DNA of 64,000 bases, from assembly GCF_026210795.1 (NCBI RefSeq), contig NC_089439.1:1426001-1490000 (forward strand), given 5' to 3'. Positions within the stretch are counted from its first letter, which is position 1. Every line of letters starts with the position of its first letter. The DNA comes from Rhizophagus irregularis. Its lineage: Eukaryota; Glomeromycota; Glomeromycetes; Glomerales; Glomeraceae. This document shows positions 1 to 64,000 of the stretch, piece after piece. The notes under the pieces are model-generated. The model made no database searches, was not told the DNA's origin, and saw only the letters and a list, made by a program, of their open reading frames with translations. Made by a program: the position numbers and the translations under genes.

Positions 1-3000
1 TTTCGTACAGGATGATCTTTAGGATAATCACTGAAGTCAAATTGGTCTGCCATATCTATGAGGTCTGCATTGATATCCTCGGTTTGGATTTGTACGAGAA
101 GTGAATCTGTGTCTGTATAACATAACTGGATTTTTTCACTATATCGTACTTTAAGAGTATCATAGTAGAATTGATACATACAGAGCTTCGAGAGGTCAAG
201 CACACTCATACCCACATATGTTGGACGGTTAAGCATTACCTCCACTTTTCGTCGGTGGATTGCAACAAGATTTTCTGAGAATATTTTACGACCCTCGAAT
301 GCAGGATCTGAGGTAAGCTTTTTATATTTCTTGGGATGGGTTTGGGGTTGTACTACTGAGACACGTACACGTTTCCTGAGATTTTCCATAGTTTTACCAA
401 ATACACTATTATTCATGAGTTTATAGAAGTTCTTCTCAAAATCATTCTTAGCCTTAGCACGTTCGGCGGTGTTAAATTCTATATATGGTTTCATCCATGG
501 AGCCTGCTCGAATTTTATAGCTTCATAGACCTTCTTGATTACTAAGCCCTGGCTAACATAATACTGGAGATTTCTATAATGAACTACATATTCATCCTTA
601 TCAAATAGGTTAGGGATGAGCTTATCTGTAGGTGTGTATCGTTGTCCTGAGCGTGCTATTATTTCCTGCTGCTTTTTACTAAGCCATTCCTTCTTAACCT
701 TCATTCGTTCTGGTGCAAGGGGGTAATCTGTGTGTTGTGAATGGAGAGCTTGGGGATATTCCAGTTTAACTTTAAGGATATATCCTTCAGAAGAATCGTC
801 TGGTATTTCATTACTTTCTATTTGCCTTTGAATGTTAGATAACTCGTTTTCCTCCTTTATCCAGTGGAAGTTACCTGTAGGTAAGTATTGCAACATGGCC
901 CATCCATATAGGTTATTTGCATCTAAGTATAGAATAGATGACTTGGGCTTATCTGCGGTCCATTTACCTTCTCCCATACCTGGATTATTTGCACGAGCAT
1001 ATCGTTTACTTACCATAGAGATTCCACCACGTAATCCTTGTTCTACCATCATGTACATGTCCTGGTCAGTTATGAGATCCAATCTTTGCCCTGTCATTAA
1101 GAATAGTGCATCCCATGCGAAGCCTGGTGTTGAATAGTACCAGAGAGGATCTAACCCATATTTTTTCAAGGCCATTTCTCGGAAATTCTGAAATATATCG
1201 GCTAGTAGGAGGACGTCAGTTTTGAGATAAATGTCATGATAATCTTGCATTGTTTTACATCCTGCTTTTTCCCATACATACTGTGCATATTCGTATTCTT
1301 TATCACTAATGTGGGTTTCATTAAGTTTGCTATAAAATGCTCCTTTAGGTGGTAAACTAGTTTTCTCGAACTTTTTCCAGTTATCCATATATTCATACGG
1401 GTAGACACCTTTCTTAAGATAAATCTCGAGTAATTCAGATGGTATTTGATTTCGTGTTATCTTAAAGTTTTCGGGATGTGCAAAGCATCTACCTGCATCA
1501 ATTCGCCATAAATGTTGTGGATTACTACATTCTTGTGCTCTACATTTTTCTGCGCCTAGGTTGGATGCTAATTTGTCGAGACTTGATTTCATGAATTGTA
1601 AGCTGTCTATAAATCGGAGGGAACCTAACTTGAATGCCATATACTTTTCCATGTTATAAGGGATAGGATCAATATCATCCTCACATTCCATTGCACCAAT
1701 TCCTTGCATAATTATGTGTCCATCATATCCTGATAAATTGTGAAAGATTACTGGGATATGCATTTCACGAGGTTTTATGGATAAGTCAAGATTACATCCT
1801 CTATGTGCTGCACCTCGATACCTTCCTGTAATATGGCAGTGGTTTCTTACTTTATTTCCATCTAAGGGGTTACGACATATCCAGCAGTTTATTGCATTAT
1901 CATAACTTGCTTGCTCTTGGGTTGTTAACGGCATCATTTCCATTGGGTTTCTGAATTCATTACGGATTGCTTCAGCCTCATTTAGCATTTCGATTACAAA
2001 TTTTTGTGCTGCATTTTCTCCTGTAAATATCTTCTGTGATTCACTTACACCATCATATCTTACCTTAATATACGAGTATGAGCAGGGGATTTGCTCTTGT
2101 ACTTTCTTGGTTTTCTTATCTTTGTCTTCATCTGTGGGTGGTATGTCCATTACTAGGGCTTCAAAGTCTGCAACAAAGTAATATGGGACTTGCATGCGGC
2201 GTTTCCAGTTTTTGAATTCATATATATCATTTCCTTTCTTTACTGATGGCATTCGGTCTGCTTGTGGGGTTTTCTTTAATCCTCGACATATTGCTACATG
2301 TTTGTCATGGATTTCTTGTTGATGTGTGAAGTGGGAGATACACCATCGGCAGACAAATGTTGCATGTCCATCTTTTGTACGTTTATTTACTAAACGGCTC
2401 ATATTCTTAATCCAGCAATAGTGCTGCTTTTCCCCGTTACTGATAAGTACTAAATCTATTATTTTACGGCCCTCTGCATCATCCCTATCGGTAACATATA
2501 TTGGACATAGGCGGTGGTCACGCCATTCACAGATGCAGAGGGCAATAGTTGGGTTCTGTCGCTCAAATCTTCTTAGAATTACCTCATCAGCTTGTACTGG
2601 AAATTCGATACCTTCAAAGTTTAACTCATTTACATACTCCTTATATTTGGAAATTCTTTCTGCGTTCTTTTCTACTGGATGTAATGCTGCTAGGATTGCC
2701 CACTGGAAGCATTTGTCATCATCATTAGCTGGATTTACTACTCCCTTTTTCGTGGCAAGATCTTTTGGGAGTGGTATATGTCCTGCTCCTGTGGGTGGTT
2801 GGAATTGCGAGATTTCTATAAATATTTTTTCTACACGATAGAATTCCCAACCTGATCCGTAATTTACATAGTCTTCTACTTTCTGCATGATTCTTGCTAA
2901 TGCAAAGTTAAATGTACCATTAATATCTGTTGATGGTCGGATTGGCATATTGCGAGTTTTAAATGGTATGTTATATCTGTAGATATACTCTACTCCATCA

Positions 3001-3485
3001 TCTTCACTAAAGTTACCATCTCCGAATAATCCCTCAAGGTAAGAATCTAAACGTCTTATTGTAGCAAATATTCCAATTCTTACTTTTATTGATCCCAATC
3101 GATTTCTTTCATCCTGAAGAATATTCTGGATTGTTTGACTGTGTGCTGTAAGAAATGAAGCATAGTCATGCTCTCCAGGTGTTCCTATAGCAATATCAGC
3201 TGTAAAGTTTGAGTCTGTTAACTCCTTTCCTATACGTACCTGATCACGACGTTCAAAGACTACCTCATAATGTGAGTCTGGGTCAATTTGCATCATGCGG
3301 GTTATCTCTTCATTGGTTACCGCCGCTTGTGCTTCACGGATTTGGCAGATCTCATCCTCATATTCCTGCAATTTTGCATTTGAGCGGGGATATAGGATGG
3401 ATTTGACGGGTACCTGCTTGAGTTCAGCTAGAACTGATCGGACGACTTGTCTGTGTTGGGCACTTCTTGCTTGATGTGTTGACAT
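1..3485 (-). CDS. Protein-primed family B DNA polymerase, Polinton/Maverick type (C-terminus beyond left edge)
   Basis: Open for about 1,161 codons from ATG at 3485 to the left edge with no stop. All expected motifs are present in order: a CFQWAILAALHP block typical of Polinton polymerases, a CxxC...H...C zinc-finger-like element near residue 380, ExoI DFEA (D440, E442), a second Cys/His cluster (residues ~533-565, CWIC...HCHITG), ExoII HNLSGYDGH (D588), ExoIII YLKTD (Y753, D757), motif A LDANNLYG (D855), motif B KLMNNSVFGK (1022-1031) and motif C YTDTDS (1123-1128). Such enzymes replicate linear self-synthesising elements from a protein primer; this one should have both 3'-5' exonuclease and polymerase activity. 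It appears intact, unlike the polymerase remnants at 28.4-29.4 and 42.9-43.4 kb. The start has no competing upstream ATG in frame, and the shared promoter-like motif lies 23-46 bp upstream. Assignment to the Polinton class and not a linear plasmid or virus rests on the zinc cluster and block pattern. Confidence 0.95.
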   Translation of the reverse strand, partial: MSTHQARSAQHRQVVRSVLAELKQVPVKSILYPRSNAKLQEYEDEICQIREAQAAVTNEEITRMMQIDPDSHYEVVFERRDQVRIGKELTDSNFTADIAIGTPGEHDYASFLTAHSQTIQNILQDERNRLGSIKVRIGIFATIRRLDSYLEGLFGDGNFSEDDGVEYIYRYNIPFKTRNMPIRPSTDINGTFNFALARIMQKVEDYVNYGSGWEFYRVEKIFIEISQFQPPTGAGHIPLPKDLATKKGVVNPANDDDKCFQWAILAALHPVEKNAERISKYKEYVNELNFEGIEFPVQADEVILRRFERQNPTIALCICEWRDHRLCPIYVTDRDDAEGRKIIDLVLISNGEKQHYCWIKNMSRLVNKRTKDGHATFVCRWCISHFTHQQEIHDKHVAICRGLKKTPQADRMPSVKKGNDIYEFKNWKRRMQVPYYFVADFEALVMDIPPTDEDKDKKTKKVQEQIPCSYSYIKVRYDGVSESQKIFTGENAAQKFVIEMLNEAEAIRNEFRNPMEMMPLTTQEQASYDNAINCWICRNPLDGNKVRNHCHITGRYRGAAHRGCNLDLSIKPREMHIPVIFHNLSGYDGHIIMQGIGAMECEDDIDPIPYNMEKYMAFKLGSLRFIDSLQFMKSSLDKLASNLGAEKCRAQECSNPQHLWRIDAGRCFAHPENFKITRNQIPSELLEIYLKKGVYPYEYMDNWKKFEKTSLPPKGAFYSKLNETHISDKEYEYAQYVWEKAGCKTMQDYHDIYLKTDVLLLADIFQNFREMALKKYGLDPLWYYSTPGFAWDALFLMTGQRLDLITDQDMYMMVEQGLRGGISMVSKRYARANNPGMGEGKWTADKPKSSILYLDANNLYGWAMLQYLPTGNFHWIKEENELSNIQRQIESNEIPDDSSEGYILKVKLEYPQALHSQHTDYPLAPERMKVKKEWLSKKQQEIIARSGQRYTPTDKLIPNLFDKDEYVVHYRNLQYYVSQGLVIKKVYEAIKFEQAPWMKPYIEFNTAERAKAKNDFEKNFYKLMNNSVFGKTMENLRKRVRVSVVQPQTHPKKYKKLTSDPAFEGRKIFSENLVAIHRRKVEVMLNRPTYVGMSVLDLSKLCMYQFYYDTLKVRYSEKIQLCYTDTDSLLVQIQTEDINADLIDMADQFDFSDYPKDHPVR

Positions 3486-3507
3486 CTTGTAAACTTTTTA
3501 TACTCCT

Positions 3508-3531
3508 CTTTTATTCAATTACATTTTTTCT
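3508..3531 (-). promoter_or_regulatory. 24-bp motif upstream of the polymerase, identical to one upstream of the F-box-like gene
   Basis: In gene sense it reads as an A-run, then TGTAATTGAATAAAAG, ending 23 bp before the polymerase ATG. The identical 24 bp occurs at 4106-4129, 40 bp before the next gene. The spacing and the orientation relative to both starts suggest a common promoter element. The AATTGA core recalls early promoters of mimivirus-like viruses, but that comparison is inference. Confidence 0.6.
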
Positions 3532-3718
3532 GAAAATAAAATTAATTGTTCGCCTACCCTATGAAGGTAAAAAAAAGATAAAAAGATGAAGGCGGGTTAA
3601 TATCGCCTTCTAAAATTTATCTGGATATAATCTATTCCTCGTCATCTGAGTCATCGGGATTGTCATCCGAGTCACTGAGCACATCCTCGTCCCAATGTAC
3701 TCTCTATCCTTAAGTAAC

Positions 3719-4066
3719 TTATAGTTGTAAGCTACAACGGCGAATAGCTTCTTTTACTATAAAATGCTCTACTGCGGCATTTGTTCTCTCTTTACAAGCC
3801 TTTTGATATGCCTCCCATTCAAGTTCACGGAGGATACCCTCCTCCTCCAATGATTGGCCAAGAGCATTATTTGCTTTTTCCTTCTTTTCTACTGCCCTGT
3901 CGTATGCCTCCTCGGCTTTTTTATGCCGCTTCCAGAGTACTCGTTCAGCTTCGGCTCTCCAGATTGGGTTGACTTCTAGAAGATGTGGTCCGAAATTGCT
4001 ACTTGGAATGTATTCCAGGATATGGCCTACAAGTTCGGGGATTGCTGATACTGCAGTATATACCAT
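3719..4066 (-). CDS. Small F-box-like protein (115 aa)
   Basis: The N-terminus (residues ~8-46: AIPELVGHILEYIP...NPIWRAEAERVLWKR) has the leucine/proline/tryptophan spacing of an F-box, a SKP1-binding fold used in SCF ubiquitin ligases. The rest is charged and helical (residues ~48-110) and looks like a short coiled coil. No substrate-binding domain is visible. After the stop, the same frame passes two further stops and then encodes an acidic tail (about 3710-3633, DEDVLSDSDDNPDD), so an original longer C-terminus may have been lost or may be joined by an intron that cannot be resolved. It shares its upstream motif and strand with the polymerase, suggesting that both belonged to one mobile or virus-like unit. 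F-box identity is moderate; the fold match is short. Confidence 0.6.
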   Translation of the reverse strand: MVYTAVSAIPELVGHILEYIPSSNFGPHLLEVNPIWRAEAERVLWKRHKKAEEAYDRAVEKKEKANNALGQSLEEEGILRELEWEAYQKACKERTNAAVEHFIVKEAIRRCSLQL

Positions 4067-4105
4067 GTTATGTACTATTTATCTGTATAGTTACTTGGTA
4101 CCTAC

Positions 4106-4129
4106 CTTTTATTCAATTACATTTTTTCT
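4106..4129 (-). promoter_or_regulatory. Second copy of the 24-bp upstream motif
   Basis: Identical over 24 bp to 3508-3531, located 40-63 bp before the ATG of the F-box-like gene. Both copies are in the same orientation relative to their genes. Confidence 0.6.
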
Positions 4130-4260
4130 CGGTATAAGGGAAATTGCTTGCCTTGCTATTCCGCTCTATTGACTCCATGGCTGGTTTCCTGGATGGGTTA
4201 ATATTCCTTACCTTTTTTGGCTCCGTTGGCTTTGAAATCCTATTTCTTGTTCGGTTGGGG

Positions 4261-4457
4261 GTAAGTAGGTGAAAATATTAATAAATGATTTAGATTATGA
4301 AATAAGTAGGATATAAGTAGGTGAAAATATTAATAAACGGTTTAGATTATGAGATAAGTAGGTAAAAATATAAAAAAGGTAATTTAGGTTATAAAATATG
4401 TAGCATATAAGTAGGTGAAAATATTAATAAACGGTTTAGATTATGAGATAAGTAGGT
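4261..4457. repeat. AT-rich tandem repeat, about four uneven copies
   Basis: A unit of about 41-53 bp beginning AAGTAGGTGAAAATATTAAT and ending in a TTTAGATTATGAGAT-like stretch recurs about four times, one copy degenerate. No coding potential. The flanking stretches 4134-4260 and 4458-4712 are AT-rich and show no gene. Confidence 0.85.
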
Positions 4458-4712
4458 GAGCCAGAATTGGGGTTTTCATACTACTGTCATTGTATTTATT
4501 AAATTAATTAATATATATATATTTAAATTTAAATTTATATCCTTATCTTACCGTACACAAGCAATTATATTGATTTATATACTATACTTAGGGTCTAAAA
4601 AATTGAAAATTTTTTTTTTCATATAATGCATACATGTATACTTTTTGCCTGAGGTTAATCTGTTACCATCACGTGATTTTTATTAATTTTTTACCGCAGT
4701 ATCTACATAAAC

Positions 4713-4955
4713 GACTTTTCCAGCGTAACCTGAAAAAAATGTCACAAAAAATTACGTGACTTTTTTTTTGTCACAACTGTCACACCCAACTGCGTTTCCA
4801 TTTTCTATAAGTATCTGAGGGACTTAGTTTTTTTCGAGTAGGTAAAAACTTATTCGTCACATCTTATTCATCACAAGTGCGCCACACTTAATTTCAGTCA
4901 AGTTGCGTAATGCCGGCCATTTCGTGACATTTTTTTCAGGTTACGCTAGGAAGTC
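4713..4955. mobile_element. 243-bp MITE with 10-bp TSD (MULE-like)
   Basis: Flanked by a direct repeat CTACATAAAC (4703-4712 and 4956-4965). The ends are inverted repeats: AGCGTAACCTG followed by an A-run and TGTCAC, perfect over 24 bp (4722-4745 against 4924-4947), with a looser outer GACTT...CC block. No ORF. The interior, especially about 4755-4860, is shared with the element at 18041-18279. TSDs of 9-11 bp are typical of Mutator-like elements, hence the assignment; the source transposase is not in this window. Confidence 0.85.
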
Positions 4956-5035
4956 CTACATAAACAGTATCTGTATCACCCAATTTTTTTTTATAAATAT
5001 CCCAGTTATTTATTAATTAACTTTTTGTGAGAAGC

Positions 5036-5689
5036 AACTTTAATGAAACAGATTGGGTTGAATCTTTAAGAGATTTTAGAAACTGGAGTTGTATAAAATT
5101 TAAAGATTCAGTTAATATTTTTCAACTTTTGTCTGAAGTAAGGTTGCTTGCCGAAACCTAGGGGTTTAGGCAAGATGGCGTTTCGCCGAAAAGCGAAATT
5201 CTGCTGAAACTATATTAAAGTTATATTAAAAAACTGGCGAAACTTTGGAGAAAGGCGAAACTGCTGAAACTTATTATAAATGCCGAAACTGCCAAAACTA
5301 TAATAAATCTATAGTAAAATTTTGACGAAACTAATCGTAGGATTTTGAAGAGGTTTAGACAAGCAACCTTAGTCTGAAGATTTGCGTAAACAAGTTTTAT
5401 TATTGATTGGAAAAAAATTCTTTATACAAATACTGAAGATTATAATTATTATTTATTTGAACTTGGAATGCATCATACTTTTAAATTAAATATACCAGAA
5501 AATATTTTAAAAATTCTTAAACATAAAGATTCTGATTGTAACATCTTTGCAACAGTTATTGATAAAAATGAAAAAGATATTTTTAATTGTCAAGTTTTTT
5601 GGCCACTAAACATACAAAATACTGAAATATTGGATATTTTATCTTACGTTAAGAAATTTCTTGTTGCCACTAAACATACAAAATACTGA
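5036..5689 (+). pseudogene. Exon of unknown host-like gene, split by a MITE
   Basis: An open frame (about 5036-5138, NETDWVESLRDF...FQLLSE) is interrupted at the TSD of the MITE at 5139-5371 and continues in the same frame after it for about 40 bp (DLRKQVLLLIG). A second frame then runs from about 5405 to 5689 (DWKKILYTNTEDYNYYLF...PENILKIL). The change of frame could be an intron or a frameshift. I do not recognise the family. The reading ends in a locally duplicated segment. Most likely a decayed host or transposon-derived gene. Confidence 0.5.
5139..5371. mobile_element. 233-bp MITE with 8-bp TSD (hAT-like)
   Basis: TSD GTCTGAAG at 5131-5138 and 5372-5379 is perfect. Terminal inverted repeats begin TAAGGTTGCTTG and match at 19 of 21 positions. 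The interior is AT-rich with repeated GCGAAACT/GCCGAAACT-like words and no ORF. An 8-bp TSD with short TIRs is the hAT pattern. It sits inside an open reading frame. Confidence 0.85.
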
Positions 5690-5729
5690 AATATCGGATA
5701 TTTTATCTTACGTTAAGAAATTTCTTGTT
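5602..5729. repeat. 64-bp tandem duplication
   Basis: Two adjacent copies (5602-5665 and 5666-5729) differ at one visible position (T versus C). The duplication extends a coding-like stretch and introduces the stop at 5687-5689. Confidence 0.85.
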
Positions 5730-6037
5730 TTTCTACTGTCTAATAAAATATCTGAGAGATTATTCTAATGAATAAAAAAATATACAATGATCAAGAATAA
5801 TGTCATTAGATAACTCTACCTACCGCAGTATCTGACTCCTTATGATATCATTTAGTTATATAAATGATATCATTTGCTGATAACAAACCACCTAATCAAG
5901 AATTTATCAGAAGTCCTACTCAGAAAGGTATATATATCCATCATTTCAAAACGTTTCTCACAACTTATTTCAAAAGATTTCTCATGAACTTCTTTTAAAC
6001 CTTTATGTCACGTACTATAGTTAACTATAGAAAGTAG

Positions 6038-6301
6038 TTTTCAAAGCTTGAAGAGTCATTTTTAAACTTTGACTGGTCTCCTGAGGCTAAAGAACATATA
6101 TATTCTAATAGGAAAAACGTGCTGCTTTCATATATCAATAGTTCTCTTTCAACTCAACACTGTGTTAGCAATTTAGATCATCCTAATAGAGCAGTTATCC
6201 AAAAAGATATAGGTAATAATAAAGTTGTTCACGTAATTATAGTGCAATCAGTTTCACCTTGGATCATTATAACTTATTACGAGAGTAATCTACAAAGGTA
6301 C
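6038..6301 (+). CDS. Internal exon of an unknown gene
   Basis: An open frame begins right after a possible acceptor (GTAG at 6034-6037) and reads KLEESFLNFDWSPEAKEHIY then about 60 further residues ending NLQRY. Composition and codon use look coding, with charged and hydrophobic segments alternating. I do not recognise the family. It may belong with the small exons at 6325-6486 or with the split frame at 6535-11246, but no clean splice joins them. Confidence 0.4.
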
Positions 6302-6324
6302 TAGAGTAAAGACGTGTATTAAAG

Positions 6325-6486
6325 ATGTATACGCAATTACAAGCAGATAGTTCTTGTCAAAATCTTGAACCAATTAAATCAGCTGATGTAAGTCTTGTAG
6401 ATTTTCTTTTTTTCATATTTTTTTTTTTGTTTATTTATTTTGCGCCTAATTACAAAATATTTTAGCCTGCAGAAAAAGCATGGTAA
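6325..6486 (+). CDS. Two small candidate exons (27 codons) of unknown function
   Basis: ATG at 6325 runs 21 codons to a consensus donor (GTAAGT at 6388). A pyrimidine-rich intron of 78 bp ends at an acceptor (6464-6465), and a 7-codon exon ends in TAA at 6484-6486. The frames agree across the junction. This may be the 3' end of the gene whose exon lies at 6038-6301. Confidence 0.35.
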
Positions 6487-6534
6487 ATTTGTTATTTTGA
6501 ACTTTGTAACAAATGTATTTTAACCATTACATAA

Positions 6535-6867
6535 AATTCAATATATAACAATCAACTTTATGATTTAAGGCCTATTAAAGTTTTCAGAAATATAATTTTC
6601 AAATATTTCAAAGATACCGATAATTTGTCGGTCTATCTTGTAGACTGTAATTCTAGTGTCGAAGACCACTGCATAGACGTTACCGTTAATTTTCTTATTT
6701 CTTACGATATTAATGAAAAAATAGTAGCGTTCCATGTAGGAGGAGTGTCACAACTATTATCTTGTAACACATTTGATTTGGATGAGGCATTTAATGAAGA
6801 CCCACCCAAACCAGTTTATTTTGAAGATTCTGACATTTTGATTGTCAGTCTTGTCAATTCTACCTTA
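6535..6867 (+). pseudogene. Left half of a gene split by the DDE transposon
   Basis: Open frame without stop from 6535 to the insertion point, including LSVYLVDCNSSVEDHC and EDSDILIVSLVNSTL, the last codon TTA being the target-site duplication. It resumes in the same frame at 11040 on the far side of the transposon. No ATG is evident; an upstream exon is likely. Family not recognised. Confidence 0.7.
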
Positions 6868-9800
6868 GGCCGCTCCAACAAATAGTTTCATTTAACATCA
6901 CATGACATGAAAAAAATAGAGGGGGGCGGGGGGTAAAATTTTGTACATATTAAATTTTAAACACATATATAAAGTCACGTTATTTTATTAGATGTAATGA
7001 TTGTAACGTTAAGTTTGCGATATTGTATCACAATCGACCACTTGTATCAACACTTAATTTATATTATTAACATGTGAACAAATCGTATTTTCTTTTTCTT
7101 TTTTCTTTGTTCGATAAACTTTTCTTTTTCTTTCGTGTAGTATCAGTAAATAAAACTGCAGAACTGACGATACTTTTTTTGGAAATTATATACATCAAAT
7201 TTTGTATTTGTTTGTAACAGCCTATGAAAATGGCATATCTTTAGTAAAATCAGCAGTGGTTGGTATTAAAGAGTCCGGAAATTTTGAAGATTTATTAAAA
7301 GAAGCACTTTCAAATGAACTCTTTTTAGAAGATAAGCTGGTAAAAGTTGATCTTCAATGTAATGATTCTTCAGCTTGGCATCCTATATTAAATGGTCTTA
7401 CCGAAAATTTAGAAGCATGTTTTCAATTGAAGGCGCAGCATGTACGTTTTACAATATCTCATAGTATATTAATTCCCGATGAGTTATCTAATGAAGGATC
7501 TTCAGCATTTAATTTCATGATGACACAACAACGCCTAAAAAAACTTCCACCACTTTACAACTCCCAATTTCGTAATGATTTGCTCTATAATGATTTTTTA
7601 AAAATTTTGCAAGAAAGGAAACTGGGATGGCTGAATGATAATCATTTAACTATTGGGCATTCTTTTATCCGCAGAGTTACCGATTTAGTATGGTATTTGG
7701 ATCCTCATCTTGGCAAATTGGAAAAACGCGGCTTGAAACTACCAAAAATTATAGCCAAACTTCCTGTATATGCTTCTGAAAGTCATTATAATCTCTATCA
7801 TGATACTACGAAGCATAAAAAAATTGAAATATCACGAGAAAAACTTGAGTCATTTGTTAAAGCTTTAATTTTATCTATTCAACAACCTTGGACACGCCTA
7901 TTACATTGGGAAGAAGTAATTAAAGATATTGATGATCTGATAAAAATAGCTCAAGAATATGCCAACTATCTTCAAGGGGTTAATAATAGAATGCGTACTA
8001 TACATACGAGTCTAGTTCCTGTAAGAAATGGGCGGGATGATATTACAGTTGAGGATATTGAAGCTGTTGACTTATATCCATCTCAATATGAGTTTTTAGC
8101 ACAGCTTCTTCGTGAATCCAATGATTATGATCTTCTAAATATAGATCATTTGCTTCCTCCCAAGCCACAAAATATATATCTCTTTTTTCAAAATATTTGT
8201 GCTGATGTATCCTTCACGCTATATCGTTATTATCATGGCAATTATCTCGGTACATTAAATTTTGTATGGAAAATTCCTTCTTTGGATAAATGTGACAAGA
8301 CAAAAGAAGCAAAAAATATTTCTGCAGCATATGACCAAATCCCAATCTATTGTACAAGACAAATGCGAAAAAATGTGATAAATAAGGTTTTTTTCTTTTT
8401 TTTTTTTTTGTTTATATTTCAGTTAAAATATTTCTTTTGAAAATATTGAAAATACTAAATATACACCAACCTTTTTATAGTATTCTTTAATAGTTAAAGC
8501 ATCACGCTCAATTCTGCAAGTACTTTATCAAGATTTAACAGGAGATGTATCAACACCAGATAATGAAATCAATAAGAAAACACATGAACAGATAAAATTG
8601 ATGCTAGATACCCAAGATCCTGATATTATTATAGATCTTCGTAAGATTATTAATGAAAAAGGCACAAAATTTGATGTCTTTTGGAACGAAATGCAAGATT
8701 ACTTTAATGAGGTAATGATTATTAATTTAAATACTATTTTTGGTATTTATATCTTATATAATTTATATCAAGATCATCTCAAATTTTAAAAAGGTTACGC
8801 CTGCAGTGCATGATCGACGACATACCTCAACTTTATATATGCCAATTGCCATCTCAGTTAAGGATCTGGTGCAAATCATAATTGAACGATTAGAAAATAA
8901 ATATGGCACCATACCAAATGATATTGAAATACCTTCAACTGAATGGGTGCGATTACAATTTTGGCCAAAAACAGAATTTTCAGAAAATCGGTATACAGGC
9001 AGGTTCCAAATTCGATATATGATTCAAGCTCGTCAAATACGCAAGTCTCATATTGATTCACATTACTGTTCTGCACTTTGGAGATATTTACGTGAATTTG
9101 CTATTAAATTTAAAGAGTATACAACATTAATTTGTGCTGATGACAAACATAAAGTTCCTATTGGAGAATCAGTTGCTACTTCAACAGGAGTGAGAAATAA
9201 ATCAGCATTAACTACTATAGATGGAATACTTAATTCTTGTGATCACGATTTTACAAAATTATCTTTGACCCCTTCGGCATCTTTATTTGTTGACATTCCA
9301 AATAGTATATCAGATTCATTTTACCAGGGTCAAGTATATATAGCATATAAAGATACAATTTTCCAACCAAGTTCTGCTATACGACATGCAACAGAATTCT
9401 ATAATAATTATTCTATTCAATATCAAGATAATATTAACAAACCTAAAATTTTACTTTTATATACTGATGGTGGTCCAGATCACCGATGCACATATGGATC
9501 TGTTCAAATATCATTGATAGCCTTGTTTTTAAAAGGTAACTTTGATTTCTTAGCTGCTGTACGAACTGCTCCTTACCACAGTTGGGCCAATCCAGCTGAA
9601 CGTATAATGTCAATATTAAATCTTGCTTTGCAAGGTGTTGCTTTGAAGCGAGAAGATATGAGTGGATTATCAGAACAAGCTTTTGAAAAGCTTAAAACTT
9701 TATCTGAAATCCGTGAAGGAGCTAATTCTAATTCACATTTAAAAGAAGAGCTTATTAAATCAATTAAAATTACTCAAGAATTCCTTGAAAATCGTACTTC

Positions 9801-11039
9801 ACGACTTTCTTTACATGATTTAAAATTCAAAATCGCTTCTCCTGCCATAGAAACTGAAATTGATTCTTTATTTGAGGTATTTTTTATATTAATATTTGCT
9901 TAAATTTATTTTTGTTAATCATTAATATTATAATAGTCTATATTAACAGCTGAAAGTCAGCTTACAATTAATGATACAACGCTAGTAGAATTAAGAAAAT
10001 TTCATAAATTAAAGGAATTTATTGATACGCATTGTCAAATTAGACAATATTCATTTCAGGTATGTCAAATAGAGTAAAATGCACTTATATATATTCATTG
10101 TATTCGAAATTTATCACAAAACTCTAATTTCTGCAGATTAAGAAATGCAATAATAGTGAATGTACTATCTGTTTACCAGTTGAATTACCAATTGAAGTAT
10201 TTGATGAATTGCATTTTTTGCCTGATCCTGAACCATCTATTGGTAAGAATTATACAACCTTTTTGCATAAAGTGCTCAAATTTCTAATTATATTTTTGGG
10301 CGTTTTTATTTTAGCTGATTCTAATCATTATAAGGATTTTTCAAGTATATATGGGACTCAAACATCTGAAAACTTTCGTCCAAGTAAAGCAGGACAACTA
10401 GAAGCTGATAATTTACCCCAGGGCATTTTCAATAATAATCGTGTTCGCGAATTCGTTGAATGTGATTTTTGTGGAAAAATTCGATGCATTTATAGTATGA
10501 GTGCTTTAAAAAAAGAGCAGATATCCACATTACAGCTCAAAATAAATGATAATGATTTTACTTGTGGAATTGAAGAATGGATGCCACCTTCACATGAGCT
10601 GAAAGGTATTGTTTTTATTCGTCAATCTCTTAGCTGTGATTCTCCAATTGAAAGTGGTTATTATTCAAATCGCCTAAAAAAACCTCCTATTTGTTATTAT
10701 TGTGGTAAAAATAATTCATTGGTGGAGGCAACTGACGATTTACTTCATGGATATCAATCTGTATATCCACTTTGTTCTAATTGTCAACTTTCGGGTCATT
10801 CTTTTCATACTTGGGGTAAGAAAAAAGTTGGTGAATTAACAAGAAAAAGGAAAAGAGAATAATTTTTGTATTATATAATCTTTTAATAAATAATTTGTTA
10901 AGTAAAATGATTGTTATTTTATCTTTATTATCGTATTTTTATAAAATCACGTGATATACAAAATGTACATTTAAATCTGAATTTTTTGAAATAATGAGGG
11001 GGGGGTTGATGTTAAACGAGACTATTTGTTGGAACGGCC
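6868..11039. mobile_element. Complete 4,172-bp DDE transposon with TTA target-site duplication
   Basis: Left end 6868 and right end 11039 carry inverted repeats matching at 30 of 33 positions, starting GGCCGYTCCAACAAATAGT. They are bordered by TTA (6865-6867 and 11040-11042). Just inside each TIR lies a G-run/C-run tract (6919-6933; 10998-11006). The element holds one multi-exon transposase gene on the plus strand. A 3-bp TWA-type TSD is used by PIF/Harbinger elements, but the transposase does not look like a Harbinger enzyme, so I leave the superfamily open. Open frame and TIRs suggest recent activity. Confidence 0.92.
7202..10862 (+). CDS. DDE-type transposase, six or more exons
   Basis: Exons read as (..7202)-8386, 8481-8711, 8794-9876 (or from 8773), 9937-10059, 10137-10242 and 10315-10862. 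All junctions are GT-AG and keep the frame, giving about 1,092 codons. The true 5' end is not settled: the frame is open back to 7154 without ATG, so an upstream exon is likely. Catalytic-core candidates are D in CADDKHKVPIGE (exon 3), D in LLYTDGGPDHRCTYGS and E in SWANPAERIMS, a D-D-E order expected of a cut-and-paste transposase. The last exons hold several CxxC pairs (KKCNNSECTICL, CDFCGK, CYYCGK, CSNCQ) that probably bind zinc. It lies alone between the TIRs of the element and presumably acts on them. The superfamily is not one I can name with confidence. Confidence 0.85.
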
Positions 11040-11246
11040 TTACCCACAAGATTTCTGAATACTGAAATGGAAGATATTAAAGTTGGAACAGATAATATGG
11101 GAAATATTATTTGTTTATCATTTCACAGCGCCAGCAATAGGGTAGCAGAAGAATTGTCATCAGAAGAGAAGGCAATTAATAAGAAAAAATCAAAGGAGAA
11201 GTCTGAGAGACTTCTTAAATCAATTATGTGGGAATATAATATGTAA
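11040..11246 (+). pseudogene. Right half of the gene split by the DDE transposon
   Basis: Starting with the duplicated TTA codon, the frame of 6535-6867 continues (LPTRFLNTEMEDIKVG) for 68 codons to TAA at 11244-11246. The C-terminus is basic (INKKKSKEKSERLLKS). Agreement of frame on both sides with the duplicated codon supports a single interrupted gene. Confidence 0.7.
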
Positions 11247-12840
11247 TATGTTTTCAAACTACAACTATATTTTATTTTCCCTAGCATTTTATTTTCTTGC
11301 AATTGTAATGATTTTTTAGTTCAAAATTTTTTAGTTTTATCCCTATAATAAATTTAACCCTTTTAACCCTTGCGTAAATAATAACAATAATTATGTTATT
11401 TACATCATGTGATTTCCTATATTTCATACTGCGGCATAGCCATTAAAGAATTTACTTGGGACTGCGAGTTTGCGAGAAAAACAGAAAAAACAATAGGAAC
11501 ATAATGTTATTGAGTTTTCCAAAACACATAAACACATACAATGGATCGAAGACGAAAACAGTCAATAATATTAATGTAAAAATGTGAAATAAACATTTGA
11601 TCCATTTCTGTATATTCTGTATATAAAAAAAAAATGAAATATTTCACAGAAAATTAGCTATAAAAATTCATATTGTAAACTCTAATTCTATTGAGATTTA
11701 TCGGTAAAAATTATTGTATGAAGTGTCAAGCTTTCAAAAGAACACATTAAAGTTTAGAATGGTGCATCAAAAGTTTCATTTGAAGACTTGAATTTTACCA
11801 ATAATATGTAGTAATTTTCAGTATACAATCAAGATTATAATGATAATCTAAGCCATTTATGACTAACTGCTAAATAACATAATTCACCTTTCATCTTTAT
11901 TTTTGCTTTACGTCCATCTCCATTTTTGCTTTATTTTTCCTTTATCCTTCTTTTCGTTCTATTTTTCTTGGTAAAAATGAGTTGCGTGGCAACGTTACTC
12001 TGCAACTCAGCAAAAAATTTATTTTATTGATTGTTTTCTGATTCATGTAATCTTTAAAATGAACTTACGGTCACTTTGTCCTATGATGATATAATTTTAT
12101 TGAATTTTATTACCCTCTCCATCCACAAGTCTTATACAAAAAATAGTGTTGTTGATAATACATCACTTCATGAGCAGAGCTCAGAGTAACAGATAGTAGA
12201 ATAATCGGATATCAGGCATTGTTCTTGTTTCGATTACTAAAAAAATAATTACCGTATTATTCCCACTAGTGATAGTTTTTCTACATCAGACTATTGTCAT
12301 TAATATTTGTAGTTAAATGCTTGATGTTAATAGCTGCATCCATTGTTATAAGTCTTCTGTTTCGATTACTGAAAACAAATGCCTACTATTTTTCCTCAAC
12401 TAAGGACAAAATTATTACGCATATTTTTTGTTGACCTATCTAATATACTTCGTTTCTATTACTAGTTTTGAAGAACTATCCCATAAACAAAAATATATAC
12501 ATGGTCGAATTCCTGCTATCAATATCATGTTCGCATGTATATGTCCCACGTTGTTGTTTTCTTTTTTCCCATACAGATGTTAAGCTATTATCTATTTTTG
12601 TTATCGTCTCCAGTATAAAATTACATAATTACCAACACGCAGTGAAGGGTGTAATGATATTTCTTTTAAATACAAAAGAAAAATGTCTATCCATAACAAC
12701 ACTGACTTTAAATGTGTCCGTGCTCTTAAATATCGACTATAACAGAGTAGTCAACTTTTACTTCCTCAGAAGGTCTATATCATGGACTAATTTGCACGGT
12801 TCTGCATATCACACATCACTAGGAGTTTACTAGATATTGC
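11247..12840. other. AT-rich stretch without recognisable gene
   Basis: No long open frame with coding character, TIR or tandem repeat was seen. A 121-codon frame at 12468-12833 is compositionally non-coding. The first micro-hairpin of the mosaic (TACCC-TTT-GGGTA, 12996-13008) appears just after this stretch. Confidence 0.5.
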
Positions 12841-13025
12841 CTCTTAAATAACAAATCAGATTTTTGAAAGAAACCACCGATGGATAGAAAATAGATAAGA
12901 GTCGTCGATGATAGTAATCGAAAACAGAAATGTGGACTATTAGTCGGAAGAGGTTATGAATCCAGTGAAACTGGACTTCACCTAAATCTACTTCGTACCC
13001 TTTGGGTAGTTCCATTAATCTATTA

Positions 13026-13515
13026 ACGCCACATATTGTTATCTGCTTCTCCGAACTTGTGAAGCGTAAAACAGATTTCTTCACAATCCGAGAATGTGAA
13101 GTGGAGTAACTTTTTTTTCACATCCCACCTTAACTTGTGAAGAAAATATACTTTTATTTCACACCTTTAACTTGTGAAGTGGAGTAACTTTTTTTTCACA
13201 CCTTTAACTTGTGAAAAAAAAAATATCTGCGCCCTTAATATAACAAATAAATTTCATCAGGTATTATCTACAAGATAATATATAAGCACTTTCTTAGAAA
13301 ACAAGGGGGCGCAGATATTTTTTTTTTCACAAGTTAAAGGTGTGAAAAAAAAGTTACTCCACTTCACAAGTTAAAGGTGTGAAATAAAAGTATATTTTCT
13401 TCACAAGTTAAGGTGGGATGTGAAAAAAAAGTTACTCCACTTCACATTCTCAGATTGTGAAGAAATCTGTTTTACGCTTCACAAGTTCGGAGAAGCAGAT
13501 AACAATATGTGGCGT
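13026..13515. repeat. 209-bp near-perfect inverted repeat around a 72-bp spacer
   Basis: Left arm 13026-13234 and right arm 13307-13515 are equal in length and differ at one visible base. Each arm contains repeated words CACAAGTTAAAGGTGTG and AGTTACTCCACTTCACA and ends in a unit (TTCGGAGAAGCAGATAAC) found elsewhere. Partial copies lie at about 13570-13660, 15240-15420, 21850-21900 (inverted), 23080-23235 and 63765-63850. A transcript across it would fold into a very long hairpin. Confidence 0.95.
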
Positions 13516-14230
13516 GCTCAGACGACCCGTGTTGCCTACGCTATCCCTCTCTACGGGAGATCTATTCCACTGTGTGAAAAAAAAGTTACTCCACTTCACA
13601 TTTTCGGATTGTGAAGAAATCTGTTTTACGTTTCACAAGTTCGGAGAAGCAGATTGACGTGCTCAGACAACCCGTATTGCCTACGTTATCCCTCCCTACG
13701 GGAGATCTATTCCACTGTGTGAAAAAAAAGTTACTCCACTTCATACTTTCGGATTGTGCTGTCTACATTATTCTCTCGCAGTCACACACGTTGTTCCTCC
13801 CGCTGTCCACTTATTATGCTAACATATTATATGAAAGTTCCCTCTGAGGGGAGTTTCATTTTGGTAGACACGTCCACTCCTAATCATTTCCGCAGTAACT
13901 CCCGCAGTAACTCCCGCAGTCGCTCACGTTATTCCTCCCTTCGGGAGAGACTCCATGTCTACGTTATCCCCTCTGTTGTCCACTCATATTCTGCAACGCA
14001 GTCATCAACTTATTATGTTAACATAATATATGAAACTCTCCTCTGAGGGGAGTTTCATTTTGGTGGGACACTACTTTTTCACTCTTCAGCCTTCCTTTGG
14101 GAGAGTCTCTATCTCTACGTTATTCCTCCCTTTGTCCACTAATAATCAATTCCACAGCTGTCTACGTTATTCCTCCCGTTGCCCACTTTTTATCATTTCC
14201 GCAACTGTCTTCTTTATTCTCCCTAAAAAT

Positions 14231-14269
14231 CACGTGACTTGGACGACTTTGGGTCGTTGAAATTTTTAC
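14231..14269 (+). repeat. CACGTG-hairpin module
   Basis: CACGTG, then a stem ACGAC/GTCGT with loop TTTGG, then GAAATTTTTAC. One of at least ten such modules in the window with constant flanks and variable core. Confidence 0.75.
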
Positions 14270-16346
14270 TGTTATGCTCGTTCTGTAAAATTTTGGTAAC
14301 CATTGGGGAGTTTCATTTTGGTGGGACACTTCTATTCCACTGTGTTACCTTTGCTCACGTTATTTCTCCCGCAGTCGTCTACGTTATTCTTCCTGTTGTC
14401 CACTAAAAAATTTCAACGACCCGAAGTCTCTCAAAGTCACGTGATTTCAACCGGGGGTACTGGCCCAAATTTCTTGGCAAAATGGGGAGTTTCATTTTGG
14501 TGGGACGCCACTTAATCTGTACTGCAACCGTCTACGTTATTCCCTCCCTGTTGTCCACTCCTAATCATTTCCGCAGTAACTTCCGCAGTAGCTCCCGCAG
14601 TCGCTCACGTCATTCCTCCCATTATCCACTAATATCTATTCCGCAGCTGTCTACGTTTTCCTCCGCAGAATGTCTATCTACGTCCTGTAATACGTCATGG
14701 TCACATGATACTCTATACATTTGTTCAGAGTGTCACATGTATGCTGTTGTCCACTAATCATCTGTTCTGCAATTACGCTTACGTTATTATTCCTCTGCAG
14801 TCGTTCATGTTATTGTTCACTAATAATCAATTCCGCAGTAGATACGTCATTCCTCCTATATTCTGCAATGCAGTCACTCATATTATTCTTCCGCAGGAGC
14901 TCACGTTATATGAATGTCCCCTCTGAGGGGAGTTTCATTTTGGCATATGCCCGGTCAAAATTACAGAACGGACTGAACTGTAAAATTTCAACGACCAGAA
15001 GTCGCTTAAAGTCACGTGGTTTTCCTGATCTGAGGTCAGCGAAATTTTTATTACCGTTGTCCACTAATAATCTATTCCGCAGGAGCTAATTATAGGAGTG
15101 CCTACGCTATCACTCCCTACGGGAGATCATTCTACTGTGTGTTACCTTCGCTCACGTTATTCCTCCCGCAGTCATCTACATTATTCTTCCTGTTGTCCAC
15201 TAAAAAAATTTCAACGACCCGAAGTCGCCAAAGTCACGTGATTTGGGCGAACAAGTTCGGAGAAGCAGATAACAATATGTGACGTGCTTAGACGACCTGT
15301 GTTGTCTACGCTATCCCTCCCTACGGGAGATTTATTCTACTGTGTGAAAAAAATAGTCATACAATTCACATATTCAGATTGTGAAGAAATCTGTTTTACG
15401 CTTCATATGTTAAAAGTGTGTTACCTTCGCTCACGTTATTCCCTCCGCTGTGGACAACGGTAACGATTATTATAGTACATATTAATTGATAATGCCGTTA
15501 CATGATTCGGATTTTCACATCCCTTGAAGAGGCGGTAACGATGACCACGTATCTTCTCTGTAGTCACATACCACATAATGTCAGTGACAGTTATCCGATA
15601 ATGTTTTTTACACAAATTGTATTTTTTGTAATGATGTATCATGAACTAAGAGGTACGTACTTAGCTTTTCAAAGAATAAATAACCAGTGCACTCATCGTT
15701 ACCGGTAATATATTGATCGTTACCAACTAATTCACTCTATTGTGGAAGTATATGTAACGATTGAATACTCTCCGCTATTGACCATTATAGTTACACAAAA
15801 ATTACTTCATCGTTCTTATTTGTACTCCGCAATTGGCAATTATCGTTACATAAAGAACTACTTATTGGTAATTATCGGTAATTAGTTCTCTACTTCGCAC
15901 TTGGTAATTATTGGGCAGAGCCCAGTTCCACTGGTATTATTGGTAACTATTGATAATTCTCATTACACAAAAAATTCCTGAGGGCGCTAAAGGGACTTTA
16001 TCGTTACAAAAAATTAGTGAATTACTTGTCTATGCAGATTTGAGCATTAGTGGACAACATGGATAATTTTTTGGGCGGAGCCCACGCTATGCCTGTACAT
16101 ATGTTACGTAATACTAATAAATATTCGAGTGTGTATGTACTACGTTAGCTTGATGACAGGTATATGCAGACAAGTAAATGTGGACGGGTGCCCTCCAGGC
16201 ATTCTGCTTTGCAATGCGTTCCTAATGTAACTGCAGCTACATTTTTTGGGCGGAGCCCAGGCTATGCCTGTAATTACTTTTCAGGTCAACCAATATATAC
16301 ACTCTTGTAGAAAATATAGTCATCGTTACAAAAATATGAATAGCTA

Positions 16347-16387
16347 GTCACGTGACTTTGGCGACTTCGGGTCGTTGAAATTTTTAC
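16347..16387 (+). repeat. CACGTG-hairpin module
   Basis: CACGTG at 16349-16354, core stem CGAC/GTCG (16362-16365 and 16371-16374) with loop TTCGG, then GAAATTTTTAC. Followed by TTACAG...CTGTAA, a wider inverted pair. Confidence 0.75.
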
Positions 16388-18007
16388 AGTTCACTTCGTG
16401 GGCATAGCCCAGTCCGTTCTGTAATTTTGTGTTTCATATAATATGTAAGCATATGAAGGCGATTTGTTATTTTTGATCGTAAAACGCCTATTTTATAACT
16501 ACTTCCGTAGTCGGTTTCCTCATATTCTTCTCCGCCACTGTCTACGTTATTCCTCCTGTCGTCCATGTTTTTCCCCCTGTTGTCGATAACACTTATATAC
16601 ATATACTGTTTTTGTTACAATACAGTATATAAAAAACTTTGGTAACATTTTTCGCATATATTTAGTTTAATGAAGCGTATATTGGTTGGTAACCATGATT
16701 ATAGTTACCATTTTTGTATAGGCAATGCCACTGCGAAGCAATGTGTTTCTAATGTAATGATGTTCATGTATGTTTAGTTCAACGGGATAACAAACATTTA
16801 TATATTGTGGATATGTATATGACCATATGCACTGGGCGAAGCCTACGCTCATGTGGATGGAATATACTCTAATCGTTACTAACTAATTTGTATTGATGGT
16901 AACGGAATTTATGTACTTATCATTACCATGAGCACACCCTTTGGGTGGACCTACTCTTGCCGCTCAGTTCCTAGGTCTACTAATTTCCTATTCCGCCCAC
17001 AGACATCGATTATGTACTTCATCGTTACAAGAAATTTCACTTCGTGGGCAAAGCCCAGTCTCGTGTCTCGTGGAGATTACTTCACATACAACAACAATTA
17101 TATACGTTATGTGGACATCGTTAACAACAATAGGCAACTGTTATCTACAGCCGGATTGACTAATAATTACTTCCTAATGTCACCTTCGCCCACATCATTC
17201 CTGGACATCGTTACCACATTCAATTAATGAAACATGGGCTGACATCGTTACTGCAGTATTGAGTGTTAGTGGGCAACAGGAATAACCTAGTCTACTGCAT
17301 TAGGAACACATTGCTTCGCAATGCCATGAGTGTGGGCTTCGCCCATTCCACTGTTAACCTGTTCGCATTACAATGTCCAGTATTTTCCATAGTGTATCTC
17401 GGTTGAATATAACTATTACGTTTTTTGTAATGATGTCAACCCATGTTTCAGTAAGTAATTCTGGTAACGATGAGTGCACATCGACTGAATTGCCTGGAGG
17501 AGTTCCACTGTTCCTAATGTAATATCCACTGTTACCAGTAATATAATAATCGTTACCAACTAATACACTCTATTGTAGAAGTATATGTAACTATTGCTTC
17601 GCAATGTGTAGTGTCACGTGAATGCCGTTATTCCCCCGTTGTCCACTTATTATGCTAACATAATATATGAAGTCTCCTCTGAGGGGAGTTTCATTTTGCT
17701 CTTCGAGCAGTCTTTGACTGACCTGTGTTGCCTACGTTATCTCTCCCGAAGGGAGATGCTTTCCACGTCTACGTTATTCTTCTGCAGTCGCTCAAAGTCA
17801 CGTGATTTCCAAGACGGCCCGTCCCAGAAATTACAGAACGGTATGATTTGTAAAAATTTCAACGACCAGTAGTCATCAAAGTCACGTGAAAATAAACAAT
17901 GTGATACTTTGCTTCATGTGATACTATTTATGTGACACTATTCATGTGACACACTGAACAAATGTACAGAGTATCATGTGCCCCCTTTGGCAGTCTCGAC
18001 TGACCAT

Positions 18008-18505
18008 GACGTAGTATTTACTCATGTGAATAACGGTAAGAATTTCCCCAGTATCACCGTAGAAAAATGTCACATTCACGTGATCGTTATTTATTCATCA
18101 CAACCGTCACACCCACTGCGTTTCCATTTTCTATAAGTATCTGAGGGACTTAGTTTTTTTCGAGTAGGCAAAACCTTATTCATCACCCATTATTCATCAC
18201 TGTTTATTTTCACGTGTTAGTGCATAACGCCGTAATGCGGGCTAAATGTGACATTTTTCTACGGTGATACTGGGGAAGTTAACGGTAAGTGACTGCGGCA
18301 GAATAACGTGAGCGTGATTGCGGGACAGATTATTAGTGGACAACAGCATTCACGTGACATCGATACCTGAGGGTCCTATATTATGTGCTTCTGATAGTAT
18401 CCCGCCTGCGCCCACATTCACCCATGTTATTCCACTCATACTCTAAATTAGTGGCGACATGTGGGAGATAACATGGGCAATGGGTCGACTACGGGATTGA
18501 TTATT
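18008..18505. repeat. Segmental duplicate of 42367-42614, carrying a MITE insertion
   Basis: Apart from the 239-bp element plus one TSD copy, this stretch is nearly identical to 42367-42614, about 24 kb away in the same orientation. The distant copy lacks the element and so records the empty site. Confidence 0.9.
18041..18279. mobile_element. 239-bp MITE with 10-bp TSD (MULE-like)
   Basis: TSD TAACGGTAAG at 18031-18040 and 18280-18289. The same 10 bp occurs once, uninterrupted, in the duplicate at 42389-42398. Inverted ends include CCCCAGTATCACC continuing through TAGAAAAATGTCAC, perfect over 28 bp. The interior shares a long block with the element at 4713-4955 (CATTTTCTATAAGTATCTGA and neighbours). 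No ORF. Confidence 0.95.
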
Positions 18506-19429
18506 AGTGAATTACGGAATCCCACTGGGATATGCCACAGCCTTCTACTTTATTCTCCTCTTCGGAAGAGGCAATCAATGTAATAATATACAAAATATCT
18601 GTCCATAGATGTTGGAACAGGGCAATGCGCAGTAATGAGGCTCTAAGTGTCTCATGAATAAATTCTACTCACGTTGCTAATTTTCACATGACTATATTGT
18701 GCATCACTACAGTGTAATGATGTCACGTAATTTTCTACAGTATGGTGGTGATCAGTCCTCCATTATTTTCACTTCCTTCGGAAGGTCCATAAATGGACTG
18801 GAATGGGCTATTTCTTCAAAAGGCCACGCCAAGCCCCTCGTTCCTCGAAAAATCAGTGTAACTGAGCGGAGCTCACTTCCCTTGGAAGGGCTTTAGCCCG
18901 GCACAGCCGTCCATTACATGGACTGGAGATTAATTGGTATACAATTGGTCTATTAATCCTCTACAGTAAGAAATTTGCGAATCTGGATAGTACGAAGTAA
19001 TGTGTTCCAGAGGACGTTCTACTTCGTACCTTTTAGGTAGGAACCTACGTTCATAGGCTCGAAGAGCAAAATTATTCTCCTGAAGGGAGGTTTCACTGGA
19101 ATGACGAATGACCATATTAGACAATTTTTTAGTCCGTAGGACCTTCTTCGAAGTGCATTTTTTACGTATTTCACCTCTTCCTTTTTCCAGTGGAACCCGA
19201 AGGAAAAATTATGCTCACCACTGTATGTGTCTGTTGAATACCACTTTCACATCAAATTTATTTGGAATGGCGAATGTGTGAAAATGGCCAGGAATAATTA
19301 CTAGTATCCCTTAGGTATCGACAGCATTGATTATTAGTGGACAACGGACCCTATGGGCCACTTTACAAATCGTTGACTATTGAACTTTTCTGCTGTTAAT
19401 TGACACATTACTCTCAGAACTCACATTTG
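18506..19429. other. Mosaic spacer upstream of the coiled-coil gene
   Basis: Contains repeat units and micro-hairpins but no convincing gene. The frames at 18699-18896 and 18930-19124 translate repeat sequence. Confidence 0.5.
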
Positions 19430-21055
19430 ATGGAATCGTTGAAAGAGTTAAATTCCAGACTCTTAATCGAGATTACCGACCTTAGGAATGAGTATGCTAA
19501 GATCAAAGCTGAGAATACGAAGTTAAAACATGTCATAGAAGAAAGCGCTGAGCTCAGATCCAGATTCGAAGAACTGGAGAAAAGAAATAAAGTTGATACC
19601 AATAACCTTATCGCAGAGAATGCTGCTCTCAAAATCAGAGTTGCGAAATTAGAACAGCAGCCTGAGCGTCTTGCTCTAGAAACCTATGTTTTTACTTCGT
19701 ACCCTCTGGGTAGAACTTCCTCTAAAGGTCTTAGTAAATGTGTTCCTAATGCTGCTCAACCACGCTCATTACATAAGGAGGTTATAGGAACCCAGGTTCC
19801 TAGGTCCACTCAAACCCAAGAGTTCATTCCAACACATTCCGAAGAGAAAATGCCTCAAGAGCTCAACATGGTCATTCAACCATGCAATAGATCGCACAAG
19901 AAACAAGGGATAGATGAACTCAAACACGAATTATTCAAACCCTTTTCAGAACCAGAGTCATCCTCGATAAACCATAATAATGTGACTGAAGTTTCCGAGA
20001 CGGCCCGTCCCGGAAAAGTTACCTATGACAGCATTGATGAAGCCTCACAGCATTTAGCCCAATTATGTGATAAAGCTATCGATGCTGAAGAAAGAGCGAA
20101 TCGAGCTAATCAGGAAGAAATTTTATGTTGGTGCCTTTACTGGAAGGATTTCAGAGTTCAGCTTGACGAGATTATCAGTAAAGATAAGTTTGGTGAAAAG
20201 AAGGCAAGGAGCTTACTATATGATTCCATTACAAAACAACTTAATTTGCTTCGCAAACAAAGATCCCAAGAATTAGGATTGCAACTCCGATACATATCAC
20301 GGGATAGCTTGCGTAAGAAGACTCAGAGAGCTGAAAAAATCTATAGATTGTTCAGGAAAGTGGGTATGGATAAAATCAAGTATATTAAATCATATAGTGC
20401 AAATTCTATTTCCAAGCTTACTAATGAACAAATTCAAGAGGTTATAGATTATGGAATAACTTTAGAAAAGTTACCTCTGGTAACAAATGATCATGCGACT
20501 GAAATTTCTGAGACGGCCCGTCCCGGAAAATCCTTGTCTGAAAATATGACCTCAGAAAGCTTCGATGGTGTTCAGAACAACGTATATTCGAAAAACGGGG
20601 TGAATATCTCAGCCACACCAAATGACCTGTTTCTCATCAAAAACGAATCGGAAAAGATAGATCACGTGACCGAAATTTCCGAGACGGCCCGTCCCGGAAA
20701 ACCCTTGCCAGAAAATATTGCCTCAAAAACCTTCGATAGTGTTCAGAACAATACATCTCCGAAAAATGAGGTAAATGTCTCAGCCACGCCAAATGACCTG
20801 CTTCTCATCAAAAACGAATCGGATATAGACGCAGATGATAGTCAGTGTTCAGACCCTCATACCTTGAGGGATATTCCAGCGTTCACGAGCATACCCGTGA
20901 CAATGAGAGAATCTAACCGATGGAAGGGTGACACACTCAGTAGTGACAGTAGTTCGGATAGTTCCTCAGAAACTGAAACAGAAAGTTGTACAGATTCTGA
21001 ATCTGAATACAACGACTATGATGCAGCAGAATTTTACATAAAATCATTTATGTAG
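19430..21055 (+). CDS. 541-aa coiled-coil protein with hairpin repeats embedded in frame
   Basis: First ATG in the frame is 19430 (the frame opens at 19400 with TTG). Residues ~1-78 form a leucine-rich coiled coil (MESLKELNSRLLIEITDLRN...). Residues ~88-140 are encoded by the same repeats that fill the surrounding DNA: TACCC-TCT-GGGTA at 19700-19712 and AGGAACC-CA-GGTTCCT at 19786-19801. A charged helical block follows (about 197-345, including KARSLLYDSITKQLNLLRK and RKKTQRAEKIYRLFRKVG). The palindrome around GACGGCCCGTC gives the peptide SETARPGK three times (residues 189, 360, 417); the last two lie in a 57-residue tandem repeat. The C-terminus is Ser/Asp/Glu-rich. I recall similar central blocks in many Rhizophagus proteins of unknown function, but cannot verify this. 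Probably expressed, since 541 codons stay open across repeat-derived sequence. No enzyme motif seen. Confidence 0.8.
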   Translation: MESLKELNSRLLIEITDLRNEYAKIKAENTKLKHVIEESAELRSRFEELEKRNKVDTNNLIAENAALKIRVAKLEQQPERLALETYVFTSYPLGRTSSKGLSKCVPNAAQPRSLHKEVIGTQVPRSTQTQEFIPTHSEEKMPQELNMVIQPCNRSHKKQGIDELKHELFKPFSEPESSSINHNNVTEVSETARPGKVTYDSIDEASQHLAQLCDKAIDAEERANRANQEEILCWCLYWKDFRVQLDEIISKDKFGEKKARSLLYDSITKQLNLLRKQRSQELGLQLRYISRDSLRKKTQRAEKIYRLFRKVGMDKIKYIKSYSANSISKLTNEQIQEVIDYGITLEKLPLVTNDHATEISETARPGKSLSENMTSESFDGVQNNVYSKNGVNISATPNDLFLIKNESEKIDHVTEISETARPGKPLPENIASKTFDSVQNNTSPKNEVNVSATPNDLLLIKNESDIDADDSQCSDPHTLRDIPAFTSIPVTMRESNRWKGDTLSSDSSSDSSSETETESCTDSESEYNDYDAAEFYIKSFM

Positions 21056-24000
21056 GTTCGTAATTACACTAGGTAAAACGCATATGTGGCAAATTAGTAT
21101 TTTACTCGAGTGTGTACCACGCTACTAGACAACATGGGATAATTTTTTTGTACATATGTTACGTAATACTAATAAATATTCGAGTGTGTACTACGTTAGC
21201 GTCTACGTTATTCCTCCTGTCGTCTGCTCATATTTTGTGAAGAGTCACGTGACTTTGACTAGTCCGTAGGACCTTCAAAGAAGTGAAATCGATTACTAGA
21301 CAACATGGGAGAAAACGTGGACAATATGAGTAGATGCTGCGTAGAATATTAGCAATCGACTGCGGAGTAGATAATTGGTGGACATTAAAACAGAGAATAT
21401 AAGTCTGTTCATCGCTGCTGTCTGCATAGAAACGTAGTTTCTAGGGTTATTATTCAGCCGAAGAGCACAGTCTCCACTCAGGACAGGTATGTGTACGGGT
21501 ACCCTCCAGGCAATGCCCACATGGGACCCACAGGTATCGATGTCACGTTTTCCCCCTGTTGTCGATAACACTCATATACATATACTGTTTTTGTTACAAT
21601 ACGGCAGTCGATCCAATAATTGCCAATTGCAAAATAGAGAACTAATTACCGATAATTACCAATAAGTAGATTTTTGTGTAATGATAATTGCCAATTGCGG
21701 AGGGGCAGGCACGTGATGTTTTTGGGTTACTACGGATATGAACCTAGGTTCCTAGGGCCTCCTATGTAAAGAGTGTGGTTGAGCGACAAGACGGTCATGC
21801 GGAAGAATAGCACTTCTTCGAAGTTGTGAAATGGATCGATATTTTTCTCAACTTTAACTTGTGAGGCGTAAAACAGATTTCTTCACAATTCGAATATGCA
21901 CTTCATTGGACCATGATAATAACAAAAAGTAACATCGTTATCATTAATAAACTACATAAAAGATTATGTCGAAGAAAAATAAACGTGGTTGGTCAGCAAG
22001 ACGACCAGAACAAGGCCCACGGTCATGGCATTGCGAAGTAATGTGTTCCTATGTTATTCCTCCCGTTGTCCACTAATAATCCATTCCACAACTGTCTACG
22101 TTATATACTGCTTGTTATCTATACCAATTACACATGCCTGCTGAATTCTTTACTAGTTATCCACGGTACGATAGTTACAATTTCCATTGATGATTGTTAC
22201 ACAACACTGTTAAGAGGATAACAATCTTTACCAACAAAAAGTAACATCGTTACCAGCAATAAACTACATAGAAGATAACATAGGTATTATGGGATACAAG
22301 ATATTAGCCCTAGGAACCCAGGTTCCTGGAACCTCCTATGTAATGAGCGTGGTTGAGCAGCAAGATGGTCAAACTACAGAGAAGAATGAGTAGACAGCGG
22401 CAAAGAACAGTTATTCCTCTGTTGGTAACGGTGGTATTTTTCTACAGTATATGTCGGTTGAACATACGTATATTTTTGTAACGATGAAGTAAAATAGCCT
22501 CAGCGAAATTTTTTCAGTTCAGTCCGTTACTAATAATCATTTCCGCAGCTAGTCTACGTCATTCCTCCGCAGAATGCCCAGAGGGCACTATCTACGTATC
22601 CTATCTACGTCATGGTTACATGATACTCTGCGCATTTGTTCAGAGTGTCACATGAATTAATTCTACCATTGTAGAAAAAATATAGACATGGCTATTCGTG
22701 CATATAATAATGAAAGAGATGATTCCCAAGTAGACAGGGCCCTCCGGGCATTCTGCGGCACAGTCATTCACATTATTTTTCTGCAGTCATCCACGTTATT
22801 TGTTCACGTATTTTTCTATTGGTTAACCCAGCAATCTAACGATTGTTATAAGGCCTGGTTGATAGCAATAATACATAATCTTGGTTGCTATTTCTAATGT
22901 AGTCGATTCCCTATATTCCATTACTGAGTAGCTTTCTTCCCTTAGCTTTGTTCAACTGACATATGCTGTAGAAAATACGTGAACATCGTTACATTGTAAT
23001 ATTATTAATATGGCATAGCCTAGTAGGATACCGTAGTCCACTAATAATCAATCGCAGCTGTCCAGTATCTCCCCTGTGAAATAAATGGTCATACAATTCA
23101 GTCGGAGATAGCCCAAGGGCACATATTCGAATTGTGAAAAGAATATTGATCCACTTTACAAGTTAAAGCTGTGGGTGTGAAAAAAATGGTCATACAATTC
23201 ACAACTTCGGATAAGCAGACAACAATACGTGGCGGGCTCAGACTTCGCACGACCACATGGGCACGTCTACGTTATTCTTCTGCAGTCGCTCAAAATCACG
23301 TGATTTCCGAGACGGCCCGTCCCAGAAATTACAGAACGGTATGATCTGTAAAAATCTCAACATGCAGTATATAATATCGTTACTAAGAGTTTTTCCTAAC
23401 ATAGCTACATCGTTTCCAACAAATATATGCATGTAACAAAATATACTGCGTATAACGAATATGTCCTGTGTACTATTATTACCGAACAGGCAACGTTGTT
23501 CATGTATTTTCTACAATGGTGTACGTATTAGTTGACCCGGGTTACTATAGATAAATAACAGTGTCACACTGTAGTGAAAATCATGATAACACCACTACTA
23601 AATTCATTAATCGTTACAAAAAAAATACTGCATCGTAACATGACGCATACTGTAATAAACAGAATGGATATCGTTACATTTCTACGTAGTACCAAGAGGG
23701 TAGGGCAAGACGGTCAGTTCATAGGATTGGAGACTGCCCAAAGGGCACGTTATTTCTCCTGTAGTCCACTCATATTCTGTAACGCAGTCACCCACTGACC
23801 ACCTTGCCACTCAACCACTCTAAGGTTTTAGGAGATGCCTGGAGGGAATTACTTCGTAATATGTTCCTAATGTTATTCCTCCGCAGGAGCTAATCATAGA
23901 GAGTGTCATGCGTCCATGACGCAGTATTTGCCCATGTGCCAGGTCAACCAATAGAAAATACATGAACATCATTACCGGAAATACCTACTAAATACATACC

Positions 24001-25608
24001 CCGGAGGGTACGAAGTAGAGGGTATTGCGAATCAATTCCACAGCTGTCTACGTTATTCCTCTTGTTGCCCACTTTTTATCATTTCCGCAACTGTCTTCTT
24101 TATTCTTCTGCTGTCTCCCTAAAAATCAGATTTTGCCAAGAAATTTGGGCGAACATTGTTCGCCGAAATCACGTGACTTTGAGTGACTTTCAGTCATTGA
24201 GTTTTTTTTAGTGGACAGTGAACGTACTTAACCTGTTAACGAGAGAAAAGTTCAAATTCCCTTTCTCCTCACCCATGTTATTACTCCGCAGGAGCTAATC
24301 ATAGAGAGGGGCATGTGACCATGACGCAGTATTTACTCATGTGCCAGGTCGACCAATAGAAAAATACATGAACATCGTTACCGGAAATATCTACCCCGGA
24401 GGGTACGAAGTAGAGGATATTGCGAATCAATATGTATTGTCCCTGTGTCTCTGCAGTAGATATCCTCGTTGTACGTCATCTTCTACAAGTCACCTACTAA
24501 CAATTACATACATTGGTGTAGGTGTATATATTAGTTGATAATGCTGTTATATTAGGAACAGTGGAACCCCTCCAGGCGCTTCCGAAGGGAGCATTACACA
24601 AAAAATATACTTCATCGTTATTATTAGTACTCCACAATTGGTAATCATTAGTATTATTGGTAATATCGGTAGGAATAACGTAATGACTGAGGAGAGAAAC
24701 ACAGCCACATGGTTACCAGGCACTCCCTGTCCACTAATAATCTTTTCCGCAGTAGACTACGTTGATAACTCATATACATATACTGTTTTTGTTACAATAC
24801 AGCAAATAAGTGCCTTTGGTAACGATTTTCGCATATGTTTAGTTTAATGAAGCGTATATTGGTTGGTAACCATGATTACATATACTGTTAGTTACCATTT
24901 TAGTATAGGGCATGCTACTGCGAAACAATGTGTTCCGAGATTGCGAAGCTCAGGCAAGAACTCAAGTCTAGTGTCGAGGAACAGGAGCGAAAAAATTCAC
25001 GGCGGTCACTGATTTTTCTTGGCAATTTTCCGAGACCGCCGGTCCCAGAAATTACAGTTCACTCCGTTCTGTAATTTCGACATTAGGAAAATAGTTCAAA
25101 TGATAACTGAGGTAAGTCTGCTGCGGAATACTTCATAGTTACAGGCATAGCCTGGGCTCCGCCCAAAAAAATAGTAGGGCAAGACAGTCAGTGGGCGCAA
25201 TTGCGGAACAGATTATTAGTGGACAACAGATACGTAGTACCCATAGATATCAACAGCGGAGAAGCTTCTAAGAATTTATTTTGGTAACCATGTGAACATG
25301 TTTGTAACTATGCGAACATCGAAGTAAAAACAGTATATACATTTATTGTGTTGACATCGTTACCAAAAATATCCCTGAGCTTTGCCCCTCCCTTTGGGAG
25401 ATGCATTCATGTCTACGTTATTCTGCAGTCACTCAAACCCGTTACCATTGATAACAGGGTTTCACATGTAGACACTTCCCTCTGGACACCCGCAGCGCAG
25501 CAGTCTACTTTATTCTTCCGCAGTCTCTTAGTCGGAGAAACACATTACTTCGTAATGCCTGTAGGGCAAGACGCTCAGTAGACAGCTGCGCTGCGGGTGC
25601 CCAGAGGG
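21056..25608. repeat. Mosaic spacer with no recognisable gene
   Basis: Dense micro-hairpins and shuffled units. The palindrome family AGGAACCTAGGTTCCT appears in degenerate form near 21,740 and 22,315, a GGCGAAC-ATT-GTTCGCC hairpin at 24148-24164 faces a CACGTG at 24170, and GACCG-C-CGGTC lies near 25,033. ORFs here (for example 22688-22897 and 23574-23798) lack protein-like composition. Confidence 0.6.
24148..24175 (-). repeat. CACGTG-hairpin module, inverted orientation
   Basis: GGCGAAC (24148-24154), loop ATT, GTTCGCC (24158-24164), GAAAT, CACGTG (24170-24175). The same core, with loop AAT, occurs downstream of a CACGTG at 41832-41848. Confidence 0.75.
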
Positions 25609-25857
25609 CATGTATGTGGTTTTTTACATAGACAGGCTGTGTGGCAAATACATGCACCTCATCCTAAGCATATTCCCTATGCATCCTTTAACAATATCAT
25701 AGTTCCTAATGAATGCCATCAGGCAGATATTTTATACATGCCCTATGATAAGGTTGGACGTGTAACTTATCTTTTTTGTCTTAATGTAGTGGATGTGGCT
25801 TCAAGATACAAGGCTTCTATTCCAATAGGTGCGACTAGTGTTAAGAACAGAGAGGGT
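25609..25857 (+). pseudogene. Polinton integrase fragment
   Basis: Encodes FLHRQAVWQIHAP then residues through QADILYMPYDKVGR and VVDVASRYKASIP, the N-terminal part and first catalytic Asp (DILYM) of the retrovirus-like integrase carried by Polintons. It is truncated at both ends; the 3' border is a CTCCC-AAA-GGGAG hairpin. Nucleotide similarity to 48914-49170 is high, so both derive from one element family. Confidence 0.8.
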
Positions 25858-26640
25858 ATTCCTCCCAAAGGGAGAGTCATTCCATGTCTACGTTACCCCT
25901 CCTGCAGTCACCTACCTCATCGTTACAAAAAAATCAGTCGGAGAGCCCTTGGCTGGGCGAAGCCCACTGCTCGGAGAGCACGTGACTTGGATTGCCTCTC
26001 CCGAAGGGAGGAATAACGGAGTCTCTGACCGAACGACTGCGTCACACAATATAAGTGGACAACAGAAAGAAGAACACATGACACTACACTAAAGAGCACA
26101 TCAGTAAATATTACGTCATAATCACCTGATACTCTGAACTAGTGTGCAGCGTGTCACATGAATAAATCCTACTCACGTGCTTATTTCCACCTGACTATAT
26201 TGTAACTGCGGAATTGATTTGGATAGTGGAGAATGTTAGTAGTAACATCATCTCATTTTTTGATGTGAACTCTACCCCTATGAACTGACCATCTTGCTGC
26301 TCAACCACGCTGTTAACAGAGGAGGTTCTAGGAACCTATGTTCATAGGGCAAGACGGTCAGTACGAAGTAGAAACGTGTAAAAATTCTTAGATTGCTCAT
26401 TCTATCTAGACTAACTAAATAACTACTATTGTAGAAAAAATACGTGAACTTCGTTACCACGCTTTAGCGCCTCTCGGGAAGCTGCGGAAATGATTATTAG
26501 TAGACAACAGGAAGAATAACGTAAACGACTGCTGCGGAATACTTCATAGTTACAAAAAAGTAGTAGGGCACATGAGTAAATACTACGTCATTATCAGTCA
26601 GAGACTGCCCGAAGGGCACATGCTCTGAACTGACCGTCCG
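25858..26640. repeat. Mosaic spacer with no gene
   Basis: Repeat units and hairpins only, including TGCCC-GAA-GGGCA at 26606-26618. No coding signal apart from repeat translation. Confidence 0.5.
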
Positions 26641-26644
26641 CCTC

Positions 26645-27195
26645 CATTGGCAAGAGCGACAGGCGCATTTGGAGTTGGATGGCCACCTGCTAAATACCAA
26701 TCCTCATATATACTGTGTGCAGGAATTATTTCTGTCCCTGCTGGAAAGGCAACTATTTCATTTGCATGTTGCAAATTTCCAGCATTTCCAGCATTCCCTC
26801 CAGGGGCAGCTCTAAGGTTGACAATATTTGCAATTGCGCCAGTGTCAAGTATGTTATCTAACTGCCAATCTTTGTTATTGAATTTTTGTTCAAACCATGT
26901 CCTTGCTCCACCTCGTATAGACTGATCCAGTATTGTTGAAAGGTTTGCATCATTGGGAAGTGCCGGCAATGAGTTTATATATCCGATCATTCTACAGACA
27001 TAATCTTCATGATCCTCCCCTTCGTTACCATAAAATAACGGTAAACTTAATCCTATATCTGCCATGCGTGGATGTGGTTGTACAACAAGCTGATTGACTG
27101 GTGCGTTATTCTGTAAATAAAAAATTTGTTGTTCCAAATTATTATTAGTTTGTCGTTCTATATATGTTTTGTTTTTCCATTTCTGGTAACGATCA
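26645..27195 (-). pseudogene. Gag-like retrotransposon fragment
   Basis: Minus-strand frame (ORF 26598-27218) with LEQQIFYLQNNAPVNQ, a glutamine/asparagine-rich linker, then DYVCRMIGYINSLPALPND and GARTWFEQKFNNKDWQL, which match the layout of the better preserved Gag-like frame at 46352-47284 (WFKQKLKNKKWRL). The first and last codons belong to mosaic repeat, so it is truncated at both ends. Ty3-type Gag is the nearest family I know; the assignment rests on the central W-F-x-Q-K motif. Confidence 0.6.
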
Positions 27196-27482
27196 AAAAA
27201 TGGATTATAAGTGGACAACGGGGGATAACGTAGACAGCTGCGGCATTACCTAGTGAGATACTGTTGTCCACTAGTGAGATACTGTTGTCCACTAATTTTA
27301 TTCACAGGATTTTAGCCGAGAAAAAAAGACACATACGTTATTTCCAGTTGTCCGCTCAGACAGGTATAAGTGGACCTCCGGGTATTGCAAAGCAATGTGT
27401 CATTAGTGGACGTAGTGGTCTCCTGAAGCACCTACTAACCATTTGTGAGGCATAGAACTAAACAGGTGGTAGGTAGGCTCCC

Positions 27483-28241
27483 TCATATCGGTACTACGTT
27501 TTCGTCCCACCGTGGATTGTACGTTATTACTATTCCGCAGTATTCCTTGGGGTGGTTGTAGTAGTCTGGGCTTTTGTATATACCGGCCTCCTCTGCCGAC
27601 TCCAACAAAAACCGGAAGGTCTTCATGAATACTAGTGGATGCCCCGTCTCTTCTATGCCAAGGTGGGCTAGTTCGTGCAGTGCGACGAACGTTAGCGTGT
27701 TCAAGTCATGTATTTCTTCGACCTTAGATGGAGGGGAAGCATGTCTTAGGCACAGTGCTATCTCCGCCCCCTTGTCCAAGGTGTAGCTTGTGTCTCTGTC
27801 CGGGTTTAACGGGGAATTCTCTACTAGGTTTCTCCAATCGTATCTCTCTACTATCACTTGTGTCACTTTTTTGCGTGTTTTACCTCGGAATGAGAACTCG
27901 AGTTCTTTGCTATACTTCCCCTGGAGGTCCATTAGGAGCATTTTGATCCGGTGATTTAACAAGGCCAATGTGTTGGCCGCCTCTTTAGGGTTTGAATGGG
28001 TGAGATGGACACGATACCATTGATTATCTATGTCTGATTTGACATACCGGGCATTTTTTATCACATACTCTTGTCGGTACGAAAATATGATCCATAACAT
28101 AAGCATGCACACTAGGGCTAACAAAAATAAAACAGAGACGAATGCTACGTCTTGCATAACTATACTATATAGAGAGAAATTGTAACTAGCACCAGAATGC
28201 GAATGCGTGAAGAGTGTCTTTAGCACCTGCGGTTTTATCAT
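27483..28241 (-). CDS. WLM-type zinc metallopeptidase with N-terminal membrane anchor, large-DNA-virus-like (252 aa)
   Basis: A hydrophobic segment at residues ~31-55 (FVSVLFLLALVCMLMLWIIF) is followed by a domain with HELAHLGIEETGH at residues 189-201. His189, Glu190, His193 and His201 form the expected zinc and catalytic set. Other landmarks are TSYTLDKGAEIALCLR, DLNTLTFVALHE, FRFLLESAEEAGIY and YCGIVITYNP. This order, including the N-terminal anchor and the C-terminal YCG...P motif, is what I know from WLM-domain proteins of nucleocytoplasmic large DNA viruses. ATG 28241 is used; Met29 would also precede the anchor. The frame is intact while most neighbours are broken, which suggests recent acquisition or selection. 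Higher local GC than the flanking AT-rich DNA. Function in the host is unknown; the virus proteins themselves are poorly characterised. Confidence 0.85.
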   Translation of the reverse strand: MIKPQVLKTLFTHSHSGASYNFSLYSIVMQDVAFVSVLFLLALVCMLMLWIIFSYRQEYVIKNARYVKSDIDNQWYRVHLTHSNPKEAANTLALLNHRIKMLLMDLQGKYSKELEFSFRGKTRKKVTQVIVERYDWRNLVENSPLNPDRDTSYTLDKGAEIALCLRHASPPSKVEEIHDLNTLTFVALHELAHLGIEETGHPLVFMKTFRFLLESAEEAGIYKSPDYYNHPKEYCGIVITYNPRWDENVVPI

Positions 28242-28264
28242 TCAAGATTTGTTTTAATCTTTAG

Positions 28265-28410
28265 CGAAGAGAGTAGCCAGCTAGTTATTAGGCAAATTAT
28301 TAATGTTCAGACTGAACAAGTTAGTGATTCACATTATTTGAGGATCTTATTTCCTCATTGTAAAAAAAATATTCATAAAGGACGTAACACATATGAATTA
28401 TCTTTGCAAT
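28265..28410 (+). other. Short coding-like fragment
   Basis: Open frame reading SSQLVIRQIINVQTEQVSDS, then HYLRILFPHCKKNIHKGRN, ending in TAA at about 28408. Its composition is protein-like and it abuts the end of the polymerase remnant. Family not recognised. Confidence 0.3.
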
Positions 28411-29420
28411 AAGGTTTCGGAGTGCTTTGGATTTAGAAGTGACGTATCAATGTTGTTGTCCATACCAATAAATACCTGTGTCTCATTATCGTAATATTTA
28501 ACCTTGTTATACCTGACCTCCTGTAATAGCCCATCGCATAAATAGCATTTACGTGCAGAATTATGTTTTTCCCAATCACTTGTGGTCATTTTGAGCTCAA
28601 CAGGATTTTGTAATATTTCCTTTACCATTTGTAAATCTTCTTGCATATTTTTCCATTTTTCTTCGACTGAGTTTGCCGTTCTTCTGAACACATTACTTAT
28701 TATGTCTGAGTCATTTTGTATCATTACATACCCGAAACTATTATTTACTTGTTTTTGTGTCTTCACAGTATTCTTATTTTTATCTTCCTCCTTTTCGTCT
28801 AACTTATTACTATCGCATTCATTATCAGGGTAAATTACGAATGGGGCTTTAAGTAATGCTTTTATGTTAGTGAATTTGGAAATATGCTTACCCTTCTTAG
28901 GGAAGATTTCCCGTTGACCTGCATATGGATTATTTCTACCGTGGCAGTTGAAGGCTATGTGATCCTCAAGTAAATCTAGTCTTGAGAATGGAGCTCTCAA
29001 ACAATGCCTGCAGAAGTATTTGTGGTCATGATGCTTATTCCAATTTCGCATTATTCTATGCCAACCAGCTTCTCCATTAATAAGGCAGTAGTGAGTATTT
29101 AAGCCTTCAGGAACATCATTTATATTACGGCGGTCTGTTAAACCTTCTTCACCCTGTGTAAATAAAATCAAGTCAACAAGATGCTCCCTTCTATAATTAT
29201 ATTCCGAGATGCGAAGAGGGTCTAGTTTGTGAGTTTTTAGTTCTTCTCCTTTTTCTGACAGAACAGGCTTAAAGTCATTAACTGCAAATGTAGGGTTATT
29301 CTCTTCGAATCTGTCAATATCTCGTAAGGATGCAGGGGCATTGATCCCTGTAAAATTGACCATAGTCCCATACCTTTGATTCCTGTTGATCTCATTAAGA
29401 TGCTGTGCTCTCCGACACAT
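28398..29420 (-). pseudogene. N-terminal part of a Polinton-type DNA polymerase
   Basis: About 340 codons matching the N-terminal third of the polymerase at 1-3485 in layout: a block starting FTGINAPASLRDIDRFEENN, LRISEY...HLVDLILF, HYCLINGEAGWHRIM, a zinc finger CRHCLRAPFSRLDLLEDH, then VIYPDNECD at the position of the ExoI motif and CYLCDG further on. The ExoI position reads D-N-E and not D-F-E. No later Exo or polymerase motifs follow, so the frame is truncated. Divergence from 1-3485 is large, so it stems from a different element lineage. Confidence 0.85.
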
Positions 29421-31520
29421 ATTTGAAGCAATACAACATCAAACCAAGTGATTTACGCAAAATTGGTCTAGATCATCTTTCTAGATTACATGGCAGACGT
29501 AACGATTCTCATCGTCAGACGTTTGGGATGTAGTCGATGCCATTCCGCAGAATGCCCAGAAGGAACTGCTACGTATACCTGTCTACGTCATGGTCACATG
29601 ATACTCTACGCTGACCATCTTGCCGCTCAACCACGCTTTTAGAGGAGGTTCTAGGAACCTAGGTTCCTGGGTTCAGAGTGTCACATGAATGCCGTTGTCC
29701 ACTAATAATCTGTCCTGCAATCACGTCCACGTTATTCCTCCGCAGGAGTTCACGTTATTTCTCCTGTTGTCCACTCATATTCTGCGACGCAATCTCTCAC
29801 GCCGTTATTCACTAACAATCAATTCCGCATAGACTATTATTCACTAATTTTTTGTAACGATGAAACATATTTTTTTGTAGAGTACCAATAGTACATTAAT
29901 TGGTAATGCTGTTACATAACTCTGGTAACGAGGTTTGCATCTCTTTTTACAATAGAGTATATTACTCGTTATCGATAACACCCTGCGGGTGGTTCTACCC
30001 GGGTCAACCAATGCGCACACTATTGTAGAAAAATACATGAATAACGTTACCTGTCCGGAAATAATAGTACACAGGACATATTCATTACACGCAGTGTATA
30101 TTGTGTTACATGCATATATTTGTTGGTAACGATGTAGCTATGTTAGGATAAACTTTGATAACGATATCATATACTGCATTGTACATCCCTTCGGGAGAGT
30201 GCTGATATAACATAGGGATGATAGCGTGGACAACATGAGAATAACTGCTCTTCTAGCAGTCTCTGACTGAGTAGCATTGATGGAGGATTAACGTAGACAA
30301 CATTGGAAGAGAAGTGTATGTAGATGATAACGGACATGCCATGGGTAAAAGGTGTAGACTGTATGAAGATAACGTGGGTAACAGGGAGGAGATGGCCAGC
30401 ATGTCATGGGGAGATATTTATCAATGATTACCAATTGCGGAGTACTAATAATGATGAAGAATATTTTTTGTATAGATAATTATCATTGACATGAGCGCAC
30501 CCTGCTGGTAGGGCAAGATATTTTCCCATGTTATCTGAGCGTCTTGCCCTAGTCTTTAGACCTTCCTTCGGAAGTGAACGTAGGTTCCTACCTAAAGGTA
30601 CTACGTAGAACCTCCTCTGTTACCAGCGCACCCTGCGGGTGGTTCTACTGGTTGAGCGGCAAGACGGTCATTCAATTAGGTGAAAGAAATGTACACAAAA
30701 AATCTTCATGATTTTTCGAGGAACGAGGAAAATAATGAAGCGTTATTCCCTGCAGTCGCTCACGTTATTCCTCCGCAGTCGCCTACGTAACCCCTCTCAT
30801 ATTCTGCGAAGAAGTCACGTTCCTGATCTCTATTACCACCCGTATTATAGTCCGTATTATGCTAGTATTCGAAAACTATTCACTCTATTAACATGCAGAT
30901 GTAACCTTATGTGAAATTCTTCGAGTAGATACAGCTACAAACATGTAACGCAATATAACGTGGATGTGTGTTTAGTAGTATTGTGGACAAAATTACGTAA
31001 TTATGTGCCTAGGAACCTTGGTTCATAGAACCTCCATTAGGAACACCCTAAGACCTTTGCAGAGGAAGTTCCCTTCGGGGGCAAGAGCCCTTGGCTGGGC
31101 AAAGCCCACTGTCAGCCAGGAGTAATAAATTTACTAGATTTAACAGATTACAGTGGTCTGCGTCTACAATTAGTACTTTATTCACCAGTATCGTCATAAA
31201 TGTTCAAGCTAAATCTACAAATTCACTGTCTTTTTGGGTCAACACAAAAACCCCCTCACTTTTGGTGTCTGCATTCTTCCTGTATTACAGTCTCGAATAA
31301 CGTGTGCTATGAATACGAGAAGTGATAAATGGCACCAGCAGACTACACTTCTTTGAGGTCGACTAATTTACTTCGCATGTTTTACTTAGGCGAAGCATGC
31401 GAAGTAGTGGAACTGGCTCGAAAGACTAAGCCAAACCTCATCACTTCGTTCAGAATGTCCTGCCATTCTACCACAGACGTATAAATGATTGTTACCGATA
31501 GTAAGATCCACTTTTCCTGG
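29421..31520. repeat. Hairpin-rich mosaic without genes
   Basis: Includes CACCC-TGC-GGGTG twice (29979-29991 and 30629-30641), CTTCC-TTC-GGAAG (30562-30574) and the palindrome AGGAACCTAGGTTCCT near 29,656. The frames at 30708-30914 and 31091-31300 show no protein features. Confidence 0.6.
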
Positions 31521-31523
31521 GTG

Positions 31524-31751
31524 TTATGCAGCCCCTCGAAGAGGTGAGCTTACCGGTGAAGGAATTTTTTCTAGGCTAGAGTAGATGATAGGTTTGTCAG
31601 AGTCATCCGGTACAGGATTGTCTCTCTCCGAGAATACAAATAGTTTACCCACAGAATTCTGGGCAATCGTGTAGCTAGGTGTCACTCCTTTTCTCCTCGA
31701 CTTTCGTAATTGGATGCCGTACATTTTTTGTAGGACAGAATTTATGAACAC
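31524..31751 (-). pseudogene. C-terminal piece of the primase-helicase, shifted frame
   Basis: Overlaps the end of the helicase frame by 10 bp and continues in a different frame with FINSVLQKMYGIQLRKSRRK and SYTIAQNSVGKLFVF. A basic, helix-rich ending of this kind looks like a C-terminal winged-helix tail. The shift lies close to 31,750. The last codons pass into mosaic DNA. Confidence 0.55.
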
Positions 31752-34195
31752 AAGGCTCCTCTTGAGGAATCGCCCCTGTCCCTTTCTCTGCTAAGGGCGT
31801 CCACATTAACTTTTCTCACTTCAAACTCGTACAAGAACTTGTCCATGTGTTTCTTAAGTGCGGGCAGCAACTCACGTATATTCCTTTCCAGAAGCTCATC
31901 CTGGACGCCGTTCATATCTCGTATACACTGAAAGCCGCACCTACGTAAAAGACCAATAGCAAGGCAGTGTGCATGGTATGCGTAGGTTTTTCGCTCGTTC
32001 AACAGGTCACGCCCTTCCTTTACATAGCTAGTAGGATCAGAAGACTCTTCTCCATGGTCCCCCAGAATATCTGTGTATCTCGTGAACTTGTGTTCCCGCA
32101 TTTTTTGGAGAGCCTCGTCTACGGTCTTCCCGCAGGTGATATTTTCTAGGTTATGGTACACTTGTTTGACTGCGGGCTTCGAATAGTTTTTAATGAACTC
32201 GGGAGTTATTTCACCACCGTACTCATAGAGCTCACGTAGGTTGTACTTTTTCAGTGAATTCTTTTCTGGAACAGTAACGTCTTCTTCATTATTCAGCCTT
32301 TCTACCAGAGAGAGGGCACTAATCTTGGAAATATTTGGGGACGTAGCCACTGCCTCGCAATGCACAAGCTCCAGCTCATTCTTAATAGACTTATAAGTAG
32401 CACGATGACCGCTGCTGACGCTAGGGTCGTGCGCAGGCAGAAGGGCAATGCTGGCGCCAGTGGAAGCGACTTGATCCACGAATCGGAGCATGAACTTGTT
32501 TTTCGAGAGGTTCTTGAGTCGCTCAGTCTCAAGCCAGAGATGGAAGTAATCGGACTTGTAAAACCGGATACCGCCGTCCACAGTATGCTCAAACTGTAGT
32601 GCAACGTCAGTAACTGTCTGGTATAGTCCGGTGCGTTTGTCATGTAGCAGCTGGGAAATTTCATCGGTAGTCTCGGCCAATGAATGGCAGTCATTCATCA
32701 GCCGAAAACAGACAAAGTATTCCCGTGTTCGAAGCTTCCGGACTCTGGCCAGCATCTGTCGGCAAGTCTCAACGTCGCATGAATTGTCACTGAAACAAGC
32801 GAAGACAGTATCAAAGTGCTCTAACTCGAAACTAGTGCCAGCTGAGACAGTGGGGGTGTAGATGAAGACATCGAGCCCACTCCAGTAGGAATGAACGTCA
32901 CCGAAGTGCTCCTTCTTTTTCGAGGGGAGGGTCTCGCTGCTGTAGAGTTCCACTTTCTTGTCACCAGCCCTAGTGTGTAGGAGCTCTTCGACGAACTTTG
33001 CGTCTTTGAGGCAGTTTGCAGGAACAACAATTTTCTGTCCACTATGTACGGCCTTTAGGAGGGACTCTATCCAGTCCCCCATATTAGTCGTGAAAAAGAA
33101 CTGGTCCTCTTTTGCTCTGGAGAAGACATTCCAGTGGAGAAGCGTAGGTAAAGCCCGCATTCGCCGTAAAGTATTTACAGTGCGAGCACCAAGGTTAGCA
33201 TCCATACAAACTACGTGCCGTGCACTGCTCAACATCCATTTAAATGCTGCGAAGGCAGAACTAAAATGTTTATGCAGGCCACTACTGAACTGTGCGAGTG
33301 TCGACTCTACCTCATCAAGGATGAGTAAATCGATAGGCTCATGTTCCGAAGGGATAATAATGCGGTGAAGGGACTCTACCTGTACAATCACACGAGGAAA
33401 GTCCGCCTGGCATATCCCACTAAGGCCTATGTCCTTGTACGAAGTAAAGTCGGGGAACAACGGTTGCAGGGATTGGCTAAATGTCTGGCGAAAAGTAACA
33501 AAACGGATGACGGGTTCTCTTGATGCATTCCGTGGAAAATGCTTGTCAAGGTAGCGACGGAGAGTTTTAGTCTTACCTAATCCCATATTGCCTCGGACTA
33601 GCAAGGTAGGCACTAGCTCATAGTCTGCCATAGAGTCACTGGAGTATTTGTTGATATTCGTAAGAAGGGAATCGGCAGAAGTATCAACACTAAGACCAGG
33701 GTCAATTGTTCCGCCATGGACGCAGTTAATACGTGTACCCAAAAGGTCTTGCCTAGAAAACCTGCCAGAAGAAGGGCCCTGTGAGAGGGACTGCCCGTCA
33801 CTAGCAGAAACAGGGGAAATAGCATCAATAGGATACTCATAGGAGCGAGAAATAGTGTTGTTGCCAGCAGTGAGATACCCGAGTGTGCGATGATTTCTCT
33901 TAGAATCTTGACGGCATCCCTCTTCGACGGCCCACAGTGTTTCACTTTTCTGTTTCAGAAACAAGTAGAGAGAATTGTCCCGGTGGTGAGTCTCATTACA
34001 GATAGTGCAGTGGGTAGGGAAACTTCTGTCGAAATTAGCAAAGGGAAACGTGACATCACGAAGAGAAAAGCCATAAGTAACGTGCAGATCATTAGCGAGA
34101 GAAATAGCGTGATCGATAAGGGTTTCCTGACAATCCATGGAAGCAGGAGAAAAGATGGGAGGGGCACCAGCATCGGCTATGCTGGCATTCCCCAC
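31742..34195 (-). CDS. UL9/Herpes_ori_bp-like superfamily 2 helicase, central and C-terminal part of a primase-helicase (817-codon frame)
   Basis: Landmarks in this frame: CTICNETHHRDNSLYLFL (residues 63-80), a zinc-finger pattern seen at the end of archaeo-eukaryotic primase domains; Walker A GNMGLGKTKT (202-211); Walker B ILDEVES (292-298); ARHVVCMDANLG; then IYTPTVSAGTSF and CDVETCRQMLARVR, the motif V and VI region. This is the pattern of origin-binding-protein helicases (Pfam Herpes_ori_bp). They unwind DNA at replication origins; here the helicase is fused to a primase. The frame overlaps the primase frame by 19 bp, so there is at least one frameshift near 34,190. GC content is higher than in the neighbours. 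Similar genes are, from memory, repeated in Glomeromycotina genomes. The Walker motifs are intact. Confidence 0.85.
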   Translation of the reverse strand: MGNASIADAGAPPIFSPASMDCQETLIDHAISLANDLHVTYGFSLRDVTFPFANFDRSFPTHCTICNETHHRDNSLYLFLKQKSETLWAVEEGCRQDSKRNHRTLGYLTAGNNTISRSYEYPIDAISPVSASDGQSLSQGPSSGRFSRQDLLGTRINCVHGGTIDPGLSVDTSADSLLTNINKYSSDSMADYELVPTLLVRGNMGLGKTKTLRRYLDKHFPRNASREPVIRFVTFRQTFSQSLQPLFPDFTSYKDIGLSGICQADFPRVIVQVESLHRIIIPSEHEPIDLLILDEVESTLAQFSSGLHKHFSSAFAAFKWMLSSARHVVCMDANLGARTVNTLRRMRALPTLLHWNVFSRAKEDQFFFTTNMGDWIESLLKAVHSGQKIVVPANCLKDAKFVEELLHTRAGDKKVELYSSETLPSKKKEHFGDVHSYWSGLDVFIYTPTVSAGTSFELEHFDTVFACFSDNSCDVETCRQMLARVRKLRTREYFVCFRLMNDCHSLAETTDEISQLLHDKRTGLYQTVTDVALQFEHTVDGGIRFYKSDYFHLWLETERLKNLSKNKFMLRFVDQVASTGASIALLPAHDPSVSSGHRATYKSIKNELELVHCEAVATSPNISKISALSLVERLNNEEDVTVPEKNSLKKYNLRELYEYGGEITPEFIKNYSKPAVKQVYHNLENITCGKTVDEALQKMREHKFTRYTDILGDHGEESSDPTSYVKEGRDLLNERKTYAYHAHCLAIGLLRRCGFQCIRDMNGVQDELLERNIRELLPALKKHMDKFLYEFEVRKVNVDALSRERDRGDSSRGALCS

Positions 34196-34910
34196 GATGC
34201 TGTTCCAGTAGGGTTTGCAGTAACAAGGAGGGAATCATGAAATTCGATCACATCTTTAGTGCCCAACTGCGAGGAATAGGGGGACAGGACAAATGGCCGA
34301 GACTCACCTAGCTTAGAAGAGCCATACAAACGAAAGCACTGTATGCGCTTGTTGACATCGTCCACGTACTTGTGCAAGTGATGAGGGAGGCGGGACAAAA
34401 GTCGACTCCTGAAGTTTCGTGCCTCCACGTAGTTGCAGAAGGCATGAGCCGTGAGGTGGAGATGGAACGAGTATTTCCACTTACCCTTGGAGCGAGAAAA
34501 CCCACTAGAGTCTAGGAGTGTAAAGGATTTCCTATGAGGGTAGATGTTATAGGAATCATAGAACTCTTGTTCGAAGGCATCGATAATAGTCCTCATGATA
34601 GAGACAACCTGCTGATCCTCACCACGAGGAATATCGTCGATGTCAATATCAAGTTTAGGTGCTGAGGGCGATGGCCAAAGATAACTTCGTCGTAACATCT
34701 GTGGCCATTAGGGAGAGAGAGATAGTGGTCCCAGAACTCATTCCGGGTATGGAACACGAGATACAGGCCACCCAGGTTGTCTTTCACGACAACCATCTCG
34801 CCAGATAGTTTGTTTAGATTGTACTTGTTCTCCAGGGCTTGATAGCCATCAAGGGAATCTCTCTTAAGAATAGTCTTGTAGTTCTCAACAGGATCGAGGT
34901 CGTCAAACAT
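34177..34910 (-). pseudogene. Archaeo-eukaryotic primase domain of the same primase-helicase, in two frames
   Basis: ATG 34910 opens a frame (MFDDLDPVENYKTILKRD ... GHRCYDEVIFGHRP) that shifts near 34,665 into a second frame (SAPKLDIDIDDIP onwards). The second frame has the AEP motifs: DxD in KLDIDID, SxH in KYSFHLHL, and the basic CFRLYGSSKLGESRP. The shift is consistent with loss of one base in a C-run. Together with 31742-34195 this makes one gene with primase then helicase, read through three frames plus a fourth at the C-terminus. It could be a genuine pseudogene or contain assembly errors. Confidence 0.75.
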
Positions 34911-35067
34911 TTTTTTAAAAAAACTGTATTACTTCAAAAGGACGAAAAAAAGAAGGACCGCAGGGAAGAAGGTTAAATATATCCTACATAAGCCACTGAG
35001 AAAAAAAAACATAGACAAATATGAGTAGTAGTAGATGGTAAAAAAGAACGATCCCATGTCCACTCAC
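34911..35067. other. Upstream region of the primase-helicase, ending at the CMC insertion
   Basis: A- and T-rich leader before ATG 34910; the final bases CAC (35065-35067) are the left copy of the CMC target-site duplication. Confidence 0.5.
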
Positions 35068-35298
35068 CACTGGTCGAATGACAACATATCAGAGAAAATT
35101 CAGGTACCCGATTCTTCACTAATTCTTCACAGATATATATATTATACAATCCCGATACTTATTCCCGATTGGGCTCAGGTTCTTGTTGCATTTCTGGATA
35201 CAACCGGGCATAAATACTTCATAAGTATTGGATTTCTATTGGTGAAGAATCGGGTTTCTGTTATTTTACAAATAAACGCCCAATATTTACCAAATTAA

Positions 35299-35689
35299 TA
35301 ACTGAATCTTTTGAAGTTTTAATAAACTATAAGGTGCAAATCGGATAAATATTATGTTAATATCGGATTTCTGATATTTTACTTATATTTATATAATATT
35401 TAAGTATTTATTTGGGTTATCATAAAGTATCGTTAAACGATACAATACACGCCGGGCAGTAATTGAAATCACGATATTTCAAATTGTTTTAATCAATTTA
35501 TTACTATTCGTTGCAATATATTATATAGCAATATACTAATCAATTTTACAGTAATACATTTGCTTGCTATATTTAATCGTTGTTATATAGAAATAAACTA
35601 CAAATCATTCTTGCGTAATAAAAATATAAACTACAAATTATTATTAATATACGTGCTCTTTTAAATCTAACATTGCATTAATGCATTAA
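35299..35689. other. Left subterminal region of the CMC element
   Basis: AT-rich, non-coding, downstream of the accessory gene. It lies inside the transposon and probably contains the cleavage and binding context of the left end. Confidence 0.5.
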
Positions 35690-37299
35690 TTAAACCTGTT
35701 CATCAAGTTCGTTAGGTTCATCATTAATATTATCGATATTATCGATCTCATCTTGTGGTTGTACGTCGGATCCGTACGACTGTGATATCGACCAATCAGG
35801 GGCACCTTCAGGCAGTTTTGACTCGTCGATCCACGTTTTATCATCATACCAACGATGTCGTGAAAGTTTTACATGACTTATTTTCTCACCAACTCGGTCA
35901 GCCAAGCGAAGTAATTTACGTCCCTATAAAAATGAAAAAGAGATAATAAGCAAATGTATACAATAACTATACAATTGTTTTATTTGATACTTACACGACG
36001 TGACCTCCAGGGCTTGTCATAAACATGAAGAACATGTTTATCCGTTTCAATTTTATTCTTAGGACGAACATGATCTTCGATTTCTTTTTTGGTGAGCTCT
36101 TCATCAGTTTCAGAAACTTCATCACTGTGGAATCCTCCTTCATTAAATATGGTTTCACAGTCTTCCTTGAATTCTTCCCAAGATAATGATGACGGTTGAA
36201 ATTCTTTAAGCGAGGCATCATTAATATTGAACATATGCTCGATGCCTTTCTGACGTCGCTCTTTTTTCTATTGCAATCAGATATTAGTGATTAGGATAGA
36301 AAGGAACAAGATCAAGGATTTTAATTTCATATTTCGGATGTCTTCAGTACTTACATCTTTTCTTCGAGAATTCGTTCCTTTTCTCTTCTTTTCAAATCTA
36401 GTCTTATCCGGATCAAGGCTAACCATCCAGCTTTCTCTACGATGGCGGTGTAGATTCTGTAAGACCCATTTCAATTCTATATCTTTGTATTGAAACCTTC
36501 CGGTCAAGACTCTAGCGATCTCCTTCATGATGTGTTTTGAAACGTGTGGTGCAATTTCTACCCATTTTTTGGTATGATCCAATTGCAATGAATCATCGAG
36601 ACCGCTAAGTATCTGCACGACCTCATCCTTAATTTTATAAAAAAATATCGATTAAAAAATTTTGCTGAATAACCAATAGTTACTTGATACTCACATGGAA
36701 CAACTTATATTGATCTTCGTCCATATCTTCAAGCAAAACCCGAGCACGTCGACGATATCCAGTTTCTGGTTCTGGCGTGAGTGATGTATTTTGTCTACTC
36801 CTTGGAACTGGTGTTGTCTGAGGGGTTGATGGCCATTCAGCTTGTAGGTCGTTCCTTGTTTGAGATTTCTTGAGGGTCCGAACTTCTTCCGTAAGTGCAG
36901 TGATAGCTCTGCTTAGGGCTTCGATATCTGTAAATTGAAATCATGACATTATATTCAAAATATGTAAAATAAAAAACATAATTATTATATTATAACCATA
37001 CCATCATTCCTATTATATCTTGTAGTTGAACACCCTCCTTGTTGACTTGGTGAACGACTATCTGAATAATTAGTCCTATTATGTCTTGTAGTCGAACGTC
37101 CTCTTTGTTGACTTGGTGAACGACTATCTGAATAATTAGAATAAGAAGAACGTCTAGACTTGTTCCTTCTTGAACGATAACGGTGACGACGATGTGGTGA
37201 CATTGAGTTTGTTTGATGATGGTTGTAAGAGGTTAAATTTGTTGTAGATAAGCGTCTTAAGCTTATTTTCTTAATTTTGAAAGGTCTTCTTCCACGCAT
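35690..37299 (-). CDS. CMC accessory protein, five exons, 436 aa (TnpA-like position)
   Basis: Exons 37299-37002, 36927-36695, 36627-36355, 36267-35995 and 35923-35690. All introns are GT-AG (66-74 bp) and the total of 437 codons is in frame. The start ATG at 37299 has an A-rich context. The N-terminus is Arg/Ser-rich with a partial internal duplication (YSDSRSPSQQRGRSTTR and YSDSRSPSQQGGCSTTR), resembling an SR-type or nuclear-localising segment. Exon 2 has a heptad-like stretch (DIEALSRAITALTEEVRTLK) that may be a coiled coil. Exon 3 is positively charged (KWVLQNLHRHRRESWM). The C-terminus is acidic. No catalytic motif. By position it corresponds to the second gene of EnSpm-type elements, which binds subterminal repeats; that role is inferred. 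Confidence 0.8.
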
Positions 37300-37866
37300 T
37301 TTTACCAAAATTTGTTAAAGGATAAAAAAAAAAACAATACAATAAGGTAAAAGACGTTCTTTTATACCTTTATTTATTTCCACAATTAAAATATTATGAT
37401 TATTAATAATATTTTTTTTTTTTTCCTATAATTAGATTAAATGTAATGATTACGATTTTTTTTTTAATGATTTAGATCAAAGTATAATGATATGGCAGAG
37501 AAAAAAAAATCAGTTCGTGGGAAGAAAGGGGTCTTTATATATATTTTTTTTTTTGTCATATGAGGACCGATAGGTCTGTCGAAAGTAACGAAATAGTCTA
37601 TTAAATAAGCTTTTTTTGATTGAATTTTTTTTTCCTTTTTTTTCATGCCGATAAGTCTATTGAAAATAACGAAATAGTCTATTGAAGTATAAGCTTTTTT
37701 TTGATTCAAATAAAGGAACTTATATTGATTTAAATACAATAAATACAATAAATTGATAGTAACCTAATATGGTCAACAATGTCAATTATCAATCATACTA
37801 ATATATCCGTTCATCGAAGAACCGGAAATTCATTTTTAATAAAATTTTTTTATATTATTATTTACA
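37300..37866. promoter_or_regulatory. Divergent promoter region of the CMC element
   Basis: 567 bp between the two divergent starts. It is rich in A/T runs and holds a duplicated word around GTCTATTGAAAATAACGAAA/GTCTGTCGAAAGTAACGAAA (near 37,577 and 37,655), perhaps a bidirectional control element. Confidence 0.5.
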
Positions 37867-40800
37867 ATGACGAGAAAATACCGAAGAACAAAAGCTGTCT
37901 TTGTAAAGAAATCCTATAATTTTAAACAGAAAACATCAAATAAAGTTCCGTGTCATTGCAATAAATGTAAAGGTAACATGGTTGATCCACGTACAAAAAA
38001 TAGTCATAGTTTAAAAAGGGATATTAGACCAAGAGGAGTTATTGAAGAAATTATAGATTTAAATCAAGTTTCATCTGATGACCTAAACCAAGATACATCG
38101 GTAGACCTCTTGAATGATCCAATGGAAATAGAATCACATAATTCAGATGATGGTCATCATGAACCTATTGTTGATGAGGAAAATTATTCGTTTCTTCCCA
38201 AAAAATCGAAATCATCAAAAGCCAAATCGAAAGATAAACGAAAACATATCGGTAGTGGAAATTCCAAGAATGTATCATACCCTATTGTTGTTATTGAACA
38301 AAGTATTTCAGATGATGATACTAGTGATGCTGATGATGAAGAAAACGATCAAGTTGATAATGACTTTGATCCTATCGAAGAAATACCAAATGAATCTTCA
38401 TCCGGCTGGTTTGACGCACCGGAAAATACATACGGTGATGATCCAGAAGCCTCCTTCATTGATTTTACTGAAGACTTTCATTGGATTGTTTTATGGATCT
38501 TATTATATCAAGAGAGATATAAGTTATCCGATGTCACTACCGATTCTTTAGTCAAATTTTTTAGATATCTTTTGGTTCTTTTGGATGCAAACACGTACAA
38601 TTCTTTTCCTACATCTTTGTATATGGCACGTAAAAAACTTGGCGTCTGTGCTCATATTGTCAAATTCGCATCGTGTGAAAAGTGTTGCAAATTGTATAAT
38701 GTAACAGAAGTATCAACTAACGACCCTTACCAAGTTCCAGCCACAATTCATTGTACCTATGTAGATTTTCCGGATCATCCGATGGCAAATCAAAGAAAAA
38801 AGTGCAATGCTACACTTGCTAAGAAAGTTCCGGTTACTAACGGAACAATCTATCGACCTTCTTTAACGTTCCCTACTGTTAGTTTAAAACACCAATTACA
38901 ATTAATGTATAATCGAAAAGGATTTGAGAAATTATGTAGAAAATGGGCGGACCGTAACGATTCTCAATTTTTGAATGATATTTATGACGGAAAGATCTGG
39001 AAAACCTTTCAGGATCATCGTCAAAATATACCATTTTTCCGGAAAGATGTCTCAGACCGCCACTTAGGCATCATGTTAAATATCGACTGGTTCCAACCAT
39101 TCGATAATTCAACTTATAGTATAGGAGCTCTATATGGTGTAATATGTAACCTGCCTCGAAATGAAAGATTCAAGCCATCAAATATTTTGACAATGGCTTT
39201 AATTCCGGGGCCAAATGAGCCTAGTTTACATCAACTAAACCATTATATAGCTCCCATCATCGATCAATTAATCGAGTTATGGAATGGGATTGAACTATCG
39301 AAAACATACGAAAGCTCTACCGGAAAATCTATTCGAGCCGCAGTAATATGCTGCTCATGTGATATTCCAGCCGCGAGAAAACTCTGCGGTCATATCTCTG
39401 CGCGAGTGGCTTGTCATAGATGCTTAAAAAAGGCTCAATATGATGATCGAAATCAACCGAATTTTGGCGGATTTGATGATATTGATGAATGGTTTGTCGA
39501 AAGAGATATCAACCAGGTTCGAAGGGATGCGCGAGAATGGTTGAATTGCAATACTAAAGATGCTAGAAATAGTCACGTCCATAATACTTTAGTACGGTGG
39601 TCAGAAATGTATCGACTTCCGTACTTTGATTCAGTGCGATTTCTCACAGTGGATCCAATGCATTGTTTGTTCTTGGGTATTGCTAAGTGGATCGTGACCA
39701 GACTGTGGATCGAGGAGGGCCGATTGACACAAAAAGATTTAGAAACAATGCAAAAAAGGGCAAATGCAATAAAAGTTCCAGCAGATATCGGTAGAATTCC
39801 CTACAAAATTGCTACAGGTGAAGGCTTTTCAAGGTTCACCGCTGATCAATGGAAGACTTTTATCTTAATTTATGCCACTTCCATAACATGGGATCTGCTT
39901 CAAGAATCGGATAAATTGATACTCGCCAATTTTGTCCGTGCATGCAATATTCTTGTATGCAGATCTATAACAACGAATGGGTTAGAAGAAGCTCATAAAA
40001 ATCTTCTAGAAGTGGCAAAGCTCATTGAAGAAAATTACGGCGCAGAAAAAATTACGCCGAATTTACATTTATGCTTACATATTTGCCATTGTGCGTTAGA
40101 CTATGGACCATTATACGCGTTCTGGTGTTTCAGTTACGAACGCATGAACGGTCTATTAGGTAATTCCAGATTTCCGAACTTATCAATATAATTAAATCAA
40201 TTTATTAAATAGTCTATATTTATAGGATCGTATCATAGCAGTAATAGAAGAATCGAACCAGAATTATTAAAAACCATTCAATTCAACTCTCTTCTTGATC
40301 AGTTTTCTTCATGCGCCCAAGACCATCAACATTTATCGACTTGTATCACACTAATTACACCGAAAGAAACTACCGGCAGTCTTGTAATTCATGATGAAAT
40401 TAATGGAATAGATTACCGGGAATTTTTATCAATGTCTAGAAACGTGGAAGAAATGGCCGGAACAGGTTCGGAACCTTTTCCAGGTACTTTTCTTAATCCT
40501 AAAAGGATAGACACCAACCTTTCAAAAGAAGTATTAGATTTGTTGGTTGAATATTACCGCAATGCCTATGGAAAAGATTTCGCAGCACTATCAGATATCC
40601 ATGCTGCTCCTTCTGCTATACCGGTATTACCAAAAGTGAACACTTATGGACGACTAAAAATTGGATCCGAAGTTTTTGGGTCAATGTATTCTAAAAGGCA
40701 CGTCACATCGGCCAAAATATTATCCCAATTTCTCCATGATAATACTAAAGATACTTATCCCGGTATTGTTCAATTTTATTTTGAACATATTATACATTTT

Positions 40801-41073
40801 CCGGAAGGTTCTGTAAATCATTCCCTAGCATTTGTAAAGTGGTACCTTCCGGCAGAAAATCACAAGACTAGATTTCATTGCACAATTAATGGCGATGAAA
40901 ATTTGTGCAATATAGAACTATGGAAAAAAGAATTTTATGATCTTAGCAGGGATTGTATTATCCCTGTACATAGTATACTGGGTCGGTTTGTTGAAGGTTC
41001 TTTTTCAATAGGACGAAAAGAAACCCGGAAATATGTGTCAGTAATACCGATCAATAGAAAGTTTCATATTTAA
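37867..41073 (+). CDS. CMC (Tnp2/Plavaka-like) transposase, two exons, 1046 aa
   Basis: Exon 1 37867-40159 and exon 2 40226-41073, joined at a GT-AG intron of 66 bp that restores NGLLGSYHSSNRR; total 1,047 codons with TAA. Features in order: an N-terminal CHCNKCKG zinc knuckle, an acidic/Ser linker (~50-170), a conserved block with PDHPMANQRKKCNATL, ADRNDSQFLNDIYDGKIW and LGIMLNIDWFQPF, a Cys/His segment (DIPAARKLCGH...ACHRC), VDPMHCLFLGIAKW, and ALDYGPLYAFWCFSYERMNG, the acidic-residue motif near the catalytic end. This arrangement is the Tnp2-type transposase of CMC elements in fungi and plants. Candidate catalytic residues are D in NIDWF, D in VDPMH and E in SYERMNG; I cannot prove the triad. 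It cuts the element's CACTG ends. Intact, with a favourable start. Confidence 0.93.
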
Positions 41074-41499
41074 AATTTATAATAATACTGTAATATCAAT
41101 CATGTTTTATTATGAATATTATAAATATACAAATAAATAAATATATAATAATTATTATTAAACCTTTAAATTTCTCACCGTCTAATATCAATGTTCTATC
41201 AGTATTATTATCGGACATGTGATGTTTTACCGATGCTTATTTATAAATTAATGACAGATCATGACAGATCGGGTGTTTATTTATTAGTCATCGGGAAATC
41301 CGGAAGGTAATCAATTTGTTACTTATTATCAGCTGATCAAATTTGATATACGTTTAGAATCTATCGGCTTCTTATATAATAGAATCAATAGGCCTATCGG
41401 GATACTGATTATTTAATGATAAAAAAAATAAGAGCCGGTTAAGAACCGAAACCTGATTGGTCCCGATTCTTAACTGGCTCTTAATACACCGATTCTTCA
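41074..41499. other. Right subterminal region of the CMC element
   Basis: AT-rich, non-coding. Contains repeated CCGATTCTTAACTGGCTC-type words in inverted order near 41,435-41,480, forming a stem with the TIR-proximal sequence. Confidence 0.5.
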
Positions 41500-41820
41500 T
41501 CATTTGACCAGTGCACATTATTCCCCTGTTGTCGATAACAATATCTATACATATGAATGAAATGTAGCAGAGCTCTGGTAAATGAGGACGTAGACGGATT
41601 TACTATCAAGAGCACATGAGCCTTTGGCTGGGCAACGCCCACATAGGACCCCCAGGTATCGATGTCACGTGTATGCCATGACTGTTTTGCTCTACCCTTT
41701 GGGTATGAAGTAGACTGTGGCTCTGTTATCTAGGTTAATAGTTACCCACTGTGGTCCCTCACAGGAGACCATATTTATTTCCACAGCTATCTATGTTATT
41801 CTTCTGCAGTCGCTTGAAGT

Positions 41821-41860
41821 CACGTGATTTAGGCGAACAATGTTCGCCCAAATTTCTTGG
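41821..41860 (+). repeat. CACGTG-hairpin module
   Basis: CACGTG (41821-41826), ATTTA, GGCGAAC-AAT-GTTCGCC (41832-41848), then CAAATTTCTTGG. The core is the same as at 24148 but in the opposite orientation relative to CACGTG. Confidence 0.75.
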
Positions 41861-42366
41861 CAAAACCCCCACTCCTAATCATTTTCCGCAGCTGTCTATG
41901 ATACCCCTGTTGTCCACTAATGATCAGCTATATATACCCAAGGGATACTAAGTAATTATTCTGGTGTCCACGGTTAAGGAGGGCCATTGCATATAACAAT
42001 TCGTTGTCATCGTTACAAAAAAACGGAATAATCATTATCAACTAACTACATACTGTGACTGTGTTCGATTATAGATACTACCTGAAAGGTACGAAGGAAA
42101 AGTGCTCTTCGAGAAGTGGGCGAAGCTCAGCCAAGGGCTCTTTGACTGATAAAGAAGACACATACGTTATTCCTTCGCAAGAGCCCATGTGATTTCTCCC
42201 GTTGTCCACTAATAATCGTTACAAATTTTTGCAATAATGTAAAATAAGTCCACAGAAGAATTATAAGGCGTGGATGATGACGCAGATAATAAGAAAGTGA
42301 TGGCTAACATGGTATGAGAAGAAGCGTAGAATGTGGTTAGCCTGGACAACAGACATTGACTGGAGG

Positions 42367-42614
42367 ACGTAGTATTTACTCATGTGAATAACGGTAAGTG
42401 ACTGCGGCAGAATAACGTGAGCGTGATTGCGGGACAGATTATTAGTGGACAATGGCATTCACGTGACATCGATACCTGAGGGTCCTATATTATGTGCTTC
42501 TGATAGTATCCCGCCTGCGCCCACATTCACCCATGTTATTCCACTCATACTCTAAATTAGTGGCGACATGTGGGAGATAACATGGGCAATGGGTCGACTA
42601 CGGGATTGATTATT
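42367..42614. repeat. Segmental duplicate of 18008-18505 without the MITE (empty site)
   Basis: Contains a single TAACGGTAAG (42389-42398) where the other copy has the 239-bp element and two copies of this word. The rest is nearly identical, with only a change around GACAATGG. Confidence 0.9.
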
Positions 42615-42870
42615 GGGGAGTTTCATTTTGGTGGGACACCACTTTTTCACTTTACATCTCCCCTCTATTATCCACTCATAATCATTTCCGCAGTTACTCT
42701 GCAAATCCTAAATATGAGCAGCAATAACAACGAAAAAATTATTATTGTGTTACGTTTAAGTGAAGTAGAGTATAGGCCATGCCTACGAAGTAAAAAGGAT
42801 AATTCAGTGATACTGCCCTAACGTTTCTTTATTCTGTTTCTCCGAAAAGGGCTTTGCGATTGGTATTTTT

Positions 42871-43203
42871 TTATAGAAGACCGTTCAGCGTATGCTTACA
42901 TATATATATGAAACTCTCCTCTGGGTTATCTTCTACACCTTCTAGAATACAACGCTCATAAATATCAATTGTTAGTTCTTTGTTCACGAGAGATTTCTTA
43001 AGGCCCTTAGATTTTTGTATATTCTTGGTCGCATTTTCTGTTTCAATAGCATATGATTTGGATCGATTACCGGCATACCTTGTTATTCGTGTCCCTGCAT
43101 TTTCATCCTTCCACTTACCAATTACCTTCTTATTTTTTAGCTCTCGTGTACCGTCTGGTTTGGTTATCCATTGGTCATGTGGTAATTTTTTAAGTAATGG
43201 ATG
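42871..43203 (-). pseudogene. C-terminal Polinton polymerase fragment, inverted
   Basis: Minus-strand frame (ORF starts 43281) reading PEDHPLLKKLPHDQW, KKVIGKWKDENAGTRITRYA and KGLKKSLVNKELTIDIYERC. This is the segment that normally follows motif C in Polinton polymerases. The preceding motif C segment lies immediately next to it on the opposite strand (43204-43413), so an inversion broke the gene. Confidence 0.8.
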
Positions 43204-43413
43204 ATCTTCCGGCCGATTTATGTAGGAGCAACAATTTTGGATCTTAGTAAGTATTACATGTACGATTTCTGGTACAATCACATCAAGCGAAAGTATGAAA
43301 ACCGAGCAAGATTATGTTATACCGATACAGATTCGTTCATTATTGAGATAGAAACGGAAAATGTGTATGATGATATGGTCGAAGAAGCGGATTTGTATGA
43401 TTTTAGTGAATAA
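43204..43413 (+). pseudogene. Polinton polymerase motif C fragment
   Basis: IYVGATILDLSKYYMYDFWY, then LCYTDTDSFIIEIETENVYDD. YTDTDS is the polymerase motif C. It ends at DLYDFSE and TAA, where a second reading frame encoding a coiled coil takes over. Confidence 0.85.
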
Positions 43414-43927
43414 ACTTACGAACGAAAATACACAATTAAGGAACGGATTAGAACAATCTATCATTTCATCAAAGAAGTTAAGTAAAGAAATAAAGCAATT
43501 ACTAACCAAATCAAAGAATGTTTCGAATCTTGAGCAGCAGTTAGCATTTGATAAACAACACATCCAAAGTCTAACGGTAGAGTTGGAAAGACTTAAGTCG
43601 CAGTATATTGTTATGCAAACTACTGCGGCACAGCACAAGGTGAATTTGATTACTAGTAAAAAAGAAGTAGAAGTGATTAATTCGAGACTAAAAGAATTAG
43701 AAGATGTTTTATCAGAAAAAATAACGGAAATACATAGCTTAGAATCTAAACTTTCGTCAAAGACATTGGAGTTACAGAAATGTGAGGCGGAAATTTCATC
43801 AAAGTCATTCGAGTTACAGACTGCTAAAACTGAGTGTGGTGTTTACAAACAACATGTATCTGATATGGCTGAACATCCGCATTTAACCTATTCCAAAAGA
43901 GGAACAAGTATAACAAGAAAGTTTTAA
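43361..43927 (+). CDS. Coiled-coil ORF fused to polymerase remnant (188 codons)
   Basis: From about residue 14 the frame reads VNKLTNENTQLRNGLEQSII and continues as an uninterrupted heptad-rich helix (ERLKSQYIVMQTTAAQ, SRLKELEDVLSEKI) with an internal repeat (SSKTLELQKCEAEI and SSKSFELQTAKTEC). The first codons overlap the polymerase fragment in another frame, so the ORF is a chimera. Likely a piece of a coiled-coil protein of unknown role. Confidence 0.5.
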   Translation: MCMMIWSKKRICMILVNKLTNENTQLRNGLEQSIISSKKLSKEIKQLLTKSKNVSNLEQQLAFDKQHIQSLTVELERLKSQYIVMQTTAAQHKVNLITSKKEVEVINSRLKELEDVLSEKITEIHSLESKLSSKTLELQKCEAEISSKSFELQTAKTECGVYKQHVSDMAEHPHLTYSKRGTSITRKF

Positions 43928-44147
43928 CTTTCCACTTCATAATTTTCTTCACTTCGTTCCGAAAATCATGAAGATTTTTTTGTAGACATTTGTCTATTAT
44001 TCATCTACGTAATTGATAATGCATAAGAATTGAAAAAAATGAATACAGAGCGTGGTTGAGCGGCAAGACGGTCATGGCGGAGCTCAACATCCTTCACCAT
44101 TGGCGAAGGACTCTTTTTTGGTAGTAAAGGAGAGTAGTTATCTTGGT

Positions 44148-44344
44148 TATCAATAATACTTTGCTACATGTACAAAATACAAATGTTCAATTTATAAATT
44201 TATAACTACACGAATAGCAGTTGAAATAAATGATTATGGTAAAGGAAAGATTTGCGCACAGACCATAAAGAATTTTTATAGAACGAGCAACTCTCATAGT
44301 AAAACATTAGATAAGATTAGTGTGTGGGTACGAAATAATGAGTA
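44148..44344 (+). pseudogene. Coding-like C-terminal fragment
   Basis: Frame reading SIYKFITTRIAVEINDYGKG, then KICAQTIKNFYRTSNSHSKT and LDKISVWVRNNE with TAA. It looks like a protein C-terminus; I recall similar endings in Glomeromycotina proteins but cannot name the family. No start codon. Confidence 0.4.
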
Positions 44345-45221
44345 ACGGGGAAGGAACTGTCATTAAATGGGTTAGGGCTCGGCAAATTCCTCCCTTGAAA
44401 CAACCCGCTTCTCATTTATTTCGTTGTATGAATGATTCTATTAATTAGTATATAAAATTATAAATAACGTTTTTGTGTTAAATAAAAAATTGTGTTTCAT
44501 TTAATATGCTCGTTATTCCCTATTATCATAAACAAATTGCAATGTTCTTCACAGTCACTAACGTAACTTAAACTATCAATTGAATGTTTTTTGTTTCGCT
44601 TTAATTTTAATCGCATATCTATACTTCGTAATCATGAGCAATACAGTAGCAGACAATCAATATAATATACAGAATATCCAACTACCCAGAGGCATAACTT
44701 CAGAAGGACCGCAGAAGGAGGGATGTAGACATAACCTCAGAAGGACTACCGTAGGGGGATATAGATATATATGTGAGAGCGTGTATGATAAGCCATAGGT
44801 GAGTGGACATGTATGAGTAGGCATATAAGTGAAAACAGGTATGAGTAGACGTGACATATGAGTGTAAACACATAGGCCAATATGTAACTCCCCCAGAGGA
44901 GAGTTTCATATATATATGTAAGCATATGTAGGCGATTTGTTATTTTTGATCGTAAAACGCCTATTTTTCAACTTGTTTGTAGTGTACAACAGGGGAAATA
45001 GCGTAGAAGAATAACATAGGCCGCTGTGTAGCACAATATGAGTGGACAACAGGAAGAGTAACATAGGCGACTGTGGGAATAACGTAGACGGCTGCGGCAT
45101 AGCCAGTGGAATAGTATAGTCTACTAATAATCAATCCCGTAGTCACCCCCACTGAGCTACGAAGTAAAGAAAGAGTATACTTCATCGTTACAAAAAAATA
45201 TACTTCATCGTTACCAAATTT

Positions 45222-45262
45222 TTACAGTTCACTCCGTTCTGTAATTTCGACCGGGGCCCCGG
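45222..45262 (+). repeat. Nested hairpin module
   Basis: TTACAG (45222-45227) pairs with CTGTAA (45239-45244) around TTCACTCCGTT; then TTTCGA and the perfect palindrome CCGGGGCCCCGG (45251-45262). The outer pair recurs at 16385-16425 and near 25,050. Confidence 0.7.
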
Positions 45263-46029
45263 CCAAAAATGAGTCTCGTAGGAGACTAGTTGACATGAGG
45301 ATGTGGGGCAGTCGCATGAGCATGTGTTCCCAATGTAACGATGAAGTGAACTATGTCTCTGCAGTCGTTCACGTTATTCCTCTGCAGTCGAATGCTCACC
45401 ACTGTATATTGGTAGTTATCAACAAATTGCTTCGTAACAAACGTTAGATTGCTTTGTAATTCAGGTCAACCAATAGAAAAATACGTGAACATCGTTACCA
45501 GGAAATGTCTGGAAGGTATTGCGAATCAGTATGTAACTATTGCCACTAATAATGATCACATATGTTTTTCTGCGATGGAGTATAATGGTTAATAACAAAT
45601 GTTATAATGATGTCTGCATATCCTGGTAACGATGTTCACGTAATTTTTCTACGGTGGTAGATATTTAGTTAGTCTACTTCGTACCCCCCTGGGTAGGTAG
45701 AATGTACAGCAATCTAACAATTTTTATATGTTTCTAGTAAAGGGTTCACAACAAAAAAGAGAAGGAAAGAAAGATGTTACTACTACGATTCTCCACCATC
45801 CTAATCATTTCGCAGTCACAATAAAGTCACGTGAAAATAAACAACATGATACTTTGCGTCATGTGATACTAATTATGTGATACTATTCATGTAACACTAT
45901 TCATGTGATACTCTGAGCAAATGAGTGGAGTGTCATGTGCCCTTTGGGCGGTCCTCTGACTGAGCATGACGTAGTATTTACTCATATTGTGCCCACATTA
46001 TTCCTCCTGTGTTTACTCATATTCTTTTT

Positions 46030-47284
46030 TTTCTATGTCTTCAGAAGTAATTTCTGGTTTTTTCTGTGAATTAAATGTGTTCCCCCATAAAGGATATTGT
46101 CCTTTTCTTTTTCTATTTGCTCCATTGTCTCGATTAGATTCTCATTTAATCCTAAACGTTTTAATTCCAGTTTATTTTCAGGACTCAAACCACGTATAAA
46201 CTGTATTCTCATCTCTCGGTCACCTATATTTGCATATCTAGCATATTTTGTATATCTTTGTAATACTCCCTAATTGGCCTAGAACCTTGAGTCAATGTTC
46301 CGAAAATAACTCTTGCTGTTTTTGGACTTCTGTAGGGAAATGTCTTTTAATTTAATAAATAACTTGACTAATGTTAATATCAGGAAAAACTATAGCATTA
46401 TTATTATTTAGTACTCCATTAGGCACATTATTAGGAGTTGCGTTATCTACAGGCTCACCGCCTGCGTAAAACCAGTCCTCATCTGTATGGACATCATGAG
46501 CTGGAATAATATGTGTTCCAGTACAAGCAGCAGGCCATGCAGGGGGCACCGTACCATCTGGTGCATTTATCCGAGTAGCAGTTATATTGGCATTATTCAT
46601 AGCTATTATAGCAGCCATATTTGCTACAGCATTTCCACATCGAACATGCGTTAATCTCCATTTCTTGTTCTTCAGTTTTTGCTTAAACCAATCTGATGCC
46701 TTTCCAGTTAAACATGATTCGAATAATGCTATAGCTCTTTGCTTACCGGCAGGATTGTTGGTTACAATCCCAGCCGCTGTAAGATATAATCTGAAATTTT
46801 TGATAAAATCATCTACATCCTCATGCGCTGAGCCACTAAATCTAGGGGGTGGATATCCAGCCATTCCTATTTGCTGATTTACAGGTGCGTTATTCTGTAA
46901 GACAAAAATTTGTTGCTGTAAATTATTATTCTGTTGTTGCAAATTTTGGTTTTGGTTCTGTGCGTTCCGGTATTGTCCTTTCCAGTTCTGCGCCTGACGT
47001 ATGCAACCAGCATGGCGTCTCCTCCATCGTTCAGTATCTGCATTATATCGCCTTTGCCAAGCTTGCATATCATTATTATAGCGCATAGTTAATCTGTGAG
47101 CGTTTCTCCTATGTTCGGCTATTTGGGTCTCTTTGCGCTGAATTAGCAATCGAAAGGCAAATTTTTCACGTAATAATTCCCCAATTCTCTCTTTTCTATT
47201 TTCTGCAATTTCTCCGTACTCTCGCTGAGCATTTCTCTCATCCCTTAAGGCATTGGTTAACATTCGATCTGTTCTTAATGCCAA
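46030..47284 (-). pseudogene. Gag-like retrotransposon gene, frameshifted
   Basis: Main frame 46352-47284 (310 codons; first ATG 21 bp inside): Arg-rich helical N-terminus (WQRRYNADTERWRRRH), Gln/Asn-rich linker (NLQQQNNNLQQQ), then PPRFSGSAHEDVDDFIKNF and ALFESCLTGKASDWFKQKL, the core of a Ty3/gypsy-type Gag. After the stop, other frames continue the protein: FPTEVQKQQELF, SRPIREYYKDIQNMLDMQ and MRIQFIRGLSPENKLELKRL. At least two frameshifts make it a pseudogene. No protease, RT or zinc knuckle follows. Confidence 0.75.
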
Positions 47285-47429
47285 TGAATTACTACTAATT
47301 TTTCTAAACTAGGACATTGAATTGGGATTTTTATTATTACGTTAGAACTTACTCGTTTTTGTTTTATTATTCCAAGGGATTAAGTTTTCAGCTGTAATTG
47401 AAACATCTATTGCAATAATAAGCCCTACC

Positions 47430-48564
47430 ATGTCTCCGACTCCGCTATTAATAACCGATACTCTATGGATTATTTTGTCCATACTGAACGATTTTCCTAA
47501 TTATACATACGCCAGATCCTTTTATCCTTCGCGTCTGCATCTCCGTCAATCGATTATGGTACAGGAACGCTATCTCATTATTGTGGAAAAGGGTGTGGTT
47601 GCCCAATAGCTCCACTGCGGAAAAATTCTGTCTATGTTACCATTTTTCGAAAAAAACGAGTTTGAAAGGGCATACAGATTTGCGTGAAATATATATCGCT
47701 AACCAAGAGATTTCTAAGGATTTGATGAGCCTCTTGATATGCTCGGATCTGACGACAGTGGGTTTAAATCGCTGCGACTTTGGCCCTTCCGTGGAAGCTC
47801 AATCAGATTACGCAGACATGCTCAGATTAGAAAGACTGGTCGTAGACACGGGCACAAAGCTGCCAAAAGGTTGGAACCATAACTGCTTCGATTTGAGGTA
47901 TTTAACTATAATCTGTGGGGAAATGCCGGGAGGTTACTTCGGACTCCCGGAACCTGACCTAGTTATTCCTTCCGAGATAAATGAGCTTCGCCTGTTGGGT
48001 CCTCATAAAACCAGTCTCCTGTGGAACTCCATTAAAAACTGTCATCATCTTAAAACGCTTACCCTGCGGGATTGCCGCATCGACAGAATTCCTAATATAG
48101 ATGGGTTAGAAAGTTTATGCATTCAGGAAAGAGTGTTCGGTCCATGGAGCGGTTCGTCTCTTGCAAGGAATGGAAGTCTTCAGCATTTAATCTTGTACGA
48201 CTCGGAAGATATAGATATGAAATCATTAGCAGAAACCTATCTGAGACTCTCAAGTCTTGAGCTCGTAGATTGCACTGTGTGTGACTTAGATAAAATCGTC
48301 GGCTTCCGACGGCTTATGACCCTCAAACTAGACACTGTATCTTTCTTTTCAGGGACGTTGGAGGTCATCGAAACCCTAAGCCTTAAATCGTTATATCTGA
48401 AGAGGGTTGACATCGGTCGTGAACGTGTGATTGATTGCGATTTTGGATGCTCATTTATACCGTGGCAGTGCGGTCTCACATATAAAGCTATGCGGTTTTT
48501 CATCCAAGAGTATGGGCCCGCAACGGATCACCCCCTATCGCGCTGCTACCCCTGGCGGATATAA
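47430..48564 (+). pseudogene. F-box/LRR-like protein with one frameshift
   Basis: ATG 47430 opens a short frame (TDTLWIILSILNDFPNYTYA) that resembles an F-box start. The rest continues in another frame from about 47,581 to TAA at 48,564 (327 codons). The C-terminal part has irregular leucine-rich repeats: LREIYIANQEI, LRLERLVVDTG, LKTLTLRDCRIDRIPNI, LQHLILYDSED, LSSLELVDCTVCDL, LMTLKLDTVSF. F-box/LRR proteins select substrates for ubiquitin ligases; here the split frame probably inactivates it. Composition is less AT-rich than the spacers. Confidence 0.6.
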
Positions 48565-48845
48565 TTCCACTTAGGATCCCGTATGGATTATATTCTGTCC
48601 CGCAGAGGCAAACTGCGCACAATATGAGTGGACTTAGGGAGGTATGCACATGACATCGATACCTGAAGGTCCTATATCATGTGCTCTTGATAATAGTAAT
48701 TATAAGAAAAATCTTGTCCCATATGCATCGTCATTCACCCACTCTCGGAAATGTTAGCATATGTTTAGTTCAATGAAGCATTGTGTTCCTACTGTTATTC
48801 TTCCGCAGAAGCTCACGCATTCTCTGGCGTTGCCTATATTATCAC

Positions 48846-49840
48846 CTAGTGGATATTATCAGTCGGCACAGAAGTTTCATGAGGCAGTAAAAAACAAGGA
48901 TACGACTATGACTTGTCTGATGTATGCAATTTTTTACATAGGCAGGCCGTATGGCAAATACATGCACCTCGCCTAAGTATATCCCGTATTCATCTTTTAA
49001 CAGTATTACCATACCTAATGCATGTCATCAGGCAGATATTTTATATATGCCACATGACAAGGTTGGACGTGTTACTTATCTTTTTTGTCTTAATGTAGTG
49101 GATGTAGCTTCGAGATACAAGGCCTCTATTCCAATAGGTGCGACTAGCATTAAGAATAGAGAGGGCATCTTAACATCACGTACCATTTCTAAAGCTTTTG
49201 AGCAGATTTATGTAAACCGGATTGCCCCCTTATATGGCCAAAATTATTAATCACAGATAAAGGGACTGAATTTAAGGGTGACTGTGAACGATTAATGAGA
49301 AGACATGGTGTGGAAATTCAGAAAGCTACGTCTAAACGAACTGTTGTTATTGTTGAAAGGTACAATCTTACTTTAGCTAGGAGACTGTTTCGTATACAGA
49401 ATGCACATGATTTATCATTACATATGCTGGGAAAATCCCATACTTGGGTGAAGAACCTACCTATAATTGTAGAAGATATTAATAACTCTGTTACGAGGTT
49501 AATAGGTATAACTCCTGCCAAAGCGATAAAAAAGAAAAAAGTTTATGCAAAACATTCCTGCAGATATGTTAGGCCAATTGGTTATGATGAATCACGTCTG
49601 TCCTACAGAGATAGTGTTCGTTATCTTCTTGAACCTGGTGAGCTTGAAGGTGGACCAAAAAGCAGAGGTACGGATATGAAGTGGAGTCCTGAAGTTTATA
49701 ATATTGGCGAAGTTCGTGTACAAAAAAATCAACCGGTCCTTTACGCTATTGGCGCCCTTCAGGTAAGTCACTTGACGGACCTGAACGTAGATTTGTTAGG
49801 GAAGAACTCTTACTTGTTAATGATGGGTTGAATTACCTCC
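48846..49840 (+). pseudogene. Polinton integrase, frameshifted
   Basis: Successive frames encode YQSAQKFHEAVKNK, SDVCNFLHRQAVWQIHAP, QADILYMPHDKVGR with VVDVASRYKASIP, then LLITDKGTEFKGD, VIVERYNLTLARRLFRIQNA and YNIGEVRVQKNQPVLYAI. These are parts of the DDE integrase core (D in DILYM, D in TDKGTEF, E in VIVERYN) and a C-terminal chromodomain-like tail. Shifts occur near 48,900, 48,972 and 49,240; one is a single-base loss relative to the copy at 25609-25857 (CACCTCATCC against CACCTCGCC). Non-functional. Confidence 0.88.
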
Positions 49841-50204
49841 TGAGAGTCTTTTTCATCAGTAATCACACCTGACCTGAGGTCAGCGAAATTATTCCCGGAT
49901 ACTTCTCGTCAGAAAAGTTGAATATAGCTCATAATTAGTATTTTACAATTGTTGAGGAAATATCGGTACTTATCAATATATATTAGTACTTATCGTTACT
50001 TGTCTATCAGGAACACGTTAAGTGCATTGTTGTGTGATAAAGTTTGTCGAAAACATATATTAGCAATAAGCTGTATGTCGTATGGTATATCAGCAATGGA
50101 TCAGGAACAGAGATTATGGCCATGGACTTTTTGTTATTTACGTTCTGAGAGGAGGGTGTCTTACCAATAGCCGTCCCTTTACCATGATAGCCTACACTAC
50201 TTGA

Positions 50205-50339
50205 TCAGTCACCGGATGCTCCATTTCCATTAGAATGTTCACCTGTGGCGTGTCCACGGCCTCCTCTGTGACCTTTTGGGGCTGCATATGTGTCTTTTAA
50301 AACAAGCAGGATAATCAAAAGAATGATAACTCTGCGCAT
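50205..50339 (-). CDS. Candidate small secreted Gly/His-rich peptide (44 aa)
   Basis: ATG 50339 gives MRRVIILLIILLVLKDTYA, a classic signal peptide with a likely cleavage site after TYA, then APKGHRGGRGHATGEHSNG and NGASGD before TGA. Too short for most gene callers. After the TGA the same frame stays open for about 40 codons (SSSVGYHGKGTAIGK), so the stop may be a nonsense mutation or an intron may follow. Small secreted peptides of this type occur in symbiotic fungi, but no specific family is recognised. Confidence 0.45.
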   Translation of the reverse strand: MRRVIILLIILLVLKDTYAAPKGHRGGRGHATGEHSNGNGASGD

Positions 50340-52550
50340 CCTTATGCAATTATACACGTATAATCAATTTTAATACCTAGACATGAGTATCGTCTTCAGA
50401 TGGGTGAGGAATAAAAAAACAGAATTCGTTTATTGCGTATACTGAAACGTAATACCCTGAACAATTGTTAGTAGTATTAAATGAATAACAGCCCACATAA
50501 GTCTAATCCGTTATTCATGTGAAGTAAACATGATTCCAAGTTCCGTTTGTCTAGTGCCATTGAAGTAGGAATCCGCCGATCATGCACATTGTTGACTAAG
50601 TACTTAGTGGTTTCGCAAAGGAGATATCATTCCCATGATGCTCACGTTATCGTTCTCCTCGCTCATCACCCTAAAAAAAACCCGTATATTATCATAATAC
50701 AAATGTTATCCAATACTCCAATAGTATTACACTGTAACGATGGCCACATATTTTTCTACGGTGTATCTCGGTGGAACATATGGCAATTACATATTTTTTG
50801 TAACGACGTCAACTCATGTCTCAGTAAGTAAATGTGGTAATAACGTCCACTTGTTTCTGCAATAGAGAATAATAATATCCGTATAGTTGATGAATAGTCG
50901 ACTACAGGGAAGAAATTTACTTCATAGGCACATTAGTTGTCTACTAATTTTCTCTTCTGCAGTTAATATACGTAGTACTTATTCATGTGACACTATTCAT
51001 GTGATACTCTGAACTGACTGTCTTGCAGCTCAACCACGCTTTTAACAGAGGAACCTAGGTTCCTGGGAGTAGAGTGTTATGAGCACGTGACGTGGCTATG
51101 GTCTCTTTCTGTGGTCCACTCACGTTTTTCTCCGCAGTTATTCAGTCACCAACGTGACAGTAGTGGCAATGTGTGGAGTGTAATACGCATATTGTCTACG
51201 TAATCTCCAATGTCCTCCACCCACTAATGCCCTTTCGTATCATAATATTTCTACCTGCTGTTAATTTTATATGAGTCATCTTTACAAAAAAATATGCCCA
51301 TGGTTACCGCATGGCCAGATTTCACCCAAAATATATACACTCGTATCAAACAATTGCACTGTTTAGTCTCTATCTATTGGTACGAAGTGAAAATACACAC
51401 AGGGCTTATTCATTGAACGATTCAAGTTTCTGTTGAACTGTGATACAAAACTGTCACAAAAGCCATCAACAGAAAAATATATGTAGTGATAGTATTACGG
51501 TAACAATCATTTTACGTTATGATAATAGGAACACATTCCTAAGACCTCAGAGCCTATGAACTGAGCGTGGGCTTCGCCCAGCCAAGGGCTCTTGCCGCTC
51601 AACCAGTAGAACGACCCAAAGGGTGCGCTGTTAACAGAGGAGGTTCTACGTAGTACCTTTTAGGTAGGAACCTACATTCACTTCCGAAGGAAGGTCTAAA
51701 GACTAGGGCAAGACGGTCAGGTTGAGTGGAACAACGTGGGTGAATGATGACGCAGACTGGATGAGATTTTCTCCTAATCATTACCATCGAGAGCACATGA
51801 GCCTTTGGCTGGGCAACACCCACATAGGACCCTGAGGCATCGATGGCATGTGCATACTCATTGTCTATTAATAATAGTCCTGCAGTCAATGGTCGTGTGA
51901 TTGTCTCGTAACAGTATAGGGATTTACAAAAATTTTGGTAAGAAATTCGTTATTCACTATATTCTCTATGATGCAGTCGATAACCGTTGTCCACTCAGTC
52001 GAACTCTCGAAGAACAGCTTTAGCAATAGGAACACATTTTATAAGACCTTTAAAGAGGAAGTTCTACTGCGTACCTTTTAGGTAGGGGTATTCTTTCCAC
52101 GTTAACTTCTACCTGTTGAAATTGGCTGCGGATATCGATTAATTTTCAATAACCTAAGTAGTGTAACACAATATCGATTGCGGATACGTGAAGCATATCC
52201 CTTGGATATCACCAGGTAGAAGAACCTTAACATTAACGTCTGAAGTGAACCTTATTTTCATTCACAATAAGAAGAGAACAGTATTAAGGTGTGAAGCGAA
52301 CTATTTAGTTCAGTCGGGGAACCCTTGGCTGAAGAGAATATGGAGAAGAATATAAATAAACTATTCCTCCTGCTGTCCACTCATAATCTTCTCAGCAATC
52401 ATGCAGGTATTCTTCTCCACAGTAGATATTGTGTTACTTACATCATCGAACTACTTATTTCTTTTCTGCAGTCGCTTACATCATTTCCTCTGTTGTCCTC
52501 TCAAGACAGGTATATGTAGACAGGGGTCCTCTCTGCAGGAGCCAATATAT

Positions 52551-52592
52551 CACGTGATTTTGCTGACCCGAGGTCAGCAACATTTATTACCG
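52551..52592 (+). repeat. CACGTG-hairpin module
   Basis: CACGTG (52551-52556), ATTTT, GCTGACC-CGA-GGTCAGC (52562-52578; perfect 7-bp arms), then an AACATTTATTAC tail. Same layout as other modules, different core. Confidence 0.8.
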
Positions 52593-53092
52593 TTGTCCAC
52601 TAATAATCCATTCCGCAGCCGTCTACGTTATTCCTCCGCAGGACTAATCATAGTGCTCTCGTTACATAAGAAAATTCTAGTCCTAAGTGTAGGGTGACAG
52701 GTGACCATGGCGCAGTATTTACTCATGTGACACTCTGCACAAATGTGCAGAATATCAGGTGACCATGACGTATATTTACTAACGATGAAGTATGCATCCG
52801 CAGCCGCCTACCTAGAACGTAGGTTTCTACTCCGTACCCTCTGGGTAGAACTTCCTCTTCAAAGGTCCTAGTAAATGCTCTCCATAATTTTCCTCGTTCC
52901 TCGAAAAATCAGCCCATAGGTCCTTCTGAACTACCCTCTGGGTAGGACTTCCTCTCGAATTATAAAACATTTGGTTTTATGGGAAGTGGAGAATTTTTTA
53001 TGTGGGCATTTGTCTATTATACATCTACGTAATTGATAATGTATGCGAATAGCAAAAAAATGGATGCAGAGAGTGGTTGAGCGGCGAGATGG

Positions 53093-53608
53093 TCATGGCA
53101 TTACGAAGTAATGTGTTCCTAATATTATTGCTGCGTTAAATATTAGCCTTCTCTTCGGATGTACCACAGTTTTTTTCTGCACAGAGTGTGAAAGACGAAG
53201 GACTGCAATAGCAAATTTCGAACTGAGAGGGACGTTCTGGGAATAATTTTGCTCACCTTTTTTGTTCTTTCGTGGTGGTTTGTTATGGTTAGGCAAGTGT
53301 AATGTTATTGCCTCCCCTGGCCCTTTCCAGCCTACCTGCAATTGGGTGGATTCTTGGATTATAGAGAGTATATATTCTGCATGTCGTTCCCATGCGTCTT
53401 TTGGAATTTGCGAATTCTCGTTTGCATTCCATATTTTGTATGGGTCGAAAACAAAGTGGGTTTTTGGTGTATGGTTTACTTCGAGAGTGTCAGAGTTTAC
53501 CTGTTCTCGAGAACGGTTAAGAACTATGTGTGTAGCGTCTACTGTTTTCCAAACCTTGTCTCTGATATACATATTCTGTGCTTGTTCGAGTTTTGTGTAA
53601 AGGTCCAT
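53093..53608 (-). CDS. Unknown protein ORF, 171 codons
   Basis: ATG 53608 gives MDLYTKLEQAQNMYIRDKVW; later blocks include HFVFDPYKIWNANENSQIP, AWERHAEYILSIIQ and LQVGWKGPGEAITLHLP. Residues ~1-150 look like a real folded protein; the last ~15 residues (LGTHYFVMP) come from mosaic repeat, so the natural C-terminus is lost. No motif recognised. Confidence 0.5.
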   Translation of the reverse strand: MDLYTKLEQAQNMYIRDKVWKTVDATHIVLNRSREQVNSDTLEVNHTPKTHFVFDPYKIWNANENSQIPKDAWERHAEYILSIIQESTQLQVGWKGPGEAITLHLPNHNKPPRKNKKGEQNYSQNVPLSSKFAIAVLRLSHSVQKKTVVHPKRRLIFNAAIILGTHYFVMP

Positions 53609-55432
53609 TTCCAGTTACTACCTCTAGTATACATTATCATACAACGTTTTTCAGAAAAAATAATTATTTCATCGAACACATTTCTTCTAGAATCGCAGTT
53701 AGTTCTCTTAAAACAATTTGGGAGAATGACTTTCGGAGAAGTGATAACGGTGATTATCTGGAACGTTGTATTGCCTCTACTTAAATAGCATAACCAGCAT
53801 AGTAGCGATTCTAATCATAGGTTACCGTACTAATGCATGAATTGTTTTTTGTCACTAGCTTATTTTAACAATCACTAAGCACATGTTGCTGTTCTACTTC
53901 TGGTAATGATCAATGTCATGTAATTATCGTTAGGTTTATGGTAATGGTCATATAGGGACATTTAGTCTGAGCACCATTTCTTTCAGGAGTTACCTCTTTA
54001 AAATTACTGGAGGACATATGCTCTACACTTCACATGAAGTTTCCAGGTAACAAGCAGACTAGATTCTCGGATTTCCCCTGTCTTAGCATTAAGAGTCACT
54101 TCGCCTATGTTATGGAGAAAAAATGGAATTTACGGATACTCAACATTACATAGAAATAGCGAATAATCTTATATGCTCGTGTACTACATGTTTGTAACAA
54201 GATATTTGTGATGCTATGTGCGGTCTATATCAACATGTTTACTCGCCTCTACATATTAGCATATCCCCTTCAGATTCGAGAATTTCTACACATGGTTAAG
54301 CCGGTGAAGTAAGTACTAATATATCCTTTGGATACACTAGCATATCATGTGTTGTAATTTTTTGTTATTACCAATACTATTCTATTATGTTATACCTTGC
54401 TAGAATTTTACGGCTACAGCATCACATACACCCCACTATTTCAGAGGCAGGTCCGCCTAGTATCCTATCATCCCCAAGGGCAACCATTAACCGAGTACTT
54501 TATTCCTCAGGCAACAGCACCATGTATGATGACATCACCCATCGGGCCACTTTTAAGGATTCTATTATGTTATACCAATCAAATGATAATGTGTTATACT
54601 GATAATGTCAATACTAAAAAATATTTTTCTTCGAAAGCTCTTAGGAGACCTGTCTCCCTAATGTTATTCCCCTCTGCAGTCATCCACGTTATTTCCCAGT
54701 CCATGCACTTTTTTAGTAACGATTGTTATCCAATCTCATTGAGGAGTACTATCCTTACCAATAATTCCTATTCTACTTCATCGTTACAAAAAATAGAAGT
54801 ACCCTCTCTTCAGGAGAGTTATTCCAGTAAACATCTCTTCGGGTATAATTTTGCTTACTAATGTATATGTTCTACATTTATAACGTATAGATAACAGTAG
54901 ATGTTTTCATTACAACGGACACTTCAAATTTGTTCCTTGATTATATTGTACAAATGTCCTGTTCCGTTCTAAAAGTTTTATTATCCATGGAAATATGACG
55001 CAATGTATGAACTAATGACGACATAGTTTTTTTAGTTAACTACATAAGAGTTGTTTTTTAGTAACTCTTCGAGTCGGTAACAAGAAGATATATCTAGTTG
55101 GGAGACGAAATAGTCAAAGACATGGTAATTCTTGTATCTACTATTCAAAAACCCTTAAATTTTACCTAATAAAAGCAAAACCAGTACTCACACTTACGTT
55201 TTTTTCTTGTTCAGGTTTCTGCTTATTCTAGTTGAATAACGTGGTCGAGTGCATAACGTTCGGCTACACGTCTCAAGCTATAATTAGCATTAACTTACTA
55301 TTTTACTTCTACCCTTCGGGTAGATTACTGCTTGCAAAAAAATACAATAAATACCTTAGTAATTATAGACTATATACGATCATGTCTTTTCTTTTTCATC
55401 ATGTCTCGATAGCTATTCTGGATGTACAGAAG

Positions 55433-55783
55433 CTACTTTTTGTAGAATGTTGTTAGATACCCTATCACGGCTACGATAATGGACCTATGTTCCTTGTCGG
55501 CAATAACATATTGATCGAAATAGATTTTTACCCCATTAAAGTCTATATGAGTAATATTGTCTTCGTGCACGAATACTTCAGTCTTTTCATTGAATTCTTT
55601 CTTATTTCCTTTCTTGAAGATAACAAGGTCATTTTCATATTTTTCAAATGTGAATTCCAAATTTTTACTAGTCGGAAAGACATTTACATGAAAACCCTCG
55701 CTACTTGCATTGGTAATGCGAAATATATCTTCTAAGCCAATGGAAGATAGCTCTGATTTTATATACGTCGGTAGACTTATCAT
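55433..55783 (-). CDS. Unknown 116-aa protein
   Basis: MISLPTYIKSELSSIGLEDI then a beta-rich body (FHVNVFPTSKNLEFTFEKY, DNITHIDFNGVKIYFDQY) ending GYLTTFYKK. Alternating hydrophobic pattern suggests a compact all-beta domain. No signal peptide, no catalytic motif, no family recognised. Intact ORF with ATG, free of repeat units. Confidence 0.5.
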   Translation of the reverse strand: MISLPTYIKSELSSIGLEDIFRITNASSEGFHVNVFPTSKNLEFTFEKYENDLVIFKKGNKKEFNEKTEVFVHEDNITHIDFNGVKIYFDQYVIADKEHRSIIVAVIGYLTTFYKK

Positions 55784-56362
55784 ATTTAATCTCTGTTAAA
55801 AAGTCAGAGGTTTTATAGACACTATTATTATTTCAATTTTCATTTCACAATCGACTAACTGTCATCCCTCACGCTTTAACACCCAATAACAATGCATAAA
55901 ACAGGAGATTACACAGTTTGGTGCAATGTCAACTCTTTAAAATATTGTATTCTGCTATGTATAGGGCCGAAAAGGGGAGGATCGAGGAAATGAGTCTAGT
56001 CCTAGAGTAACCCCAAAAGGTGTGCCCGTTGGGCAGTCTTCGACTGAAATAGCCCTTCCAAATGAAGTAAGGGCATCAACATTTACCAAAACATAACAAG
56101 CAAATCACCATACAGAGAGAATGGTAAGGGGCTGTTCATCGCATGCTCTGTGCTTAGAAATCGCCTCTCTATGTAGACTGACTGTGCATCATATTTTTTC
56201 TACTGTGGGCGTCCTTTTCCTTAGAGAATAATCGCTAACTAATTAATACTAATAAAGACTCTCATGCGCAATTTTTTGGGCAAGCCTAGGCAGAGCCTAC
56301 GAAGAAGTTTCACTGAAAAGTTTTGTTTACATTTATATTCGATTGCAATTCGCAAGATACAA

Positions 56363-56941
56363 ATGAGTTATCCGTTATCAGTAATAAAAGAAGACATCAT
56401 TAGATACTTAAAAGATAACAGGAATAGAAGACATAGTGCTGAGCCAGTATTCGATATTTTCCGTTCCAGTGATAATCTCCATTATCTGCAATCTATCCTT
56501 TCTAAAAAAAGTCGCACTTCGAATACTAGGTTGAACAAACCCACCGCAAAGACTCTGGATCAGTTCATTGAAGACATGAGACCTGTTGTAGGAAAAGGTG
56601 ATGTCTGGGAAGAAGTACGTAAACTCAATAGGGCATTTTACATTTACGCCACAATGCCAGAAAGGATCAAACTACCAGAAGACATGGAGAACATGTTCAA
56701 CATAGAAACTATAGACGAGTACAGTATGGATGATACACTAACGAAAGTCTTCACATATGGGGAAAGTTCTCGGGCAACAGAAATACCGGTCTGGATGCGT
56801 GGTACTAGTCATCCCGATATTAAAAAAGAAGCATTAGATTTACCGACGACGCAAACACCAAATAATGATGAAAACAGCAACGAACTCATTACAATGACAC
56901 GTGGATGGGACATAAAGAAATATAGGAAGTACATGGAATAA
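56363..56941 (+). CDS. Unknown 192-aa protein
   Basis: Start chosen at ATG 56363 (ACAAATGAG context), because the frame upstream to 56264 is repeat-derived. Reads MSYPLSVIKEDIIRYLKDNR, then VGKGDVWEEVRKLNRAFYI, ATMPERIKLPEDMENMF and a polar C-terminus. Mostly alpha-helical, charged, cytoplasmic or nuclear. Not recognised; its company (Polinton and virus-like genes) makes an element-derived origin plausible. Confidence 0.55.
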   Translation: MSYPLSVIKEDIIRYLKDNRNRRHSAEPVFDIFRSSDNLHYLQSILSKKSRTSNTRLNKPTAKTLDQFIEDMRPVVGKGDVWEEVRKLNRAFYIYATMPERIKLPEDMENMFNIETIDEYSMDDTLTKVFTYGESSRATEIPVWMRGTSHPDIKKEALDLPTTQTPNNDENSNELITMTRGWDIKKYRKYME

Positions 56942-57447
56942 TTCAAGGGAAACCTTTTCTCTCGAATACAATGCATATTAATCGTAGGTAAATATGAAGG
57001 ACTAGACAAAGGAAATGCTATTAACACATTTTATCAATCGCAAATTCCTTAGAGTGTCAGGTTAATCTGGAATAACTCTCATGTAAAAATCGTTCTGTGC
57101 ACCTAGGTAAAGGAATCATATGATCGTATAGCAATTCTCTCTGACAATTTTTTGCCAAGAATACAAGTAGGATAACGAGATCATGAGGACATGAGACATA
57201 AATACCGACCACAGAATAGAATATTAGGATATTGGCAGTGAAGAAGAAATTAGTAGACAACATGATGAATAACGTGAACAAAGATGTCACGCAGAAAATT
57301 AGTGGACAACGAGAAGTGAAACGTAGATATGTGCGGTATATCATCCACGTAATATATTTTGTATATGGGGTTAAAAATGAAAAAGTGTAGACGCTCAGTC
57401 ACCTGATCTACTAGTCGGAAAAATTTCGGCAGGTGTGACCAGGCGGG

Positions 57448-57645
57448 TCACACTTGACGTAGAGAGTGGCGCAGTATATATTCTACTATATAATCGACAT
57501 TCAGGAATACCTTTATCACGTTCTCTTTCCATTTGTCTTTGCAAGTATTTTTATATAAGTAATCAGTCATAGACTGCTCGAAGAGCAAATGATAAAACTT
57601 TTTTACAAAATAGGCCTGTGCATTGTTCAACGAAACTTCACGCAT
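57448..57645 (-). CDS. Short ORF with a hairpin unit in frame (65 codons)
   Basis: Contains AYFVKKFYHLLFEQSMTDYL, where LFEQSMTD is encoded by the GCTCT-TCG-AGC-type repeat also seen near 17,700 (LLFEQSLTDL). The C-terminal half (KENVIKVFLNVDYIVEYIL) looks protein-like. Could be a gene remnant that received a repeat. Low certainty. Confidence 0.25.
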   Translation of the reverse strand: MREVSLNNAQAYFVKKFYHLLFEQSMTDYLYKNTCKDKWKENVIKVFLNVDYIVEYILRHSLRQV

Positions 57646-59300
57646 TATTTCACAAAATAACTAGCGAGGTAGTGAATCTTTCGTATACATTTGTCTTGCA
57701 GTTGATTCCTATAACACCTCGTTATCGTTAACCTAGTAATTATTCGCAATTGATATCCAGAAAATACGTTTCATGTATGTCGCACATGTTATCAAAATTT
57801 ATGCGGATATACTGTTGTAACATGAGTGTCCTGGTAAATAGATTACAATGTAGATATTCGGAACGCATATATCTGCTACAAAATAGTATAGATGTCTAGC
57901 TAGAGGCTAAATCCTGCTAAACGGTTCAATTCTAGGAGTGATAGCGTGGGAATAACAAGATATCGACTGAAGAATTGTCATCATTAAAAGTCAAGTGCGG
58001 CACAGAATATTAGAGGACAACAGGATTTGATTATGGAGAAGAAAATTACCTGGGAGATGTATTCCAGAGGAATCCTAGTATTTGTGTACTTAATGTTTAG
58101 TCATGTCATCGACTACGACGTGTTAGACAAATGACGCAAGTTTTCTGTCAAAACTGTGGCACAAACAGTCACGATTAGTGACGATATAATGGCAGCTATT
58201 AATGGAAAAAATTGTTGTCTCTAAACTCTTTTGCTGTCCATGGTAATTCCCATGTTTTTCCATTGATGAAGTAACACTAAGACTTTTTTGCGATTACAGA
58301 ATTTGTTGAATGTAGCATGTCTAGTAATAGGTTATGAAAAATAGAATGCGAAGTAGAACATAGGTACAGCGCATATATGGACACCAGGATAATGATGGTG
58401 AGTGGACAAGAAGGAAATGAAACGCATCCCTTGAAACACTGTGTGCTACCCACAAAAAAGAAGATATGTTTTTGAAGTATCTTGTCTGTACCTCACATAT
58501 TCATTAACAGTGTAACTCCATTATGTTCCACATACCTCCTGTCATTTCACCTTTTATTTTCAGCATCTTTACATGTTCACTCCCCTGTGCCCTCAACTTC
58601 TCCATGTACTTCGTATCATATCGCTTCTTGCAATATTAAAGGGATCCACCCTGTATTGTTCACATTATTTTTTTCTCTTATCCATATTATCTTCTATCTA
58701 TGCCTGTAGTAAGTCCACTCGACATCCAAAAGATGCTATTCATGAATCCCGTTAACCACATTAATCATCTACGTTATCTTCTCTCTTTCATTTACGCCAG
58801 ATAAGTCATGAATAACCCCTTGTTTTTTCACTGCCTTATGTGTTTTCCTGCGCTGACGGATAATATCCCTTCATAAGTTGAACCCACTAATATATAAAAA
58901 TCTGTGATAATCTACTTCGTACCCATAGGTATGCTTTGGATGAGTCGAATAAACATATACACCATTGTAGAGAAGATTGCAGATGTCGCCACAGGAATTA
59001 AATAACAGCTGTCACAAATTCCAAGAGTGTATTGCTGCGCAATGTGTATCAATCGTTATCAACTTCGGGAGAAGGAATATTAGTTGACGGAATGGTGGAC
59101 AGACAGGAATTGGCCGCAGAGAGAATACTAAATATCAACTGCGAAGAATACATGTAGTCATTATGGGAGACAATATGGACAAATGGAAACCAGCTATGGG
59201 AAGAATATTAGTAGACAACAAGGTTATGAATAGTAGATGATACTTTGCAAAAATCTCGCATTTTTTAGTTAGCATTATAATATGCTGAATTTGGCAAAAA

Positions 59301-62300
59301 TTAGCCATATTACGGGCTATTAAAAGTATAGTAAATAAATGTTTCACATAATATTGAAAATATAGGCCCATACTAGGTCATATCAAAGGACTACAATTGG
59401 CTGATGATAGTTTTTTGATTATCCCGGCAGATTGGTACTATTCGCTAAAAAATTTATATTGCTTTTATAATGCCATCACAATGCTATTACAGGAAAAAAT
59501 AATAAATTAAATCGTATTTAGCAAAAATTAATGCTAATAATAGACTAATAAAGTCTCTTTTTATCATTTTTTTTAATGTATTAATAAATAGAATTTCTTT
59601 TCATTTTATGAGAATCCAGTACAGTAAATCTGCAAATCAATTTTTTTAAGTCAACATTTAATCGCACTACATGCATTCGTTTAAAAATTAATTTTATAAA
59701 CACTTGCTATAATTATTTACCCTATCAGCTAATTTAATTTAACATGAAAATATTTAATTCTACGTCAATTTGATAAATATTTAATTCATTTACACAATTA
59801 CGTTAGCTTTCTGGTGAAATGAATAATTGAAAGGTAAAGTGATCAAAATTTTTAATTTTTAATAAAACACGGTATAAGAATTATCCAGAAGTCAATTTTT
59901 TTGTGATTGCAAAGTTGGTTCTAATGGTTGATAAGCAAATTTCGAAATTTCGAATGAATGTGAAAACAATTCTTTATCATATGTGTTAAAGGTCGGAAAA
60001 ATGATTTACATTTTCATCCGTTATAAATTGGGATCAATTGAAGTTTGATCCATATTGATATTAGCAATATGATTATTATCCAATTTTTACATTTATTAGA
60101 AACTGTTTCAAATTCTTATATTAAGTTTATAAATGTTTCTTGCCCAATGGTACCTCATCCCCCAGAGTGGGCATCGTGGCGATGTCAAATTAAATAAATA
60201 TTTAACAGGAGTCAACCAAGGGCGCAGCAGGAGTTTTTGCCAAATTTCATAAATGGGCCCACTGGCTTATATAATATAATAATAAATTAATAATTAGACT
60301 TTATAATTTAATTAGTCTAAATTAGTCTAAATCAGTTTAATCAGCTTAACAATACAAAACATTTCTTTCTTGTAATTAAACTTTTTTTATTCTTTGAATT
60401 TTTTTTTTTATAATGCTAAAAGTTAATATGAGTAGACATCATCCTTTTTAACCAGAAATCTTATTAATATCCTCAATTTTTATACATTATTATCTAAGTA
60501 TCTAAAGATAACTATTAAATGATTATAATTAACAAGACGATCAAAAAATGAAAATAATACTTTAGGACAAAAAAATTATCAAGATGATTATGATTTGAGC
60601 AAGAAAACAATGATTTTTTTGAATGATTATGAAGATCTATTCAAAAGTTAACGAATTGTTTTAATTTATAAAACTCATGAACTACCATGAAACATTACCA
60701 TCATTAATGGAAACATGAAGTCATAATCCTATTATTGATATTTGGAGCCAGGAGTTTACGATAAATATGTTGGCAAGAAGATCCGATTACGGGATATCCG
60801 GATATCTGAAGTTAATCATAGTGTTGGTGGAAAATTGGTAATGCTGGCCAGCACCTAAAATCACGTGTCTCCACGTTTGTTTTTTGCTATATACCTATAT
60901 ACTAATGTATAATAATTGATAACAGATTATCTGACGGATTAATCTGGATTTATCCATGATGGATGATGTATCCAGAAATTATCCGCTATCTGGCTTTGGA
61001 TCAGATGAGATCGCATATCTACGTAAATATGTCAACCATGTTATACAAAGAGATTTAACAAATATTTTCTTTTGATACTATTTTTAATAGTAGTGACTTG
61101 ATTCTAATATTACTCATATACAACAAGGTACAGAATTAGGGTCGTGATCTCCCAGTCCTTTGGATCCATATTTCCATGATCGATATCATAATGATTCTGA
61201 GTTTTAAATAAATGGTAAATAATATTTTAACAAAAAAATCACGATAATATTGTTTAATTTAAGTGTTCTGATATATATACTTACGATCCAAATGGCGTAT
61301 TGAAGCTGCTAGATTTATTTCTTCCAATCCCATAAAAATGACCTCTTAATTAGGTGATGTTATGCAAGTTTAATCTTCATATTGTTCAATGGAGCAAGCT
61401 TTATTATCAATTCACATCCATTTTTATAATTCTGCATCTTACACTTTCCAAGAAGAAAATGGTGATTATCAAAAAATTAATGTTTGCATTGGTAATGTGG
61501 TCGGAATTGCTTCAGTGAAAGTTGAAAGCTTTGCTGACGTTAAAGCAATACTCAAACTCCCATGGAATGATGGGCAAGATTATATTTTTACATATTATCT
61601 GTTTGAAGATGTTTCAAGGTGAGATGAATTACTTTCATATCCAATATACCAATTACAAAAAGTTACTAATAATTCTTGGGTATCGAATTTATCATAGACT
61701 AGTAGATGAGCCTGTAGATCATCTCAAATTTTGATATGTCCGTAATAATTTTTTATTTTTGGCAATATAATAATATTTTATTAATATTTTAATGGAAATA
61801 AATGTAATGTTAAATTAGTTATATTGTTATTAAAAATACCTTTTTATGTCTATTATTGTTATTACAAATGTCTTTTATTGTGATTATACTAGCCTAATAT
61901 TATTATTACAAAAAGCCTGAAATTAGACTATTCTGTTCCTAAAATATTTATTTACAATTTTCTTACTAGCACTATTAACGAGCTTGATGATAGGCCTGAT
62001 TTATTACTATTACTAGCACATGAAAATACTTTTATTAGCCTTATATTAAATCTGTGGTTTTTTGTAAAGTAATAGGTTAATCCAGGAACACGTAACACGT
62101 AATTCTATTACAAACTCCTGACGATGATTTAAAGGAACCTTCACTCGAAGAAAATGATGAGTTCCTTGCCATAAATGAATTGGAGACAGATATTGTAATG
62201 AAGAGAGAAAGGTTTGTTGCAGGTATTACTCAACACGTCTGCCCATGGTAGTATTTTTTCCTTACCATAGTCCGTAGAATCTTAAAAGGTAGGCTAAACA

Positions 62301-62400
62301 AAAATCGGGTTAACCTGTTATTTTTTTGTCTTAGCCATGCAGCTTATTTACTGTAAATATTTCACAATGTCCGTAGCCCGTTCAATGGCAAAGAAACCAG
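59301..62400. other. AT-rich block free of the hairpin mosaic
   Basis: Base composition shifts abruptly: long A/T runs and none of the micro-hairpin units. Apart from the small spliced gene at 61389-61734 and a coding-like fragment near 62,113-62,250 (EPSLEENDEFLAINELETDI), I see no gene here. Confidence 0.6.
61389..61734 (+). CDS. Small spliced gene, 88 aa, unknown function
   Basis: Exon 1 61389-61618 and exon 2 61698-61734, intron 61619-61697 (GTGAGA...TCATAG, 79 bp). The splice removes an apparent TGA and joins FEDVSR to LVDEPVDHLKF before the real stop. The protein reads MEQALLSIHIHFYNSASYTF, NVCIGNVVGIASVKVESFAD and PWNDGQDYIFTYYLFEDV. Possibly only the 3' part of a longer gene. Family not recognised. 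It lies in host-type AT-rich DNA. Confidence 0.55.
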
Positions 62401-64000
62401 GTGTACCCTAAACATTTGTTCGTTAGAGACGGCCTAAAGGGACATGTTCAGAGATGTATGGAAATAATACAGAATAGAAAAGTGCATGCTAAAATATAAG
62501 GGTAGTGTAACAAAACGGTTTGACGACATGCTCCTGCTATTGGCTAGTAAAAGGAACAAAAGAATACCGTATGCATATGCAGGGAAGGTTATGAGTGGGT
62601 ATAGGAACCCAAGTTCTTACCTGAAAGGTACTACGTAGAACTTCCTTATTTAAAGAGCGCACCTGTGGGTGATTTCTCTTTAGAGATCTTCCGGAAAGTG
62701 AAATTGGACGTCTGCGGATAAAAATATGTGAAGGGAAAATGCAGTCCCACACAAAAAGAGTACTGTGGAATTCATTCATTTGCAATACGAAAAAAGCTGT
62801 AAGCTACTATCATTATGCATGATATGCGGAGACGGACCAACTCAGTATCACTGCTATATCTCTAATGCAGACAGATTAAGGAGTAACAATAATCTCATGT
62901 GAATGTGTGGAAAAATTCAGAGCCATGCGAACCCTAACAAGCCATGTGAATGCGAAAAGGAAAAGGCAGTGCAAACCACAAGCAGAACAACAGACTGCGC
63001 AATAGCCTGTGCTACAGACTGCAGTAGAGAAGGAATCCTTCAGCATATATACAAAAACAACGCCCGTACTAAGAGTCTACGCCTAAAATATATGAAGAAA
63101 TTCCCGATGCAATACTATGTATTCTGGTGAAATCATGTTTCGCCCAAAACTAAGAAATGTTGATCTCTGGAAAGTAGCGTGTAATTCGGTAAACAGATTC
63201 ATTGGAAATAAGTAGTTGTAGTCAGTTCCACTAAGCGAATCTGAAAATACCTCTTATTCGGCCGGAGACTGCCCAAAGGGTACAGAATTTGTCACGTGAT
63301 TTGAGCGACTTCAGGTCGTCGAAATTGTGCCCTTTAGGGCAGTCTCTGACTGAATTTTATTCACAGAAATTTATCATGTGATTTTTGCCAAGAGATTCCG
63401 TGATTGTTAGTCCCGTCTCTTCATCCATAATTACGAAATCATTAGTGCAGAAGAGATATTGGGTACATTTCCGTCTAGAAACATCATATACATTCCGGAG
63501 GCAGGAATATTTAGTCTTTAGACCTTCCAAACCACCCTCTGGGTAGGGCTTCTTCTCGAATTATAAAACATTTGGTTTTATGGGAAGTAGATAATATCGT
63601 ATTTACCGAATGCAGAACAAAAAGGAGAGTAAATATCAATGGAGAAGTATGTCCAGAAGACATTTACGAAAATGTGAATAGCAAAGATAGAGCAGCTAGT
63701 AGATGTGGAAGTGTTATGGGTTGCTGGCAAGCAGTAGTTTAAAGTGGATATTTGGCCTATAGTTGCTCTGCTTCACAAGTTAAAGGCGTGGGTGTGAAAA
63801 AATGATCATACAATTCAGTCAAAGACTGCCTAAAGGCACAACTTCGGATAAGCAGATAACGTTACGTGACGTGTCAGGCGACCTGTGTTGCTTAGGTTTT
63901 CCCATGTAGACAGAACCCTCTGAGTGCCTGCAGCCGTCTACGTTCTCCTTCCGCAGTCACCAAAAAAATCACGTAATTTCAGCGACCTCAGGTCGCCCAA
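62401..64000. repeat. Hairpin-rich mosaic III
   Basis: Repeat units return: GTACCTTTCAGG-type pairs near 62,620, CACGTG-hairpin modules at 63293-63326 and 63968-64000 (GCGACC-TCA-GGTCGC at 63982-63996), and part of the 209-bp arm family at about 63766-63850. The ORF at 62903-63130 is Cys-containing but I find no support that it is a gene. Confidence 0.65.
63293..63326 (+). repeat. CACGTG-hairpin module
   Basis: CACGTG (63293-63298), ATTTGAG, CGAC...GTCG (63306-63309 and 63315-63318) with loop TTCAG, then TCGAAATT. Confidence 0.7.

What the first reader, a model, noticed from the sequence alone, without database searches (positions are those of the whole stretch)
12841..64000. Nuclear DNA saturated with GC-rich micro-hairpins of many families
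At least ten distinct odd-length palindromes recur in both orientations: TACCC-TTT-GGGTA (12996, 41693), CACCC-TGC-GGGTG (29979, 30629), CACCC-TTT-GGGTG (16935), CTCCC-TAC-GGGAG (13692), CTTCC-TTC-GGAAG (30562), TGCCC-GAA-GGGCA (26606), TGGGC-GGA-GCCCA (16072), CCCTC-T-GAGGG (13840), CCGGGGCCCCGG (45251). Between families the arm sequence differs, but arms within a copy match, and the centre (often 3 nt) is free to vary. This resembles mitochondrial GC clusters or double-hairpin elements, but the DNA is nuclear by its introns and transposons. A hairpin-forming mobile or template-switch process is a plausible cause, and may be undescribed.
Basis: partly seen in the sequence, partly recalled or inferred. 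Interest (0 to 1): 0.82.

Follow-up and report, generated by a model that had tools for sequence, protein, structure and literature searches.

The report
Tiny mobile double-hairpins in nuclear DNA
Islands of unusual, probably virus-derived DNA in the chromosomes of a soil fungus are peppered with DNA snippets of about 20 letters that fold into two miniature hairpins and appear to have jumped from place to place, which resembles a kind of mobile DNA otherwise known from mitochondria.

Summary
In window 12841-64000, G+C-rich 5-bp-arm hairpins with 3-nt loops number 33 against 1.5 in local dinucleotide shuffles. Their centres are not free: 236 of 292 C..G-closed hairpins carry a purine-N-A loop on one strand (81%; background 40%). 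Arms stop sharply at 5 bp, and neighbouring hairpins favour a spacing of exactly 11 bp. The unit is a 20-24 bp double hairpin. Two families have 49 and 55 copies genome-wide (reversed controls 0); 77 of 104 lie in three islands, about 0.4% of the 147-Mb genome of Rhizophagus irregularis. The window lies in one (about C11:1.44-1.75 Mb). The islands are G+C-rich; those on C11 and C20 carry an asfarvirus-like helicase. Paralogous copies differ by presence or absence of these units: 13 of 26 non-tandem 14-40 bp indels contain one, against 0.7 expected. Resident copies diverge at the background rate without compensation, yet arms covary between copies, so structure seems needed to spread, not to stay. 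Best reading: mobile micro-hairpins, like mitochondrial GC clusters or double-hairpin elements, but in nuclear, probably viral, DNA. The mobilising enzyme is unknown.

The parts
12961..64000 (.). Part of the hairpin island lying in this window (sites of the double-hairpin families continue to about C11:1.748 Mb, beyond the window)
   Evidence: Hairpin density and G+C profile; genome-wide sites of both families
12989..13008 (+).
   Evidence: C11:1438989-1439008
19020..19039 (+). TA-type double hairpin TACTTCGTACCTTTTAGGTA; 18 bp of it are absent from paralogous copies, with TA kept once at the empty site
19693..19712 (+). TA-type double hairpin TACTTCGTACCCTCTGGGTA
17697..17720 (+). TG-type double hairpin TGCTCTTCGAGCAGTCTTTGACTG
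26595..26618 (-). TG-type double hairpin with the variable arm pair changed on both sides (TGCCC/GGGCA instead of TGCTC/GAGCA)
56023..56046 (+). TG-type double hairpin TGCCCGTTGGGCAGTCTTCGACTG
57564..57587 (-). TG-type double hairpin
16247..16270 (.). Double hairpin TGGGC-GGA-GCCCA / CAGGC-TAT-GCCTG sharing CA; its C20 paralogue differs by two uncompensated changes
25142..25165 (.). The same arms in the other orientation (CAGGC-ATA-GCCTG / TGGGC-TCC-GCCCA)
16072..16093 (.). 22-bp double-hairpin unit; the 96%-identical C20 copy has the empty site with a single TG
14974..14975 (.). Empty site: the C20 paralogue carries 18 extra bp (TGGGCTATGCCTACGAAG) here with TG at both ends
31086..31107 (.). 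22-bp double-hairpin unit absent from the C20 paralogue (overlaps the hairpin at 31096)
19057..19226 (+). Copy of a roughly 140-bp inverted-repeat element whose copies carry different micro-hairpins at the same internal sites
31742..34234 (-). Asfarvirus F1055L-like origin-binding helicase gene (Herpes_ori_bp), one sign that the island is of viral origin

Best explanation
The hairpins are copies of mobile, non-coding micro-elements. The typical element is a 20-24 bp double hairpin built as X-arm-loop-arm'-X'-arm-loop-arm'-X, where X is 2-3 nt (TG, TA, TGG/CCA) and X' its complement, with triloops that read purine-N-A on one strand, mostly closed by C..G. Shown: the architecture, dispersal of two families, concentration in three G+C-rich islands, presence/absence at paralogous sites, background-rate divergence of resident copies, and covariation of arms between copies. 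Inferred: the elements insert (rather than only being lost), the folded single strand is what the moving machinery recognises, and that machinery came with or acts on an asfarvirus-like giant-virus insertion. No enzyme is identified.
For: Loop, arm and spacing rules in 233,160 bp of island sequence. Two families: 49 and 55 genome sites, reversed-pattern controls 0; 37 of 49 and 40 of 55 in three islands. Island samples on C20 and C10 hold 0.50-2.20 such hairpins per kb (9 loci); two G+C-rich flank stretches of C11 hold 0.00 and 0.10, so G+C alone does not explain them. Presence/absence: 13 of 26 non-tandem indels of 14-40 bp hold a C(R-N-A)G hairpin, against a mean of 0.73 and a maximum of 4 in 500 random draws; 10 of the other 13 look like the same class with a wobble pair, shorter arm or 4-nt loop, by inspection. 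An inverted-repeat element, 15 copies aligned, carries different hairpins at about five sites, with empty copies; the uninterrupted sequence is shared by its two inverted ends, so empty is probably ancestral (by eye). At 29 homologous hairpins arm divergence is 4.1%, background 4.3%; all 12 arm differences counted are one-sided. Between copies the variable pair is T-A 40, C-G 7, other 2 of 49 (C-G expected 1.3 if the sides were independent), and C-G 35, T-A 14, other 6 of 55 (expected 25.6 and 4.9). Elements avoid long ORFs (0.35 against 1.16 per kb).
Against: No mobilising enzyme or mechanism was found. Direct repeats at the 13 hairpin indels are 0 nt in 7, 1 nt in 2, 2 nt in 2 and 3 nt in 2, unlike a classic transposon, and X at both ends also follows automatically from two overlapping palindromes. 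Many indels come from alignments of only 68-85% identity. The window/C20 alignment also has indels without hairpins: 13, 23, 28 (tandem) and about 280 bp, and a 240-bp element. Insertion polarity is argued, not proven. Island duplications make copies partly dependent. The divergence test rests on 29 hairpins and 12 counted differences, one base change being counted twice because hairpins overlap. The island limits were drawn from the sites themselves.
Confidence: 0.74

Rival explanations
1. Template switching at replication forks (quasi-palindrome correction) creates or perfects short inverted repeats again and again in this DNA, so they are made in place and do not move.
For: Arms match within each copy while arm sequences differ between families; at one site of the inverted-repeat element a hairpin arm coincides with target sequence (GAGCA); 7 of 13 hairpin indels show no direct repeat.
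Against: All 12 arm differences counted at homologous copies are one-sided. A sharp 5-bp arm limit, an 11-bp spacing and R-N-A loops are not predicted. The same 24-bp and 20-bp doublets recur 49 and 55 times.
Confidence: 0.1
2. The hairpins are functional RNA or DNA signals of integrated viral genes, such as transcription terminators, kept by selection.
For: They avoid long ORFs. Of the few near ORFs, the R-N-A loop is on the coding strand in 6 of 8 downstream and 1 of 6 upstream, a small-number bias that would fit a strand-specific signal. Giant viruses are known to end transcripts at hairpins (recalled, not from a call).
Against: No clear excess downstream of 34 long ORFs: 8 hairpins within 400 bp downstream, 6 upstream. 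Resident copies diverge at the background rate. They come and go inside copies of an inverted-repeat element.
Confidence: 0.07
3. They are inert passengers of organelle origin, carried in with mitochondrial DNA, as argued for Volvox nuclear palindromes.
For: Rhizophagus mtDNA carries 13 types of short inverted repeat of unknown dispersal (PMC4316621, passages and section 12 read); Volvox nuclear palindromes are judged inert and organelle-derived (PMC2670323, passages).
Against: The islands carry an asfarvirus-like helicase, kinase and transposon genes, the window has no Rfam match, and units vary by presence/absence between island copies. The mtDNA itself was not available to compare.
Confidence: 0.06

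Closest known systems
Yeast mitochondrial GC clusters (e.g. GC42; PMC4478555, passages read)
   Same: Short G+C-rich hairpin elements, mostly intergenic, polymorphic; the abundant ones are flanked by direct repeats (AG or ACT) like target-site duplications.
   Different: Those are mitochondrial and longer (42 nt for GC42), with substitutions concentrated in loops. Here the host DNA is nuclear, the unit is 20-24 bp, loops are mostly R-N-A, and direct repeats vary from 0 to 3 nt.
Double-hairpin elements of Allomyces mtDNA (Paquin et al. 2000; seen only as cited, content recalled)
   Same: Two hairpins in one mobile unit.
   Different: Mitochondrial; no sequence relationship could be tested.
Repetitive hairpin-forming elements of sponge mtDNA (PMC2800124, passages)
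   Same: Hairpin repeats in intergenic DNA, stems conserved and loops varying; apparent double hairpins arise by tandem insertion.
   Different: Mitochondrial; stems in the passages seen are longer (10 bp and 18 bp, each with a 7-bp loop).
Volvox carteri palindromic repeats (PMC2670323, passages)
   Same: Short palindromes that also occur in nuclear DNA.
   Different: Nuclear Volvox copies are described as inert and organelle-derived; an average size of 50 nt is given in the passage seen.
Short inverted repeats (SIRs) of Rhizophagus mtDNA (PMC4316621, section 12)
   Same: Same genus, hairpin-forming, dispersal mechanism unknown.
   Different: Mitochondrial; the sequences are in a figure that is not held, so not compared.
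GNA trinucleotide-loop DNA minihairpins (Yoshizawa et al. 1997, as cited in PMC6479982, passages)
   Same: GAA, GGA, GTA and GCA loops are of the GNA class that gives extraordinarily stable DNA minihairpins.
   Different: A physical motif, not a mobile element; ANA loops (AGA, AAA, ATA), also common here, were not checked in print.

Membership tests
Mitochondrial GC clusters / double-hairpin elements | Resides in mitochondrial DNA | tested here: not met
   The three islands lie in contigs of 3.8-5.3 Mb; AT-rich flanks shown for C11
Mitochondrial GC clusters / double-hairpin elements | Short G+C-rich hairpin or double hairpin dispersed in non-coding DNA | tested here: met
Mitochondrial GC clusters / double-hairpin elements | Presence/absence at homologous sites with short direct repeats | tested here: inconclusive
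   Presence/absence met; direct repeats of 2-3 nt in 4 of 13 hairpin indels and in four further 18-bp units, but 0 nt in 7 of 13
Mitochondrial GC clusters / double-hairpin elements | Loops more variable than stems | tested here: inconclusive
   Between copies loops vary within R-N-A; between homologous copies loops and arms diverge alike (3.4% and 4.1%)
Known RNA families (Rfam 15) | Match to a curated covariance model at gathering score | tested here: not met
   0 matches in the window
Giant endogenous viral element (asfarvirus-like) | Raised G+C island in an AT-rich fungal chromosome | tested here: met
   C11 island 0.32-0.40 against 0.26-0.29 in five of seven flank loci, the other two being G+C-rich too; C20 0.29-0.42 and C10 0.33-0.35; published GEVE 36.6% against 28% (PMC10640383)
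Giant endogenous viral element (asfarvirus-like) | Nucleocytovirus marker genes | tested here: inconclusive
   F1055L-like helicase on C11 and C20 and DNA_pol_B in L031 on C20; Pox_A32 matches occur genome-wide; capsid and RNA polymerase not sought
DNA transposon (class II, non-autonomous) | Constant-length target-site duplication and ends recognised by a known transposase | tested here: not met
   Direct repeats 0-3 nt; transposase genes exist in the island but nothing links them to these units
REP/RAYT or IS200/IS605 type hairpin-guided ssDNA transposition (recalled) | A Y1 HUH transposase that recognises the hairpin | not tested
   None among the Pfam families shown for the ORFs scanned (one search shows 25 of 32 families for 86 of 111 ORFs); not searched genome-wide

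The most novel reading that the evidence does not exclude
A class of minimal transposons, about 22 bp of pure structure, moves in the nucleus by a single-stranded DNA step in which an enzyme of an integrated asfarvirus-like giant virus recognises tandem GNA- or ANA-loop minihairpins. It would be the nuclear, viral counterpart of mitochondrial GC clusters, and perhaps a source of them.
Probability: 0.25. Interest if true: 0.86.

Novelty: new variant of a known kind. Interest (0 to 1): 0.63.

Why it matters
Mobile hairpin elements are an old puzzle of organelle DNA because how they move is unclear. Here is a nuclear, probably viral, set with an unusually strict build and several clean empty sites, so insertion rules and structure requirements can be read from sequence. 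It also offers a marker for giant-virus DNA in arbuscular mycorrhizal fungi, and a test of whether a viral enzyme can mobilise bare DNA structure.

Tried and rejected
Viral relatives: a scan of IMG/VR with the TG-type pattern found one match, inside coding frames of a 66% G+C contig with ordinary hairpin statistics, taken as chance. The window's helicase as single query found none; an alignment of 19 proteins found two distant loci with no C(R-N-A)G hairpins of arm 5. So whether free viruses carry the units is untested. Poxvirus A32 as a marker of the islands was dropped because it matches 88 places across the genome. Terminators were judged unlikely. A first TA-type pattern had one N too few and found 4 sites; the corrected one found 55. 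RNA folding of five single units gave modest energies, and for one unit a fold other than the double hairpin; it was not used as evidence. Literature: searches for double-hairpin elements, palindromes in giant viruses, Rhizophagus inverted repeats, nuclear hairpin elements, Rhizophagus transposons with palindromes and bypass elements (8 of 19 papers listed) showed no title or abstract start describing these units. I saw listings, plus passages or sections of the papers cited; no paper was read whole, and most subscription papers are not in that library.
Full report
WHERE IT IS. The window is C11:1426001-1490000 of a 146,748,485-bp genome in 32 contigs. A protein named as R. irregularis in public records (P0004, OCT59_012826) matches C20 at 100% over 621 residues, and another (P0121, OCT59_002895) is identical over 98% of an island ORF and is recorded on a contig of the same length as C11. 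So the species is Rhizophagus irregularis (inference from these two).

IS IT REAL. In 12841-64000, arm-5, loop-3 hairpins with at least four G+C in the arm number 33 against 1.5 +/- 1.4 in ten local dinucleotide shuffles; without the G+C condition 163 against 70. Loop 1 gives 8 against 2.1 in the G+C-rich class, and several other loop sizes show excesses of about 1.4-fold without the G+C condition. Window 1-12840 shows none of the G+C-rich loop-3 class.

THE RULES. I pooled 233,160 bp of island sequence (window 12841 on, 13 loci of C11, 4 of C20, 2 of C10). Of 652 loop-3 hairpins with arms of 5 or more, 292 close with C..G, 37 with G..C, 118 with A..T and 205 with T..A. Of the 292, 236 (81%) have a loop that reads purine-N-A on one strand: GAA 83, AGA 49, AAA 41, GGA 25, ATA 15, GTA 12, GCA 9, ACA 2. 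The same test gives 40% for any C-NNN-G in the sample and 35-41% for hairpins with other closing pairs; in 82,840 bp outside the island 18 C-closed hairpins exist, 7 of them R-N-A. Among the C(R-N-A)G hairpins arms are cut at 5 bp: the chance of extending from 4 to 5 is 0.63 and from 5 to 6 only 0.11, against a flat 0.27-0.31 in control hairpins. Of successive pairs within 40 bp, 40 lie exactly 11 bp apart, 4 at 9, none at 10, 12 or 13, and 7 at 23. Hence the common unit: two 13-nt hairpins overlapping by two bases. GNA loops are known for extraordinarily stable DNA minihairpins (Yoshizawa 1997 as cited in PMC6479982, passages). That this points to single-stranded DNA is my inference.

FAMILIES AND ISLANDS. 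The TG-type doublet (TGCYC-NNN-GRGCA-GTC-NNN-GACTG) has 49 genome sites, 0 for the reversed pattern: 21 in C11:1.4437-1.7184 Mb, 10 in C20:0.843-1.056 Mb, 6 in C10:4.165-4.284 Mb, 12 elsewhere. The TA-type (TACTTCGTACC-NNNNN-GGTA) has 55, reversed 0: 21 in C11:1.439-1.748, 16 in C20:0.846-1.005, 3 in C10:4.164-4.165, 15 elsewhere. Together 77 of 104 lie in about 0.64 Mb, 0.4% of the genome; the limits are drawn from the sites themselves. Several of the other 27 are also clustered (C1 near 1.95-2.03 and 4.15-4.31 Mb, C2 near 0.87-0.98, C7 near 5.33, C11 near 1.11). C(R-N-A)G hairpins of arm 5 run at 0.50-2.20 per kb in nine C20 and C10 loci, and at 0.00-0.20 in seven C11 flank loci, of which two are as G+C-rich as the island. 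Single-hairpin patterns are less specific: CACCCNNNGGGTG 71 against 6 reversed; of the 50 places listed 19 are in the C11 island and 26 of the other 31 read CACCCTATGGGTG or its complement; TGGGCNNNGCCCA 142 against 20.

MOVEMENT. Window 14305-18757 aligns with C20:840079-844060 at 92-97%. Within it the window has a 22-bp unit at 16072 that C20 lacks, the empty site reading TTTTTTGTACATATG with a single TG, and C20 has an 18-bp unit that the window lacks at 14974, again with a single TG at the empty site. The same alignment has indels that are not hairpins: 3, 13, 23, 28 (tandem) and about 280 bp, and a 240-bp element. Further cases: an 18-bp TA-type at 19020 and a 22-bp unit at 31086; a tangled stretch at 29612-30640 holds further indels of 15-35 bp, some with hairpins, that I do not count. 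A roughly 140-bp inverted-repeat element, 15 copies aligned (24 shorter matches left out), holds different hairpins at about five internal sites, with empty copies, one site carrying unrelated hairpins in different copies, and one apparent insertion within an insertion, all by eye. Over all paralogous alignments in the island loci and window, one event per locus position, 29 indels of 14-40 bp met the flank criterion (27 of 30 flanking bases alike). Three are tandem repeats. Of the other 26, 13 hold a C(R-N-A)G hairpin with arms of at least 4, against a mean of 0.73 and a maximum of 4 in 500 draws of random island segments. By distinct inserted sequence it is 12 of 21. Of the 13 without, ten look like the same class with a wobble pair, shorter arm or 4-nt loop (four 18-mers, two 19-mers, one CTCCT-GAA-GGGAG unit, GTGGAACCCGAAGG three times), by inspection only; three (14, 23 and 23 bp) do not. 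Direct repeats at the 13 are 0 nt in 7, 1 nt in 2, 2 nt in 2, 3 nt in 2; the four 18-mers all have 2 nt. So a short duplicated target is common but not a rule.

STRUCTURE SEEMS NEEDED TO SPREAD, NOT TO STAY. Between the window and its C20 paralogues (17,726 aligned bases, background divergence 4.31%), 29 C(R-N-A)G hairpins diverge by 4.14% in arms and 3.45% in loops. All 12 arm differences are one-sided: 8 break a pair, 4 make a G-T wobble, none is compensated; one base change is counted in two overlapping hairpins. Between copies across the genome the variable pair covaries. TG-type: T-A 40, C-G 7, T-G 1, C-A 1 of 49, with C-G expected 1.3 if the sides were independent (the pattern allows only these four). 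TA-type: C-G 35, T-A 14, others 6 of 55, expected 25.6 and 4.9. In the TA-type this pair closes the loop, so C..G closing is usual, not universal. Loops fit R-N-A in 48 of 49 and 49 of 49 (TG-type, tallied by me from the loop counts) and 54 of 55 (TA-type). A mobile element whose mobilisation needs the fold explains both facts; a resident function or in-place correction explains only one.

THE ISLAND. G+C is 0.32-0.40 in the C11 island against 0.26-0.29 in five of seven flank loci; the two loci just left of it (within 1.400-1.426 Mb) are also G+C-rich, one with retrotransposon ORFs, and hold few hairpins. The window ORF 31742-34234 is an origin-binding helicase (PF02399, 2e-32) whose relatives include a protein named BA71V-F1055L in Elysia marginata, a Glomus cerebriforme protein and many unnamed proteins, largely from metagenome sources, at about 40%. 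Strong copies lie on C11 and C20 and a third at C10:4.81 Mb, about 0.5 Mb from the C10 island. DNA_pol_B is on the C20 island. A 1.5-Mb asfarvirus-related insertion with 36.6% G+C is published for chromosome 8 of strain 4401 and said to be absent from four other strains (PMC10640383; abstract, passages and section 6 read); a term search of its main text found no 'palindrom', 'hairpin' or 'inverted repeat'. Giant-virus origin is therefore likely but not shown; the C11 island also holds kinase, leucine-rich-repeat and transposase genes.

VERDICT. A real, ordered family of what appear to be mobile micro-hairpins in nuclear islands of probable giant-virus origin. They work like mitochondrial GC clusters or double-hairpin elements, but fail that family's defining location, so I file them as a new variant, not a member. 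The mechanism is open.

Noticed in passing
L020, L022, L024, L025 (C11), L032 (C20), L033 (C10): A multi-copy protein family (425-806 aa ORFs) related at about 25-38% to the N-terminal, C962R-like primase part of P0004. Of 17 weaker matches to that part, 13 lie in or within about 5 kb of the three hairpin islands, 2 lie 11-14 kb from a stray doublet on C21, and 2 are elsewhere (C11:2.51 Mb, C1:3.88 Mb). The DID of P0004 is not kept in the aligned copies; that it is catalytic is recalled. Of 10 relatives of the L022 member, 9 carry Rhizophagus names and 1 has no name.
   Followed up: partly
window 18041-18280: A roughly 240-bp element with inverted ends, absent from the 97%-identical C20 copy, with 10 bp overlapping at the empty site; about 30 further matches listed across the genome.
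   Followed up: partly
window 13030-13513: Long inverted repeat of roughly 190-bp arms around a short spacer, seen by eye; a fold-back element beside the left edge of the island.
   Followed up: no
window 10001-20000: The palindrome TCACGTGA occurs 10 times in this 10-kb stretch, at several places beside a CGACCCGAAGTCG-like motif (by eye).
   Followed up: no
C11:1.44-1.75 Mb: The island starts close to the coordinate given for the 1.5-Mb viral region on chromosome 8 of strain 4401 (1.37 Mb), and C11 (5.22 Mb) is close in length to chromosome 8 of DAOM-197198 (5.24 Mb); whether it is the same locus was not tested.
   Followed up: no
many contigs of G000: CACCCTATGGGTG/CACCCATAGGGTG looks like a separate scattered repeat: 26 of 31 listed places outside the C11 island (the list stops at C16).
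   Followed up: no
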